Source: Clitopilus passeckerianus (taxonomy: Eukaryota; Basidiomycota; Agaricomycetes; Agaricales; Entolomataceae). From it: 64,000 nt of DNA. Positions 1 to 64,000 of this stretch are shown piece after piece (positions within the stretch are counted from its first letter, which is position 1; every line of letters begins with the position of its first letter). The translations under genes and the position numbers were made by a program. The notes under the pieces were generated by a model. It worked only from the letters and a program-made list of their open reading frames with translations, was not told where the DNA came from and ran no database searches. The stretch covers positions 124,001 to 188,000 of the forward strand of contig CALYLX010000145.1 of NCBI GenBank assembly GCA_944990035.1. The letters are read 5' to 3'.

Positions 1-678
1 GAGGCTGAGCCGACTGGTCCTGTGAAGAAGTTGGGACTTGGCTTCCGCCGCGAACGCGAGATCAGACAGTCATCCCCCAGAGGCCCGGTTGGGCTGAAGC
101 AGTTCCAGACCGCGATGGAGAAAGCCGTTGGTGGCACCGCCATCGACGAGTCTGTGAACCAGCTGAAGCGTACCTTGGACGAAGAAGCCATCCGGGAAGT
201 CTTCATGAGCCAGCTTGGGTACTACCTCGGCAAGGCGGAGGAGCTTTCGTTGGAACATCGGGGCGGGAAGAACGAGATTGTGGAGGGGCTGAAGAAGTGG
301 ACGATGGAGGGGTGTGGGTTGGATGTCCCGCCGTACGTCAGCCAGGCGTTCTTGGAGAAGCTTGGGTTGGGCAGGGATAGGGGGCCGATGAGGAGTTCGA
401 GTAGGAATATGAGGGACTCGAGGGGTCCGAGGCAGGAGAGGAGGGGTGGGTTTGGGATGAGCAGTGGGAGGAGGTCGGATGATCATGGTGAACGGTCGGG
501 TGGGAGTGGTAGCTGGGGTGGCCAGGAAAGGTGGCAGGGTAGGGGGAGCACGCAGGCGAGGTCGAGTTTCAGCGATAGGAAACCCAGGGATAGTTATGGT
601 GGTAGCGCCCGGCGAGAGGGCGGAGAGGGTGGATATAAAAGTGGTGGGTCAAGACGACCAAGGGAGAATAGTTGGTAG
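1..678 (+). CDS. C-terminal part of a probable DEAD-box RNA helicase, with RG-rich tail
   Basis: The frame is open to the left edge of the window, so only the last 225 codons are present; it ends at TAG 676-678. The visible part has a folded region of about 115 residues with the features LGYYLGKAEEL, LKKWTMEGCGL, PPYVSQAFLEKLGLG. This resembles the C-terminal extension of Mss116/CYT-19-like DEAD-box helicases (a YY pair, a Trp helix, then GL-x-PP-x-S...KLGL). A tail of about 100 residues rich in Arg, Gly and Ser follows, typical of RNA-binding RGG regions. The helicase motifs themselves lie outside the window, so the family call rests on the C-terminal extension only. Another RNA-binding protein with an RG tail is possible. 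The 258 bases before the next gene show no further coding signal. Confidence 0.5.
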   Translation, partial: EAEPTGPVKKLGLGFRREREIRQSSPRGPVGLKQFQTAMEKAVGGTAIDESVNQLKRTLDEEAIREVFMSQLGYYLGKAEELSLEHRGGKNEIVEGLKKWTMEGCGLDVPPYVSQAFLEKLGLGRDRGPMRSSSRNMRDSRGPRQERRGGFGMSSGRRSDDHGERSGGSGSWGGQERWQGRGSTQARSSFSDRKPRDSYGGSARREGGEGGYKSGGSRRPRENSW

Positions 679-936
679 ATTTGACGTGATTGGTGGTTGA
701 TATGCATACTTTACATCCTTGTATTCGGTTTCAATTATTTAATATAGATTTACTCCTCTACTCCCCACATTGGTCTTATGCATGTCTTACGCACATTGTG
801 GCACCTGTTCGTTCATGCGGGTAGGTTTGGATGGTGGCAACTGTGGTGACGCTTGGATGTCGGAGTCTAGGTGATTGTGGGCGCCATGTCTATTTTCCCA
901 AACATGGCCCACTAGCCTGCTCTGAAGTCGTCCGTC

Positions 937-2565
937 ATGACTGTAGTTGCTCATTCTGTTGCTCCTCTCTTCTGTCACCAGTTCAAGGTAAGCCTTCCAT
1001 TTTATATACCGGCTGACCTGACCTCTTTCTTCCAGAATTTCGAAGAGGCCTTGGAGACGTTTATTGAACTAGGAAAATCCGCGCCAGCTTCAATCGATCA
1101 CGTCTTCGTTTGGGACTCCCAGACCTTTCGCGAATGGTTTTTCCAGAGGGGTTACAACCTTTATGTCTTGAAGCCCACTGATATGCCAGAGTATGAGGCG
1201 TATGACCTCTGTTATCCCGCGTCGGTGCTAGGATTAGAGTCAGAAGAATTGAAGCTACGCAAGCTTTCAAACGTTGACAAGGACCCTTATCCGTACGGGT
1301 ACTATACAGATTACGGGACTGATGAGGAAGCGTTTCTCAATACGCTCCTGGATTCGAAGGTATGTTGTTTTGCTATGATCTATCCAAACTGACACCCGAC
1401 TCTTATACCACAGGCTATTGTATTCTATGCAGAGGATCAAAATGGAAACCATGTGGCTATCAAGCTCGTTGAGGATGGTACGGAGGAGTGCAAGATGCTT
1501 CAAGCCCTTCGTCTAGAGAAATCCAGCACAACGCGTGCCAGCTTTCACCATGTGGTACCGATTCTAGACATGCTTCAAGCCGGAAAATACTGGTTCGCAG
1601 TGATGCCTAGGTCTGTGGTCATATTCTTGCAGCGAAGATTACGGTGTCTGATTCGGTGCAGGTGGGGGGCCTTTGTAACTCCCTTTGCGTTTCGAACGAT
1701 CAAGGAACTATTTGATTTTATCAGGAACTCCCTTAAGGTATGGCCAACAGTTTTAGAAAAGGCATATGCATAAATCTAAATCATATCAGGGTTTACGCTA
1801 CCTTCACCAGCGAAAGATATTTCACGGTGTGCGGTCGCTTATTATATTCATTCATAAACCAAACTGAGCTATGATTTGCTAGGACATCAAGGCAGACAGC
1901 ATACTCCTCAACCACTTCGGTACTGAGTCCAGCCACAAGGATCCCGCTCGCAGAGGCCTGCGCAATGAAGGTCGCATCTTGTATGCACTCTTTGATTTCA
2001 GCTCCTCAGTCATGTTTCCTGAGAATACTGGTCTGTCTGGCTGTCACCTGTCGTATACAGAATCGTGGAGAGGGACGTGGGGTTGGATACCGAAGGATAC
2101 TGACCAGGGAGAACTAGACTTCAACCCCTTCGCCTGGGATGTTTGCGCTATGGGTCTGACCTTGGCCCAATTTTGCGAAGTGAGTCTCAACCCTCATGAG
2201 ATTTGATTTGATTCTAATAGTCTCAGCCTGTCATCCCAGCCATCCCAATGCTTGCCCCCTTTCTAGATCGGATGATGGCTCGGGATATCTCTCGATGATT
2301 TACGGCCGTCGAAGCACTGCAATTCTTCGAAGACATCTGCCAAAAAACTGCTCAAGATCAGCTAGTTGCACCATATCCACAGGAAAACTGCAGCAATGCT
2401 GTCGATGCAGATGAGGATCGCTGGCGAAATTTGGACCCAGCTTTTTTCAAGGAGTGGATCACATTTCGGCAGCCAAAGCTACCCAAGAGGACCAGAATTG
2501 TTCGATACCTTTGCAAATTCCCGTGGGCCGCACGTGTTGTACGCCTCCTACGACAATTTGTTTGA
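937..2565 (+). CDS. Protein-kinase-like gene, paralogue A, with an in-frame stop (probable pseudogene)
   Basis: Seven exons: 937-987, 1036-1359, 1414-1610, 1662-1737, 1790-1828, 1883-2179 and 2227-2565. All introns are GT-AG of about 47-54 nt, and five of the seven exon lengths or all phases match paralogue B downstream. The product is a kinase fold with the ATP-site lysine in HVAIK, a catalytic loop FHGDIK (HGD in place of HRD), the Asn in ILLN, and a metal-binding LFDFS (Gly of DFG replaced). In the last exon TGA at 2296-2298 takes the place of the CGA arginine codon of paralogue B, a single C-to-T change. The frame then stays open and conserved to TGA 2563-2565. The read product would be 351 residues instead of about 440, losing the end of the C-lobe. 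It could be a recent pseudogene, a truncated but active protein, or a sequencing error. Confidence 0.72.
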
Positions 2566-4780
2566 TGCCTCTGCTCTATCTGGCCCCCATACCTACTTTA
2601 TGGCTCCTGTGGCCTGTGTTTACAAGCCCACACTAGACTGAATCTCTCCATGTTTCCCGTTGCGTTACAGTTGCCATACTTTATGTTGTATTCCCAATGA
2701 GATCTATTATGCCGGGCATCGGGCGCCAGTCTACGAGATGTCTCGTAGGCATGCCTTAATTGATTTAGAACTTCCTATTATTCTCAATTATTTGTCTCCA
2801 ATGAGATTCTCGCGATCCCGATAATGGCGGGAAATCTAAGGAGATCCAGAAACAGCTTTGACGTCCAGCAGGCCGTTTGTACGTGGTGTTGACTCGGGGA
2901 ATGCCACGCGCAATAACGTGTGCGACTGAACAATGCAATCAAGTAGCTGCTATTCCAGATATGGCTCTATGGCCCCAACATCCCAGTCATGTTCTGTGCT
3001 TCTCATAGCCGCAACACGCTTCTATCAAGATGGTGTCGTATTTGATCACAGTAGCTGTTAGTTCTAGATGAATGCCAGGAAATTCGTTCATCCCTTATAT
3101 CTCATCGTTGACTCGGGAACCTGACTTCATGTCGCTATTTAGTTACCGTCAACAAATGATATCTCTCGGCACAGTTTCAATCAGCCAACAATCAGAAGAT
3201 GCCATATTTTTCCACTCTCGGCATCGTTGATGAGAGGCTATCTTCGAGTTGCGTTTCCACTCAGTATGCAAGTTGGCAGTAGCTATGAATTGCTTCCATA
3301 GAAGATATATCCCATATCCCTTGTATGCTACTTATGCACAGTCAAATACTGGGTATCGTTAGCGAAACCATAGCTAAGACGGCGCCAAGTTTGGACAAGA
3401 ATGCGCCACACCCACTGATCGTGGAATACTCACCGCCCGGAATACCGAGCACCCTCAGCTTCTTCGCTTCTCAATAACACCCTTGAACCGTGGTTTGGAA
3501 TATCCGTCTCTCAGCAACTAAAGCAAAGCTTCCCAGAAACACAGCTGCTCTCCAGTACCCTCGCGTTGGCCTTGCGCTGCACGTGCTGTACGCTTCCAGC
3601 CACATTGGCGAGGTGAAGCTCTGACTTTCATATGATGTATCTCTCCAATTAGACTCGAATATGGTACCCACCTACTCTCAGTGCATGGAACTAGTCGGGA
3701 CTTCCCACCAAGTATGACTGTAGCCATATCATCTTACATGCCGCGCATATGCAGTGTCAGGGTCGGTTGGAGACTCAGGTAAACTACAAGAAGCGTGGAG
3801 AGTTCCGAGGCTAGATGATTAGACTGGATATGGGATTGAGTCAATTATGGACGGCGGGTAGAATACTTTGCGTCTTCAAGCTTTCGGAATTCGCTCTTCA
3901 GATCTCGTCGTTGTCTCGGGAACTGAAATATACTCTGCAGTCATAATGGTGATATCAATTACGATGGGAGAATTCCAATTCCCTCACTGGTCAGATGATC
4001 CAATGCTGAACTCAGCTGTTGAGATCCTGGGCTCCATTGAGGCTGAATGCAACTACTAGAGAGGAACTTAGAACGGTCAGAGGGATGGACTACGGAATAC
4101 TATCAGTAGCGGGCATACCAATGCGTTATGGTCTACGATAACCGAACGATGCGCCACACTGGGTTTGTTGAGGGACCTAGTGCAAGGAGCGTAACCTTGA
4201 TTCATACTTCTGCGAACATGGTCACAGGTAAAGCACAAATAATGCCATAGTCTACATGTGTAGATGACTAGTCGACAAACACGATGTCAGACCTTCAAAT
4301 CCCGACTTGATTGCTTAATCACCAATGAACCAAGCGGGGGAGACCGAGCTAGTTACTAGAATCGGTTCGTTGTTCTCTCTCCGATAGATCTCATCTCTGA
4401 CTTGGAAACCTACCCCATAGCGTGGCCGGAGTTGTCCAAGGTCACTTGAACTTAGGTATAAATCCTAAAGCACCAAGAAGCTCGGTCACGCAAACGAAGT
4501 CACCTCGTGGGCAGTAAAATTGTGGTCAAGTGACAAGAGCAATCCATATGCAATAGATAAAGTAGAACAGAGGGGTTCACGGACTGTATAGGCGAAACGG
4601 TCGCAATGAAGGTAGGGAAACCCGATTTATAATGAGATGTTTGCGCCGAAAAACTGCAAAAATGTTCGATCAAATTCGACGAGAAGCTGTCAGTCACGAT
4701 CACGTGACTATCGGCCACTTCACATCTATGACCGCGACGATGAAGAATGAACTTGCACTTGAACGTTGTGTATCTACCTA
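2566..4780. other. Intergenic stretch between the kinase paralogues, no supported gene
   Basis: No ORF here shows domain similarity or a credible splice chain. The stretch contains degenerate copies of a short motif around TTGACTCGGGAA (about 2888, 3113, 3908 and a weaker one near 4390), with no regular spacing. It may be worn intergenic duplication left from the tandem copying of the kinase genes, but I cannot show that. Confidence 0.5.
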
Positions 4781-6431
4781 ATGACGGCCATGGAACAATC
4801 GACATCCTCATTAACTCTTCAAGACTTCCAGGTACTGGTACACTTCTTATACAGTACTTCCTACAATACTCACTCGCCCACATTCAGACTCTAGAACTCG
4901 CTATGGACAGGTTCGTTGAACTAGGCAAATCCTCCTCATCTGAACTCGAACTCGTTCGTATATGGGACTCTAACGTGGTTAAAACGTGGTTCTCTGCGCG
5001 TGGCTATCACCTGTATAACTTTCTGCCGCTCGAAAGCGCTGCCTATGACTTTTGCTATCCCGCTTCATTGTCGGACTCCCAGGACCCCGAGAACATCACG
5101 AAGGATGAATATCCGTATGCCTACTACTCCCGTAGTAGCAAGGCAAAACACCCTCTAGGAATCAGACTAGATCCCAAGGTGATACCTCTCCGACGTCTGA
5201 CGCATATCAAACTGATAAACAAATGTCAGGCCGTGGTCATGTTTGCGCAAAATGAAGAGCGGAAGCATGTTGCAATCAAATTCATGAAAGAAGGGACAGA
5301 CGAATACGAAGTCACACGCAATTTGCATGAACAGGACTCGAGCGATAAGTGGAGGAAGCAGAGACATGTTCTACCAATACTTGACGTGCTTACTGCTGGC
5401 AAATACTCGTTTTGTATTATGCCAAGGTGTGTGGATGATTGAAAGTGCCTTTGGAGTACTTTATTAACCGTGCCTCTTGCAGATGGGGAATTTTTACGAG
5501 GATTTCTCCCTTCGCTTCAGTCCAAGAAGCCTTCCATTTTATACGGTGTATGCTGCAGGTACGTACAATCACAATGGGGGACGGTGGCAAGCTGACACCT
5601 CTTCAAGGGTCTGGACTATTTACATAAGAAAAGGATATTTCACGGGGTGCGTCTGGCATTTCTCTGCGTGTCAATTTCAAGAGCGACATCTGGATCGACC
5701 CACAGGATATCAAATGTCCCAGCATTCTCGTCAATCACTTTGACTGTTCTTATCTGGGCTCAGACTCTGCTGGCGCCGACCGTCGACGGCTAAGGTCAAA
5801 TGGCCAGCTCGACTACGCTCTTTTTGACTTCAATATATCGGTACAGTTCCCTCCCGACACAGTCCTAGCGGACTGTCGCCTTCCGAGTAAGGAGGCTTGG
5901 CGAGGAACATATGGCTACAGTCCCAATGATACATGTCAAGGAGAGTTCGAGTTCAACCCTTTTGCTTGGGATGTCTGTGCCATGGGTCTAACTATTGGTG
6001 CGGTATGTAATGTAAGTATTCGAAGTAGCACGGATGCGACTTTTTCACCGTTAACATTTATTTAGCCCATTATTCAAAAGGCGCCTATGCTTGCACCTCT
6101 GCTTGATCAAATGATGACCCGCAACACGAAAAGACGATTAACAGCCGCCGAAGCACTACTCTTCTTTGAGAATGAAGTCTGTCCCCACACAACCCAGCTC
6201 CAGCTTCAGCAAAGCTACCCATCTATTCGTAACCCAAAGTTGTGTGACGCTGATGAAGATCGCTGGTGTGGATTGGCTGAGGATTTCATTGCTAAATGGG
6301 GAGCTTTCCGTGAGCCTAGGCTATCCCGGGCTACTCAAACCTTTCGATATCTTTGCAGTATCCGACCTTTCCACGTACTCGTCCCATTTCTGCGTTGTTT
6401 ATGGTCTAAATTGAGGCACGGGATTCCCTAA
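4781..6431 (+). CDS. Protein-kinase-like protein, paralogue B
   Basis: Seven exons: 4781-4831, 4888-5178, 5230-5426, 5483-5558, 5608-5646, 5706-6011 and 6066-6431, coding 441 residues. I start at ATG 4781 because it gives a first exon of 51 nt ending in CAG before a GT, exactly as in paralogue A. Kinase signatures: HVAIK with K131, a catalytic loop FHGDIK (D219), ILVN, and FDFN at the DFG position (D259). The Asp and Lys needed for phosphotransfer are kept, while the DFG glycine is not, so activity is likely but not certain. Intron 2 is 51 nt without a stop and could be retained in frame. No signal peptide or membrane segment is visible. The family is a diverged fungal kinase-like group and the substrate is unknown. 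The pair with paralogue A is a tandem duplication. Confidence 0.85.
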
Positions 6432-6596
6432 GTTTCCCTGATAAATAATCAAGATTTCTTTCATTTCTTCATACATCACGAGGGATTGTTGAAGTATACC
6501 TTCTCAGGGACCTGTCAAGAGGAGAGCGAACAAAAAAGTTTTTTGTCTGTTTGTGGGCGTCCCACCTCAGGTCAGCAGGCTGCTGTGTTGCAACTC

Positions 6597-7602
6597 ATGG
6601 CAAGCTGCATCAACTCGGCTGCGGTCAACCCAGCGGCTCCGGCCGATCTGGATATATTTAAAGGATTGAAGAAACGCCGTCTAGATGAAACAGCAGTCCC
6701 TCATTACTACGTCTCGCATCCAGGACTTTTGACTCCCTCAATGCCGATTCTTGACGCAAGGAAAACCCCCGAGGTCCCACTGTATAAAGTATGCCTTTGC
6801 TCAACGGCTTTCACAGTCACAGATCGCTAACCTGCTGCCCAGGTAGGCAAAAGGTACCGCCTGGCCAAAGATGTGACAATGCTGGTGGAGCTGCCGAACC
6901 CCGACATTACTCTGGACGCAACATGTCAAGGCCCGCAAATAGTCAGAGCGGGAACCATCGTCGAGATCATCGACACCAAACAGACCGACGTATTAACGGT
7001 GAATTGAGCTTTGCTTGGATATGGGTTGATTAGACTGAAATATTATTTAGGGCAACCCCCCTTCGGAAGGACTTCCATCGAATCGTGTTTACAGACTCTC
7101 CGCGACGGACGTGCCATTGAAAGTGAATATGCAGCCCGAAGAAAGTGCGCCCCTAGGCCCTACCAACAAACTCCCCCACAAAGCTCTTGCTTTGACACCA
7201 GGGGCTCGGAAATTCGAAGCTGAACCATTGGAGGTGATTGTTTCTCAATATTGAATGCACACAGCACTTTAGTAACCGGTCATATTTCTAGCCGGGATTT
7301 CTTGCCTACGTTATCAAAGAGACGGACGTTCAAAAACCCGTTTATCCTAACAAGAAGGGAGATACGTTCAAACGCGGCGACATGGTTTGGGTTATGAGCC
7401 CCCCACAAACTGCGAATGTGAGCATCTTGTCCTACCTGAGTCACATCTCATACACCCCAATCAGAGTGACCGGCCGAAAAAAGACTACTTGGCAGGATTT
7501 TATAAATGGGTCGAGAATGTCAGTGTAGAGATGCGGTTTACTTTGAAGACGCCTTCTGCGTGTTATCTCGACCGCGATTATCTTCTACCTGGCGAACAGT
7601 AG
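6597..7602 (+). CDS. Hypothetical protein, five exons
   Basis: Exons 6597-6788, 6843-6998, 7051-7233, 7292-7417 and 7465-7602 join in phase 0 throughout and code 264 residues. ATG 6597 is the first in-frame methionine. I recognise no family. It has no signal peptide or transmembrane segment. It opens with a short Ala/Pro-rich stretch and then LDIFKGLKKRRLDE. The middle contains two short beta-like stretches (YRLAKDVTMLVEL and GTIVEIIDTK), and the end is rich in Lys, Tyr and Trp (FYKWVENVSVEMRF). The repeated KGD/RGD-hydrophobic pattern around MVWVM is compatible with a small beta-barrel, but that is only a guess. Four consistent phase-0 introns of 47-58 nt with good acceptors are the main evidence that the gene is real. 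Confidence 0.6.
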
Positions 7603-7964
7603 TGATCAATCCCTACATTTCGATCATGTAGAGATTGCTCAGAAATTGTCAACGAGTCTCCTTCCCACAAGTACAGCCAATTCATTCCCTCCAGGCAGGC
7701 GTGTACACAGTCTGTTTTGTATTAGTACCTTAGCAACTTATTTCCAGGAATCGCACTTGCACCGAATATTTCTTGACCAAATCGAGTTTCGAGCCCGAGA
7801 AACAAATTTAACTCGTAACTGTGTCAGGAAATCATCCAGCCGTGTTAGAGTACGGAATACAATGAATGAATATGGTACATTTTCGTGGTCATGCAATAAG
7901 AATAAACAATACGAGCCCCAAAAGTGACCAATTTGAAGGCGATCACTCCACCTTTCCGGGAAGC
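7603..7964. other. Convergent 3' intergenic region
   Basis: These 362 bases lie between the stop of the hypothetical gene and the stop of the GH7 gene. Nothing coding is visible; they should hold the two 3' UTRs. Confidence 0.5.
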
Positions 7965-9618
7965 TTACAAGCACTGGAAGTAGTAGTCGTTAAGCTTCTG
8001 GCAAGTGGTGCCACTTGTGCAGACAGTCGGGCCAGACCAGCCGATACCACCGCTGGAAAATAAGTCAGCGATTAACCTTCAGGATAAATGCTTGAGACGA
8101 CATACCATTGACCCCACTTGACTTGAGTGGCTCCGGAGGGAGGAGGGCTGGTGGTAGTGGGAGGAGTGGTAGTGGGAGGAGTAGTGGTAGTTCCACCGCT
8201 GGAGCCGCCATAAGTCGATCCGATATCACCAAAGCGGATGTTGGAGAAGGTGACGGAGGCGTTGGGGCTGTTGGTCTCGACGTCGGTGGGCTTGCCAGAG
8301 GTGGTGGCGCAAGTACCACGAGCGATACCAGGCTTGGTTGGGTCGGCATCGGTGGGGTAGCTGGAGTCAAGCCAGAGCATGTTGGCTGCGTGGTCGTCCC
8401 AGACGGACATGACTAGGACAGCTCCGTTGGCGAAGGACTTGCCCATACGTGCGAGGCCACCCTGCTTCTGGAACTGCTTGGTGTCGCCGAAGACGGTCTT
8501 CTGGGCGTCGCAGTAGTCTTGCGTGATAGAGTCGGCGGCGGTCATTCCGGGGACGTTGACCTTGGAGTTCTGGATGACTTTGCCGTCCTGGACGTAGAGG
8601 CGGCGGATCTCCTTGAGCGTACCAGTGGCGGTGCCGTTGTCGGTGATGAACTGGGTGACAACAGTCATCTTCTTCTTGGTGTCGAGCTTCAAGCCAGGGC
8701 CGTAGAATGATTTGTCGCCCATGCGGTAGGAGTTGAAGTCGCAGCCATCAGGATCGCAGACAGTAGCGTAGCGATCGGTGGTACCGCAGGAAGCGCCAGT
8801 ACAGCGGCTGAGACCGTTGACGTTGCAGGGGTGGGGGGTGTAGGCGGTGGAGATGGAATTGGCTTCCCAGATATCCATCTCGTTACAGCAAGCACCCCAG
8901 TTACCAGTACCGGAGTTGGGATCGCTGGGAGATCCGCCCCATCCAGCAACGTTAGCCTGTTGGTATTTCGATTAACAAATGCAGAAGTGGAAGTAGAAAG
9001 AAGTACCTCGCCGTTGATGAACTTGATGTCGCGGGGGCATTGAGAGTCGCAGTATCCAGTACCGTACTTGGCACCAGCCTTGTTGGTGGGGAAGGCAGCA
9101 ACACCACCATCGGCATCCATCTCGGAGAAGTAGAGGGCACCGTTGAGACCACAGGGAAGGTTGGAGACATCGACGTCGAAGGTGAACTCCTGGTTGAGGA
9201 GCTTGAAGATCTCGTACCTGGATTCCGAGTTCATGAGGTAGACACGGGAACCGACGTTGGTGCCAGAACTCTTAGTGACGAACTTGAGGGTGAGGGCATT
9301 GCCGCTGGTGGTGATACCGTAAGTGCCAGAGTAGTCGGCACCCTCAAGAGCGCAGTTCTGAGCGCAAGTCTTGCCGTCCGGGCAGTAGGTGGCATCCCAC
9401 TTGTTACCAGTGTAACAGTTGGTGAAACCAGCGGTGTTGTGGGTCCAGCGCCAGTTGGCGTCGAGGGTGATAGCACCATTGCTTTGGGTGGTGCAACCGC
9501 TCTTGGTACACTTTTGCCAAGGGAGGGCGGGGTGCTTTTCAGCGGTGGAAGTTCCGACCTGCTGGGCAGAGACGGCAGCAAGGAAAGAGAGGGCGAGGAG
9601 AGCAGCTTTAGGGAACAT
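7965..9618 (-). CDS. Cellobiohydrolase, GH7 with C-terminal CBM1 (Cel7/CBHI type)
   Basis: Three exons on the minus strand (9007-9618, 8106-8956, 7965-8052) give 516 residues. It cleaves crystalline cellulose from reducing ends, outside the cell. A signal peptide ends near VSA-QQ (residue 18). The GH7 catalytic domain carries the family signature EMDIWEANS with nucleophile E230, D232 and acid/base E235. The numbering fits the known Cel7A precursors. Then come a Gly-Ser-Thr-Pro linker ([14 protein letters not shown]) and a CBM1 cellulose-binding module with the pattern [11 protein letters not shown]...[12 protein letters not shown], complete only after splicing the last exon. Introns are 50 and 53 nt. 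The codons are strongly biased towards C-ending codons, unlike its neighbours, as expected for a highly expressed secreted enzyme. The call is secure; endoglucanase is unlikely because the CBHI-type loops and length are present. Confidence 0.98.
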
Positions 9619-11072
9619 TGTTGAGATAACAAGGTTGTCGTTATTGCTTCTTCCTTCTCGACGATGTAGAGCCTTTATACCAGCGTACGTGCGGATAATA
9701 TCCGGGCAGCTAGGACCTCGCTTGCCATAATGAAGTTGAACGATAGAGGTTCAGAGTCTCTGGCGAAACCGTCGACGATGGTGGGATGGGTGGTCAGGAA
9801 CGAAAGGTCGGCGACCTGGGGAACGTTAGGCTTGGTGTGCTTGGTTTCGTTCAGGCGATCAGACAACTGAGATGTTTCCGAAGAGCCTCCGCCCTGCGAG
9901 AAGGTGTGGGACCTTACGCGATTGGCTGTTTCCCCAGGTGGATAGGAGTGCAATCCTTATGGTAACAATGCTAAGCATTCCTTGTGGTTATTCTTCGGGC
10001 CTTGGCAGCTGAAGAGACTATCCTCGAGGAACGGTTAGCTTTCGAAAATCCAGCAGTTCGCATCATAAACTCACTAACAGCGATGCAGTGGGCTCAATTT
10101 GGATGATTGGCACGGAGAAACTAACTTCATGATAGCAGCCGGTTGCGTATGTTCCAGCCGTGGCTGGAGTGTAAATCTACAACTTCGAAGGTTGGGGTAT
10201 GTCCTAGGGCATGGCGCCGCTGTTCCTTGAGCCTAGTGGCTGGCTATTGAAGCCAATGATCGGCTTGGGTTCTACGAGATTTCCATTGCATAAGATTTGG
10301 CCGGAGGTGCAACAAGCCTTAAGATTGGTTCACCTTATTTGATGCTACCAGTCGTGCATATTGAGGCCGTGTCTGGACCTGACATCCCCCCGCCCAATGT
10401 GCGCTCAGGAGCCGACTCTCGATTATAAGCATTACCGAGAAATCCGCGTTCAGGACGAGTAGAAGGTTTCCGAAGAAGGGCTACGAGGATAGCCGCAAAG
10501 ACAAAACTGCGCTGATGACGAGGAGGACAGGTGTGGCAATGGCGGTCAACGATGACCCAGGCATGTCACGAGAATCGAATGGGCCTGAAGAATTCTTGAT
10601 GTGATCCTCAATCCGGAGTCTGCGGCGAATAACTTCGGATTCCCGTCTCGATGGCAGGACTACACAGGCTTTGCATCACTGAGAGTACCAATTTGGATAA
10701 TTGTTTTGGTCATTTTACGAGGAGATACCGACTGGCTAACTGTACTTTTGGGATAGTTGGTGAGCTAACCCAGCCGTTTCAAGCTCCCATGGCGCCCTTG
10801 AACGTTGGGGAGTCCAGATGCAGTCAATATTCAATTTGCATGCAACATGGCGCCAGGGAATGAAATTTCGAGGAGGCGTGACAGATCTGTCACATTACAC
10901 TGTGACACAGTATGCGTCATGCGAGATGAGATTACCATCGCCCTAGTCAGCAATTCTCGTTCCCGAGTCTATAACCTTAGTGCCTCGCCGATCTCAGGGT
11001 TTTCACCCGCTTTTATCACCCAAGACTCAGTTTACCTGCAGCAACCGGCGTCTGCGTGTCTCTTAGCTCGCC
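9619..11072. other. Divergent promoter region between the GH7 and listerin genes
   Basis: About 1.45 kb without a supported gene. The left part holds the GH7 promoter described above. The rest shows only short, unsupported ORFs. Confidence 0.5.
9673..9679 (-). promoter_or_regulatory. TATA box of the GH7 gene
   Basis: TATAAAG on the minus strand lies about 55 bases upstream of the GH7 start codon. This leaves room for a short 5' UTR, which is usual for strongly expressed fungal genes. Further upstream, CTGGGG-type hexamers at 9816-9821 (plus strand) and 9932-9937 (minus strand) match the SYGGRG consensus of CreA/Cre1 carbon-catabolite repressors, and an inverted CCAAT lies at 9921-9927. These sites are short and could occur by chance. 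Confidence 0.6.
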
Positions 11073-14000
11073 ATGGCCAAAGGCAGTCATGGCAAATCCT
11101 CCGCAACCTCCCGGACACGAAAAAAGCACGCCAAAAAGGCAGCAGGACCAACTGGCGATGATTCTCATCCATCCCCACCTAAAGAGAAGCGCACGACGAA
11201 GAAGGAGAGAGGTCAGAAGAAGAAGGAGCCTAGGGTGAAGGTGTACATTCCGCCTGTGAAACCTGCGCCAGTTCAGCCCGATCCGCTGGAAACGACTGGG
11301 CTGCTACACAAGCTACCTCCGGAGCTGTTGGTCGTGTTGAGGAGTTTCAACAAGAAGTCGTCTACTACGAAAGTAAAGGCTTTGGAGGATCTGCAAGTGC
11401 AGTGGATGGATAAGGCGAGGCGGGAAGGAGTGGATGGGGTTACGGTTTACGTATTGATTGATATGCTGCCAGTTTGGGTAGGTTTGCTGCTTTTTGCTCT
11501 CATACCCTCATACCCTCATGCTCAACATTCAACGTTTTGCCCCTTTGTTTAGCTACACCATCTCCCGGGCCTTCTCACCCACCCATCACGCCGAGTCAGA
11601 TCTCTCGCGAGTGGGGTCCATAATTCCCTAACCCAACTCCCAAAAACTCGCGAACATCTGCTCAGTCACCTCTCCGAACTAGCCTCCCCTTCTCAACTCG
11701 AATTTGTGCTCGGCACATGGTCTCTCGCGACACATGATGTTGACCGGTCGGCAGCCGTCATGTCTTCCAGATCCTGGAATAGCTTCGTCTCTTACCAACC
11801 CCAACCAGATCGACTGTTGCTCAATGAGGGGCCGTATAACTCGCTGGTCAGCTTCTTACAAAGAGCTATCCTGGACCCGAACGGGATATACCAGTATTTG
11901 AATCCGGCTCAGCCACCTCCACCTCCACTGACGGGAAAGAAAGGCATAAGGAAGGTGCAGGAGCCAGAACCTCCTGCAAGGTTGAAAGCTGAAGATATCG
12001 AAGAGGAGGAGCAAGATAGGAATGCACGGCTTCGGATTGAGGCTCTGGCTTCAATGAAGGATATGATAGGTGGGATTGCCCTTGTTGCCTTTCATACACG
12101 CACTCATGGACGCCTACCTATAGATGTTCTGCATGGCGAGCCAACGTCGGAAATTATGGAGTTAATAAAAAATCCGGCCCTATGGACTTCCCTATACTAC
12201 GGCCAACATTCGACAGTGACACCAGACATGGAAGCCTTCGGCTTTGGGCAGCCAAATGTCAGGAAAGCCGCGTGGGGATTAGTTGGTGCCGTTCAGGAGA
12301 GATTGAAAAGTTCGTTACCACCTGCTCTATGAGATCTGGGCGACTAATTACTTTATATCTACTTTTCTCTAGATCGGTTCGACCTAGTCCTACCCATCCT
12401 GGCACCGGCCATATTGCGCTCTGCCTGGGTTGAGCCGGATACAAATGTTCACGGCGTCATGCTGCCTCAGCTTCTCAAATTCTTGAAGGGACATCCACAT
12501 GCATGGGAAGTTGAACGTACCCATAAATACGAGGACGACGAGGATGACAATGGTTCGGATGAAGACGATGAGGAGAAACCGCCTGAACAACCCATATCGG
12601 GATCGTCGAAAGCGTATGAAGAGTTCCTGTACTTCCTAGAGTCAGGGTGTGCAGGCTCCGCCATTCAGGGATATCCGGCTGTCATCATTATCTTGTCCAC
12701 TATTCCATCTTCAGTAAGTGACCCTTGACCGGGAATACGAATCTCTCTGACGCATGATACTTAGGTTTTCTCGAGCTCATCATCGACACCACTTTCGACT
12801 TTGTTCACTTCATTCTGGAAAGCCCTAGACAGCAGAGCGCTCAGTGGTCTTCAGAGAACGACGACAAGCGGAAAGTTCCTAGAGGCCGTACTGGAGTGTT
12901 TGGTCTTCCTGGTCAGGAGAGTCTATCGACAACTTGCACCCAGGCACAACGGAGAGAAATCCCAAGAAGATGCGTCAGAAGGCCCAGTAACGGATGTCAC
13001 CCCGAAGGCCACCTTGATCGGAGGGGGTTCTGCGGATGTAGAAGGAGCCGTCCGGGACCTTGTGGTTGAACAAGTTGGCAAGGTCTGGGAGACTGTGGTG
13101 GACAATGGATCTTTGAAGGTCGAGCCGGGTCTTGCAGGTGCCGCAGTCGCCAGGATGCTCGTAGGCTTGTCAGGTATCAATACTAGTGCGTCTTTGTCAA
13201 CTATATGCGCATATATTCAAGTACTCATGGTTTCCATTACCTCAGGCGTGTACGCTGTAGCCTGGGAGACTTTGTCCTGCAAGATTGCACGTTCAGTCAA
13301 AGACAAACCTGACATCATTCTCGGCCTCTTGAGGACAATTGAGCGAGAGTTTTCTGCTGCCAATCAATCACAAAGCCAGACCGATCATCAGCGCCAGCTC
13401 GAAGATGCCACCCCGTTGCTTGCAAAAATCCGAATCCAGGCAGCCTCGGACTACAAGCAGCATGTAGAAACCGCGGCCAGCCAGGGTGTAGAGTCGTTGA
13501 AGAAGGAGAGTGGGGAAGTGCTGGTCCAGTTGATCACGCAGTTTAGGCAGGATTTGTTTGCAGATGTTGCTTTCAGAGAGGTCAGATCTCCTTCTTCCCT
13601 TCCACCATCATCGACTGAGTATATGCACCCCGCTTCTGCAGATTATCGACCCTCTCTTTGCACGGCATGCACTACTCATCGTGAATCGCACGCCTAGCCT
13701 GTTCATGGCCTACCTTCGGTTCAGAAATGATGTTGCGTCAACGCAAGCAGCATGGCGGATTCTGCTCTCCTCTGTATCAGAGCATCTGGGGTTGGCGGAA
13801 GGATCGTTTGCTACTCTGCTTCAGGCCCTGGACAAGGGCGACTTGCCTCAACATCTGACACCTGGGCAGGGAGAGGTGGATGCCTTGATCCTCAGACTTG
13901 TGGTTGAAGTCATCAACGGAGAGGAAGGAAAGAAATATGAGGCATTGGTACAAGGTGTACTTGGCCATGCCGGTAAGATGGTCTCACAGAAGAAAAACCA

Positions 14001-17000
14001 CGCATATACTGACCAATATCACCTCAGATCACTTCATTTCGGGGCCTGGCTATGCGGAGGTAGCTCAAACCATTACGACCTCCCTGTCCAGTCGAGTCCA
14101 AGCAGCACTTACTACTGATAGCAACGGCCTGCCGGATGGCTTGAACCAGTCCATGTTGATCTTCGTGAACATGTTCAATCATCCACCCAAGCTATTACCG
14201 GCCACCGACTTTACAACCGTCATACCGGACGTGTTCTCCTATTCGTATCTACTCCCAGAGGTTTATGGACAGGCGATGAAGACAGGGCTGGTCAATGAAG
14301 GGCAAGAAATCCTTAGGGTGCGGATGTTCAAGCAATCTAGCGAGGACAGGGATCCGGTGCAAGTTGCAGTGATTGCCTCGTTAGGGGAGATGCTCTTGGA
14401 CACAACTTCGAGGATAATGTACGATTTCCTTCGTCTCGTTCACGGGCTTCATTGTCTCACATAAATTTGGTTTACAGACCTCAGAGCATCTTCCGCCTCT
14501 TTTCTGAAGAGACAGTGAAAATCCCCATCGATATTGTATCTGATCTCTTCCCATCACCGGAGAAGCTCGACCAACTACTCAACGATCTCCCCGACGAGCC
14601 ATTACACGCCAGCCTTGCCGTTATCTTCCCCCTGATTCCACCACATTCTGAACCACGATCTGTTAAAGGCCAAGCATTTGACAATCGGGGGTTTTCAACA
14701 TACGCTCGGGTGGTTGAAGGGCTACTGCAGCTCTTCGTTGAGCAGCGGCGACTTGCGAAACAGAATGTCTGGGCCCTTCGACATTTCCATGCGCTCAAGC
14801 TATACGCACAGGATCTAATATCTGTGTCGTCCGACAATAGCTCAGCGTTCAAGCTGGACATCGCCCCTCCGGTACTGGAAGCTCTTATCTCCAAAGTGGA
14901 TCAGATCACTGCCTATATCTTAAATTCGGAGACGAATGAAATCTGGAACCGTTCTGCGCTCTCTATGGTTCTGAACCAGCAAGCACCAGCTCAGGCTCTC
15001 GTGCCGCTGGCTGCGCTGTTGGTGGTTACAATTAATGTCGCACGGCAGTCCGACAAACCAAGAGATGTCCGAGTGCTGAGAAATTTGCTTCAACATGTAT
15101 TCCAAGACATCTCGAAGGAGGATGCGGATAGTTGGATTATGTTAGCTCGAAAGCTCGAGTCACCAGGTGAGTCTGTTCTATGCTTAGCAGTGATCTATTC
15201 CTGACTGTCTTATCTAGCACCGTATACATCGATGGCTATCGTATCAGAAATCTCGGAATATGCACCAGAGCCTCCACGGCTGGATCGCTACCGCAATGAA
15301 TTGGCCGCTTCTCTGCTTGGGATTCGATCAGCAAAGGCCAATACGGAGGGCCTTACCACTTTGCTGAAGCTTGCGTATAGTGCACCAGACCCGGAATCCG
15401 ACATTGTCTTCCTGCCTCAGCCAAGAGCAGTCAATGTTATGAAAGCTTGTCAGCAATGGATCTCTTCGGATGAAGATATTGATGAGGAGCTTGAGAGTGC
15501 GATGACTCTGATTGCGTTCCACCTCGCACCTCTGCTGCAAGATGTTCCTGGGGCTCATTGGGATCTCATTTTTGACCTCGTTGAGAACAACCTTGAGGTG
15601 AGCAGTCCGCCAGCGCTATGTACGACATATCTGACAGTATTTTCTCCAGGCAGCCTCCCTCACGGATGATGACTCCCTCGTCACTCTTGCTAGAACCTTA
15701 CGCCTGATCATCATGGTCCAGAATCTTGCGTCCACCAACAAATCTCTGCGCGCAGATTGGGAGCCCAGGAAGAACGCTGCACTCAAGATGATCAAAGGTC
15801 TTGCTACAGTTCCTCTAGGTGAGTTCGCTTTTCTAGGTGATGAAGCTGGGAGCTGAAAGGACTACAGCAGGCCTCCAGCGGTCGCAGCCTCGGTCAACAT
15901 GTCGCGAGTTGATTCTGTCAATTATTCTGGAATTGCCACCTTCGTTGATTGATCATGAAATTTTGCCCAAGGTTCGTTGCAGTACCACCTTAAAGAACTT
16001 GGTAATAAACTGTCTGACAGATGTCTCATTTGATCACGGATCCCTCCATGGAAGTCCAGAAAGTTGCGTATCAGTTCCTTCGGAGGGCTGCGAAGAAAAC
16101 CACGGAGCATGCTGTCATTGAAGCTGGCGTGGATACGGAATCAGAGGTCTCCGCGAAGCTTCCTGTCGAGATTATTGACATACTACGACGAGAGATCGAT
16201 GTCGCTGAGGCATCAAGCGAAGTGAGCCACCTTCAGTGTCTCGTCATAACTAGGCTGACCACCCGTTAGTCTGTCTTCAGCTACCTGTTGGGTTGGATGC
16301 TACTTTTTGATCTGTTTGAAGATGCTGTATGTTTCTGTCTACTGTCAGGCGATAATGGCACCCAACATCCTTCTGCAGAGTTTGAAAGTTCGCACAAGCT
16401 ACATTGATCAGCTTCGGAGCCTTGACCTCTTTGTGTCGCGGTTCATACCGGCGATCATACATCTACTCTCGCTGGATCAAGGGACACTGAAGTCGTTCAA
16501 GCTTAATATCTGGAGCGTAGACGAATATTATGTTGATCGTTAGTACGGCTTTTGCTTCACATTTTGCCTTGCTGACCTTTCACTCTCTGCTTACAGACTT
16601 CGACCCTGCTCTTGACTTCAGCATCCCCATCTTGGGGGCGCATCTTTACTATCGCGCTTTGCTCACTGTACCGTCGTTGATCAGCTCATGGGTCCTGGAA
16701 TTGAAAGACCGACAGCTATCCTCAAGTATCTCCACATATACGGCCCAGAACTTCTCCCCCGTCCTCGTTCGCGCGGAACTGGATAACGTCAGAGCTCCGG
16801 AATCGATGGCTCAATTTCTGGATCCAAGTGACCCTGACAAGAGCCTTAAGGTCAGGGTGGCCAGCAACGTCAATGAAGTCAGCGCTGCTTATGCCGTGGA
16901 CGATCACCAACTGGAGATCAGGCTCAAGATACCAACTGATTGGCCACTGCACCGGATTGAAGTCAAGGATGCCAAGAAGATTGGCGTTGACGAGAACCGC

Positions 17001-17441
17001 TGGAGGGCGTGGTTGCTGGCGATTCAGCAGATAATTTGGAGTCATGTAAGTGACCGGGATTGAGACTTGTGCGGCGTTAGACTGATGCCATCTCTCCTAG
17101 AACGGTAGAATTGTTGATGGCCTCACCCATTTCAAGAATAATGTGACAGGCCATTTCGAGGGGCAGGTAGAATGTGCAATCTGTTACTCGTAAGTGAACA
17201 CAAGTACGCAGTAAATCCCCAGGTCCTGACTGTTCTGCTTCAATAGCATTATCAGCGTCATGGATGGGACTCTTCCCAAGAAGCCATGTCGAACGTGCAA
17301 GAATCGCTTCCATGCAGGCTGCTTATACAAGGTGCGATTGTAATCCTGTCGTAAATGTTATGTTACTCATGCCTTCCTGAATAGTGGTTCAACACCAGCC
17401 ATTCTTCAAGCTGTCCTCTATGTCGTTCGGATATATTCTAG
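11073..17441 (+). CDS. LTN1: E3 ubiquitin-protein ligase listerin (ribosome quality control)
   Basis: Eighteen exons (11073-11477, 11553-12309, 12373-12713, 12765-13185, 13246-13580, 13642-13972, 14028-14418, 14478-15166, 15218-15597, 15650-15818, 15871-15971, 16021-16221, 16270-16326, 16379-16538, 16597-17045, 17101-17189, 17247-17331, 17385-17441) join without frame breaks into 1,805 residues. This length is usual for listerin. The Lys-rich N-terminus leads into helical repeats ([23 protein letters not shown]), and the [15 protein letters not shown] segment and a RWD-like region follow. The C-terminus is a RING-CH-type finger: [19 protein letters not shown] and CPLCR. Known role: it binds 60S subunits with stalled nascent chains and ubiquitinates them as part of the RQC complex. 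An acidic loop ([15 protein letters not shown]) interrupts the repeats near residue 435. The stop lies 90 bases from the stop of the convergent dehydrogenase gene. Confidence 0.95.
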
Positions 17442-17531
17442 TAGAAGTTCACGGTTTGCACATACATTTAGACCCCATTGTAATCATACAATAGCATCGT
17501 ATTTATGTCATCTTTATACCTCCCGAATCTT

Positions 17532-19027
17532 TCACAGCCTACTTTTCAGACTCATTTCCGCTGGCATTGGTGTGTTGTCGATACCAGCAAGAAGATTGTT
17601 GACAGCCAGAGTCGCCATGCCCCGTCTCGTCTCGAATGTGGCGCTACCGACATGGGGTATTACGATGCATCTGTAGCGGAAATTCAGCGTTAACCTGGAG
17701 TACCGCTGTTTGTTACTGACCTTGGCTCCTTCACCAGCGGATGGTCAGCAGTAACATTGGGTTCACCCTCTACCACGTCTAATCCCGCACCCCATATCCA
17801 ACCTTCTTTCAAGGCTTTTGCTAGTGCATCTGAATCCACCAAGGTTCCTCTACTTGTGTTCACCAACACCGATGTCTTCTTCATCTTCTTCAAGAAGTCT
17901 TCATTGATGACATGTCTGGTGTCAGCACCACCTGGAGCAAGGACGAAAACGACATCACTCTCCCTGGCTAATCCATCTAGGTCAACACGGCGAAGAGACT
18001 GGAGGCCATTGGTGGGAGAGCCACTACGGAACTGTGATAGCAGCTGAGTATCGCGCTCGGGTGAAGGAGATGAATTGGGATTGGAGGTGTATAGGCAATG
18101 TGTGAAGCCGAAGGGAATGAGGCGGGACAGGGTGGCTTGAGCGATACGACCGAAACCAAGGAAGCCTACGGTCCTAGTAGGTGTGGTTGGAGAGGGATCG
18201 GAGAGAGAGGAAAGTACTGGTGGAAGGGATACTTGAGGGCCACAAAGAGCAAAGGGCGACCAGGTTGTCTTGGGCCATTGGCCATTTTTGACCAGGGAGA
18301 ATACTTCGCCGATATTGCGGCTTGCCATGAAGGCGAGCATGACTGAGAGATCAGCGACTGTTTGGGGCGACTGAGATTCCGAAGCAGGACTAAGAGAAGG
18401 AGATGAGGTATTTACCTGCATCGGTTAGGACATCGGGGGTGTAGCCTAGCTTGACCTGTCTGCGAGCTAATTCCGCAAGATCGGCGTGCTCTGGGGGCCC
18501 TTTGATTAACCAGTCACCCGGCCGCAGAAATAGACATACCATATCCTACAGACATAGTGGATACAACCTTGAGTGATGATCCAGCTAAAGTTGAAGGCGT
18601 TATTTGTGAGATTTGGGTGGCGTCTTGAGCAGAACCATACCTGCATCTAGGAATTCATTATCGACCTGCCATGTTATCCCAGAAGATTAGCACACATATC
18701 CCTCTGGGAAAGAAGGTTAACTTGCTTTATCTGTCAGCATGATCAAAGCACCGGCTGCATCCTTCAGATTCTCCAGAACCCATTTGCGATCTGCTGCTCG
18801 ATCTTCGGGCCATAAAACTACCTGGAGAGTGTACTCAATGAGCATCTAAGCTTTAAGCCGTACTGTAATCCTACCTGGATATCTTTCCGAGCTTCAAGTA
18901 TCGGCATAATATCTGGACCGAGGTTGCGAGTTACTACAACTTTTATCGGGCTAGATAAAAGGGAGAAAACCGTGAATTAGTTCTGGGAGCTACTGCCAAA
19001 ACGGAAACTCGGTACCTACTTCGACAT
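17532..19027 (-). CDS. D-isomer-specific 2-hydroxyacid dehydrogenase (glyoxylate/hydroxypyruvate reductase type)
   Basis: Eight exons on the minus strand (19020-19027, 18875-18950, 18726-18821, 18641-18665, 18540-18584, 18416-18499, 17721-18357, 17532-17670) code 369 residues. It should reduce glyoxylate or hydroxypyruvate with NAD(P)H in the cytosol or mitochondrion. Family features: the N-terminal substrate half (PIKVVVTRNLGPD, KVVSTMSVGY, KLGYTPDVLTDAVADL), the Rossmann loop GFLGFGRIA, and the catalytic Arg in LVNTSRG. The catalytic Glu lies near GLDVVEGEP and the catalytic His in PHVGSAT. The first exon is only 8 nt and one exon is 25 nt. The intron before that exon (18666-18725) starts with GCAAGT, a GC-AG intron, and the intron at 18500-18539 is only 40 nt. 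The exact substrate cannot be told from sequence. Confidence 0.92.
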
Positions 19028-19601
19028 ATTGAGATATAATAAGAATACAGGCGTATGCTCGTTATCGAAAGGTGATGGAGCCTAAGAGCAAGAGTCTGAG
19101 GAACGGCACTCGGTGACGCTGGTGCAAGTGCTACTTCAATCCAGGCGCCTCATCGGACCGTCGGCGGCGTACGGGCCTGGCTGGTCTTTACTGTATTTGC
19201 CGGAACGCTTCCTTTCGTGGCAGTGCAACCGTTGTTGAGTTCAGAGTCTGAGGCTCTGAGCTCTCCCCATCTTGTTCCTCTTCGCACCGAGTCTCGCACC
19301 CTAACAATGTTTACCACGTTCACACTTAAATGTCTCTTTAGATATGCTGAGATTCAGATAACTTAGGTTTAGTCGCGCACATGTTGTCAAGTATCCCAGG
19401 CGCTGAGCGGGTGTCACACTGCCACTTTCACTAGCTTCATTCATGAGGTCTGCACGAGGCAACACGCGTAAATTAATGAATGGCGAGTTGGGTTCTGTTT
19501 ACCACCATGCCGTTCATACAATCTCAAGCGTCTGGTGGTCTCATCAAGTTGTTAGGTCGGCTCCAACCTCCTCCCACAATCTCGTACTATCACGCCGCTC
19601 A
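19028..19601. other. Divergent promoter region, dehydrogenase and NACHT genes
   Basis: These 574 bases lie between two divergent start codons. No gene is supported. An in-frame extension of the NACHT ORF reaches up to 19443, but no upstream Kozak-like start is more convincing than ATG 19602. Confidence 0.45.
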
Positions 19602-21713
19602 ATGGAAAATGCGCCTTCAGAAACCGCTGAGGGTGGCGATGACTCTGAATTGGCTACATCAGCCTCCAAACCAACCTTCTGGAACTTGATGCAGATACAC
19701 CTGCAAAATGTCCAGTTTAGGGCCGGAGGGTCGATAAATGTTACTCAAAAGCTTGTGTTGGTACGTATATTTCTCTAAGAATGCTATCTTCGTTTCTCAC
19801 GAGCTTCCAGCTTGACGCGGGCAGATATGGGCCCTTCCTCGTCATCCTGCTCCCCGGAGTCTTCGCAGGTTTGACTTTGGGGTATCGTCCACCATCAAAT
19901 CCACAGCTAGGAGTAGAGGCGCTGCAGAGACATATCGCTTGGGATGCCTTGGCAAACGCGCATATGCCAGAGGTTCCTGAACATCATCCCATTACTCAGT
20001 CTCGCTCCTCCGTCCTTCGCAAGATCAGAGAGTGGTCAGACCGTCCAGCTAGTAATATGTCGGATCCCATCTTCTGGCTCTATGGATCACTGGGAACCGG
20101 AAAATCGGTCATCGCGCACACTTTTGTATCAGAACTAGAGGAGGTGAACCGACCCGTGGCGGGCTATTTCATCACGAAGGCTCTTTCAGATCAAAATGTT
20201 GGAACAGGACTGGTTCCAACCATTCTGCATGAGCTCCTTCAGGCCTACGATGCACTTGGAAACCCACTTAACGAGATCATTAATAATAATCTAAGGGTTC
20301 TACGAGCCAATCCAGACACGGTCGTCAAAGCTCAAGCCCAGGCTCAAGCGCTCATCGTCGAACCTTTCAAGCGATTCCATCAGACGAGGTCGAAGGTCCG
20401 GAATGCCTTCATCATGGTCGCTGATGGCCTGGATGAGATAGCGGACGAGAAGGAGAAGGATAGAGTCATCAGTGTGCTCCACCTATTGGCTACGGAGAAA
20501 CATCTACCATTCCGTCTGCTTCTTTCTAGCAGATATAGCTGGAGAATGGCGCGCGTAATCAATGGACCACCCTTTAAGGCCTCTATCCCCTATATCGATC
20601 TGAACAAGGAGCCCTCCAGCAGTGTCGACATAGAAGATTACATACGTGCGGCATTTCGTCGTATCAGAGAGCTATCCCCTTCCCTAGACTCGACCTCTTG
20701 GCCTAACCAGGACGTGATTTCAATGTTAGCTCACCAATCACAAGGCAACTTCGGATACGCTAAGGCATTTCTAAGCCATGTCGAGCTATCCGAAAGCCCA
20801 GAGCAAGCGGTCAATCAATTCATGGATCCGAACCAAGACCCAAACTGCCTTCGTCGATGTGACAAGCTTACACCCTATGAAATGCTTGATGAAGATCACA
20901 AATTCCTGTTTTCTTCGTTGCCGAAGGATACGTTTCCAATAGCGCTTGACATTTTTGCATATTGGTTCACCATCCCATCCTTGCGAAAGCTCAAACACTA
21001 CAGCACTTCTCAACTCCCCAACCATGAATCGCCCCGAATCTTCGCGGACAGACTGTTTGATTTGTCCGCGGAGCAAATGGAATCACATCTACACGCTATG
21101 CATTCCCTCTTCACAACAATTGCGGCGAATCAGTCTACAGCTCAGAGGTTTATTCACCCCACTCACCGGTCTTTACTTGACTTCCTTGGTGACCAAACTC
21201 AAACGCATGATCCACGATTTTTAAATACAGATTTTCATCTCGATGCTGGAAAGGCACATGTTCGCATGGCCAGACTCTACGTCAGGCTCCTACTGAAGGG
21301 GATCTATGGTCAACGGGTCTCTAGCCCTTGGTCTGATCCTGATCTATTTGATGTCGCTCTCCAATATCACCTTCGACATGCTGCCATTGATAACGACCTA
21401 TATCGAGGTTTGGTGGTAGCATCCCAAATGAATCTCGCCACCTCCGATCGGTTCTGGGAAACATTTCGACTCAAGCGTCCGAGAAACATGCAAACTAACT
21501 CACTGGAAGATATTGTATCACCTGAGTCGGTATACGAAATCATACGATATTTCAAGGTCAGTCCAAATCGTTCCTCCTACTTTGTCCGGGAAACCCACTA
21601 ATTCAGAATACCAGAGGTACCACGATCATCAACCAATGTCACTCAATGCATTGTGGGCACGGTTGAAACTTGGTTTATTGACTTTTTGTCTATCTATCCT
21701 TTCTACGTTGTGA
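19602..21713 (+). CDS. NACHT/STAND-type P-loop NTPase, short form
   Basis: Exons 19602-19760, 19811-21556 and 21615-21713 give 667 residues. A hydrophobic segment (FLVILLPGVFAGLTLG) follows the first exon. The linker HHPITQSRSSVLRKIREWSD is typical of the agaricomycete NACHT family. The P-loop GSLGTGKS lies at about residues 145-152 and the Walker B-like FIMVADGLDEI at about 253-263, with a sensor-like RLLLSSR soon after. A helical winged region fills the rest. There are no WD40, ankyrin or TPR repeats, so the usual sensor end is missing. With the acceptor at 21614 the protein ends in a hydrophobic tail (LGLLTFCLSILSTL). With the alternative acceptor at 21606 it would end soon after in another frame. 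Such proteins are thought to act in fungal non-self recognition or programmed cell death; that role is inferred from the family. Confidence 0.87.
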
Positions 21714-22315
21714 GTTATTCGCTCTAACTTCTTCATTTGCTAGGTTTCCTAAGGTTATCCTGCATACAGCTACGCTTTTTATCCAGCATGATGACCTTCG
21801 CCACTACCACTGTTATCAACACATGCTCTGATGCAAATTCAGGGCTCCAGCATTAGACGCAGTCCTTCTCCAACCCGTTGGCCATAGCAACTTGAAGGCA
21901 TGATATCACTGGCATGTATCCATGTCGATGGCGTGAATGTACAAAGCTAGTATATATACAGTGGTTCTGTTCTTGTCGTATACCGTTTACGTTTGAGTAT
22001 TAGATAACGGTAGTCACGGTCATGGACGTCTTCAGTTTTCAGAGCTGTCGTTACAATGATGATCTTAGAGTCTGCACTCAACATTATGTTCTCCCGAAAT
22101 TCCTCTAACGTGAGACAACTCGAAGAGGCAAGATGTCATTTCAAACGGGGGTTGCGAACAGACAATATTCAGATTTACCGTAAACGCGGGATTTATCAAT
22201 CCAACTTGATTCAGGATTTCTTTACGCTTGCCTATATACGTTGAAATGACCGATTATCCCACAAGCTACCCTTGTGTAACACCCATCCTTTTTCCGTTCC
22301 TAGCAGATGGATGCA
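21714..22315. other. Convergent intergenic region
   Basis: About 600 bases between the NACHT gene and the 3' end of the Pro/Thr-rich gene. I see no gene, RNA or clear repeat in it. Confidence 0.5.
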
Positions 22316-23452
22316 CTACATTACGTCGGGCACTGGTATGAGCCTAGTGAGCGCTCCAAGTCGTCTACTCCGCTTTAAGTCACTTCTGTGCAGAGGAACT
22401 TGGTCTGGACCTCCAGTGGGCTCAAGCCAGACAGGTGGAGGAACTCGGCTGACACGCGTGGCCTTTATCTCCGGTGGTGTGACGGGAGGTGTAACACCAG
22501 GTGTAGTAGTCAACCTCGGCGGGGTGGTAGTTTCTCCTGGGAGAGGTAGTTCAAGGGGAGGGGTGACATCGGGTGGAACGGAGGGAGATGTAACCTCTGA
22601 AGGTATGTCAGGTATAGTAACTGCAGGTGGCGTGGTCTCGCATGGAGGAGGAATATCAGAAAGAGTGAACTCTGGTGGGGGTGAAATACCTGGCGTGGTG
22701 GCCTCTCTCGGCGGAGTTAATTCGGGAGGAGGAGTGACTTCTGGAATGGTGGGTATATCGGGAGTTGTAACTTCCGGCGGCGTAGTCTCTCCTGGAGGAG
22801 TGGTTGCAGGAGGAGGGGTTTCTGGTGACATGTCAGGAGTAATAGTAGGAACTTCCGGTGTGGTAGTTTCTCCCGGGGGAGATACGTCAAGGGGAGGGGT
22901 GGCACCGGATGTAACGGCAGGAGGTGTAATATCACGGTAGGGAGGAGTAATCTCTGGTGGTGTGAGATGTGTTTCGGGGGACGGAGTGGCCTCTAGTGGT
23001 GTATCGGGAGGAATACTAGGCGTTGCAGCTCCAGGTGCTGTCGCCTCAGAAGATAGCGACTCCGACGACATGGTTGTTGGATGAACAGTAGTACATGTTA
23101 TTATCGTAGGAGGAAGCTGCATGGTGGTAGTGTTGGGTGGTGCCTCAGGCATTGTAGAAGGTGCAACCATAGGCGTTGGAATTGCTGGAGGTGTCCAAAC
23201 CGTCGTCGTTGTCACAGAAGGCTCGAAGGAATCCAAATGGATCGAAGTCAAGGATGGTGTCGTAGTACCATTTGTGTGTGCATCTAGAAAGCAGGTCAGA
23301 TGGGCCGTGATTGGCATCTGAGCAGGGCATGTCAACCAGCCTTTCGGGTTGGACCAACTTGAGTTGGGAGTATGGCGGGGAGATGATAAGGCTATGATGG
23401 AGATGAAGAACCAAATATTGGTTGGATAAACGAATATCTTCAACTTATACAT
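22316..23452 (-). CDS. Secreted Pro/Thr-rich mucin-like repeat protein
   Basis: A single minus-strand exon codes 378 residues. I take the start at 23452 rather than 23488, because a TATAAAG lies about 60 bases upstream of 23452 and the upstream ATG would fall near the transcription start. The N-terminus MYKLKIF followed by a hydrophobic stretch (NIWFFISIIAL) is a signal peptide or signal anchor. A short Cys-containing part (WLTC, HLTCF, IITC) follows. Residues from about 150 to 330 are irregular repeats of P-P-[E/x]-[V/T]-T-P and E-T-T-P-P, open to heavy O-glycosylation. The C-terminus is basic (LKRSRR). It is probably a cell-surface or secreted glycoprotein with no catalytic domain. The opposite strand is also open and Gly/Val-rich, but lacks a signal and a promoter. 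Confidence 0.68.
   Translation of the reverse strand: MYKLKIFVYPTNIWFFISIIALSSPRHTPNSSWSNPKGWLTCPAQMPITAHLTCFLDAHTNGTTTPSLTSIHLDSFEPSVTTTTVWTPPAIPTPMVAPSTMPEAPPNTTTMQLPPTIITCTTVHPTTMSSESLSSEATAPGAATPSIPPDTPLEATPSPETHLTPPEITPPYRDITPPAVTSGATPPLDVSPPGETTTPEVPTITPDMSPETPPPATTPPGETTPPEVTTPDIPTIPEVTPPPELTPPREATTPGISPPPEFTLSDIPPPCETTPPAVTIPDIPSEVTSPSVPPDVTPPLELPLPGETTTPPRLTTTPGVTPPVTPPEIKATRVSRVPPPVWLEPTGGPDQVPLHRSDLKRSRRLGALTRLIPVPDVM
22440..22990. repeat. Minisatellite inside the Pro/Thr-rich gene
   Basis: Degenerate, period-variable repeats (mostly units of about 30-40 bases, plus-strand theme GGAGGNGTNACTTC / GGTGGTGTNGTCTC) code the PPEVTP-like repeats. They are likely to vary in copy number between strains. 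Confidence 0.6.
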
Positions 23453-24219
23453 GATGAGTCCATGAGAGACGATTTGGATGGAGAACACATCGTCCTCTCT
23501 GGCTTCAGCTGCTTTATAATCTTGAGAGGCGCCGGTCCCTGACAGGTTGCATGCAAGATAGGCGCCTAGCTGCTATTGATGGCCCGACGTTGGCCACCTG
23601 GCGATTCCCTTTCCTGGCCGTTTGGATGCATACGTTGAATCATTTCTAGTATACTGGAATGAGTTCGTTACACTGACTGTCAAATTACGTCATGCGCCAC
23701 GCGGAACGTCACATGGAACTGATGACAAATCCTTGTGCTTCCCATTTTCCCCTGGGACTGACCGACCATCCTGCCAACGTCCTTGCGTTAACATCGTACA
23801 ACTGGAAACATTATTTTGATGGCAGGGCTTTTTTACAGTTATGATTGCTTTCGCCTCTAGTCGACGGGAGAACAGACTGAAGATTACAGTAAGCGTTACG
23901 CCCGCATACTAGCCTTGGCATCCACCCAACTCTGCCATGCCAGCTCAACGAAACAAGGCTCAAGCTCACTCACGGAGTTTTGGACTCTCTGTTGAAGACA
24001 TGTCAGCTTCCTCTAGATTGTATGCAAAGATCGAAGATGATGCATCTGGCGATGCCGTAACTTTACTTGCCCTCGTGTGTTACCTCGGGTTCAGATGATC
24101 CAACGGAACACCGGCTGCGCCATATTGAAAGCCTTTTTCGATGCCCCGAGTTCTCAAACGTTGATGATAAAACAAACTTGTAGTGATTGAGGTTCTGACA
24201 CCCCTCTCTGCTCTGCACT
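23453..24219. other. Divergent promoter region, Pro/Thr-rich gene and P450
   Basis: About 770 bases between two divergent start codons. Apart from the TATA box above, no gene or repeat is supported. Confidence 0.45.
23512..23518 (-). promoter_or_regulatory. TATA box of the Pro/Thr-rich gene
   Basis: TATAAAG on the minus strand, 60 bases upstream of the chosen start at 23452. It helps decide between the two candidate ATGs. Confidence 0.5.
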
Positions 24220-26398
24220 ATGACTGACACAACGGCACCTTTTGGTGCTCCAGTGCTATGTACTGCCTTGGCTGCCGTCTATGCATTGCTCCGGTTGCAC
24301 AACTGGTGGAGAACAGTCAAGAGACTTCCTCCCGGGCCCGGGAAGCTTCCAATTATCGACAATCTCCTGGATATGCCGGCCAAGTTTACCCCCGAGCTCT
24401 TTTCTGAAATGGGCAAACGATATGGTAATTTCTTATGGTTCCGAGCAGAGCCTAGGCCAACTGACTTAAACGTGACATCCAGGCTCTGACATCGTTCATC
24501 TTGGAGCTCTGGGCAAGTCAATCGTTGTACTAAACTCGGTCAAGGCAGCTCGAGAACTACTCGAAAAGCGATCTGGTATTTATTCTGACCGGTAGGTGCA
24601 ATAACGAAACAAAACGCTCGAACGGAAAGCTGACGTCAGAGAACTCAGGCCGCACTTTGTTATGGTGGAGGAGCTGTGAGTGATTTTGATACCTGAAAGT
24701 TCAATGGTTTGATAGAATGGTTTATCAGCTGCGGGTGGAACTGGACCTTCGGCTTCTATCCCTATGGCGACAAGTGGAGGGAAGAACGCAGGGCATTGCA
24801 AAAATACATGGGTTTCGATGGAAAGATGTATCAGCCGATTGAGCTTTTCCACGTCCGGCGGCTCCTAAATCATCTTCTCGACACTCCCGACAAACTCTGC
24901 GACCATTTCCGGCAGTGAGTCGAGAGTTCATTCCGCCCAAAATTCTTGTCTCATAAAACCTAGTATGATTGGGGCTATCTTCATTTCGACCGCCTATGGT
25001 ATCAAAGTACGCCCCGAAGACGACCCATACGTCCGACTAGCGGAAAAGGCCACTCGTGAGCTCGCAGAGCTTGCAACCGGGGCCTTTTTACCCGATATAC
25101 TTCCTTTTACAAGGCACCTTCCCTCCTGGTGGCCAGGCATTCAATTCAAAGAGATTGCGAGCCGGCACAGACCTCTTTCCAGGAGTATGAGGGAGGCGCC
25201 GTTTGTGGCCGCACAAGAACTGATTGTCAGTTAGTCTCCTCCCTAGTATCGCCTAACAAAACTAAGTGAATATTCACTGGGGTAGAAATCTGGCGACTCG
25301 CTCCCCTCTTTTGTTAGTGCGGGTCTTGAAGATATTGACCCAAGTGGAGCAGATCAGAATGACCCGGAGCTGTTAAAGAATGTAGCAGCGCAGATATTCA
25401 TCGGTATGTCCTCTCGACCCGTGTATACCCAGCTAGTTCCCCACCTCAGACGTCTTTAGCTGGTGCCGATACGACCTACTCCACGCTCGTTGCCCTATTT
25501 CTGGCGCTGGTAAAGTATCCTAGAGTGCAGAAGAAGGCACAAGAGGAGCTCGACAAAGCTCTTCAGGGAAGTGGCAAATTCCCAGAGCATTCCGACATCC
25601 TATCGCTCCCATATCTAACGGCATTGGTGCTGGAAGCTATACGGTGAGGCTCAACACCGTTTCCCATTACGATCGTCAGTCCTAATAGGTTTACCCCAAC
25701 CCACAGATGGAGACCGGTTACACCATTGGGTATGTATTCCTCTGGCATGGACGCTTACAATGTATCAAATTATTGAAAACCAACCTCATCAGGTGTTCCT
25801 CATGCTACCTCAGCTGAGGACATATACGAAGGCTATTATATTCCGAAGGGTTCAGTCATCATCGCGAACCAAAGGTACGATTTCGGTCTATTGATGTGTA
25901 GTTGTAAAATTGCTCAACCCTAGTACTTGTAGTGCTATGCTGTGGAATGAAGTGGACTTCCCTGATCCTCAAGAGTTCAGGCCCGAACGTTTTCTAAGAG
26001 ATGATAGGATCGACGAGGAAGCACGAAACTCGTTGGATATCGCGTTCGGTTTTGGGAGAAGGTCGGTTCGGAGCACTACTTCTGTATTCAATTATACTAA
26101 GATGGCGTTAGAATATGCCCTGGACGCCACGTTGCGCATTCTACTCTAATGATAACAGTAGCTACCCTTCTTTTAAACTTCGACTTCTCGAAGAAAAAGA
26201 GTCCGGACGGCCGAACTATAGAACCGGTAGATGGCTGGATGGATGGGTTAGCACGGTATGGATCATCTATTTTATTATTCTCCCTAAATCCTCACGCAAA
26301 GGCTTCGCAGCACTCAGCTCCCTTTCCAGTGTGCTATCACCCCCAGATCGCAGAGTGCGGTCGATGCTATCCACGCATGGACAGCGGCAGAGGAGTAG
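24220..26398 (+). CDS. Cytochrome P450 monooxygenase, copy 1
   Basis: Twelve exons (24220-24424, 24483-24591, 24649-24675, 24729-24914, 24964-25225, 25286-25403, 25460-25643, 25707-25729, 25793-25874, 25933-26061, 26112-26255, 26311-26398) code 518 residues. It is an ER-anchored haem oxygenase with an N-terminal membrane anchor (LCTALAAVYALLRL). A proline-rich hinge RLPPGPGKLP, the I-helix AGADTT, the K-helix ExxR (EAIR), the FRPERF meander and the haem loop FGFGRRICPGRH with its Cys ligand follow. The haem loop appears only when the acceptor at 26111 is used. The acceptor at 24648 was chosen because copy 2 then has the same 27-nt exon. The closest-looking group is the agaricomycete P450s annotated as O-methylsterigmatocystin oxidoreductase-like; the substrate is unknown. 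The next gene downstream is a membrane protein whose paralogue lies near P450 copy 2. Confidence 0.96.
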
Positions 26399-27061
26399 AT
26401 CAGCCTCCAAAACCTTTATACTTAGCGGAACTAGAACTACACGTCGATTATCAATTACACGACTGAGCGCCAATTGCCATGCCCTAGCATTCCTGAGCCT
26501 GGGACACCAGATTTTCACCAAATCACGCCGTGGAGTCTGAATAAAATAAATCATGACGATACTACTATGAGTAGTCCCGGGAAATCACTGTTACAATGGA
26601 ACGCATGCGCCACAGATGATCACGTGTGTTGCTGACAAATACACAATGTCGTGAGCACATTGGCACTGTCGCCTCAACCCCGTCGCCGAGTGCGAGATAA
26701 CAGGACCGAGCTTCCCTTGAAGCGCCCCTCAGATAGATTGCAGTGCTTGAAGAATGGTTTCCACCACAATACAGACTTGGTGACGCACCACTCCAATCAT
26801 GGCCACGCTCCGTTCGGTCTCCCAGCTCGGAGTACGACTAGCCACCTTCTCTGTCAGAGAATTCAATTGAGCCTTGGAGTACTGGAGATATGGTGGGAGA
26901 GCTAGCGGCTCAACTGAGGGATGCCCCCCTCACAGTGCAAAAAATGGTAAGTCCCCCTCCGATGTCATACGCAGGGATGTATATCAACTAACAAACTCTC
27001 GAATTGCAGGTTCCTCGCCTACTTCCTCCACGGTGCCAATCTCTTTGGAATACGCAGCATC
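26399..27061. other. Intergenic region upstream of membrane protein A
   Basis: About 660 bases. A possible short 5' exon with a GT-AG intron ending near 27009 may belong to the next gene as a 5' UTR. No separate gene is supported. Confidence 0.4.
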
Positions 27062-28198
27062 ATGAGCAGCACTTTCGACTTTTGTCTCGATGCCAACCCC
27101 GACATTGCAGGCATTGGGGTCCGCTTCGCCATCTACTTTCAAGCATTCGTCACCGTGATACCCCTTGGCCTGTTCGTGCTCGACGGCAAGCTTGATGAAC
27201 GAGAACGGAGAATCCTTCGATCTGTTTTCCTCAACCTGCTCCTCACGTCCACGGCGTTGCTCATATGCACGTTCGTGCTGCTCGGTCGGAATGGAGTCAG
27301 CAAATATCACCTCTTCATTATCCTCGACCTGAGCTGGATTAATACCATCACCTCCTGGGGTCATGTTGGGGCCCAGTTCTTGGCCATGCATGAAGAGGGC
27401 GGCCAAATCTCATCATATATTTCCTCAGGGAAAGATTGGTTCACCATCGCCTTCAGCTGTCTCCATATGTCCCTCACAGCCGCCCTTGGGATCTGGACAT
27501 GGATTATCGTAGGGCCCCACGGCTCTGGTCTCAACTGTCCCGCCACCGTTTACAGTATTCTGGGATATTCCATTTCCGCCACCAACAACACCGTCCGTAT
27601 CGTTTCGTTGGCAGTGTATTCGGTGATCGCGTTCCCTGGATTCAATATCATGATAGCACTTTTTGCGCTTCTCTTCCCTTTTTCAATCCTCCTCCTGAGA
27701 TCCCTCCTCTTACTCCTCCTACTTGTTGAAGGCATCCTTCGATTGCTTTTCGCGCCATTTAACTCGACGACGGGCCGTAGATTTTTGGATTCTAGGATCG
27801 CAAATTGGCTCAGCTCGATGAAGGGTGTAATCAAAGGCCCCGCTTCCACCTCTTTCACGTCAATCTTATTTGTCCTCGCCTGCCAGATTATCCTCGTCGC
27901 TGATGTGGAGCTAATCGTGAAGAGAAATCACAGAGTTGTTGGCCGTTCGGAAGATCGTTGGTCCTTCGGTCAAACCCTCGCCATCCTACTCCTTGTTCTG
28001 CCCATCTCGGAGACCATTAAGCAGGGCATCGAGTGGTACAAGGACAGAAAAACGCCAACCGACAACTCTGGAAACAACTCCACCCATTCCGATGCAGACT
28101 TGGCTACGCTCACCGGGAGAAAGGATGAAGAGTCACATGGGATTGACCTTTTCTCTAACACTCGCGAGGGGATGGAGAAGGCTTCTAACAGGCACTAA
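27062..28198 (+). CDS. Multi-pass membrane protein A (agaricomycete family)
   Basis: A single exon of 378 residues with about seven hydrophobic helices. It shares clear blocks with the minus-strand gene at 58084-59145: ANPDIAGIGVR at the N-terminus, YHLFIILDLSWINTIT, ALGIWTW, a D-V-E-x-I-K-x-N loop, and WSFGQTLAILLL followed by WYKD. No enzyme motif is visible. Such proteins are common in mushroom genomes and have no assigned function. The C-terminus is polar, about 50 residues long and Ser/Thr-rich. The position next to P450 copy 1 mirrors the neighbourhood of the paralogue near P450 copy 2, so the two genes may have been copied together. Confidence 0.85.
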   Translation: MSSTFDFCLDANPDIAGIGVRFAIYFQAFVTVIPLGLFVLDGKLDERERRILRSVFLNLLLTSTALLICTFVLLGRNGVSKYHLFIILDLSWINTITSWGHVGAQFLAMHEEGGQISSYISSGKDWFTIAFSCLHMSLTAALGIWTWIIVGPHGSGLNCPATVYSILGYSISATNNTVRIVSLAVYSVIAFPGFNIMIALFALLFPFSILLLRSLLLLLLLVEGILRLLFAPFNSTTGRRFLDSRIANWLSSMKGVIKGPASTSFTSILFVLACQIILVADVELIVKRNHRVVGRSEDRWSFGQTLAILLLVLPISETIKQGIEWYKDRKTPTDNSGNNSTHSDADLATLTGRKDEESHGIDLFSNTREGMEKASNRH

Positions 28199-29757
28199 GT
28201 ATTCGCATGGCTTTGGGCTACTTACGTTCTACCTACTATACGCTTCACTACAGATCTACATACTGTCATAATATTCTTTTACGAGCCACTTTACCCTATG
28301 CATGTCATCGTACTGCCTTTTCCAAGACGCTTTCTTCTCTTCATCCAATGCTGCGCATTTGAGCAAGTAGCCTGGCTCGAATACTTACACGCGAGTTGGG
28401 CGCCATGAAAAAGGCATGAGGTGCCTGCACGAAATTGAGCACCCCAGTAGGTTTGACCCGAGCCTAAGGTGCCCGAATCTGTCCTATCTTTGACTCTTCG
28501 AAACCAAAATCAGAAAAGAAGCCGACAACATGAATACCACCCCATTTGAGCCCAGTGATGGACGGACCAGTGGGTTGCCGGCGGACCGCCATGTTTCGCC
28601 ATGGGAGTGACCATGGCCGTGTCATTCCCGGATATGGCAACTTGCCGGGAATAGGCCATCTGCCAGGTCCTGCTGGACGGCGTTACCTGGCCAGTCAACC
28701 GAATATGGAAGCATGTCACAGAGAGCGTGATATTTAGTCACTCTCGACACCATCTTTTTTTTTTTCTTTTTGATCATCCACGTAGGGTATATTTTAGACG
28801 TAATATCGCTAACCGGGTGTTGCAAATATTTTGATAGAGGCAAAATCTCTCGAGTAACCCGGCTCGGCCTTGCGTAGTAGTCGAAAGAGAATGTAGAAAT
28901 GGCCTATAGAATGTTTTTACTTCTCGTAGAAATGCAACGAGTCGAGAGCTATATGGCGAAAACGAAACTCACCTAGTCTTAACACCCTGGTCACAGCTGC
29001 AAAAGTGATGGTGGACTTTGCATCGTCAAAGCGATTTCATAATACACGACCGCGCCGGAGGCGCCGCTCTCGAGAATTGCAACACTCTGAGAGGCATATA
29101 ACACCTCTTTTGCACTCGGAATGCTTGTGCTTGAATTATTTTTTCCCCTCTCGATGGAATTAATTAATTAGTGTTAATTAATTTTGCTACTAGACCCCAC
29201 AAGGTATGTAAAATATGCATCCGGTTAAGCGAGGTTGGACTCACCTTGAACCATGGCGTGTCCATGGTGTGTCGGCATTGTCACAGGGGCATGCTTGCTC
29301 ACTCCTGTACACATTGCGGGTGGCCGCTCCAGGATTGTACTTAGTTCCGATGTGGTAGCTCCGTCTCGAATCGACTCAATCCCGTCACTTTTTCAGCGCG
29401 AACCCTGTCTCATATACTGCAATCAATGCCTGAACAGCACGATCAGGGGGAGCAAATGGAACGCCTCAGTAACATTTGTAGGGATGGCTTGGCTCCTCAA
29501 ATCATGGTCAAAGAATCGAGGGACAGCGGGGGCTGACCAGGTGACGCCTTGAGGAGCCGGAGATTCCACATTCAGCTTCGGTCATCTGTGATACCGTGCT
29601 GCCTGCGGGAGTGGGTTCTGCCCTCGCTTTCATCGAACATTCCTCGATGGCGACTCACGAAGGATCACTCAATCTCGTAGTTGTGACCTCCTTAGCGATC
29701 GGAGCCAATGATTTGGGACAACCGAATAGAACCCAGCCAAACCGTGACTGCAACTGG
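28199..29757. other. Intergenic stretch left of the hAT element
   Basis: About 1.56 kb with no supported gene. It holds a T-rich run near 28752-28770, an AT-rich palindromic stretch (TTAATTAATTA) near 29160-29185, and an imperfect hairpin around the GCCATG...CATGGC pairs near 28590-28616. It may contain old transposon debris, but I could not define any ends. Confidence 0.45.
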
Positions 29758-30934
29758 TAGTGTTGTTGTGGATTGAACTGAAGCGAAGCGAGGCGGCTAT
29801 GTGGCGCCCAGTTCGCACGTGTCGAGACGAGGTGAACTAGACTTCGCGAACTGAAGACGGACTGAGATCAATGAGCGGTGATCTCGGTGTGAAATTCTAT
29901 TGGCTAACAGGGTACAGGGCAACTACTAGTGGTAGGAGTACTAGAGTCGGGTTAACTCTTAATGAGTTCATTCAGCTCATCGTATTTGCCACTTTTCATC
30001 AATTCATTGATAGCATTCGCTGAGAGAGGACCCTCAATTGTGTAGTTAGCAAGAAGATCGGATGTAAATGAAAGCCGATCTTGCTTGAAAGAATATTTGA
30101 GAACCTGAAGAGCTTCAAGGACCGGTGCAGACAATCGGCTTCGTCGGAGTGTGCATGTCTCTTTACTGGAGGAGAAAACTCTCTCGCAAGAGACCGCCGA
30201 TGCCTGGGCAGGGAGCACATCCATGGCAACCTGAAAAGGAGTGGATATGAAGGGCGGTTGACCTAGGATCGCATTTTCGGTGAACAAAGTTTGAATACGC
30301 GAGAGAAACCCCAGGCTCACCTCCCAGAATCAAAGCCATAGCGTCATGAAAAGCCGGGAGGGTGGAATACGCGGACAGATCCCATTTTGGCTCTCAGGCT
30401 TGGTGAATTAGTTCTGATACTCGTTAATTTCTTCGTTAAATCGCACCATTTTTTGAAGGAATTTCAGGCGGACTTTTGCAGTCGAATGTTGGCATTGGGA
30501 AAAGGGTCTCTTGGGGGCGATATTTGCAAAAAAACATGAGAAATACCCTCTCCCCAAACACCGTTTTGCACAATTCAGGGTATGAATTCAAACAACGGGG
30601 ACCTACTCCTCGAGATAACGATCTTAATCGGAATCTTCTTCGGGTCAGGAGGCCTAGGTTCATCACGGAAGTGGCATTCTGGGGGTGTTTTACGCAGCAG
30701 AAGTAGCACAAGACATATATTTGGTGGTAGCAATGGAAAGCTGAGGTTATCGATGCGATGAGAAAGTGATTAGGTGAGCGTAGTTACTATAAATGGGCAG
30801 TTCGTGATCACTTCGTTTGACTTCGACAGTTCGATTCATATCAGTTCGGGATGACACAAATTGCCCCGAACCGACGCCAAATTCGAAGTGAAGCGAAGTA
30901 TCCACGAACTCAGTTCGGTCCGCGTGCAACACTA
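29758..30934. mobile_element. hAT-type DNA transposon remnant with terminal repeats and target duplication
   Basis: The left end begins TAGTGTTG and the right end, read inward on the minus strand, also begins TAGTGTTG. Both continue to a shared GAACTGA after about 24 bases, and most differences between the ends are C-to-T or G-to-A changes. The flanks are GCAACTGG (29750-29757) and GCGACTGG (30935-30942), an 8-base target duplication with one mismatch, as expected for hAT elements. Inside are subterminal GAAGCGAAG-like repeats and a fragment of transposase. At 1,177 bp it is internally deleted and not autonomous. Confidence 0.85.
29952..30320 (-). pseudogene. hAT transposase C-terminal fragment (dimerisation domain)
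   Basis: The 122-residue minus-strand frame carries the hAT dimerisation signature: a VAMDVLPAQASAVSCERVF stretch followed by SSSKETCTLRRSRL and LKYSFKQDRLSF. The DDE catalytic part and the BED zinc finger are absent between the element ends, so it cannot encode an active transposase. It lies inside the delimited element at 29758-30934. Confidence 0.9.
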
Positions 30935-31997
30935 GCGACTGGGGTAGCAAACGGGAGGAAGCACGCTTTAACAGGTGAATGAAGCCAAACTAGTCCATCT
31001 GTACCAAGCCTCGAGGTGTTCGCATTTCATATACGCCCATCATGACGGTTTAAGGGCTGATCAGGGAGGGAACTGGGACGAAGGCCTGTTTGTCGACCTG
31101 TGGGAGTGATTGATCTGATTGCAGCTCCGGCGGTACCCCTCTTCCGAATTCAATCACATCTTGGACTTCAACCAGCTACGGGCTCACCTCTTTCTGTACC
31201 ATCAGTGTACCATCGTCAGCGCACCGCAGGTGCATTTCTTCTTTAAACGGAGCAGCCTTTGCTGAGAACTTGAAATGGAGCTGTCGAAAACAAAATCGGC
31301 TATCAATAGCAGTGGCGGAGCTTTGGTTGTCAAAATGATGTAACAGCTACACGTTGAACCCAGCTAATAATTGGCGATAGTTATCAGCCGAGTTGAACCA
31401 ATATATCCATACTTAACTAGAACTTTAATCATAGAATGCCACCAACGGCAAATCCTTGTTCATATGTGAAGTGGAGCATCGGAGAGCGCTCATCCATGGC
31501 TTGTGTACTCTCACAGGTACTGACCTCCAATACATGCTTCTTCCGCCTCCCAGCCACCACCATCAACACCTTAGAGGCATTGACACGAGGTAATACTTCT
31601 AATAAGAAACAGAGTACCTACCGAGAAATTATGAGGGGCTACGATACACCTACCAGTCATCAGCTATCTTTTATACTATGAAATATTCGGCCACTATTCA
31701 AATCAACCGTTTCCTCGATGAATACAGATCCTAGTCTTGTATGTCATGACCCTATGGGTAGACGCCTGTCTTACGTGTTCCATCTCTATTGGATGCATGA
31801 TGCAAACGCCGAGATCGGTAGAGCGCTTCGTCGTCAAATTAATTTTTCCTTTACCAAATATGCTTAAAGTCGCGTTTAACATGTGTTCAGTGTGATAAGG
31901 AAGGGCGAAACATGGATTATCTGTGTGGTAGGGCTATCACCACGCGTTGTTCAACGAACTATATTAACCTAGCGTTGACAATCCCCATCTGTAAATC
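30935..31997. other. Intergenic stretch right of the hAT element
   Basis: About 1.06 kb, no supported gene or RNA. The hAT target duplication copy is at 30935-30942. Confidence 0.45.
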
Positions 31998-33433
31998 ATG
32001 GATTCTTCCCCTATCTCTCATCTCCAATTAATGCCCTCCAGGTCCAACGCTCATGAGTTATGCGAGAACAGGACGACAATCTCAATCCTCTGGAACTGTT
32101 TAACAACAATCTTCTTGTGCACTTGGACCTCACTTCATCCTAACCTACCTGAGCGATTTGGCGAATATACTATGGTTCAGGAACTAATGCGCAAGACCGA
32201 ACTACTGTTCGTGGCATTGATAGCCCCGGAGATAACAACACTTTGGGCATTTAAACAATGGCGCGCTGCACGGGAGCTCACCAAGACAATAAATACAGAA
32301 AGTAAGCAATAAGTCTCATATGTTGAACTAAGTATTTACTAGGAATTACAGAGTGGACCCTGAGCCACTCCTTTGTGGCTCTGATGGGCGGTTTTGCTGA
32401 GGTAAAAGGAAGCAATGCCGGCCATCTGAAACGCCTTTCACCAAATGACATCAAGGAATGGGCGTCTCTGCAACCTGGACCCTGTATATCGAAGCGTGGA
32501 ATCGCTGACCGAAGCAAGGGAGATGGACTGTCGAAGGGTGTTGCCGTCCTTCAGACTGGATGGTTCATGCTTCAATTTTTTGCCCGTATCCATGAAGGCT
32601 TCGCCATTACTGAACTCGAGCTCGTTACCATGGCTTATGCTGCTCTGAATATCGGGACCTATATCTTCTGGTGGAGCAAACCCCTGTGCATGGAATGTCC
32701 AATTAACTTCAATGACGGGACAGAACCCAACCTAGTTGGAGTTGACCCTGACATTTGCAGAGGGGGTTGGTCGGAATTTCGGGAGGTTCTACTTCTCGGA
32801 CAATCGTTCAGAGACTGGGCACACACAAGGGTACACGTCCCAAAAACTATTTTGGCCCTTATTAGTTATCCTGTTGCAATCATTTGCTACCCTATCCTTC
32901 ATTTCACCTTAGTTCTTGTAGCTCTCGTTTATCCACTCACACCGGACTGGGACTCTGGGATTCGGAGCAGCCGACGGATGTTGGAGGCAAACGGACCAAA
33001 GATGAGACTCCGGTATGCCCATTGGGATACTACTGGTCGCCTCTTTGGGACAGTTTTACTCTTCTTTCTTTCCTTATTCTTCGGGCTTGTGCATGGTGCA
33101 GCGTGGAAGTTCACTTTCCCTTCCATCAGCGAACACATCATTTGGCGAGTATGTACAGGTATCATTGTATTTTCCCCAATAGTCGAGCTGCTAGTTGGTG
33201 TGCAAGGTGAGATGGCGTTTCAAAGGTGGATCGACTCTCGTGACAACGGTTCTGATAGTAGGGGTCTCCGGGCTGGTATTTTCTTTTGGCCAATTGCTAT
33301 AAGTTCGATCTTCATGATTGCCTACGGCTTGGCTAGGATCATTCTAATAGTTCAGATGTTCGTTCTCTTGCGATCACAACCCGAAACCGCCTACTGTACA
33401 GTGGACTTGGCCAAATACCTCCCGCACATCTAA
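31998..33433 (+). CDS. Multi-pass membrane protein C (different agaricomycete family)
   Basis: Exons 31998-32301 and 32352-33433 code 461 residues. Signatures familiar from a large mushroom-specific family are visible: SILWNCLTTIFLCTWTSLHPN at the first helix, TLSHSFVALMGGF after the intron, and SKGDGLSKGVAVLQTGWFML, followed by several long hydrophobic helices. About eight membrane segments can be counted. There are no catalytic motifs and no known function. It shares no blocks with membrane proteins A and B. The intron phase (AAG split 1+2) and the continuous hydrophobic pattern make the model firm. Confidence 0.9.
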
Positions 33434-34121
33434 CTATTCCACTACCTTACTTCTTTACTGCAACCTTATGGCACTCTGTATGATATTTACCCCATCCATG
33501 CGCGCTGAATTATCGATTGGAGATTTGCATCATATGTCAGGATCTGCTTTTGACCCTCAAGGACACTGTCAGAATTTGTTCACACTAGCCCCATGGCGGC
33601 TTTGAATGCCTGTGGTACACTTCCCTACGAATGTATACTCGTTAGTGAGAACACTCGATCGCCTACGGAGGTTCCAGGCTACCAATCGTGGGTGCATGGT
33701 TTCTTCTAGCGACAAGTACTGACGGGGGCTCTTGGGCTTGGTCAGGCTGACGATTTCTCGGGAAAACTAATTCCCTGCTAGTAGCCTCAGACAACGGATC
33801 GTGCCCACTAAAGCGGAACGGCAGACTATCGATGGAATACCATAAGCATTCCCCAGATACGTCCTGGGTCAAAGCTTTGGTTCCAGGCGTACAGTGTACT
33901 TGCTCGGACGAACATAAGGGGGAAAGACAATGATATTGGCTCGATGTTGGGTTCGAACCCAGGTCTACAGTGCTATTCGAGGCAAATCTCGTTCATTTTA
34001 GCTCATTGAGACTTCCACTTAGTTGATGACGTCGATGCCCACGGCAAGAATATACGGCGTGCGCGACTCGATATCATAGCGTCTTCACAAAGTTAGATTT
34101 GCCGCCACAACGTAGCTAGCA
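33434..34121. other. Convergent intergenic region
   Basis: About 690 bases without a supported gene. A palindromic TGGGTTCGAACCCA at about 33949-33962 resembles a tRNA T-arm, but no tRNA can be folded around it on either strand. Confidence 0.45.
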
Positions 34122-35292
34122 TTACACGTAATTAAGGCCGCGGAAGAGGCGAGTTTGAGCCCTCATCCGAGCGGCTTGTCCTTGAGTGAAGCCATCCATA
34201 CAGGAATCGTCAGAGTAGTCCATGTAGTTAGCTGAGAAGACAGTCAAGTCAGGAGCAGGTCAAGGCAAGTCAAACAACTGATACACACTAACTGGGTCAG
34301 AACCGCCACCTGGGCAAGTATCGCGGTTCTTGGGGCAGCCACTAGCAGCTGTAGCCTCAGGTGGTGTATCATCCACAGCGTCTCCTTCGCCAGAACAGCC
34401 TCCCTGGAAGGTGTGGTACAATCCCATCCAGTGTCCGACCTCGTGGGTGAGCGTACGTCCGAGGTTGAAAGGAGTAGCAGATCCATCCGGGAGTGTCGAG
34501 TACCGGATGGTAACACCGTCGTCCTTGGGGTTTGACTTGTAGTCTGCTGGGAAGGTAGCATATCCTAGGAGGCCTTGGGCGCTGGGGTCAGTAACGAATC
34601 TGTAGAGCACGGTCGTTTAGCAAAGTGAGAACAAGGAAATCGGGATTAATTACCCAACAGTGTAGACATTAAGGTCGGAGGAGTTTCCGGCCCTCAAGAC
34701 CTGCTTCATGGCCGTCTGCTCTTGGCTGTGTGGCGACCACATCAGAGAAAGCCTGGAAAGAGTTGGAAGGAAAGCACACACCTTTCCGGAGCAACTTTAT
34801 CGAACCAATCTTGACTTATGACGCGAGTGGTATTGACAAGTTTCCAGCTTATTCCAGTACCGTTATAGTCATTGTTCAAAACTTCTATCTGCTTCTGGAC
34901 CTGGATATCCCTGGAGCACAATAATCTCGTCAGTCAAAACAATCTCCAGATCACGAGATATGCAAGGGAACTCACGACACCCATCCGCCTTCGATTGTCT
35001 GGTTTGCAGCAACCACATGGAAGTGAACATCAATAACCGTGCTGGCGTTAGAGGGCAGTGGAGGAAGCCTGTTGGCATGGAACTTCCTCTCGACAGAGGC
35101 AAATCTTTCGGCACTTATATGAAAACCGCAGCCTCTATTGAACAGAACCAATCGATGTATCTCGTCAGTAAACCGTTAATTGAACTCCTGCTATTGAGAT
35201 CAATACCTTCTGAGTTCAACAGTCCGGGGGATGAGGTGAGGCGCAGCCAACACCGAGGAAGAAAGAAGCAGATTAAGAAGAATTGAAAACAT
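34122..35292 (-). CDS. Secreted zinc metalloprotease, M43 (MEP1/pappalysin-like)
   Basis: Six exons on the minus strand (35207-35292, 34976-35134, 34782-34910, 34654-34725, 34289-34599, 34122-34231) give 288 residues. A signal peptide ([18 protein letters not shown]) precedes a short propeptide. The catalytic domain has the metzincin zinc site [11 protein letters not shown], beginning near residue 201, the Cys-rich [15 protein letters not shown] and CPKNRDTC loops, and the Met-turn [11 protein letters not shown], which forms only after splicing with the donor at 34288. This is a secreted protease that degrades external protein. In a cluster context it could also trim secreted peptides, but nothing in the sequence shows this. 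A TATAAAG lies 78 bases upstream of the start (minus strand, 35370-35376). Confidence 0.95.
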
Positions 35293-35848
35293 TATACGGC
35301 CAGCGTATGTCGTTCGTCAAGAAGGAGCGTCGGAAAAGCTAAAAAAATCATATTGTGGGGTCGGCCGCTCTTTATATGTCGGGGTTTCATCGAACGCGTT
35401 CAAGAGGCGTGAAAGTTGCCAACAGCCGGCATGACGACGGGGAATTACTCGTCCTTCCTCGTGCCCACAACCACTCCTGTTACAAGGGCTTGGGCACAGC
35501 AAAATTGATGGGGACTGATAAAAATAGTTGGCTGCGGAATTCCTTGTATTGGGTCTACAGACATACAATCGTGTCGTTCGCAAAAGTGAAATAAGCAAAA
35601 AAAGGTCCAGGACGGTCGGTATAATATGTGATAAGAGTAGAAAGTTGTGACCACACCCCACTGGAGGGAATTTGACCAGACAAAGCGATCTACTCTAAGC
35701 GTCGAATAAATATAGATCCGGGGCGACGAGAATCAGTGTTACGAACATTAAATCGCGTAGAAATCAGAAGGAAATTTGGGTATGTCAGTCATTATTAAAT
35801 CGTCAGGTCGTAAGATATTAAACGTTGAAAATAGTGAAAGAGGGTAGA
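35293..35848. other. Intergenic region, M43 promoter and phosphatase 3' end
   Basis: About 560 bases, no supported gene beyond the TATA box noted separately. Confidence 0.45.
35370..35376 (-). promoter_or_regulatory. TATA box of the M43 metalloprotease gene
   Basis: TATAAAG on the minus strand, 78 bases upstream of the start codon at 35292. Confidence 0.5.
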
Positions 35849-37938
35849 TTAAGCAGAATAAGAAGAGTACAAGCCCCAGCCAAAAGCATCGAAGGCCATG
35901 GGCAGAATTTCGCTGGAGAGTATCGAGATTCCGGCGTAAACGACAACCTTGGTAAGAACTATAAGGAAGGCCTGGTCAGTAGTTGCCCAGTCATAGCTTT
36001 AAACCCACGTACCATCGGCATCGTAATGCTTGATCGTTTCTCCGTCCTTGTCCTTCTTTCTTTTCTCCCCAGGGCCAGCGGCATAAGTCCCGTCCAGTTC
36101 ATCCTCGTCTTCTTCGTTTAATACTATCACTCCATTGCGCTCCGCCTTTCCATTGACCCCATTTGCGCTTCTCAGCTTGATCTTCCTTCCTCCAACCAGC
36201 TTTTTGTATCCGCTCCCGCTGCCAATACCACCGATTTCAATACCTGCACTGCTGGGCAGATCAATGAGCGATGGAATAGGGTGTAGGCCATCTCCGCTGA
36301 ATTCTGAAGGGACGGATGTGTAGTCCGTAGCGGGAGTGTAGAATCGACGATTAGGGAGGGAGAAGATTCGTGCGAGGAGACGGAAGGTTGGGGGAAGGAT
36401 CAAGTGCAGCAGTGATTTTGCGACGATACGCCAGGTGAAGATGACAATGATGCCTGGAACGATAATCAACGAAGCTTCTCGATAAGGACGAGAAAAGGAC
36501 GAACCGAAAACAACCTTGACGCCAGCCGCACTCCACCAAATAAATGAATCGGTCCAAAGAGCGTCCCTCCTCACCCAGCCTTGCCCAAGGTTTATCCAGC
36601 CACTTCCGGGCATGACGCTCCCTGCTCCGGGGAACCTGATCTTGAAGAACCCAGTCGCCCATTCTCCTACAAGTGCACCAAGCACGACACTCATGAACGC
36701 GATTGCATCCTCGAAGCAGGGGCAATCGTCCACCGGTTGAGGATGCTGGTTGACTGCAAGCAAACAGAGAGGGATGAGGATGAGCGGGACGGACCATCCT
36801 CCCGTCTTGATCCATGTTTCCAGGAGAGATAGCAGGCCGAAACCTGTCCCGAGATGGAGCGTAATTTCGGAAGAGGTGGATGGCCAGAAAATTGTGTAAA
36901 GGGTGAAGAGAGGGTTGGATGATGATATTGAGACTGCGACGCCTGACCAGGTGGACAAGGCCCACCAAATTGAAGTACCGAGAACGAATCCCATGATGCA
37001 GTCGGTGAAGGAATGCATCGCGGTGTATATTCTGCCAAAGACGATGGAGAAGGCGTAGATGGAAAGGAAGACGTTAATGAGGTGGTAAAGTCCAAGCGAA
37101 ACTAGTGGTTCGGAGGTTTCAGCGTTAATTGTCGACGCAAGACGGTGAACGTGCGCAAAGATAAATAGAGCGATAGATATTGCGTTTGTAGTGTGTGTAG
37201 ACGGGAATCCGTATTCCAGATGATGCGTTCCGATAGCTGTGGGGTACGGTATTTAGCATCCGTAAACCAAGTAAAGGTAGAGTCAAAACTTACTCAAACG
37301 AGTGACAGGCGGCGCAAAGGGACGAGGTGAGCATATGAGATCTTTCACGAATGATGAAAGGTAAACTCCAAATGCAAGGACGAGAAGAAGCCTAATCGAA
37401 AGAAAGTGTCAGACGATGTCATGAGCTTGTCTGGAGACACAGAAGACTCACTCTCGCCCCAGTTCTTTATGTCCGAAAAAGAAGAACATAGGAATAAAAA
37501 TCATGAAAAATGTGTGTGTCCCCAGAGATGAACTATAAACAAAATAGGCGTCCAACCAAGGAGTCCGTATCATTTCCTAATAGCTGCAAGTTAATCGAAG
37601 TATTTTGTAGGACTTCTGACAATACATACCTGCATCCTAGCAATTACACCTGATTCCCATTTCACAGTCTGGACCAGCTTCCTTCTCGTCGCCGCCCTCC
37701 ACCAGGGCAGGGTAGCCTCATAAACATCCATCGCGCGCCCACCCGGTGAGGTATTGTTCATAAAATCGTCGAATTCATCTCTGGCTCGCAGGTTGTGCTT
37801 CTCTGATAAGGGAGATGGTGAAGCGGCACGAGAAGAGGCTTCTGAACCTGGCAAGGATATGGTGAAGTGGACTCGGCTTGGCCGTCCACGCCCAGAAACG
37901 CCATTCCCGTTCAAGTTCCCGTTCTGCTGGCTGGTCAT
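35849..37938 (-). CDS. PAP2-type phosphatase, probable long-chain-base-1-phosphate phosphatase
   Basis: Five exons on the minus strand (37630-37938, 37452-37576, 37294-37391, 36013-37236, 35849-35958) give 621 residues. The three PAP2 motifs are complete: KDLICSPRP (residues 161-169), GFPSTH (S190, H192) and GRIYTAMHSFTD (R246, H252, D256). With about eight membrane helices and a cytosolic C-terminal region, it resembles Lcb3/Ysr3 of yeast, which dephosphorylate phytosphingosine- and dihydrosphingosine-1-phosphate in the ER. The last exon (VLTKVVVYAGISIL and onward) matches the conserved C-terminal helix of that family, so I prefer the spliced end to the read-through stop at 35999. A long polar insert rich in Ser/Gly/Lys precedes it. 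Confidence 0.94.
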
Positions 37939-38938
37939 TGTGGCGGAGGGGATTCAATAAGACAGAGAAGCTGGGTCCTGAAGTTCAGAGAAGGCTTCAA
38001 GAGCTCTGAATCAGGACTGCTTCGCACTTCCGTGATGACCGTTGTCGAGGACGTTTGAGATGAGGGGAATGTTACGCTGTTACGTAAATTCGATGATGCA
38101 GCCTTGCCCTCAACCGACCCCACTCATGAGTCCACTGCCACCGACGATCTTCCGTGTCTACCACCAACGCGATGCCTTGTCCTTATTGTCTGGAAGCTCT
38201 AAACCGCCCAGAAATGCCTCCATAAAGTTGATTTCAGTCCTTCAACGATGACGCGCTCGCTTTGTCAATTCGTCGACTTGCAGACTTCTGAGTTTTGTAG
38301 TAAAAAACTTTCCGGATCAACGGCTCTTGGACGGCTCTCTGAATCAGCTGAAAGAGAATGAATGCAGACTAAGACCCGTCGTTCCACCTCTTCCAATTCT
38401 TGACGGTCTGTGTCGAGAGCAAACCGCCGAGCCCGAGGCACGAACTAACATGGTTCGCTTTCATGATCCTACTGCTGGCGACAGATGCAAGATGGCGAAC
38501 TCGTGTCCTAACGCACAGATCGGCTGGCAGCGGTCTAATAGATACCCACTTCGACGTACGACCATGTGTACTCAGGTGTCTATGACACTTGCTCGCCACC
38601 GATGCGTACTATGTCCCTCGATATCTCACGACTCTTTACCCCCTGCGGTTTATTTCGTTATCTTGTACAATCCCAGAGTATTGCACCATCAACAAGTGAC
38701 AGTTGGCAGTTTTCCACCGTGGAACCTCCTTCATACATATTCACCCCGTCCTTCATAGCCGTCGATTGACAGTACTCATTTCATTCTCGGCATATCCGAC
38801 AGCTATGACAGAAATATTTTAATCTTTAAGTCTCATGACTGTTGGCCACCGTCACGGTGAAAACTGGTGCGGATACACGTGCTGGAAGTTGGGCATTGAA
38901 AAAGGACGTATCCACGTTCTTTGGAAACTCACTCAGAA
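37939..38938. other. Intergenic region left of the precursor cluster
   Basis: About 1 kb between divergent genes. No gene is supported. Confidence 0.45.
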
Positions 38939-39684
38939 ATGAAGCTATCCTCCGCCTTCGTCGCTCTTACTCCCGCTTACGCAGTGGTTGCTGCTCCTTC
39001 TCCCGCCCAGGCGGTCCGTGATATTTTTGTCTCGAACTGGATGCCATACTGATACCAGTTTGAAACAGGCCGAACGCAGCGCCGCTACCTACACTGACCC
39101 TCATTTCGGCAGCAAGCACTGGGCCAAGAAACCTCCCCAGGTGGGCAATTTCCATTATCATCCACGTCCAAGACTCACCTAAAACTCATCAAGGTAGAGC
39201 GTAACGATGCCGCTGAGACCGATACTGCATACGATCGCGGCAGGAGCTGGGCTGGGAAGAAGTTTGTTGCCGAGGTAAGGTTGGCTACCGTCGGATACAT
39301 CCAAGGCTTACCGGAAGGTTGTCAAGGTCAAACGTAATGAGGCAGCCTCCACCGACCCTCATTTTGGTAGCAAACACTGGGTCAGGACGATCTCCGAGGT
39401 GGGTTAATGACCATTATCGTACACATCCAAAGGCTTACTCAAAGCTTATCTACCTCAAACGTAACGAGGGTGCGGCAACCGGTTCTGAATATGGTAGCAT
39501 CAACTGGGTCAGGAAGAAGCTTGCACGTGCCCTCGAGAGCGTCAGCACGGACAACTTATTCCTGTTCAACCAAGCTTGGATCAAACCCCCCGTCGTGAAC
39601 GGAAAGAGGGCTATCCTCGCTCCCGACACCGATAGACTTGAGGTCTGCCCATACTGGTGCCCGGGCCAAAACATCCCGCACTAG
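38939..39684 (+). CDS. PRP1: repeat-containing secreted RiPP-like precursor
   Basis: Exons 38939-39013, 39069-39140, 39194-39274, 39327-39398 and 39445-39684 code 179 residues. All introns are phase 0 and each middle exon is one repeat. A signal peptide (MKLSSAFVALTPAYAVVAAP) is followed by units that start with ER or KR and contain the core T-D-x2-[F/Y]-x4-W. The cores are TDPHFGSKHW, TDTAYDRGRSW, TDPHFGSKHW, TGSEYGSINW, TDNLFLFNQAW and TDRLEVCPYW. This is the plan of Kex2-processed repeat precursors of dikaritin RiPPs: signal, then basic sites alternating with short aromatic cores. The first intron has a weak GTCCGT donor. If 39642-39683 is spliced out, the frame continues into one more homologous repeat (see next entry). 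Function is inferred; the family is not one I recognise. Confidence 0.78.
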
Positions 39685-40379
39685 GAAAAAGAAGAGGTGG
39701 AACGAGCCGTAGCGAGTGCTGACACAGATTTAGCGGACGCAACTGGAACTTGGCATGGGTCTCGACATATCAAGGATGAATCATTGTTGATCCACTGTTG
39801 TTTTGTACAATTGTACCTATTAAATGAAGTTCAGTGGTTTGCCACTCGTCTATTGCGACCTATCCCTTCGAGAGGCAGGCTTCACGTTGATCCGACCCGA
39901 TGTTGTCCTTCGCCTTCGGGATACCGAGAGAAGATAAAGCATCTTGACATAACTGACGTAAACCCATAGGGAGCTTATCTGAGGATTCCTGGCAACTGCG
40001 CTGGCGGCTTTCGATAAAGGGCGGCTCGTGGGGCCATTTCATGATTCTAATCCAGCGTGAGCCACACTCAGGGTGATCATGGGTTCGAAGATAATCAAAT
40101 AAACAGCTTCTTTTCACGAATACAGCTTTGTTGATCAGGTCGATAACGCCAAGGCAGACGCTCATATGATGATTCCTCGCGCCATGAATGCGTTGTGTTG
40201 GGGTTTTGGTACGTACGGCTCGGGCTTCATACACCATGTGCCATATGGTCATTCTCGCGGCGCAACAATGCTAAGAGGTATTACGACACTTCCAAATGGT
40301 GATCGATCTATGGCAGCAAGTTTAAAAAGTCGAAGTTGGTAGCATCCAAATCTACAATTTTGGCGTATCAAGAATCAAG
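39685..40379. other. Spacer after PRP1, with a possible extra repeat exon
   Basis: Just after the PRP1 stop, 39700-39780 reads ERAVASADTDLADATGTWH and then GSR. It is closely similar to the second repeat of PRP8 (ADTDPVDAIDVWHGSR), so it is a genuine repeat, either a terminal exon of PRP1 or an orphan copy. From about 39893 the sequence recurs near 41256 and 42985 as part of the triplicated module. Confidence 0.6.
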
Positions 40380-40797
40380 ATGAAGCTCATTGCCTCTATC
40401 GTAGCTCTGGCTCTGGCTTGCTCTGTCAACGCTCTACCAGTGAATGAGGTATGCCCTCAGTCTTCTGCTGCGTGACATAGCTCACTAAAAATATCACAAA
40501 TGACCCCCAGGCTGACCTCAGTGAGTTACTTGATTCATTGGTGGTCAACGTGGTCTAACTTTCTGCGACGGCATTGAAGAGGTAGCTGATACCGACGCGG
40601 CCTTTGTCCGTCCAGGTTGGGAGGGGTTTGAGGGGTCGGGCGCTCTGGTCCAGCGAGGAACTGAGAGCGCCGATAGCGACAAGATCCTGACCCAGCCTCT
40701 CTGGAAATTGTCGAAGGACGCCAAGCGAGGAACTGAGAGCGCTGATAGCGACAAGATCTTGATCCAGCCTCTCTGGAAGTTGTCGAAGGACAGTTAG
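40380..40797 (+). CDS. PRP2: repeat-containing secreted RiPP-like precursor
   Basis: Exons 40380-40448 (69 nt), 40511-40520 (10 nt) and 40580-40797 code 98 residues. The signal peptide MKLIASIVALALACSVNALP is followed by VNE, a micro-exon coding A-D-L, and the repeat exon. Cores are TDAAFVRPGW, SDKILTQPLW and SDKILIQPLW. The last two sit in near-identical units that begin RGTESAD and end KLSKD, separated by DAKRG, a Kex2-like site. The 10-nt exon is conserved in PRP4 and PRP6 with its flanking splice sites. A single intron from 40449 to 40581 would also keep the frame. It is a paralogue of PRP4 and PRP6. Confidence 0.8.
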
Positions 40798-41062
40798 CCT
40801 ATCACATCGGCTCTTCACAGTCTGACCACGCAGGTAAGTATGCGGCTGCATCCCCTGATACTCTCCTCTAATCGTCGTAGTCGACCTATTTGGTCCGTTC
40901 TTGTTTCACCACTTTCAAGACAGATGTAGATGTGGGCCCTTCAAGTTGATTAAATTGGAATTTGTATCTTTTAGTTCAAAACCTTGTTCAATGGCGATGG
41001 ATATCCTTCTCGTTGTCGACATTCATATAGAAAAAGCATTCAAGTTCTGTGTTGTCAAAACT
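40798..41062. other. 3' tail of module copy 1
   Basis: Shares sequence with 42390-42640 (GTTCAATGGYGATGGATATCCTTCT near 40985 and 42588), marking the module boundary. It contains GT-AG-like signals and may be a spliced 3' UTR. Confidence 0.5.
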
Positions 41063-41294
41063 CTTCAGCACTCAGTATTTCGTTGGACGTCGCTCTCACT
41101 CTCGTTTACGAGTGGTCTCTGCCCCCTTTCCCGCTCAGGAGATGTTCTCGTCTCCGCCTGGATGCCACATTGATACTGGATTTAAACAGGTCGAACGCAA
41201 CGATTCTGCCTACACGAACCCTCAATTCCGCAGCAAGTACTGGGTCGAGCGACCCGATGTCGTCCTTCGGCTTCGGGAAATAGAGATAAGATAA
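41063..41294 (+). pseudogene. PRP3: degenerate PRP1-type precursor
   Basis: Aligned to PRP1, the signal-peptide exon is present but its ATG is gone (ATT at the equivalent place) and the intron donor is destroyed (GAGATGTT). The frame stays open through the former intron into one repeat, VERNDSAY with core TNPQFRSKYW, then a short tail to the stop at 41294. The later repeat exons of PRP1 are missing. Without a start codon for the signal peptide this copy is unlikely to be functional. Confidence 0.75.
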
Positions 41295-41734
41295 AGCATT
41301 GTACCATAATCGACGTAAATTCGCCAAGAGGTCTTCTGACGATTCCCGACAACAACGCTGCCGGCTTTCACTAAAGGGCGACTCGTGAGGCCATGTAATG
41401 ATTCTAATTTAGCATTGGCCACAACCGAGCTGATCATGGGTTCAAGCACAGTCAAACGACGGCTTCTTTAAACGAATATAGCTTGTTGATCAGGTCGATA
41501 ACGTCAAAGCAGACGCCCATATGATGACTCCTCACGACATGAATCCCCTGTACTGGTACGTACGGCTCGGGCATCATGCACCATGTTAACACCATGTACC
41601 ATATGGTTGTTATCACCGCCGGCAATGTCATGGATGGATGACGACGCTTCCTAAATGGTAATTGACTAGCAGCAAGTTTAAGATGGCAGGGTGGTGAGAT
41701 TCAATCCTCCAGTTTTGGCGTATCAGGAATCAAG
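41295..41734. other. Spacer of module copy 2
   Basis: About 440 bases homologous to the spacers at about 39930-40379 and 43030-43407. No gene. Confidence 0.55.
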
Positions 41735-42344
41735 ACGAAGCTCATTGCCTCGGCCCTAGCCCTTGCTCTTGCTTTCACCATATCTGCTCTACCATTTAAT
41801 GAGGTATGTACCCCGTCTTGTATTGACAGACGCGACGAACTAAGAGTATGATGAATGACCCCTAGGCTGACCTCAGTAAGTTACTTAATTCTTACAGCCG
41901 TTTGCATATTGTTAGGCCACTGTAGAAAAAAGACGCGTAGAGGTGGAGCCAAAATTAATGACATGCGAAGGGGTCTGGACCGTCTGGTGCAGGCTCTGGC
42001 TCCGTCAGTTGCTCGTCTCCCCCTCCGCTTCCCCTGGTTTGAGTTCCGGAAGCGTCGGTTATCAGGAATTTCGACCCAGCTTGCGCACATATATTTTCCG
42101 CGATAGCCTAACAATATGCAAACGGCTGTAAGCGGTTAATGTGTTCTTATTTCTGCGATGGAGCGTTGGAGAGGTAGCCGATACCGACGCCCCCTTTGTC
42201 CACCCTGCTTGGCTTAAGAGTGAAAGGCGTGATACTGCGGACGCTGATAGTGATTCGATCCTTTATCCTCCTGCATGGGCGAAGGAAACCAAGCGAGATT
42301 CTGAAAGTGCTGATACCGACAAATGGGTTTTCCCTCCTGTTTGA
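41735..42344 (+). pseudogene. PRP4: precursor with lost start codon and a MITE in its second intron
   Basis: Homologous exons 41735-41803 (69 nt), 41866-41875 (the 10-nt micro-exon) and 42172-42344 would code 83 residues. The codon aligned to the ATG of PRP2 is ACG at 41735. The rest of the signal sequence (KLIASALALALAFTISALP) and the repeats remain intact: TDAPFVHPAW, SDSILYPPAW and a terminal TDKWVFPPV without the Trp. Second intron length is 296 nt instead of about 60 because a 242-bp MITE sits in it. Initiation at ACG is possible but weak. Retained cores suggest recent loss, or use of another start. Confidence 0.7.
41891..42132. mobile_element. MITE with perfect 27-bp terminal inverted repeats
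   Basis: The left end (41891-41917, beginning CTTACAGCCGTTTGC) is the exact reverse complement of the right end (42106-42132). The element is 242 bp and has no coding capacity. TTAAT occurs on both flanks, though not flush with the repeats, so the target duplication is not certain. It is inserted in the second intron of PRP4; the homologous introns of PRP2 and PRP6 lack it. Confidence 0.93.
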
Positions 42345-42692
42345 GCGAAGCATGCGGAGGAGGGACTGAAAGCGCTGAGTACCCTACTTCATCGGCTTGT
42401 CATATTTTGACACCACAGGTAAGTTTTCGGATGCACCTCTCGATACTCTCTCCTGATCAATTTGGTCTTGGATTTTGCGTTACATTCTCCAGTTTCAGGA
42501 AAGAGGTCAATGTGAGACTTTCAAGATGATTAGACTCCGGGGATTTTATAAATTGGAATTATCATATCGTTTGGTCCGAAACCCTGTTCAATGGTGATGG
42601 ATATCCTTCTTCAAGTTGTTGTCAATACTCATTCGCGCAAAATTGTTGAAGGTAGCGAGCTTTTGTGACGTCCGAGTCAAAGCCCTTCAGCG
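42345..42692. other. 3' tail of module copy 2
   Basis: About 350 bases homologous to 40798-41062. No gene. Confidence 0.5.
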
Positions 42693-42889
42693 ATGAGTAT
42701 TTCGTTGGGCGTCGCTCTTAAATTCGTCTACGCAGTGGCCTCTGCCCCTTTTCCCCGCCAAGGAAGTCCGCGATGTGTTCATCTCGGCCTGGATGCATTG
42801 ACACTAGTTTTAGATAGCTCAAACGCAACGATGCCGCCTATACGGATCCCCATTTCGGTACCAGACACTGGGCCAAGACGCCCGCGGAG
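42693..42889 (+). pseudogene. PRP5: degenerate PRP1-type precursor
   Basis: It keeps an ATG and a signal-like N-terminus (MSISLGVALKFVYAVASAP). One extra C in the run after CCTTTT, compared with PRP1 and PRP3, shifts the frame before the splice donor. The repeat exon 42818-42889 (LKRNDAAY, core TDPHFGTRHW, then AKTPAE and a GT donor) is therefore out of frame with the signal. No later repeat exons follow. One core remains, but the gene as read cannot deliver it. Confidence 0.7.
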
Positions 42890-43407
42890 GTGGGCTTTTT
42901 GCGAATGCCTTCCATGCCCACTCACTCTACATTCGATATTATTGAGGCGCAGAATCTTTCGATCGACTCCTCATTGATCCGACCTTAGGATTTACAGATA
43001 AGAGGACTCGGAAGCGTTGTGCGAGAGATTACGTGAATTCGCCGCCAGTCCAATGAGGATTACCGAAAATATCGCCAGAGAGCCTGCCGGCTTTCAATGA
43101 AGGGCGACCCGTGGGGCCATTTCGTACGTTGAATTCAGTATGGCGCGCTCGAGCTGATCATGAGTTCAAAGGCGATTGTAGGCCAGCTTCTTTATACGAA
43201 TACAGCGTTGTTGATCAAGCCAATAATATCAAGGGTGCGTTAGATTGGGACTTGGTATGTATAACTCGGGCATCATGTACCGTAAGGTTGGTCGTTATCG
43301 CTGGCCGGCGTAGTGATGCACGGGCGTACCATGCGACGTCCCACATGGTAATTGATTTAAAAGTTGGAGGGTGGTAAGATCCAATCCTCCAGTTCTGCCG
43401 TATCAAG
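42890..43407. other. Spacer of module copy 3
   Basis: About 520 bases; the right two thirds match the spacers of copies 1 and 2. No gene. Confidence 0.5.
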
Positions 43408-43916
43408 ATGATGCTCATTGTCTCTGTCATAGCTCTTGCTCTTGCTCGTTCTGTCTCCACGCTTCCATTGAATGAAGTATGCTATCACTCTTCTGTTGCC
43501 CGACATAGCTCATTAAAAGTATTACGAATGATCCTAGGTCGACCTCAGTGAGTTACTTGGTCCAGTGGTGGTTAAAGTGTGCTTACTTCCTGCAATGGTG
43601 CGTTGAAGAGGTAGCCGATACCGACGCAGCTTTTGTCCATCCCGCTTGGCTTAGGTCTGAAGGGTCGGACACTCTACCCAAGCGCGTTGAAAGGGTAGCC
43701 GACACTGACTCAACGTATACCCATCTCAACTGGCTTGGGGCTGAAGTGCGTGGCAGCGCAGATGCTGATAGTGATTTGATACTTGGGCCTCCCAACTGGG
43801 CGAAGAAAACCAAGCGGGGAACTGAAGGCGCTGACAGCGACCTGATACTTTACCCTCCCGCATGGGCGAAGGAAGCTAAGCGAGGAGCTGAGAGTGCTGA
43901 TACCGACCTAGTTTAA
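43408..43916 (+). CDS. PRP6: repeat-containing secreted RiPP-like precursor
   Basis: Exons 43408-43476, 43538-43547 (10-nt micro-exon, V-D-L) and 43609-43916 code 128 residues. A signal peptide (MMLIVSVIALALARSVSTLP) leads to four full cores, TDAAFVHPAW, TDSTYTHLNW, SDLILGPPNW and SDLILYPPAW. A truncated fifth unit, ESADTDLV, ends at the stop. Basic sites lie between them: PKRVER, EVRGS, KTKRG and EAKRG. This is the cleanest example in the cluster of the plan signal, KR, acidic spacer, [T/S]D core with Trp. Paralogue of PRP2 and PRP4; intact as far as can be read. Confidence 0.82.
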
Positions 43917-44280
43917 CAGCTTGAGGAGGTGAGTTGGTGGCTTCGTATCTTGATCTTCTTGTCGGATCGACCTAATTGACCTGTTAAGGTAGATCATAAA
44001 GGTTATAAGGCAGCGCTAGTTGTGGAACCCGAGGATGATTCGATGGAAGTTACAATCGTCGTAGTCTTGTAGTTCGCAAGTGTTCTTGTGAGGGTTAATA
44101 TCATGGATATACATCTTCCCATTTTTAAAGAAAGAGCCGAGCTTCAAGTGTGGTGCTAATGTAGCTTCAGGGATCTTCGGCGCTCAGTCTTTTCTTAGAA
44201 TTCGCAGGCTTGAAAGGAAGGTTCCCAAACGCTCTCGGACTCATGACTGGACAAGTGAAAAGCCTTGGTCACGTTCGCGT
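43917..44280. other. 3' region of PRP6
   Basis: About 360 bases up to the target duplication of the long-TIR element. No gene. Confidence 0.5.
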
Positions 44281-44288
44281 TACGGTCC

Positions 44289-45042
44289 CACCTAGTGTTC
44301 CCACACTTCAAGCCTCCATCAGGCTCGTTTACTATTGAGGCAAGCGAGCCTCATTAGGCTTCACGTTGGCTGATTCCGCAAACCAGCAATAAAACCTGGG
44401 ATAAAACCACTTGGGACTTAGCCAGAATTTACTTTTCAAACACCAGGCAGCCTCGGCGGGGTTCGGCGGGGCTCGGCTGAAACAAGACCACCCGATATGG
44501 TAAGTGGTATCAATAAGCGGGGCTCTCGTGACCTGCGACGCGTCGCTCATCGCGTCAACGCGCGTGCTCGCTGCCGGCCACCATGAGCACGAGTACTGGC
44601 TCGTTTTGGGGTGATATCCGGGTCATTTTGTACGGACTACGTAGATAACATATTTACAGTGTACTTTAGACTAATTAACTCGAATTCAAAGCTCTGAATA
44701 TGCAGAAATGAGGAAATCAATTGATAGGGTCAGGAGGAGCACCACACCTATCTCAAGAACAGATATAGGAGTGGTCAAGCGGTTTTACAGGGGTATTTCG
44801 AAGTATATTAAGAGCCTAGGAAGCATGTATCTAGAGCCATGAGATTAGAACGCATGGCACAATTATCAAACCTTTGCGATCTCACTCCAGGGAACAATCT
44901 ACTGAGATTTTTATGGGCTCAATCTGTAGTACGTGACGTGTATATGTAGTGAGTACTGTAAACGTCCATCTTTGCACTATTACCTACCTATCAATACGTT
45001 GGAAATTGATAGAGACTTACATTATATCTGAGAGAGATTGGC
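44289..45042 (+). repeat. Left 754-bp terminal inverted repeat
   Basis: Reverse complement of 46184-46937. The stretches I compared were identical, including a mirrored 72-codon ORF (44332-44550 minus, 46676-46894 plus) that translates identically. Symmetry ends at 45042 after GAGAGAGATTGGC. Confidence 0.93.
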
Positions 45043-46183
45043 TGGTGTGTGTTCTGCATTTTACAGCGTCTTCATCTCATTGATCTACTGTTATGGCCCA
45101 TATAACAGCTATCTGTATAGTATTAGTAGCTAACACGTACGTCTCCGTGCATCTGTTCTCGGCGTATCAGTACAAAACGCCTTGGAAGCGAATGCAGTAA
45201 TTCCGTTGTAGACCATCATAGAACGCAGTAATTCCCATAAGTCCTGGCTCGTAACTTGACCCTACATATACTTTATTAGTTTAATACGATAAATTGCCAA
45301 TTCCGATGATGTAATTACTCGTTTCGAGCGGTTTTGTCTCGGATGCGCCACTAACTGCATGTGGTGACTTCTATTTGCTCTGCGTCATAGTTCACAAGTT
45401 CATGTACTGTAATACAGCTGATTGTATTTATTTTGTGTATAATACAGGCCATTGAACACCCCTGGCTTCCCCGATCGCTATGTAACCACCAAACCATTTG
45501 ATCACTCAGACTGGTAGTATTTCACGCCTAGAAAGTGAATATATATCTAATTCAGAAACCTGACGCGGTAGAGTAGTATAATACAATCTATAGAACTATT
45601 TTAAGCCGCTCCGAACGAGTTAGGATGAATGTGGAAGGACAGAGTCAAGGGATACTGTGGAAACGGCCGTCGAAAGCGCCATCACTCAGTACAAGAGTTG
45701 ACGAGGGAATGCATCAATCTGGTCATTTCATGCTTTCTGGTATCTTCTTGCTTCCACAACGCTCTCATACCTTCCGGAGTAGCTTATAATAGTAGACATA
45801 CGTTGTATACGCAACATACACAGCCAAGACCAAGTGTTTCAAATGAGAACCAACGATCCCGGACTTCAACATACCTCCTTTATGATGGCTTTCCCGTTGC
45901 GCCCAAATGATTCATTACTCGGCGTAATCCTGTTTTTTATCACTGTATATCAGAGCTAAGTATCTATAAAATATCTCTGAAAGCATTTTTACCGGTCTAT
46001 TGGGGGTATTCGGAGAGTTAGGAGCCTAAGAAGGCAAAACAAGTGATACTCCTGACTGAACCATTTCAGACTCATTCCCGAGAACATAGCACCTTCGGAG
46101 GCACTGTAAGCTATGAAACTACTTGATTTTAGCAAATATATGGTATACCGGAAGGTGGTTGACCCAGTATACAAGTGATATAG

Positions 46184-46937
46184 GCCAATCTCTCTCAGAT
46201 ATAATGTAAGTCTCTATCAATTTCCAACGTATTGATAGGTAGGTAATAGTGCAAAGATGGACGTTTACAGTACTCACTACATATACACGTCACGTACTAC
46301 AGATTGAGCCCATAAAAATCTCAGTAGATTGTTCCCTGGAGTGAGATCGCAAAGGTTTGATAATTGTGCCATGCGTTCTAATCTCATGGCTCTAGATACA
46401 TGCTTCCTAGGCTCTTAATATACTTCGAAATACCCCTGTAAAACCGCTTGACCACTCCTATATCTGTTCTTGAGATAGGTGTGGTGCTCCTCCTGACCCT
46501 ATCAATTGATTTCCTCATTTCTGCATATTCAGAGCTTTGAATTCGAGTTAATTAGTCTAAAGTACACTGTAAATATGTTATCTACGTAGTCCGTACAAAA
46601 TGACCCGGATATCACCCCAAAACGAGCCAGTACTCGTGCTCATGGTGGCCGGCAGCGAGCACGCGCGTTGACGCGATGAGCGACGCGTCGCAGGTCACGA
46701 GAGCCCCGCTTATTGATACCACTTACCATATCGGGTGGTCTTGTTTCAGCCGAGCCCCGCCGAACCCCGCCGAGGCTGCCTGGTGCTTGAAAAGTAAATT
46801 CTGGCTAAGTCCCAAGTGGTTTTATCCCAGGTTTTATTGCTGGTTTGCGGAATCAGCCAACGTGAAGCCTAATGAGGCTCGCTTGCCTCAATAGTAAACG
46901 AGCCTGATGGAGGCTTGAAGTGTGGGAACACTAGGTG
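46184..46937 (-). repeat. Right 754-bp terminal inverted repeat
   Basis: Reverse complement of 44289-45042, of equal length. Near identity of the arms indicates a young insertion or arm homogenisation. Confidence 0.93.
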
Positions 46938-46945
46938 TACGGTCC

Positions 46946-47770
46946 GGAGTTGTGACATGTCACATAGCGCATACCCGCCGACGCTCAGCGCAAACTGGAC
47001 CCTCGAGCAACCCTCGAGTTTGACAAGTGCCACGGAAAGAACAGTATATACCAGTCTCGAAACCACCTCTTTCCTGGCTCGGGACAATGTGAAAGAAAAG
47101 AGAACCTTTGAATGGCCCTCAAATAGACACAGAATCTCGTACTTGGAGAAGGCTGCTTGAAGGCTGCTCTGCACGACCGTCATTCATGATCGGACTACCT
47201 TGAACGTCCGAGTCTGACAGTCCTCGGTCCTTCAATACTTCGCGTACCACCCCATTACGTCCTACTTTATTCATATCTTGTGTTTGACGTGCTACGTGTC
47301 TTTGGATCCTGTTGGTGGCTTGCCGAAGAACCCTACGAAAAGAAGTTCCACTTCCCACCCATAGCACTATCCCACCGTGCTATGTGTCTGCAATGATTCT
47401 TCTAACAACTTGACAAAACTGGAAGCGTATATAGCTTTTACTAACACATATCTCTAGTCGGGCAAACTGAACAAAGGTTTGTATGACAACTAATTGAGTC
47501 TCGCGCCAGGCTTCGAATAGGCTTACTCTGAGAAAACAACAACACATACTCTCGGTGGATAATATCCACTAATTCAGCCCCTCTGACATACCCATGCTAT
47601 AGAATGCACGGCTGCTGAAATCTTTTTATAGGTTCTAATGTGGCCAACAATGTCATTGTTAATAGGCGGTAAAATAATCTCGTCGCCGGTGGAGCCCTTA
47701 TATTTCTTCCAGTTTAAAAGGCCATGGATGCGACGGGTTCTTTCATCCTCATAAATCAGTTTAAACCAAA
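46946..47770. other. Intergenic region right of the long-TIR element
   Basis: About 825 bases with no supported gene; it ends in the PRP7 promoter. Confidence 0.45.
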
Positions 47771-48031
47771 ATGAAAGTACTCGTCGCTACTTTCTCCTCC
47801 TTGGCTGCTGCCGTTGCCTTACCATCTGAAGGGGTAAGTCACCACATATCCAGCCCTCTGCAAACCTTACCACTTTGCTGACTTGCCTATCAATAGGGCG
47901 GAAACCCAGTTCTGAGCGGTGTGGACACCGACACTAAGTACAAGGATCATGTCTGGGGCGACCGTGCTCTGGAGAACGCAGACACCGATACCAAGTACAA
48001 AGATCACGTTTGGGCTGGCCGCGCTGTATAG
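47771..48031 (+). CDS. PRP7: two-repeat secreted RiPP-like precursor
   Basis: Exons 47771-47833 and 47897-48031 code only 65 residues. A signal peptide (MKVLVATFSSLAAAVALP) is followed by SEG at the phase-0 intron, then two units with an identical core, TDTKYKDHVW. The units read SGVDTDTKYKDHVWGDR and ENADTDTKYKDHVWAGR, each ending in Arg. The small size, exact duplication of the core and Arg after each unit make this the simplest member of the family. Confidence 0.8.
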
Positions 48032-48443
48032 AGGACTCATAGAACAAGCACGTAATTTTTTCTTTACGCTGAAGTGCCTGCTGACAGTCTTCCTTAGAGA
48101 TGTTGAGAAGACTTTCATTAGATTTCTTGTAAATTACGCCTGAATTACGAATCCGATTGCCAGTCTGTACGTGTATTTCCGAGATCGGTCTCCAGGACCA
48201 TCAACCTGATATTTCTATTCATTGCCAAAATCTCGGGCTGTCATTCTTGACACCGAGTTGAAAGGCTGCCACATTTACCTGTCAAGAAACGAAAGGACGT
48301 CTGCGAATATTCTCTGAGTGAATAAGATACGAGATCCAGACACAGGTTCCGATATACCCCTCGGTGGAAATTTTAACAGCTTCGCTATAAAGGGCGTCTT
48401 TAAATCCATATCGCATCTCGATATCTTGGTGAGCCTTTCGAGA
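48032..48443. other. Intergenic, PRP7 to PRP8
   Basis: About 410 bases, no supported gene. Confidence 0.45.
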
Positions 48444-48731
48444 ATGAAGATCATCTCAATCGTCTCTCTTGCCCTCGCATGGGTTGTATCGGCTGCACGA
48501 GTCCCCGGCAGCCAGGTAAACTACGGTGCATTCTAGATAGCGTATGATCGCCTACCGATGGTATAGATTCGTGCCGTACAAGGCGCAGAGACAGACCTTT
48601 TGTTCCTCTTCAATCAGCATTGGGCAACAGAGCCGGACAGGGATCGAATTGCCAGGAGTTCAGAGGCAGACACTGACCCAGTCGATGCCATCGACGTATG
48701 GCACGGATCTAGAACTGATAAATTGACCTGA
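48444..48731 (+). CDS. PRP8: two-repeat secreted RiPP-like precursor
   Basis: Exons 48444-48515 and 48567-48731 code 78 residues. Signal peptide MKIISIVSLALAWVVSA, then a phase-0 intron after the Gln of VPGSQ. Two cores follow: TDLLFLFNQHW, close to TDNLFLFNQAW of PRP1, and TDPVDAIDVW followed by HGSR. The second matches the orphan repeat after the PRP1 stop. An IAR site lies between them. The shared cores show that PRP1 and PRP8 are related although they are 9 kb apart. Confidence 0.78.
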
Positions 48732-49328
48732 AGCGCTATTTACGCCTGTTCAAGGTAATTGTCCGTGTACTATCTATTTTTGGACAAATTATGACTGAGA
48801 ACTTGAAAGCTCACAGAATTATCCTGAGGATGGAGGGTAGTAGGGCTCCTAGTACTTGCATTCCTGGGGTATAGAGAACCAAGAACCACAATCTCTGTTG
48901 AATGAAATTTAGCTTTTACATGTCGAAAATCCTTTCGATCCTGCACAAAGGCGAGCCTAACAGGGAATTTTGAACCTGACCTTTGGCTCTACTCCCAGCT
49001 ATCAAGAAGCTATGAGATAGTAACATAAGATGACGCTACCTCTCCTACCACCCGCACGAAGGTGCTTGGTCGGTCACAAACATGGGTGGGCGTCTTCAGG
49101 GACGCTATCTGTCGAACTTGAACGCCCTTGCCGCTCTATCCACTAGACTTGGACAACTTGAGCCGGGTAGCCCCACAACCATTGAGATGGACCATCTGGT
49201 CGTGTCAAAATGTATGGCAAAATTATGGCCGGCATGGCATAACTCAGTCGGTCACCTGTTCTACAGTCCAATAGAAAAGGCATATACCTCTTGGTATCCT
49301 TGGCTCGCAACCCTAAGCTCTTTTCCAG
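48732..49328. other. Intergenic, PRP8 to PRP9
   Basis: About 600 bases. A plus-strand ORF covers 49082-49486 but has no signal or repeat and overlaps PRP9 in another frame; not supported. Confidence 0.45.
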
Positions 49329-49754
49329 ATGAAGCACGCTGCCGCTGTTATCATTTTTTTCACCCTCCCCTTCTTTATCGCCGCTGCCCCTGCTCCGGTA
49401 GAAGAGGTTGGTACTCGTCTCACTGTCCCATTGGTAGGACCATTCTAATCAAATACTCAGGCTGCACGAGGTCTCGAGGTTGCTGATACCGACCTCGGAT
49501 ATGGCAGCGCTCATTGGATTGTCAATCAGAAGCGGAGCGTAGTCGCGGCTCTCGATAACGCAGATACTGATAGAAATGGTAACGATAAATACTGGGTCAA
49601 ACACAAAGAACGGTCTACTGCGAGTGCTGAGACTGATCAGGCGTTCGACTTCGGTTGGTCTGATGGACAGTGGAAAAAAGTTGAGCGTAGAATTGTGTGC
49701 TGCTTTGTGTATTCTCTAAGCTATCTCCAGAGTGATTATCGCCGCACTGAATGA
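49329..49754 (+). CDS. PRP9: repeat-containing secreted RiPP-like precursor
   Basis: Exons 49329-49406 and 49461-49754 code 123 residues. The signal peptide begins MKHAAAVIIFFTLPFFIAAAP and the exon ends APVEE at a phase-0 intron. Cores are TDLGYGSAHW, TDRNGNDKYW and a longer TDQAFDFGWSDGQW. Basic sites stand between them: ARG, NQKRS and HKERS. After the last unit come VERR and about 23 residues with a Cys pair that look unrelated to the repeats. The second core lacks the aromatic residue at position 5 but keeps the Trp. Confidence 0.8.
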
Positions 49755-51047
49755 GATGTCGATCTCATATCGGATGTAATTTCCATAGTTGACTATACAT
49801 CCGTGGCTGTAGAATACCAAGCACGAAATAGCTCTGTTGTAACTGATTACCGTTGTAAATCGAACCCAAATGCCCGAATTCAGTGAAAACGCTAATATCT
49901 TTTTCGAGACTATCGAGACCAGTTTGAGCCACTTGACCCCCCTACTTGAACATGTTTACATGACAGAAGCACGACTGCTGAGAATATGCGGGCCGCCGAC
50001 AATCACCCCATGCATGAGTTGGATAGGTGTTTCCTCGGAGCCGTTCCAACTTAAGTCCATCCCCCGACTCAAAGGTAACTTATCTGCCGACGCCTGGCCA
50101 CCCGCCATGATACTGAACTATCTGCTAGTGAACCCGACTCCACTTCTGACGTTCTCATCACCATAAATTCGGCAACAAATACTACATTCTGTGCCTGATA
50201 GATAAAATGTGCCGGACATACCCACATGATGAGGGTGAAGATACTGGACTCTTGTGAACTCGTAGCAAACTCTTGACATTGTCTTGTTCCTCTTCGTTTA
50301 ATCGATCGGCCGACCGGACTGATGCAACCAGCTACTACTACCGATGGCTTCAATTCATTCTTCGAACTTGGAATCGTCTTATCTCATTTGACAAGACCAC
50401 TTGCGTTTTATGAGGAGATACAACGGTTGAAGCTTGAAGCTTCGACCGCACCCTCTTAGAATGCCGAATCCTGTAAGAGAATCTACGAGTTAGGATACAT
50501 GCTCTTGTTACAGTTGTGGCCATGTCTTGCTTCACCGTGTTCTCTAACTGTTCAACTTCAGGAAGCTAACCAATGGCCATACTTTATTTTCGCGTCGCAC
50601 TGGTGCGCGCACACGACCTAAGCACAGGGTCCAGGCGATTGAGCACAATTTTGCCAAGCTTTGTGAATGATTTGATCATGATATTTGGAAGTCTATCATA
50701 ATTGACAGCCCGGCAGATGCGTCGACGGGATATTTTTAGATTCGACGGCTTTCCGGCTTGTCAGGAACGCAACTCCTGCGTTCTGACGTCTTTGAACCGG
50801 TTTACGTCCTTCAATTTACTAGGCCTTAACTCACCGCACGATTATCGTCTGTTAACAAATGCTGCATGTGAGAACGACCACCTGGTGAAGTCAAAGAATG
50901 ACAGCACACAGATACTCGTGGATACTCTGGAACGGACGTGAAATGACTTGAACACCCTTTTTTGCTCCTCAGAGATCTACAAAGGTGGCTCGAAATTTAC
51001 TATTGGAGACATTCCTCAGTTCAACACTGCTTGTGAATACGTTGAAC
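49755..51047. other. Intergenic, PRP9 to PRP10
   Basis: About 1.3 kb. I searched by eye for further D-T-D...W repeats in the three plus-strand frames and found none. No gene is supported. Confidence 0.45.
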
Positions 51048-52432
51048 ATGAAGCTCTCTGCGGCTTTTGTCCTTGCCGCTCTCTCTGCTCTCACCGCCGC
51101 TGCCCCAGCTTCGGAGGTGCGTTTGTTCATCCCCCCTAAGTATTCTCGTCCTTGACCAGTACTATCCACCACAGTACTCGCCTCCCGACACCGATATTAC
51201 TTTTACAATCAGCCGCGCCGCCAATGCTTCTAAATGGCAAGTCAGCGTAAGTGCGTCTTTGGATCGTTCACGGACACAAAACTGAAGCTCAATTCGCAGC
51301 GGGATCTTGAAGAGATCAAGCGTGCTGTCGAGGGTACTGCTGACACGGATATCACGTTCACTATCAGCCGCGCTTCCAGCGCTTCTACGTGGAAGGTCAA
51401 CGTGAGTGACTGGTTTACGAACATCGTTCCTTCAAAGTCTTACCCGACAAACAGCAAGCTAGAGATGTCGACGAGCTTCATGACATCCTCAGGCGTGCCA
51501 CCGATGGTACAGCTGACACCGATATTACTTTCAGCTTCAAGAGGGTCGCCGATCCCGCTGTAATCAAGTGGAAGGTTGAGGTGGGTAACTCTACTTGTTT
51601 AGAGAAGAACATCAAAGTGAACATATTTAAATATTCGTAGGCTCCTGAAGCTCGCGGGGATATCCTCGAACGCAGCGAGGCCAATACCGACATTACCTTC
51701 AACTTTAAAGAGGCTGATACGAACTCCGATAAACCTGCTGCTATCAAGTGGAAGACCAAGGCGAGTGGTTCCTCCCTCTCAGATAGAAACTGGCATTGAC
51801 GGACGCGAAGGCTCCCGACGCTCGCAGCGAGATTGACGGACGCAGCGAGGCTAATACCGACATTACCTTTAACTTTAAGGAGGCTGATGGGGAGAAACCT
51901 GCTGCTATCAAATGGAAAACGAAGGTTAGCTACGTTTCCGAAAGAGATGGTCAGTATTAATCATCAGGTAGGCGCCTGAGGAGCGTGGCGAGGCCAATAC
52001 CGATATCACCTTTTCCTTCAGAAAGGCTGAGAGCGACGGAGCTCGCCCTGCATGGGGTGTCAGTGTAAGTTACTTGCGTACTCTTGACATGTTAGGGCAC
52101 GGGTTCTAATCTTCTACAGGCAAATCGCCGTGATATCGAAGAGCGAGGCGAGGCCAACACAGATATTACCTTCTCCTTCAGGAAAGCTGAAAGCGATGGA
52201 GCTCGCCCTGCATGGGATGTTAGTGTAAGTTACTTGCGTATTCTTGACGTGGGAGGGCATGAGCTCACAAATTCTACAGGCGAATCGCCGTGATATCGAA
52301 GAACGTTCCACTGCGGATACCGATATTACCTTCACCATCAGCTCCCAGCCCAGCACTGGCAAATGGAGATGCTGCGTAAGTATTCATGTTTGATCCACCT
52401 TGTGCTTCGCTGACCTTAATACACAGTCTTAA
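51048..52432 (+). CDS. PRP10: eight-repeat secreted RiPP-like precursor, one repeat per exon
   Basis: Ten exons (51048-51116, 51160-51246, 51300-51401, 51455-51580, 51641-51760, 51811-51924, 51972-52064, 52120-52224, 52280-52375, 52427-52432) code 305 residues. Every intron is phase 0. Exon 1 is the signal peptide (MKLSAAFVLAALSALTAAAP). Exons 2-9 each carry exactly one unit: in seven of them an Arg-containing site (IKRA, LRRA, ERSE, GRSE, ERGE, ERST) precedes the core, then [D/N]-T-D-I-T-F, 9-16 variable residues, and a conserved Trp near the exon end. Exon 10 codes one Ser and the stop. The intron 51761-51810 is GC-AG. Exons 7 and 8 are near duplicates, showing expansion by exon copying. 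The core is longer than in PRP1-9, yet shares the TD and Trp anchors. Confidence 0.85.
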
Positions 52433-52779
52433 ATTGGCATATCTCTGTGACTACTGGGTCGGTGTTCCTGATGATGCTCGACTCGATTATTGCAGGAAAG
52501 GTCATACCGCCTCTCTAAATATTCCCGAACACGGCCTTTATTTGTCACTTGTGTAGTTATAAACCCCAGAAGTGTTGATAGCTGAAATCAATTATACGGA
52601 TTGAGTTCGAATCGCATTATCCTGCGCTTGCAATCTAGGCCCTTGGGAACAGGGATAGATGTTGACACTGACCCGCTTATGATCAGAGACTCCCGGTCAA
52701 TGAACGGAGTTGCAAATGTGATTCTCATGAGTTGAGGGAGTACATGTTCTATAATTTCTATTACGGGACCTTAGAAAGC
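52433..52779. other. Convergent region, PRP10 and P450 copy 2
   Basis: About 350 bases. A VDTDPLMIRDS reading at about 52655 recalls the repeats but lacks the Trp; not supported as a repeat. Confidence 0.4.
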
Positions 52780-54963
52780 TTAGAAGCTCGCCAAATCCTC
52801 TGCAGCCGTCCACGCGCGGATAGCTTCAACCGCGCCTTGTGACCTCGGGGTAATCTCGCATTGGAAGGGAATCGGAGACCTGTAAGAACGTTACGTGAGT
52901 TTAGGGGAGACCATATAAGGAGTGAACCCGTACCGAGCCAGCCCTTCCACCCAGCCCTCCGCTGGCTCAATACTCTGGCCGTCAGGACCTTTCTTCTTGG
53001 AGAAGTCAAAGTTCGAAAGCAGCGTAGCAGCTGTGATCATCATGGTTGAGAGTGCAACGTGGCGCCCGGGGCATATTCTGAATCCACTGTAAGGAAAATG
53101 TCCAGCAACAAGGAGTAGGAACTAACCTCCTTCCGAAACCAAACACGATATCCAACGAGCTGAGGGCGGCTTCGTCGATCTTACCATCTTCGAGGAAACG
53201 CTCTGGTTTGAATTCGTGAGGGTCAGGGAAGTCTTCTTCATTAGATAACATGGCGCTACAAGCAAGATTGTCAGTGATTGTGTGCCAGGATAGACACAAT
53301 TCATACCCCTGGTTAGCTATGACTATTGAGTCCTTTGGAATAAGATATCCTTCATACACATCATCATCTGTGACAGCATGCGGGACACCTAAACATGTTG
53401 GTGATTAACAACCCATTGATCCAGGTGATTTTCAATCGAGGGTCCGCATACCCAGAGCTGTGACTGGCTTCCATCTTCAGGGGGAAGAGTATCAACATGT
53501 GTTGAATTGTGTTTGGGAAGAGGTATCTTACCGTAGGACTTCCATTATCAAGGCCGTCAAATACGGGAGCGAGAGGATCTCTGAATGATCTGGGAACTTG
53601 CCGTGGCCGTGAAGTGCGCTGTCTAGTTCCTCTTGTGCCTTCTTCTGTGCTCCGGGATATTTCACCAGGGCTAGGCATAATACGAACAGGCTGGCCGTGA
53701 TCGTGTCGACGCCGGCTAAAACAGTTTGGGTGATCAGAAAAATTGCACTGCACGAATTGAAAGACCGTACCAAGATAAACCATGCCTGCCATGCTCCTTA
53801 ACCGATCAAGGTCGGCCCCCATCATGATCTCCTTTCTGTTCAATGTCTTCGATACCAGAAGAGACAAAAGATGGCAGTGCATCCCCTGATTTCTACGTCA
53901 GATGAGTCTGAGTTAGGTCCCTTTTAATCCTCAATCACCAGAAAGTGACAAGACTCACCAGAAGCTCCTGTGCGGCCTCAAATGGTACCTCCATAACCCT
54001 CGTAGATAAATCTTTATGGTAGGCTGCCGTCTTCTTGAATTTGATGCCTGGGAACCAAGAGGGGAGGTGCCTCGCAGCAGGCCAAATATCGGGTAGGAAT
54101 GGGCCCGCCAACGCAAGCATCGATAGCTCGCGGGCGCCCTTTTCGACAAGGCGGACATATGGGTCGTCCTCAGAACGGACTTTGATCCCGTATGCGGAGG
54201 TGATTAAGATAGCCCCAGCCATGCTAAGAACCATCAGTACGTAACTTGGGTCACGATAAACCCTTAACTCACTGTCGGAGGTGGTCAAAAATTTTGTCGG
54301 GGGTTTCGATAAGATGGTTAAGGAGTCGACGAGCGTGGTAGAGTTCTTTAGGGTAGTGAATCTTTCCATCGATCCCCATGTGCTTCTGGAAAGCCCTGCG
54401 TCGGTCCCTCCATTTGTCTCCGTATTGATTCAGAGCAAACGCCCAGCCCCAGCCACATCTGTGAAATAAAGAGATGTAGTGGGATCACTTCAAAAGTCCG
54501 AAGTTACTCACAGTTCTGGCACCATGACGGTGCCCGGTCTGAGTAGTGAATGTCAACTGTACGCTCGTGAATAGTTATTCGTTGAATACACACCGACTGG
54601 AATAAATGCCAGACCGTTTCTCTAGTAGTTCACGGGCTGTTTTGAGGGAACTTAGGACAACAATCGATTGACCCAGAGCTCCGAGGTGAATGATATCGGA
54701 GTCTAGAAAACGAATTTGGGTCAATTCGTATTCGCATAGGTTCAGTACAATCAATTACCAGTTTGTTTGGCTATCTCAGCAAAAATCTCGTGGTCAAGCT
54801 TGGTAGGCATGTTCAGGAGATTGTCAATGATTGGGAGCTTCCTGGGTCCGGGAGGAAGTTTCTGGACTACTCTCCACCAGCTGAGCAGCCGTAGCAGTCC
54901 ATAAACGCAAGCCAAGGTAGCGCATAGCACTGGTGTCGAGGAAGATGATATTGTTCCGGTCAT
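52780..54963 (-). CDS. Cytochrome P450 monooxygenase, copy 2
   Basis: Twelve minus-strand exons (54759-54963, 54594-54702, 54512-54538, 54273-54458, 53959-54223, 53771-53885, 53532-53715, 53452-53474, 53307-53388, 53127-53255, 52934-53077, 52780-52879) code 522 residues. Nine of the twelve exon lengths equal those of copy 1. Start at 54963 (MTG) aligns with copy 1; an ATG 12 bases upstream is possible. Anchor, KLPPGPRKLP, AGVDT, ExxR (EVLR), FKPERF and FGFGRRICPGRH are all present. Exon 6 is odd. With the acceptor homologous to copy 1 (start at 53892) a net one-base gain breaks the frame. With an AG seven bases further on (start at 53885) the frame is kept, but about 17 residues differ from copy 1. 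It is convergent with PRP10, which is the reason to consider it for the peptide pathway. Confidence 0.9.
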
Positions 54964-55589
54964 ATATTGGGGCAAAGATTCAAGGCAGACTTTGAATCAC
55001 TAGTGCTATGTTATATGACAGCTTCAAGCGGGCGCATAAAGATGCTTGCTTCCTGCTTCAGGGGATTCTGTAAGGCATTCTGACCTGAGGTAGGATGAAC
55101 GCGTCAGAACCTAACCATAAATATTGGGTTAGATCCCGAGTCTCCAGCATGACGATGAAGGCGAAGCTGACATGTCTTGTTGTCAAATGTGGCTCAAATG
55201 TGGGCTTGAAATCGATAAAGCTTTTGCGGGCCCCAAACACTTGGCCTGGGTACTATAAGGCTCTATCTGTGCTCTTGTCGAGTTCTTGGAAGCGGAAGCA
55301 AATATTGACTGTGCCATTGCGAACTTGACGTTCAGGCTTTCCTGGTGGTGGCAGTGGCAGGTCAGGGTAAGTCCAGTCTATTTGGTTTAGACTAATTTAA
55401 CAAACAAAGCCCTCTCGGCTCCTCCTCCGATGCCGAAAGACGCTGGATTTGGCTGGGTCATGGTGGCCTGGACGACCGCCAGCGCCTATGATGGTTTATC
55501 GTCGCCAACACTGACCTGTCCACCGCCGAGGGCATCGAGCTGGTATCTCAAGTGCTGGTGCAAGTCTTAGCTGGTTCTCACAATTGTGA
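54964..55589. other. Intergenic region, P450 copy 2 to GT90
   Basis: About 630 bases between divergent genes. A frame near 55430-55560 reads ANTDLSTAEGIELVSQ but lacks a Trp anchor and a start; not supported. Confidence 0.4.
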
Positions 55590-57798
55590 ATGTCGCCGCT
55601 ACGCTCCAGAAATTTCAGGCGCAGATTCGCCATTTGCCTCGTCGTCGTTGCACTCATTCTTTACGCCCACCGAAGTCTTTCGGCGTTTCTTACGAATCTC
55701 AAGTTTCGCCTTACTCCGGATGTACAACAAGACGATGAGGATCCTTCCCTAGATGAAATAGAAGACAAGGACCCAGCCACACCAATCCAGACGCCCTTTT
55801 GTAGACTTCCTGCCCAAGCAACTGCAGACCCAGAGGAGCTCGATGAGGAATTTCCAGAATTGCCGCATACCTGGAACTCAGATGGACTACTCGTAGTCAA
55901 CCCAGACAGCACGACGCACCCAATTCTAGAGCTGATAGAGAAAGCTGAAGCGGAATGGCAGGCGAAGCAAGACAAGGCTAGCAAAACTCTTGACGATGCA
56001 GTCACCGAGTATAAACGAAGATACGGCAGGAAACCACCTCTTGGATTTGATGACTGGTGGGACCTTCGTCGCTTTGGTTCGTTTACCCAACTAATACCAG
56101 CCTAGGTGGGATTACGCCCAAGAAAACAATGTTCTCCTGCCGGATGAATACGATACCATCAACCGTGAACTAGAACCTTTCTGGGCCATCTCCCCTACAG
56201 ACCTCGCGCGCATACAGCGAGAACAAGAAAATACCCCAGATTCATTTACCCTTGCCAAAAACGATACCCACGACTCTCATCTTGCAGCTAAAGCATTTTC
56301 AGACCCAGTACACTGGAAAGAGAAATCTTTGTTACGAGGGTTGGACGAGATCATTAACCTTCTGGTTCCCATAGAGGACGCGTTGCAGCCGTTCAGGGTG
56401 ACTTTTTCGCCACATGATAATCCCAACCAACTGGCGGACTGGAACCTTAGGAAATTGCTGCTCGACGCTGCCAAAGCAGGCGAATGTATGCACCTCCTTT
56501 CGCAACATTGCTCATGAAACTAACTGCCTCGCGCCCAGATATCGACCTGAGCAAACTTGACGACCCGAGGAATTTTGGCTTCGCTTCCACATGCCCACCC
56601 AACTCTCCAGGCCGGCCGAAGGACCTAGATGCACCAATTGACCAAACTGTACGCCCCACACCCAGGAACTCTCCGAAGACGTTCATCCATAATCACCGCT
56701 TGTCAATGGACCCGTGTCAGCACCCCTCAATCTTTTATCACCATTCCCAATACGTTGCACACGATCTTTCTCCAGTCCCACCACTCCCCGTCTCCAAACT
56801 TTTCCCGAAACTCTCATACTGCACAACCCCTCTGTTCTTTGATGTTCAGACGCCGGGATTCATCTCTTGGGTAGACGAAGTCAATCCGAGGGAGAACGAT
56901 CTGGAGTGGGAGAATAAGACGGATCACAGGCTATACTGGCGAGGTAGCAACACTGGAATGAACGCCGATGAACGTACGAGGTGGAGGCATTCGCAGAGGT
57001 TTAGGCTCGCGAATCTGGGACAGACTGTTGACGGCAATACGACTGTTCTGCTTCCTAGAAACGAGACCAGCAGCCGGCGGCAAAATTTGGGCAATGGGAC
57101 GTCGATCAGGAATTCTTTGTTGAACCCTGCCATCTTCGACGTCCAGTTGACGGGACAGCCGCTTGGCTGTGCTGATGATTATTGTGCCCAGATGAAGAAG
57201 GAGTATGAGTGGCTGTTGCCCGTTGATGCGCATGGAGAGGCTGCGGGAAGACATAAGTATGTCGTTGATGTAGGTGTTGCTATTCCGGCTGTATTTCTTG
57301 AGCTAACCATGGACGTTTTCGGTGGCACAGGTGGACGGTAATGGATGGTCAAGCAGATTCAAGCGATTGATGACAAGTAATGCTCTCGTATTCAAAGCTA
57401 CAGCGTATCCTGAATGGTACTTCCGCTATTTTTTGTATCATAGTTCTATATCGCTAATCCCATCTCTCTTCCAGGTGGTTGGACCGCTCCCAGGCCTGGG
57501 TCCATTACGTCCCTATCCAAGTGGACTACTCTGATCTATACGACGCCTATCTCTTCTTCCAAGGAGGATTGTATGGCGAAAATAACCACGATGAATTAGC
57601 GAGGAAGATCGCATCTGCTGGCCGACGGTGGAGCAAGTCGTTTTGGAGAAAGGAAGATATGACGGTATATTTCTTTAGGTGAGTCCGACTAGCTGGGTGC
57701 AGTTATCTGGTGTATTGATCTAGTCGCCACATAGGCTACTTCTGGAGTATGCAAGGGTTATGAGCCCGGATCGGGAGGCCATGTCATATGATGGATGA
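55590..57798 (+). CDS. GT90 (CAP10-type) glycosyltransferase
   Basis: Exons 55590-56056, 56106-56485, 56539-57269, 57331-57416, 57475-57678 and 57735-57798 code 643 residues. A type II membrane protein: a short basic N-terminus, a helix ([18 protein letters not shown]) and a lumenal domain. Family marks include [39 protein letters not shown], the catalytic-domain block [11 protein letters not shown], and a [18 protein letters not shown] stretch typical of CAP10/CAP59-like sugar transferases. Splice sites at 56056/56106 and 56485/56539 were chosen because they restore these motifs. Family members transfer xylose or glucose in cell-wall glycan or glycoprotein synthesis in the Golgi. There is no evidence that it acts on the nearby peptides. 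Confidence 0.9.
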
Positions 57799-58083
57799 GG
57801 ATTCCTGGAAGGAAACCCTGTGGTTCGCAGTGATGTAATTTTGCGCCATTAGATACATCCTCAGGCTTATTGGGATGTTCGAGACTTAAAGAAGACCTGG
57901 GATAGATGTTATGCAACATCAGCGCCAGTAGGACAGGCGTCATAGCTCCTCGCACGCGCATTCCTTACTCCAAATGTAGTTTCTCTTTCGCCTGAAATAT
58001 GATTAATACTGGGTATCTTTCTACCTATGAGATATATCATTATCGTAAGAGTGTATAAATGTGTCTACCTGATCAGTAAATTC

Positions 58084-59145
58084 CTACGTGGTATTCCGCC
58101 TTTTCAACGAGGTTTCGTCGCTACCAATGGCTACATCCACGTATTTCCCGTTCCCCACACCTCCAGCCTTGTATTCGTCCTTGTACCAGGCCCTTCCTTG
58201 TTTGTAGATCTCCAAAGCCGAAGGGTAAAGTAAGATGATGGCCAACGTTTGGCCAAACGTCCAGTCCTTCTCACCCGGCTGTAATAGGTCCTTATTTTCT
58301 TTGATCATCGACTCAACATCAACAACCAAGAAAATGATTATGAGGAAGATTGTTGCATAAGAGGCTGTTAGCCAAGCTCTGGATTCCATGATGTCGTGAC
58401 GGCGGAGAATACGCAGGCAGTCTTGAATGCGTTTCCTGATTCTCGGCATTATAAGATTGAGTGGTATATAGAAGATGGAGTAGATTATGTATGCAATGCA
58501 TACTGTAAGGCTGAAAACCAGCCCAGCCACGACCCCTCCTAGAATCAGGATTGCGCAAAATAGGATGAAGATGTTTGCGAGAGGTATGGTGAATAAGGAG
58601 TATACTACGATCGATGCAACCCGTAGTTTGGGATTGGTGGGGATGTATTGGTGGGTGAAGAGGCTGAACATCCTTGGGACATGGCATCCACCAGGAGTTT
58701 CCGCTGGGAGGGTGAGTCGAGCCCAGGTCCAAATTCCAAGGGCTGAAGTGAGGCAAATTTGAAAAATAGCATAAAAGTATGCAGATCCTTCAATGAAGTC
58801 CGAATCATGTTCGCCCGGTAGGAGATAAACCAAAACCTCTTGGGCGCAGAATGCCATGGCGGTAATGCTATTTATCCAGCTCAGATGCAGAACGATGAGT
58901 ATGTGATATGTGCTGAGCTTGCCGAGGCCGGCCTGCACAAAAGCTGAGGCGAGAAGCGCGCATGAAGTGAGTTGGAGATTGCGAAGCACTTCTCGCAACA
59001 CTTTGCGCTCACGGGCAGTCACCTTCCCATCTGCAACTGCAATGCCAAGATTGAGGAGTGTAAGGGCTGCTTGCGCATAGATTGAGACACGAACTCCGAT
59101 TCCCGCTATGTCGGGGTTCGCTTCGATTTGGCATATCCCTGACAT
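58084..59145 (-). CDS. Multi-pass membrane protein B, paralogue of membrane protein A
   Basis: A single minus-strand exon of 353 residues with about seven hydrophobic helices. It shares with membrane protein A (27062-28198) the blocks EANPDIAGIGVR, YHILIVLHLSWINSIT, ALGIWTW, VVDVESMIKEN and WTFGQTLAIILL followed by WYKDE. A helix-rich middle runs over VASIVVYSLFTIPLANIFIL. No catalytic motif. It lies about 3 kb from P450 copy 2, with the GT90 gene between, whereas protein A directly follows P450 copy 1. The function of the family is unknown. Confidence 0.9.
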   Translation of the reverse strand: MSGICQIEANPDIAGIGVRVSIYAQAALTLLNLGIAVADGKVTARERKVLREVLRNLQLTSCALLASAFVQAGLGKLSTYHILIVLHLSWINSITAMAFCAQEVLVYLLPGEHDSDFIEGSAYFYAIFQICLTSALGIWTWARLTLPAETPGGCHVPRMFSLFTHQYIPTNPKLRVASIVVYSLFTIPLANIFILFCAILILGGVVAGLVFSLTVCIAYIIYSIFYIPLNLIMPRIRKRIQDCLRILRRHDIMESRAWLTASYATIFLIIIFLVVDVESMIKENKDLLQPGEKDWTFGQTLAIILLYPSALEIYKQGRAWYKDEYKAGGVGNGKYVDVAIGSDETSLKRRNTT

Positions 59146-60107
59146 GCACTATTGTCGGTGCAGCGACAGCTTGAGGTGATGGCAGCGAGGAGACAGGAAA
59201 TTTAGGTTGTTAATGTTTGGCTTTATTTCGTTCCGTTACCCATGCCACACAGCATCCAACAGCATCCATCATTCTTTTTCTTTTCAGGCACTCAGCTCAG
59301 GTTTGACACTTGCCAACAAATTGCCAGTGGTCCTACGCCGGCGGTTTAGGACCTTAGTATGTTCAAGTTTCTCGGTGGAGGGACGATCTGGGGTGAAATC
59401 GGTGATCCGCTCCATCCTGGTAACAATCTCTATTTTGTCATGTTTACTAGAACTCGGAAGAGTACTTACACGCTTGCGTTCAAGTTCATGTTGACCTTTC
59501 GAGTTTGAGTCAAATCAGGTCATCCAGACATTTACTGTGCTCACTTCTCTACCCAGAACACTATACGGTTTCGAGAAAGATGACATTGTCGCCCCCCCAT
59601 TGATTCTTGACAGCGGAAGTTCGTACCCTCCGTCTGTTGGACATGCTGATTGGTGTGAACACGCACGATTTGAATATCGGTTCCTGAAATTAAAGTCAGC
59701 TTTCGGTCAGCTGGATGTTCTTCTGAATGCAATCAGGTTCCCATGACCGATTCAGAGCATCTGGACTGTGTTATCAGGTTTCCGGTGACATCACACCACC
59801 GTGATGCAGTTCTCCGGGACCGCTTCTGTATGTTGCCGGGGGGTCGGTATCTCTCGAGAACATATCCTATTGCAACTGTGTAACTTTCTTTAAAAGTATT
59901 CATCCTGTCGCTGACTGACGGGTGGCAGGATGAACGACTTGGCGATCCCATCCCTCATGTCGTGACTCTCACTCCTCTTTGGGCTGTTTTCAGGCTCAGG
60001 CCAGCTCTGGAGGATAAAAGCCTCGACGTCGGACAGATTATTGATCACTGCCCAACCACCCGCTACTGCCTCACGTTTTAAACTCTAGTCAAACCACCAT
60101 CATCTTC
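59146..60107. other. Intergenic region, membrane protein B to lectin
   Basis: About 960 bases, no supported gene. Confidence 0.45.
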
Positions 60108-60687
60108 ATGCCTTTTGCTGCCGGCCACACTTACCGAATCGTTAACGTCGGTACTGGAACTTTGCTCGATAGCAACGGAAGTTCGAGTAAGTTCTCTGTG
60201 TCTGCTATGATCATATGGAGCGTGAAATAATCCCACTTCTCAACAGTCATTGCATCGCACCGTAACGGAAGTGACAGCCAGGCCGTAAGCCCTTGCAAAC
60301 CACTGCAATAACTTTAACCGATAAAACTTTCGTAGTGGAAAGTAACCAAGGACTGCGACCAATACGTGTTCACCTCGACCAGTTCGGGGTTATACCTAGC
60401 CCCAGATGGGCCAGCAAAGAATAACGGACGGGTTGTAGCTCAACGAACGTTTTTCTCTTGGCCAATGACGAGGGATTTGAAGGATAGTGATGTTCTTCAG
60501 TGAGTTTGTTTAGCTTGGTTTAGAATGTAAAGTGCGGCATTGTTAACCCGGATTTCATTATTTAAGATTTAGGCACTCTATCCCAGGCCCGGATTATGTT
60601 CTAACGGCGTCGGAAAATGGTGATTCGGTGATGATTTATGGAGAAGGAGGAAGTAAAGAACAGTGGTGGAGGTTTGAGAGGATTTGA
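60108..60687 (+). CDS. Small ricin-B/beta-trefoil lectin-like protein
   Basis: Exons 60108-60186, 60247-60284, 60336-60499 and 60573-60687 code 131 residues, the size of a single beta-trefoil. It has no signal peptide, as is usual for cytosolic mushroom lectins. Beta-trefoil-like blocks: HTYRIVNVGTGTLLDSNG, then a QAWKV turn (the Q-x-W motif), YVFTSTSSGLYLAPDG, and a closing EQWWRFERI, again a Q-x-W. Introns are 51-73 nt. Such proteins bind galactose or GalNAc sugars and often act against predators; that role is family knowledge, not shown here. A related beta-trefoil protease inhibitor fold is an alternative. Confidence 0.75.
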
Positions 60688-61204
60688 GCAAGCGTTTGTG
60701 AGGTAATCGCTGCACGATTGACCTCATCGCTCTCAGATGTAACTCTAACTTGAAGTCGAAATACGGTGTAAAAGTTCCTACTCTTCTCTGACTTTCTGCA
60801 TCACAATCATCCGCGCGGAGGCTAAAAGACCTGTTCATGAAAGAAAAGTTGGCGGATTTAAGGCAGCAGATCGAGCCTCAACGGCGCACCTGGCCGTGAT
60901 TCTACTTAAAAGGGCATGTCCGAACAGCTCCGATCGTTCAATCCAGGCCTTTCCGTATCACCCTGCACATACTCTCTCTGCATCCCCCTCCTCGGCAGTG
61001 AGCACCTTCAATTTACTCGGGCAGGTTGGGAAAGACGAAGCTCGACTAGGTTCCTGAGGCTTCGAAGCGGTCTTACGTACGACGTGCCAATTTCAACCTT
61101 GCGAAGGCTTCTATCAGGATTTCGGGCTTGTGAGTTTGCAGCCGTCTTATCTGGCTCAAGATGTTAGCCTTCTCCCCTTCATACTGTGACAGTCTCTACT
61201 CGCC
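60688..61204. other. Intergenic region, lectin to UstYa 1
   Basis: About 520 bases. An 83-codon ORF at 60916-61167 has no features and probably lies in the 5' leader region of the next gene. Confidence 0.45.
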
Positions 61205-62209
61205 ATGCCTCAGTCAAACCAGGGTTATACGCAGCTACCAGTACATCTCAGTAATATCTTAGAGACTGAAGTAGACGAAGGCAAGATCGACCCGAACGAA
61301 CTAGGGAATCCTTCAAGTTCTCGAACTAAGAAACGGAGCCCCAGAGAGAGACTGCTCTTCGTCGCTCTTGTACTTCAGTCACTTGTCTTCCTTGTCTTTC
61401 TACTGTCCTCTAGGAGGAGCTCGTATGCTGAGCGTGTCAGTGATACTCCTCGTCTGTATTGTAAGTTTGAACAACCTCCTGGAATCGTCAAATTGCTCAA
61501 TCCTTCAGCTCCCGTCATACCGCTTTTGCGTGAAGAAATCAAGGTTTTCTCTGGTGGATTTCAGCAACGCAGTATCTACCAAGGGGTCGGAGAAGACGTA
61601 GACCAAGCCTGGGACGAGCTATACGGAGGTACGCGAATGAATCTATACTTGTGCGACACTGCTGATCACCGCGACAGAAACAACATTGAGACTTCCTTAT
61701 TCCGAGGCCATTCAGCTACCCAATAAGACGTGGCCTATTGAGAGTGATCCCGGGTACTACATCGCCCAGCTCGATGTCTTCCACCAGCTCCATTGCTTGG
61801 TGAGCCATCTGCATGTCCCCTTTCTGCTATGCGCCAGGCCTGATTCCACACCCAAGAACAAGCTCAGGAAACTTCTCGAAGACCCCGGGAATGCAGGTCC
61901 CCACGCCGAGCATGATCATACTTCTCACTGTGTCGATTCTTTACGTCAATACATAATGTAAGTGGTCGTTTCATTTCGCAGACGAAATCGCTAACCCAGG
62001 TTAGGTGCAATATTGACATCTCCGTTGTGGTATGGCAATGGAGTGAGGCTTCGAAAAAGGTGCTCCCTAATCTGTCCTATCCACACAAGTGCTACAACTT
62101 TGAGGCGATACGTGAATATGCTCGGGCGAACAAGATTGACGGGTACATCAATCCAGACGTTTTTGTAAATGACGGCCTCCCCGATCCGCCAGTAATACAT
62201 ACCAGGTAG
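61205..62209 (+). CDS. UstYa-family (DUF3328) oxidase 1
   Basis: Exons 61205-61460, 61509-61628, 61678-61799, 61857-61957 and 62005-62209 code 267 residues. A cytosolic N-terminus rich in charged residues is followed by one membrane helix (about residues 50-68), then the family block LYSPV. The two HxxHC motifs that define UstYa proteins are both complete: HQLHC at 161-165 and HTSHC at 187-191, followed by VDSLRQYIMC and a Trp-rich strand VVVWQW. The C-terminal PHKCYNFEAIREYA block is also typical. Members of this family catalyse oxidative ring closure of precursor peptides in ustiloxin, asperipin, phomopsin and cyclochlorotine pathways, probably in the secretory pathway. It is head-to-head in 3' orientation with UstYa 2 and lies about 9 kb from PRP10. 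Confidence 0.93.
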
Positions 62210-62740
62210 GAATTCTAGAAACACGCAATTTAGTCACGGTACGAACGGTGTTTACTAGAATACGATGTCTATTATTTCTTGAAAGAATACAGACCAATGG
62301 ATTATACTACAACTAACTCAGCACACTTTTCAATTCACACATGCTTGGTGCTTCTCGTTTCGATATGCGTATTCGCGGACTGATCCAAAGCTTGTCGTAA
62401 AGCGTCGCGTACGATTCATCCCAGCTGACAGTCCAGGGCGGTCTTCGACGGTATCACTGTGACCTATAAGAACGCCAGGTCCTTCTTTATAGCCAGGTAC
62501 GAAGGAAAGCTTCCGGCTTCTAGCTTCAATAGAGCCAAAGATAACGGTAGGGGCCGGGCGGATGAAGGAGGCGACACAGACGAAACTCTTCTAGCACGAA
62601 CGTAAGATTGAATATTGCGTTAGCATCCGAGCTAGTGCATTGCATTGAGTGTGCTTTCTAGAACCCAGCTATTGCCATGCACCGAAGAAATTAATTTCGT
62701 CACTGTGTTGCCCAATTTTGGAAATATGCCAGTGTACCAA
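62210..62740. other. Region between the two UstYa genes
   Basis: About 530 bases between the convergent 3' ends. On the minus strand around 62340-62560 a worn stretch reads SWDESYATLYDKLW, which recalls the W-x-x-L-Y segment of UstYa proteins, but it has no frame or splice chain. It may be a fragment of a third copy. Confidence 0.35.
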
Positions 62741-63718
62741 CTACTGGATAGATACAGGTTCTGGAAGATCGTTCTCTACGAAGGCAAACTTGTTGAAGCC
62801 AGGTCGCACCTGATTTTCTCTCGCCCAACGATGGATCGCCTCAAAATTGTTGCACTTATGGGGATGAGTAAAGACCGGATTCGCTGCATGCTCCTCGGGC
62901 TCCCAGTTCCATACAATGACAGAGACACCTATAGACCCCGGAATTAGCAGTGGCGTAATGGCCGATTAAACCGAGTACGTACATGATGTACTGACGGATT
63001 GAATCGAGGCAATGCGACATATGTTCGGGGGTAAAACCTGGATGATGATCACCACCCATAACTCGTCTGATAGAATTCTGAGAAGATATCCTTTGAATCA
63101 GCACGAGTCCATGACGTTTGAAAGAGACCGACCAAGCAGTGTAGCTCATGGAAAACATCGAGCTGAGCGATGTAGTGACCTTTGTCGTTTTCAATCGGCC
63201 ATGTGCGGTTTGGAAGCAGGAGGGCCTCCCCCCTGCCAAGTCGCATCGTTGTTCCTGTTAACAAGATATTTAGGCACACGGAAGGGGCTTGACCTGAAGG
63301 GATGCAGGCTATACCTTGGTATAGATCCTCCCAGGCGCTCTCTATCTCGGTGCCATTTCCTTGGTAGATCGTTAGGTCCTTGAGTCCGTCTGAAAACACC
63401 TTGATCTCATCGCGCAAAAGATGGCGTGCAGGAGCTTGAAAAAGTCAGTGCTATCAGAGAATCATTACTTTGTCTTGGCTCACAGAACAGAACGTTCTCA
63501 GCGTCAGAGGCTGGATGCCTGATGGTGATGAGGGTCAACGCAGCTGCAAGAAGGATAATGCCTTCTAAGGCTACGACAATCGTCAGGATCCTATTTATGC
63601 GATACAGACGGGTTGCACGAGAGTATTCGCGATGACGATAACAATCCTTCTCATCATCAGGTAGCCCAGATGGAGAGGTTGACACAAGAGGGAGCTCCTC
63701 AGAGGACCTGTCGGTCAT
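62741..63718 (-). CDS. UstYa-family (DUF3328) oxidase 2, C-terminal frameshift
   Basis: Minus-strand exons 63484-63718, 63315-63434, 63133-63254, 62983-63077 and 62741-62928 have the same phases as UstYa 1, and exons 2 and 3 have the same lengths (120 and 122). There is one membrane helix (about residues 44-66), then LFSPARHLLRDEIKVFSDG, HELHC and HMSHC, followed by LDSIRQYIM. In the last exon the expected residues after IMC are missing and the frame shifts. The literal reading stops early at 62856-62858. The homologous frame (SVIVWNWEPEEH, PHKCNNFEAI) stays open to TAG 62741-62743. About 11 bases appear deleted just after the acceptor at 62929. Both metal-binding motifs lie before the break, so activity may survive. 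Pseudogenisation or an assembly error are the alternatives. Confidence 0.85.
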
Positions 63719-64000
63719 GGCGAAACTCGAGGGAGAGGAAGAATGCGTGGGCCAACGTCGCCGTTCAGGTTATCTGAGCCGTAGGTCCATTTGGCCCCTT
63801 CTGTATATGGTTAGCTTCTTTGCTTGAGATAACCACACGTCAATCACGCCTAACAAGAAGAACGCACGCAAGAATTCCCCCAAGCTCGATTCTGCCGTTA
63901 CAGAATCCTCCATTATACGTCAACCCATCCCCAAAGGTCCAACGCGAGACATGAAAATGGAGTCAGCGGTGCAGAGTACCTGTCATTATACGACAGATGG
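63719..64000. other. Upstream region of UstYa 2 to the window edge
   Basis: 282 bases, no supported gene. It should hold the promoter of UstYa 2. Confidence 0.45.

Follow-up and report, generated by a model that had tools for sequence, protein, structure and literature searches.

A candidate lineage-expanded, dikaritin-like UstYa RiPP locus with a tryptophan signature in the basidiomycete Clitopilus passeckerianus

The genome of Clitopilus passeckerianus pairs genes for repeat precursors with UstYa genes at 10 of the 11 loci examined. The 64,000-nucleotide stretch analysed here (the window; contig CALYLX010000145.1, positions 124,001 to 188,000) holds an array of such precursors and two UstYa genes, and we read it, with a probability of about 0.7, as a lineage-expanded, dikaritin-like UstYa RiPP locus of a basidiomycete with a Trp signature. 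Umemura 2020 asked whether the KEX2-processed repeat proteins (KEPs) of basidiomycetes are hardly cyclised or carry a cyclisation motif unlike that of ascomycetes (PMC7329392). The question can be addressed here by peptidomics and co-expression, since the genome supplies a candidate signature, numerous pairs of enzyme and precursor, and two haplotypes for comparison. UstYa belongs to an enzyme family known to cross-link such peptides in moulds, and the recurrent pairing in the genome makes the production of such modified peptides by mushrooms testable.

Architecture of the precursor array

Eight readable repeat-precursor genes and two remnants (K3 and K5) lie between 38.9 and 52.4 kb of the window (Table 1). 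The ten loci that a first-pass annotation had counted in this interval can all be told apart, but K3 and K5 look degenerate, and on the window haplotype K4 lacks an ATG and has an early stop and an insert of ~0.23 kb within intron 2. The models of K1, K2 and K6 to K11 (K11 being a further precursor past the window end) begin with M[KM] and a run of hydrophobic residues, as judged by eye, and each of the eight window models holds between two and eight motif units.

Table 1. Features of the locus, in coordinates of the window
Feature	Coordinates	Strand	Description
K1, precursor	38939..39684	+	YTDPHFGSKHW-type cores spread over five exons, for the most part with a single repeat in each
K2, precursor	40380..40797	+	cores DTDAAFVRPGW, DSDKILTQPLW, DSDKILIQPLW (n=3); KR/QR sites
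K3, degenerate single-repeat copy, K1 type	41070..41294 (about)	+	by inspection
K4, K2/K6-type copy	41735..42344	+	broken on window haplotype
K5, degenerate single-repeat copy, K1 type	42694..42900 (about)	+	by inspection
K6, precursor	43408..43916	+	cores DTDAAFVHPAW, DTDSTYTHLNW, DSDLILGPPNW, DSDLILYPPAW
K7, precursor	47771..48031	+	DTDTKYKDHVW core twice; monobasic Arg sites only
K8, precursor	48444..48731	+	cores ETDLLFLFNQHW and DTDPVDAIDVW; monobasic Arg sites only
K9, precursor	49329..49754	+	three cores; 3' end uncertain
K10, precursor	51048..52393	+	nine exons, eight of them repeat exons, each with one (D/N)TDITF...W core
Cytochrome P450 gene	52891..54996	-	several exons; PF00067 in 3 of 7 scanned pieces
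GT90-like gene	55590..57682	+	PF05686 in one piece, E 3.3e-4, under curated cut-off
UstYa1	61205..62209	+	five exons, 267 aa, membrane helix, two HxxHC motifs
UstYa2	62741..63718	-	frameshifted on window haplotype; 11-nt deletion 3' of second HxxHC motif

Arg-containing sites had been proposed to set off most of the cores. Dibasic KR, RR or KK sites occur in K1, K2, K4, K6, K9, K10 and K11, not between every core, and none was found in the gene models of K7 and K8. By inspection, the residues after the cleavage sites are GTES, DEAA, EEAT and SEAA, with an AP start in some K11 repeats only, and the repeated XA/XP dipeptides of alpha-pheromone-like KEPs (STE13 type) were not seen after the Kex2 sites. 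The K10 model includes a GC-AG intron, in place of a GT donor in exon 5 that proved wrong.

Core motif and coding constraint

A six-frame search of the window with [DEN][TS]D..[FYLIMV].{2,9}W returned 15 matches, all 15 inside the 38.9-52.4 kb interval, while 60 first-order Markov simulations gave a mean of 1.8 and a maximum of 5. The strict form [TS]Dxx[FYL]x4W fits 14 of the 34 [TS]D units of the eight models, so the x4 spacing is not general; with a variable gap before Trp the motif is found in 26 of the 34. Of the 11 units that K10 contributes to the 34, three are incidental SD pairs in linkers.

The second haplotype, C93, supports the predicted precursor exons, which stay in frame across both haplotypes. 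It keeps the motif in 23 of the 26 looser-motif cores, two of the three failures losing Trp and one Leu; the losses include two of the four cores of K6 and the first Trp of K7, replaced by Arg. The pooled core dN/dS between haplotypes is 0.24. Four of the five exons of K1 are readable on C93 too (dN/dS 0.19), and K10 (dN/dS 0.14) has intron lengths of 53/55 and 47/49 with the frame preserved. The K7 value of 0.88 comes from few sites, and the C93 frame of K9 diverges 3' of the last core.

UstYa genes, their neighbours and K11

Both genes at 61.2-63.7 kb that had been called UstYa carry the Pfam domain PF11807 (UstYa/DUF3328; curated cut-off 25 bits), one of them broken. The spliced UstYa1 protein matches at E 5.6e-42 and 144.5 bits, has HQLHC and HTSHC as its HxxHC motifs, and is intact on C93 as well, with a dN/dS of 0.12. 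The UstYa2 pieces match at 35.6 and 29.2 bits and contain HELHC and HMSHC; on the window haplotype the frame is broken beyond the second motif, where the deletion eliminates a conserved Cys and Asp. A reading of the UstYa genes as pseudogenes on account of internal stops was ruled out by intron placement, except for the real frameshift of UstYa2. Among 20 UstYa homologues, the named source was one of the genera that we take to be mushroom-forming for 15 and ascomycete for three, with two unnamed, and a PDB sequence search with UstYa1 gave a single chance-level match (E 0.23). The P450 announced between precursors and UstYa genes was confirmed by its Pfam match, and the GT90-like gene is possibly a bystander.

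The precursor nearest to the UstYa pair is K11, 0.2-0.7 kb past the window end and ~0.47 kb from UstYa2. Its KR-bounded repeats, of the type KR-(APEEHAEDIFFYNWGEEVNA)-KR, number five on C142 and six on C93, and the final core on C142 lacks Trp. The ten loci of the window, with which the UstYa pair had been partnered, lie 9-22 kb from UstYa1, K10 being 8.8 kb away, whereas the precursor-UstYa distance at the other pattern-checked loci is 1.6-2.9 kb.

Association of precursors with UstYa in the genome

The proposed link between secreted-looking repeat precursors and UstYa, checked by co-occurrence within this genome, proved positive. A D-x-x-[F/L/Y]...W signature is common to six UstYa-linked loci; among the ten such loci it is absent at two and altered at two more. 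The codon-level pattern A-D-[S/T]-D-x-x-F gave 92 matches, 32 of which fall within 3 kb of a UstYa gene (expected 0.3), and all six of its match clusters are within 10 kb of one. The pattern K-R-[DE]-E-A-x-x-A-D matched 38 times and its reversed control not once; 35 of the 38 are in or beside UstYa-linked precursor loci. Furthermore, the UstYa proteins of the window cluster with precursor-linked ones in a single clade of 12 UstYa proteins (support 96). For one precursor with the signature, at C141:286 kb, the 10-kb stretch that holds it contains no UstYa gene. A layout of one repeat per exon is found at four loci, and a kexin-type convertase domain at two places.

In a collection of 5.8 billion proteins, a search with the K2/K6 alignment (7168 candidates) found no homologue at E up to 10, and the C142:46 kb precursor gave no match up to E 1 among 167 candidates. 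The precursors seem to be specific to this lineage, or else too short and repetitive for protein-database search.

Proposed pathway and alternatives

K1-K11 would encode secreted precursors of the KEP type, which Golgi kexins may cleave at dibasic sites and at some single Arg residues. The peptides released would have a Trp after an acidic D-x-x-[F/Y/L] segment, and UstYa enzymes, with two copper ions each and anchored in the same membranes as the kexins, would oxidise these cores, most likely by forming a bond between the F/Y/L residue and the side chain of Trp with loss of 2 H, or alternatively by hydroxylation or desaturation. Such a localisation and metal content are reported for DUF3328 proteins, described as binuclear copper enzymes of Golgi, endosome and vacuole membranes (PMC12435403). 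K11 is the most likely first substrate of the UstYa pair, which may act on K1-K10 too, and the P450 may contribute a further step. The calculated [M+2H]2+ values are 1184.0136 for the K11 peptide APEEHAEDIFFYNWGEEVNA (1183.0058 with 2 H lost), 1052.5153 for the K6 peptide GTEGADSDLILYPPAWAKEA (1051.5075) and 1238.5254 for the C142:46 kb peptide DEAAVADSDATFHRSSNGGWYYG (1237.5176).

The overall reading is weakened by the greater distance of K1-K10 from UstYa1 than at other loci, by K7 and K8 without dibasic sites, by the three cores that lose the motif on C93, by the Trp-less final core of K11 on C142, by the four UstYa-linked loci at which the signature is missing or altered, by the C141:286 kb precursor, by the broken UstYa2, and by the linear or little-modified KEP peptides reported from Coprinopsis, Lentinula and Pleurotus (PMC9769878).

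About a third of the probability falls to a modification other than a macrocycle, namely hydroxylation, desaturation or halogenation by UstYa. The reactions reported for DUF3328 enzymes include hydroxylation, halogenation and isomerisation as well as macrocyclisation (PMC12435403), and UstYa homologues are reported to desaturate phomopsin residues (cited in PMC10512285); against this reading, the recurrent pair of an aromatic residue or Leu and a later Trp would suit a two-site reaction, although this is only suggestive. It is unlikely that the window precursors are ordinary KEPs yielding linear secreted signalling or defence peptides, with UstYa acting on K11 only or elsewhere. The 9-22 kb with other genes intervening, the C141:286 kb precursor and the linear or minimally modified state of the mushroom KEP peptides detected to date (PMC9769878) favour this explanation; against it, the acidic-aromatic-Trp signature of K1-K10 recurs in UstYa-adjacent precursors at five other loci, and the patterns are strongly enriched near UstYa. 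A further alternative, in which random open frames or decayed, non-coding repeats account for the majority of the ten loci, would fit the degenerate K3 and K5, K4 on the window haplotype and the K7 dN/dS of 0.88, but is very improbable given 15 motif matches against 1.8 simulated, exons in frame across haplotypes and the low dN/dS of K10 and K1.

Beyond the dikaritin-like UstYa reading itself, we tentatively suggest, with the odds against it, that basidiomycetes have a UstYa substrate class of their own, in which Asp guides the cross-linking of a D-x-x-[F/L/Y] site to a Trp further downstream. This lineage would have expanded it into at least 10 precursor-enzyme loci, with each repeat as an in-phase exon of its own in some. 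If true, the peptide mixture could change as exons are gained, lost or alternatively spliced. To our knowledge, Trp as a partner in a UstYa cross-link would be chemically new; no example was found in the open-access literature searched. Neither the D-x-x-[F/L/Y]...W signature nor the layout of one repeat per exon was found in print in the passages covered by open-access searches.

Comparison with known systems

Borosins have an N-methyltransferase fused to the precursor, and cycloamanides arise from an MSDIN precursor and a prolyl oligopeptidase; no Pfam match to enzymes of either system was found among 30 scanned sequences. The KEPs of Coprinopsis, Lentinula and Pleurotus (Vogt 2022, PMC9769878) are secreted repeat precursors, as those here are predicted to be, with some Trp-ended cores, and cleavage after a single Arg is indicated for them, but the peptides described there are linear and in several cases show XA/XP trimming of the STE13 type, and the searched text makes no mention of UstYa or DUF3328 under that name.

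Cyclochlorotine, initially listed among the dikaritin RiPPs, is instead a non-ribosomal peptide tailored by DUF3328 enzymes (PMC12435403). CctR and the other cyclochlorotine enzymes share with the UstYa proteins here the HxxHC(x)nHxxHC arrangement, an N-terminal membrane helix and a separate helix for each motif, and differ in acting on a non-ribosomal peptide. Copper-dependent oxidase activity is known for CctR (PMC12435403) and would be expected of UstYa1 and UstYa2.

Within the same phylum, Umemura 2020 placed 103 of 1680 basidiomycete KEPs near DUF3328 genes, and type P-3, from genera including Galerina, Psilocybe and Coprinellus, has W and P in its repeat (PMC7329392). UstYa-linked precursors with Trp were already noted there, the main-text passages covered giving no D-x-x-[F/L/Y]...W rule; the present pair of KEP and DUF3328 gene is likened to P-3 by description.

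The ascomycete dikaritins (ustiloxin, phomopsin, asperipin-2a and victorin) combine a secreted multi-core precursor and Kex2-type sites with linked genes for UstYa homologues bearing two HxxHC motifs, a combination that the putatively secreted precursors here would share, and ustiloxins and phomopsins (EDYXI) also place an acidic residue ahead of the aromatic residue of the core (PMC6339444). Unlike in these systems, the acidic residue here stands three places ahead of the aromatic residue or Leu, Trp replaces the Tyr/Ile partner, and the array, described here at the gene level, reaches at least 10 precursor loci, with one repeat per exon at four.

The precursor array and its two haplotypes

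The genome of C. passeckerianus (64.8 Mb, 160 contigs) contains on contig C93 a collinear copy of the window, itself C142:124001-188000, with a DNA identity of mostly 86-95%, and thus both nuclear haplotypes seem to be present in the assembly. The ten precursor-like loci reported by the first-pass annotation (K1-K10) were distinguishable, with K1, K2, K4 and K6-K10 giving readable gene models and K3 and K5 being one-repeat remnants. By inspection and from cross-matches in the sequence comparison, the pairs K1/K2, K3/K4 and K5/K6 resemble a two-gene unit repeated three times in tandem. A P450 gene, a GT90-like gene and a long open frame with no Pfam match separate the array from the two UstYa (DUF3328, PF11807) genes (Table). 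An insert of ~2.8 kb, whose long inverted ends carry the same open frame, has no counterpart on C93 and is a polymorphic mobile element within the array.

Table. Features of the window (w) and of other UstYa and precursor loci in the genome
Feature	Position	Strand	Content
GH7 cellulase-type gene and NACHT-like NTPase (Pfam NPHP3_N)	w 8072-9750 and 19721-21601		outside the finding
Precursor-like loci, n=10	w 38.9-52.4 kb	+	
Insert in K4 intron 2	w ~41899-42128		~0.23 kb
Insert in array	w ~44241-47012		~2.8 kb
Open frame, insert end	w 44332-44622	-	
Open frame, insert end	w 46604-46894	+	
K10 intron 5	w 51761-51810		GC-AG, 50 nt
P450 gene	between array and UstYa pair		Pfam match in 3/7 pieces
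GT90-like gene	between array and UstYa pair		one piece, under curated cut-off
UstYa1	w 61205-62209	+	
UstYa2	w 62741-63718	-	
K11	C142:188188-188716		beyond window end
UstYa locus	C142:44 kb		ADSDATFHRSSNGGWYYG x9, one a variant
UstYa locus	C142:67 kb		GDAAFIPVGGRTTYGP x6 with variants
UstYa locus	C142:90 kb		ADDDIVFLPQSIGGWAPG x5
UstYa locus	C142:96 kb		ADADATFLHNWGL type x3
UstYa locus	C142:185-187 kb		window set
UstYa locus (L035)	C142:201 kb		
UstYa locus	C142:816 kb		RPLWNGEW type x3
UstYa locus	C94:75		RPLWNGEW type x2
UstYa locus	C26:340		EADTFLQRGIYWP type x4
UstYa locus	C74:297		ADTDLGFRLGSPAGW x2 and one variant
UstYa locus	C94:147 kb		(E/D)TSLFPKFVW x3
C26-type precursor	C141:286 kb (L053 5333-5533)		EAAEADTVLQRYGYWPKR
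C26-type precursor	C79:305 kb (304.8)		EAAEADTVLQRYGYWPKR

Two genes are damaged on the window haplotype, with neither defect present on C93. In UstYa2, an 11-nt deletion relative to C93 directly follows the exon that encodes the second HxxHC motif; the resulting frameshift removes a segment holding one Cys and one Asp conserved in all of 20 homologues. K4 is missing its ATG, terminates before its C93 counterpart does and has in intron 2 an insert with inverted ends that C93 lacks.

The window ends 0.28 kb past the start of UstYa2, and the precursor K11 follows. It reads MKLSLVLLTALAACLTQAAPTPLK..., then five DIFFY cores of type AEDIFFYNWGEE with KR at most borders; the fifth core lacks Trp on C142, and the C93 copy has six cores, all with Trp. 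Since K11 is the most ordinary KEX2-processed repeat protein (KEP) here and lies nearest to the UstYa pair, from which K1-K10 are 9-22 kb distant, it may be the main substrate.

Coding evidence and exon layout

The repeat regex matched 15 times in the six frames of the window, always inside the claimed array, against a simulated mean of 1.8 and maximum of 5 (60 simulations). The reading frame was kept in the C93 copies over the stretches compared, which took in part of K7 and all K1 exons but the first; the K9 tail, where the gene end is uncertain, is an exception. Introns vary in length between the haplotypes by amounts not divisible by three (K1 52/54; K10 53/55 and 47/49; UstYa1 57/52), and the exons of K2 and K10 change length in steps of three. 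Pooled dN/dS over seven genes (K4 left out) was 0.24 for cores, based on small counts of 21 nonsynonymous and 22 synonymous differences, 0.37 for linkers and 0.70 for the first 22 residues; single-gene values were 0.14 for K10, 0.19 for K1 (4/5 exons), 0.88 for K7 and 0.12 for UstYa1.

Repeats occupy separate exons in K1 (partly), K10 and the precursors at C142:67 kb (six repeat exons, four of 66 nt; introns of 55-60 nt) and C94:147 kb (splice sites approximate only). The GC-AG intron of K10 is found in both haplotypes, with a length of 50 nt on either one. No description of this layout was found in the literature searched.

Pairing of precursors with UstYa genes

A PF11807 profile search of the genome returned at least 68 exon-level matches. 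From the group containing UstYa1, eleven loci, C142:761 kb not among them, were inspected over ~10 kb each, with one locus taken per haplotype pair. Repeat precursors were present at ten, which bears out within this genome the co-occurrence expected from the first-pass annotation; none was found in the stretch at C142:201 kb. The UstYa gene there, the third, lies 13 kb past the window, and its first motif reads HQLHG. At C141:556 and C123:135 kb there are second copies of repeat-bearing loci, with identical repeat types. The other UstYa group (C66, C67, C69, C139) showed no repeats within ~1.5 kb on each side; UstYa loci on C59, C8, C114, C4 and C116 fall outside both scans.

Two patterns were searched over the whole genome with no prior choice of locus. 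The codon pattern A-D-[ST]-D-x-x-F had 92 genome matches versus 15 for a reversed control. Of the 92, 32 lay no more than 3 kb from PF11807, a zone that makes up 0.34% of the genome and would be expected to hold 0.3, and 38 lay no more than 11 kb away. Each of the six clusters (at least two matches within 1 kb) had PF11807 at a distance of 10 kb or less. Among the 56 single matches just two came as near as 11 kb, which makes most of them background; K2, K4 and K6 belong to the more distant ones. K-R-[DE]-E-A-x-x-A-D, requiring neither F nor W, matched 38 times versus none in the reversed control, with 35 inside UstYa-linked precursor loci or adjacent to them and the rest (C43, C48, C134) being one identical sequence with no UstYa near. 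Counting against the linkage, the C26-type precursors on C141 and C79 have no PF11807 match near, and the 10-kb stretch at the former holds no HxxHC frame. Several of the precursors are paralogues with a common leader, so the motif did not originate independently at each locus. At C93:97.7-99.7 kb, near UstYa genes, both codon patterns give single matches and the leader a weak one, which are signs of one more precursor.

Repeat motif

The proposed core T-D-x-x-[F/Y/L]-x4-W stood in part. Its strict form, [TS]Dxx[FYL]x4W, fits 14 of 34 [TS]D units, and the x4 spacing is not general, 26 units fitting with a variable gap to Trp. K10 cores have 10 to 16 residues between TDITF and Trp, and some units lack the aromatic residue at the expected place (K9 DTDRNGNDKYW). 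On C93 the motif is retained in 23 of 26 cores, with two losses in K6 and one in K7, Trp being gone in two of the three. These observations point to a broader rule, an acidic residue three before F/Y/L and a later Trp, under a constraint that is moderate and not strict. Of the ten precursor-UstYa loci, six have the full signature D-x-x-[F/L/Y]...W and two a near form (Tyr for Trp at C142:67 kb; acidic residue moved by one at C94:147); C142:816 kb and C94:75 lack it.

UstYa relationships and proposed mechanism

In a midpoint-rooted tree (176 columns, 15 of 20 UstYa homologues), both window UstYa proteins and ten others from precursor-linked loci formed one clade (support 96), separate from Coprinopsis, Mycena, Schizophyllum, Armillaria, Marasmius, others and three ascomycetes, and distant from the C66/C67/C139 group (support 100); support falls below 80 at several inner nodes, and intron read-through and X at stops occur in some rows. 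The best named relative of UstYa1 is from Coprinopsis (43% identity). The AlphaFold model of homologue P0002 (pLDDT 72.7, pTM 0.55) places a membrane helix at 34-64 and an HxxHC in each of two further helices, 151-166 and 179-195, and matches in outline what passages of PMC12435403 describe for CctR, a characterised DUF3328 enzyme with binuclear copper in Golgi, endosome and vacuole membranes.

A kexin-type convertase is indicated by P_proprotein domains at two places in the genome. Kexins would cut the precursors in the Golgi, and with a CctR-type membrane location, UstYa enzyme and precursor peptide should therefore meet in one compartment. As for the bond made, our first, tentative choice is one that joins F/Y/L to Trp.

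Comparison with known systems

As in the dikaritins, the precursors are linked to UstYa enzymes, and the system probably works as a dikaritin-like pathway, with a product that would be cyclic. The first-pass reading of a dikaritin-like RiPP locus holds for linkage and enzymes. Dibasic sites are lacking in K7 and K8. Part of PMC9769878 reports peptides from mushroom KEPs expressed in Pichia that possibly arose by cleavage after single Arg. In the portions consulted of Umemura 2020 (PMC7329392), 103 of 1680 basidiomycete KEPs lie near DUF3328 genes and the Trp-bearing type P-3 includes basidiomycete members, so the pairing is of a kind already known. A section of PMC8893723 gives 16 UstYa-like genes for Pleurotus ostreatus, with developmental expression of six. 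New here are the acidic-aromatic-Trp signature common to several linked loci within a single genome, an array of at least ten precursor loci and the repeat-per-exon layout.
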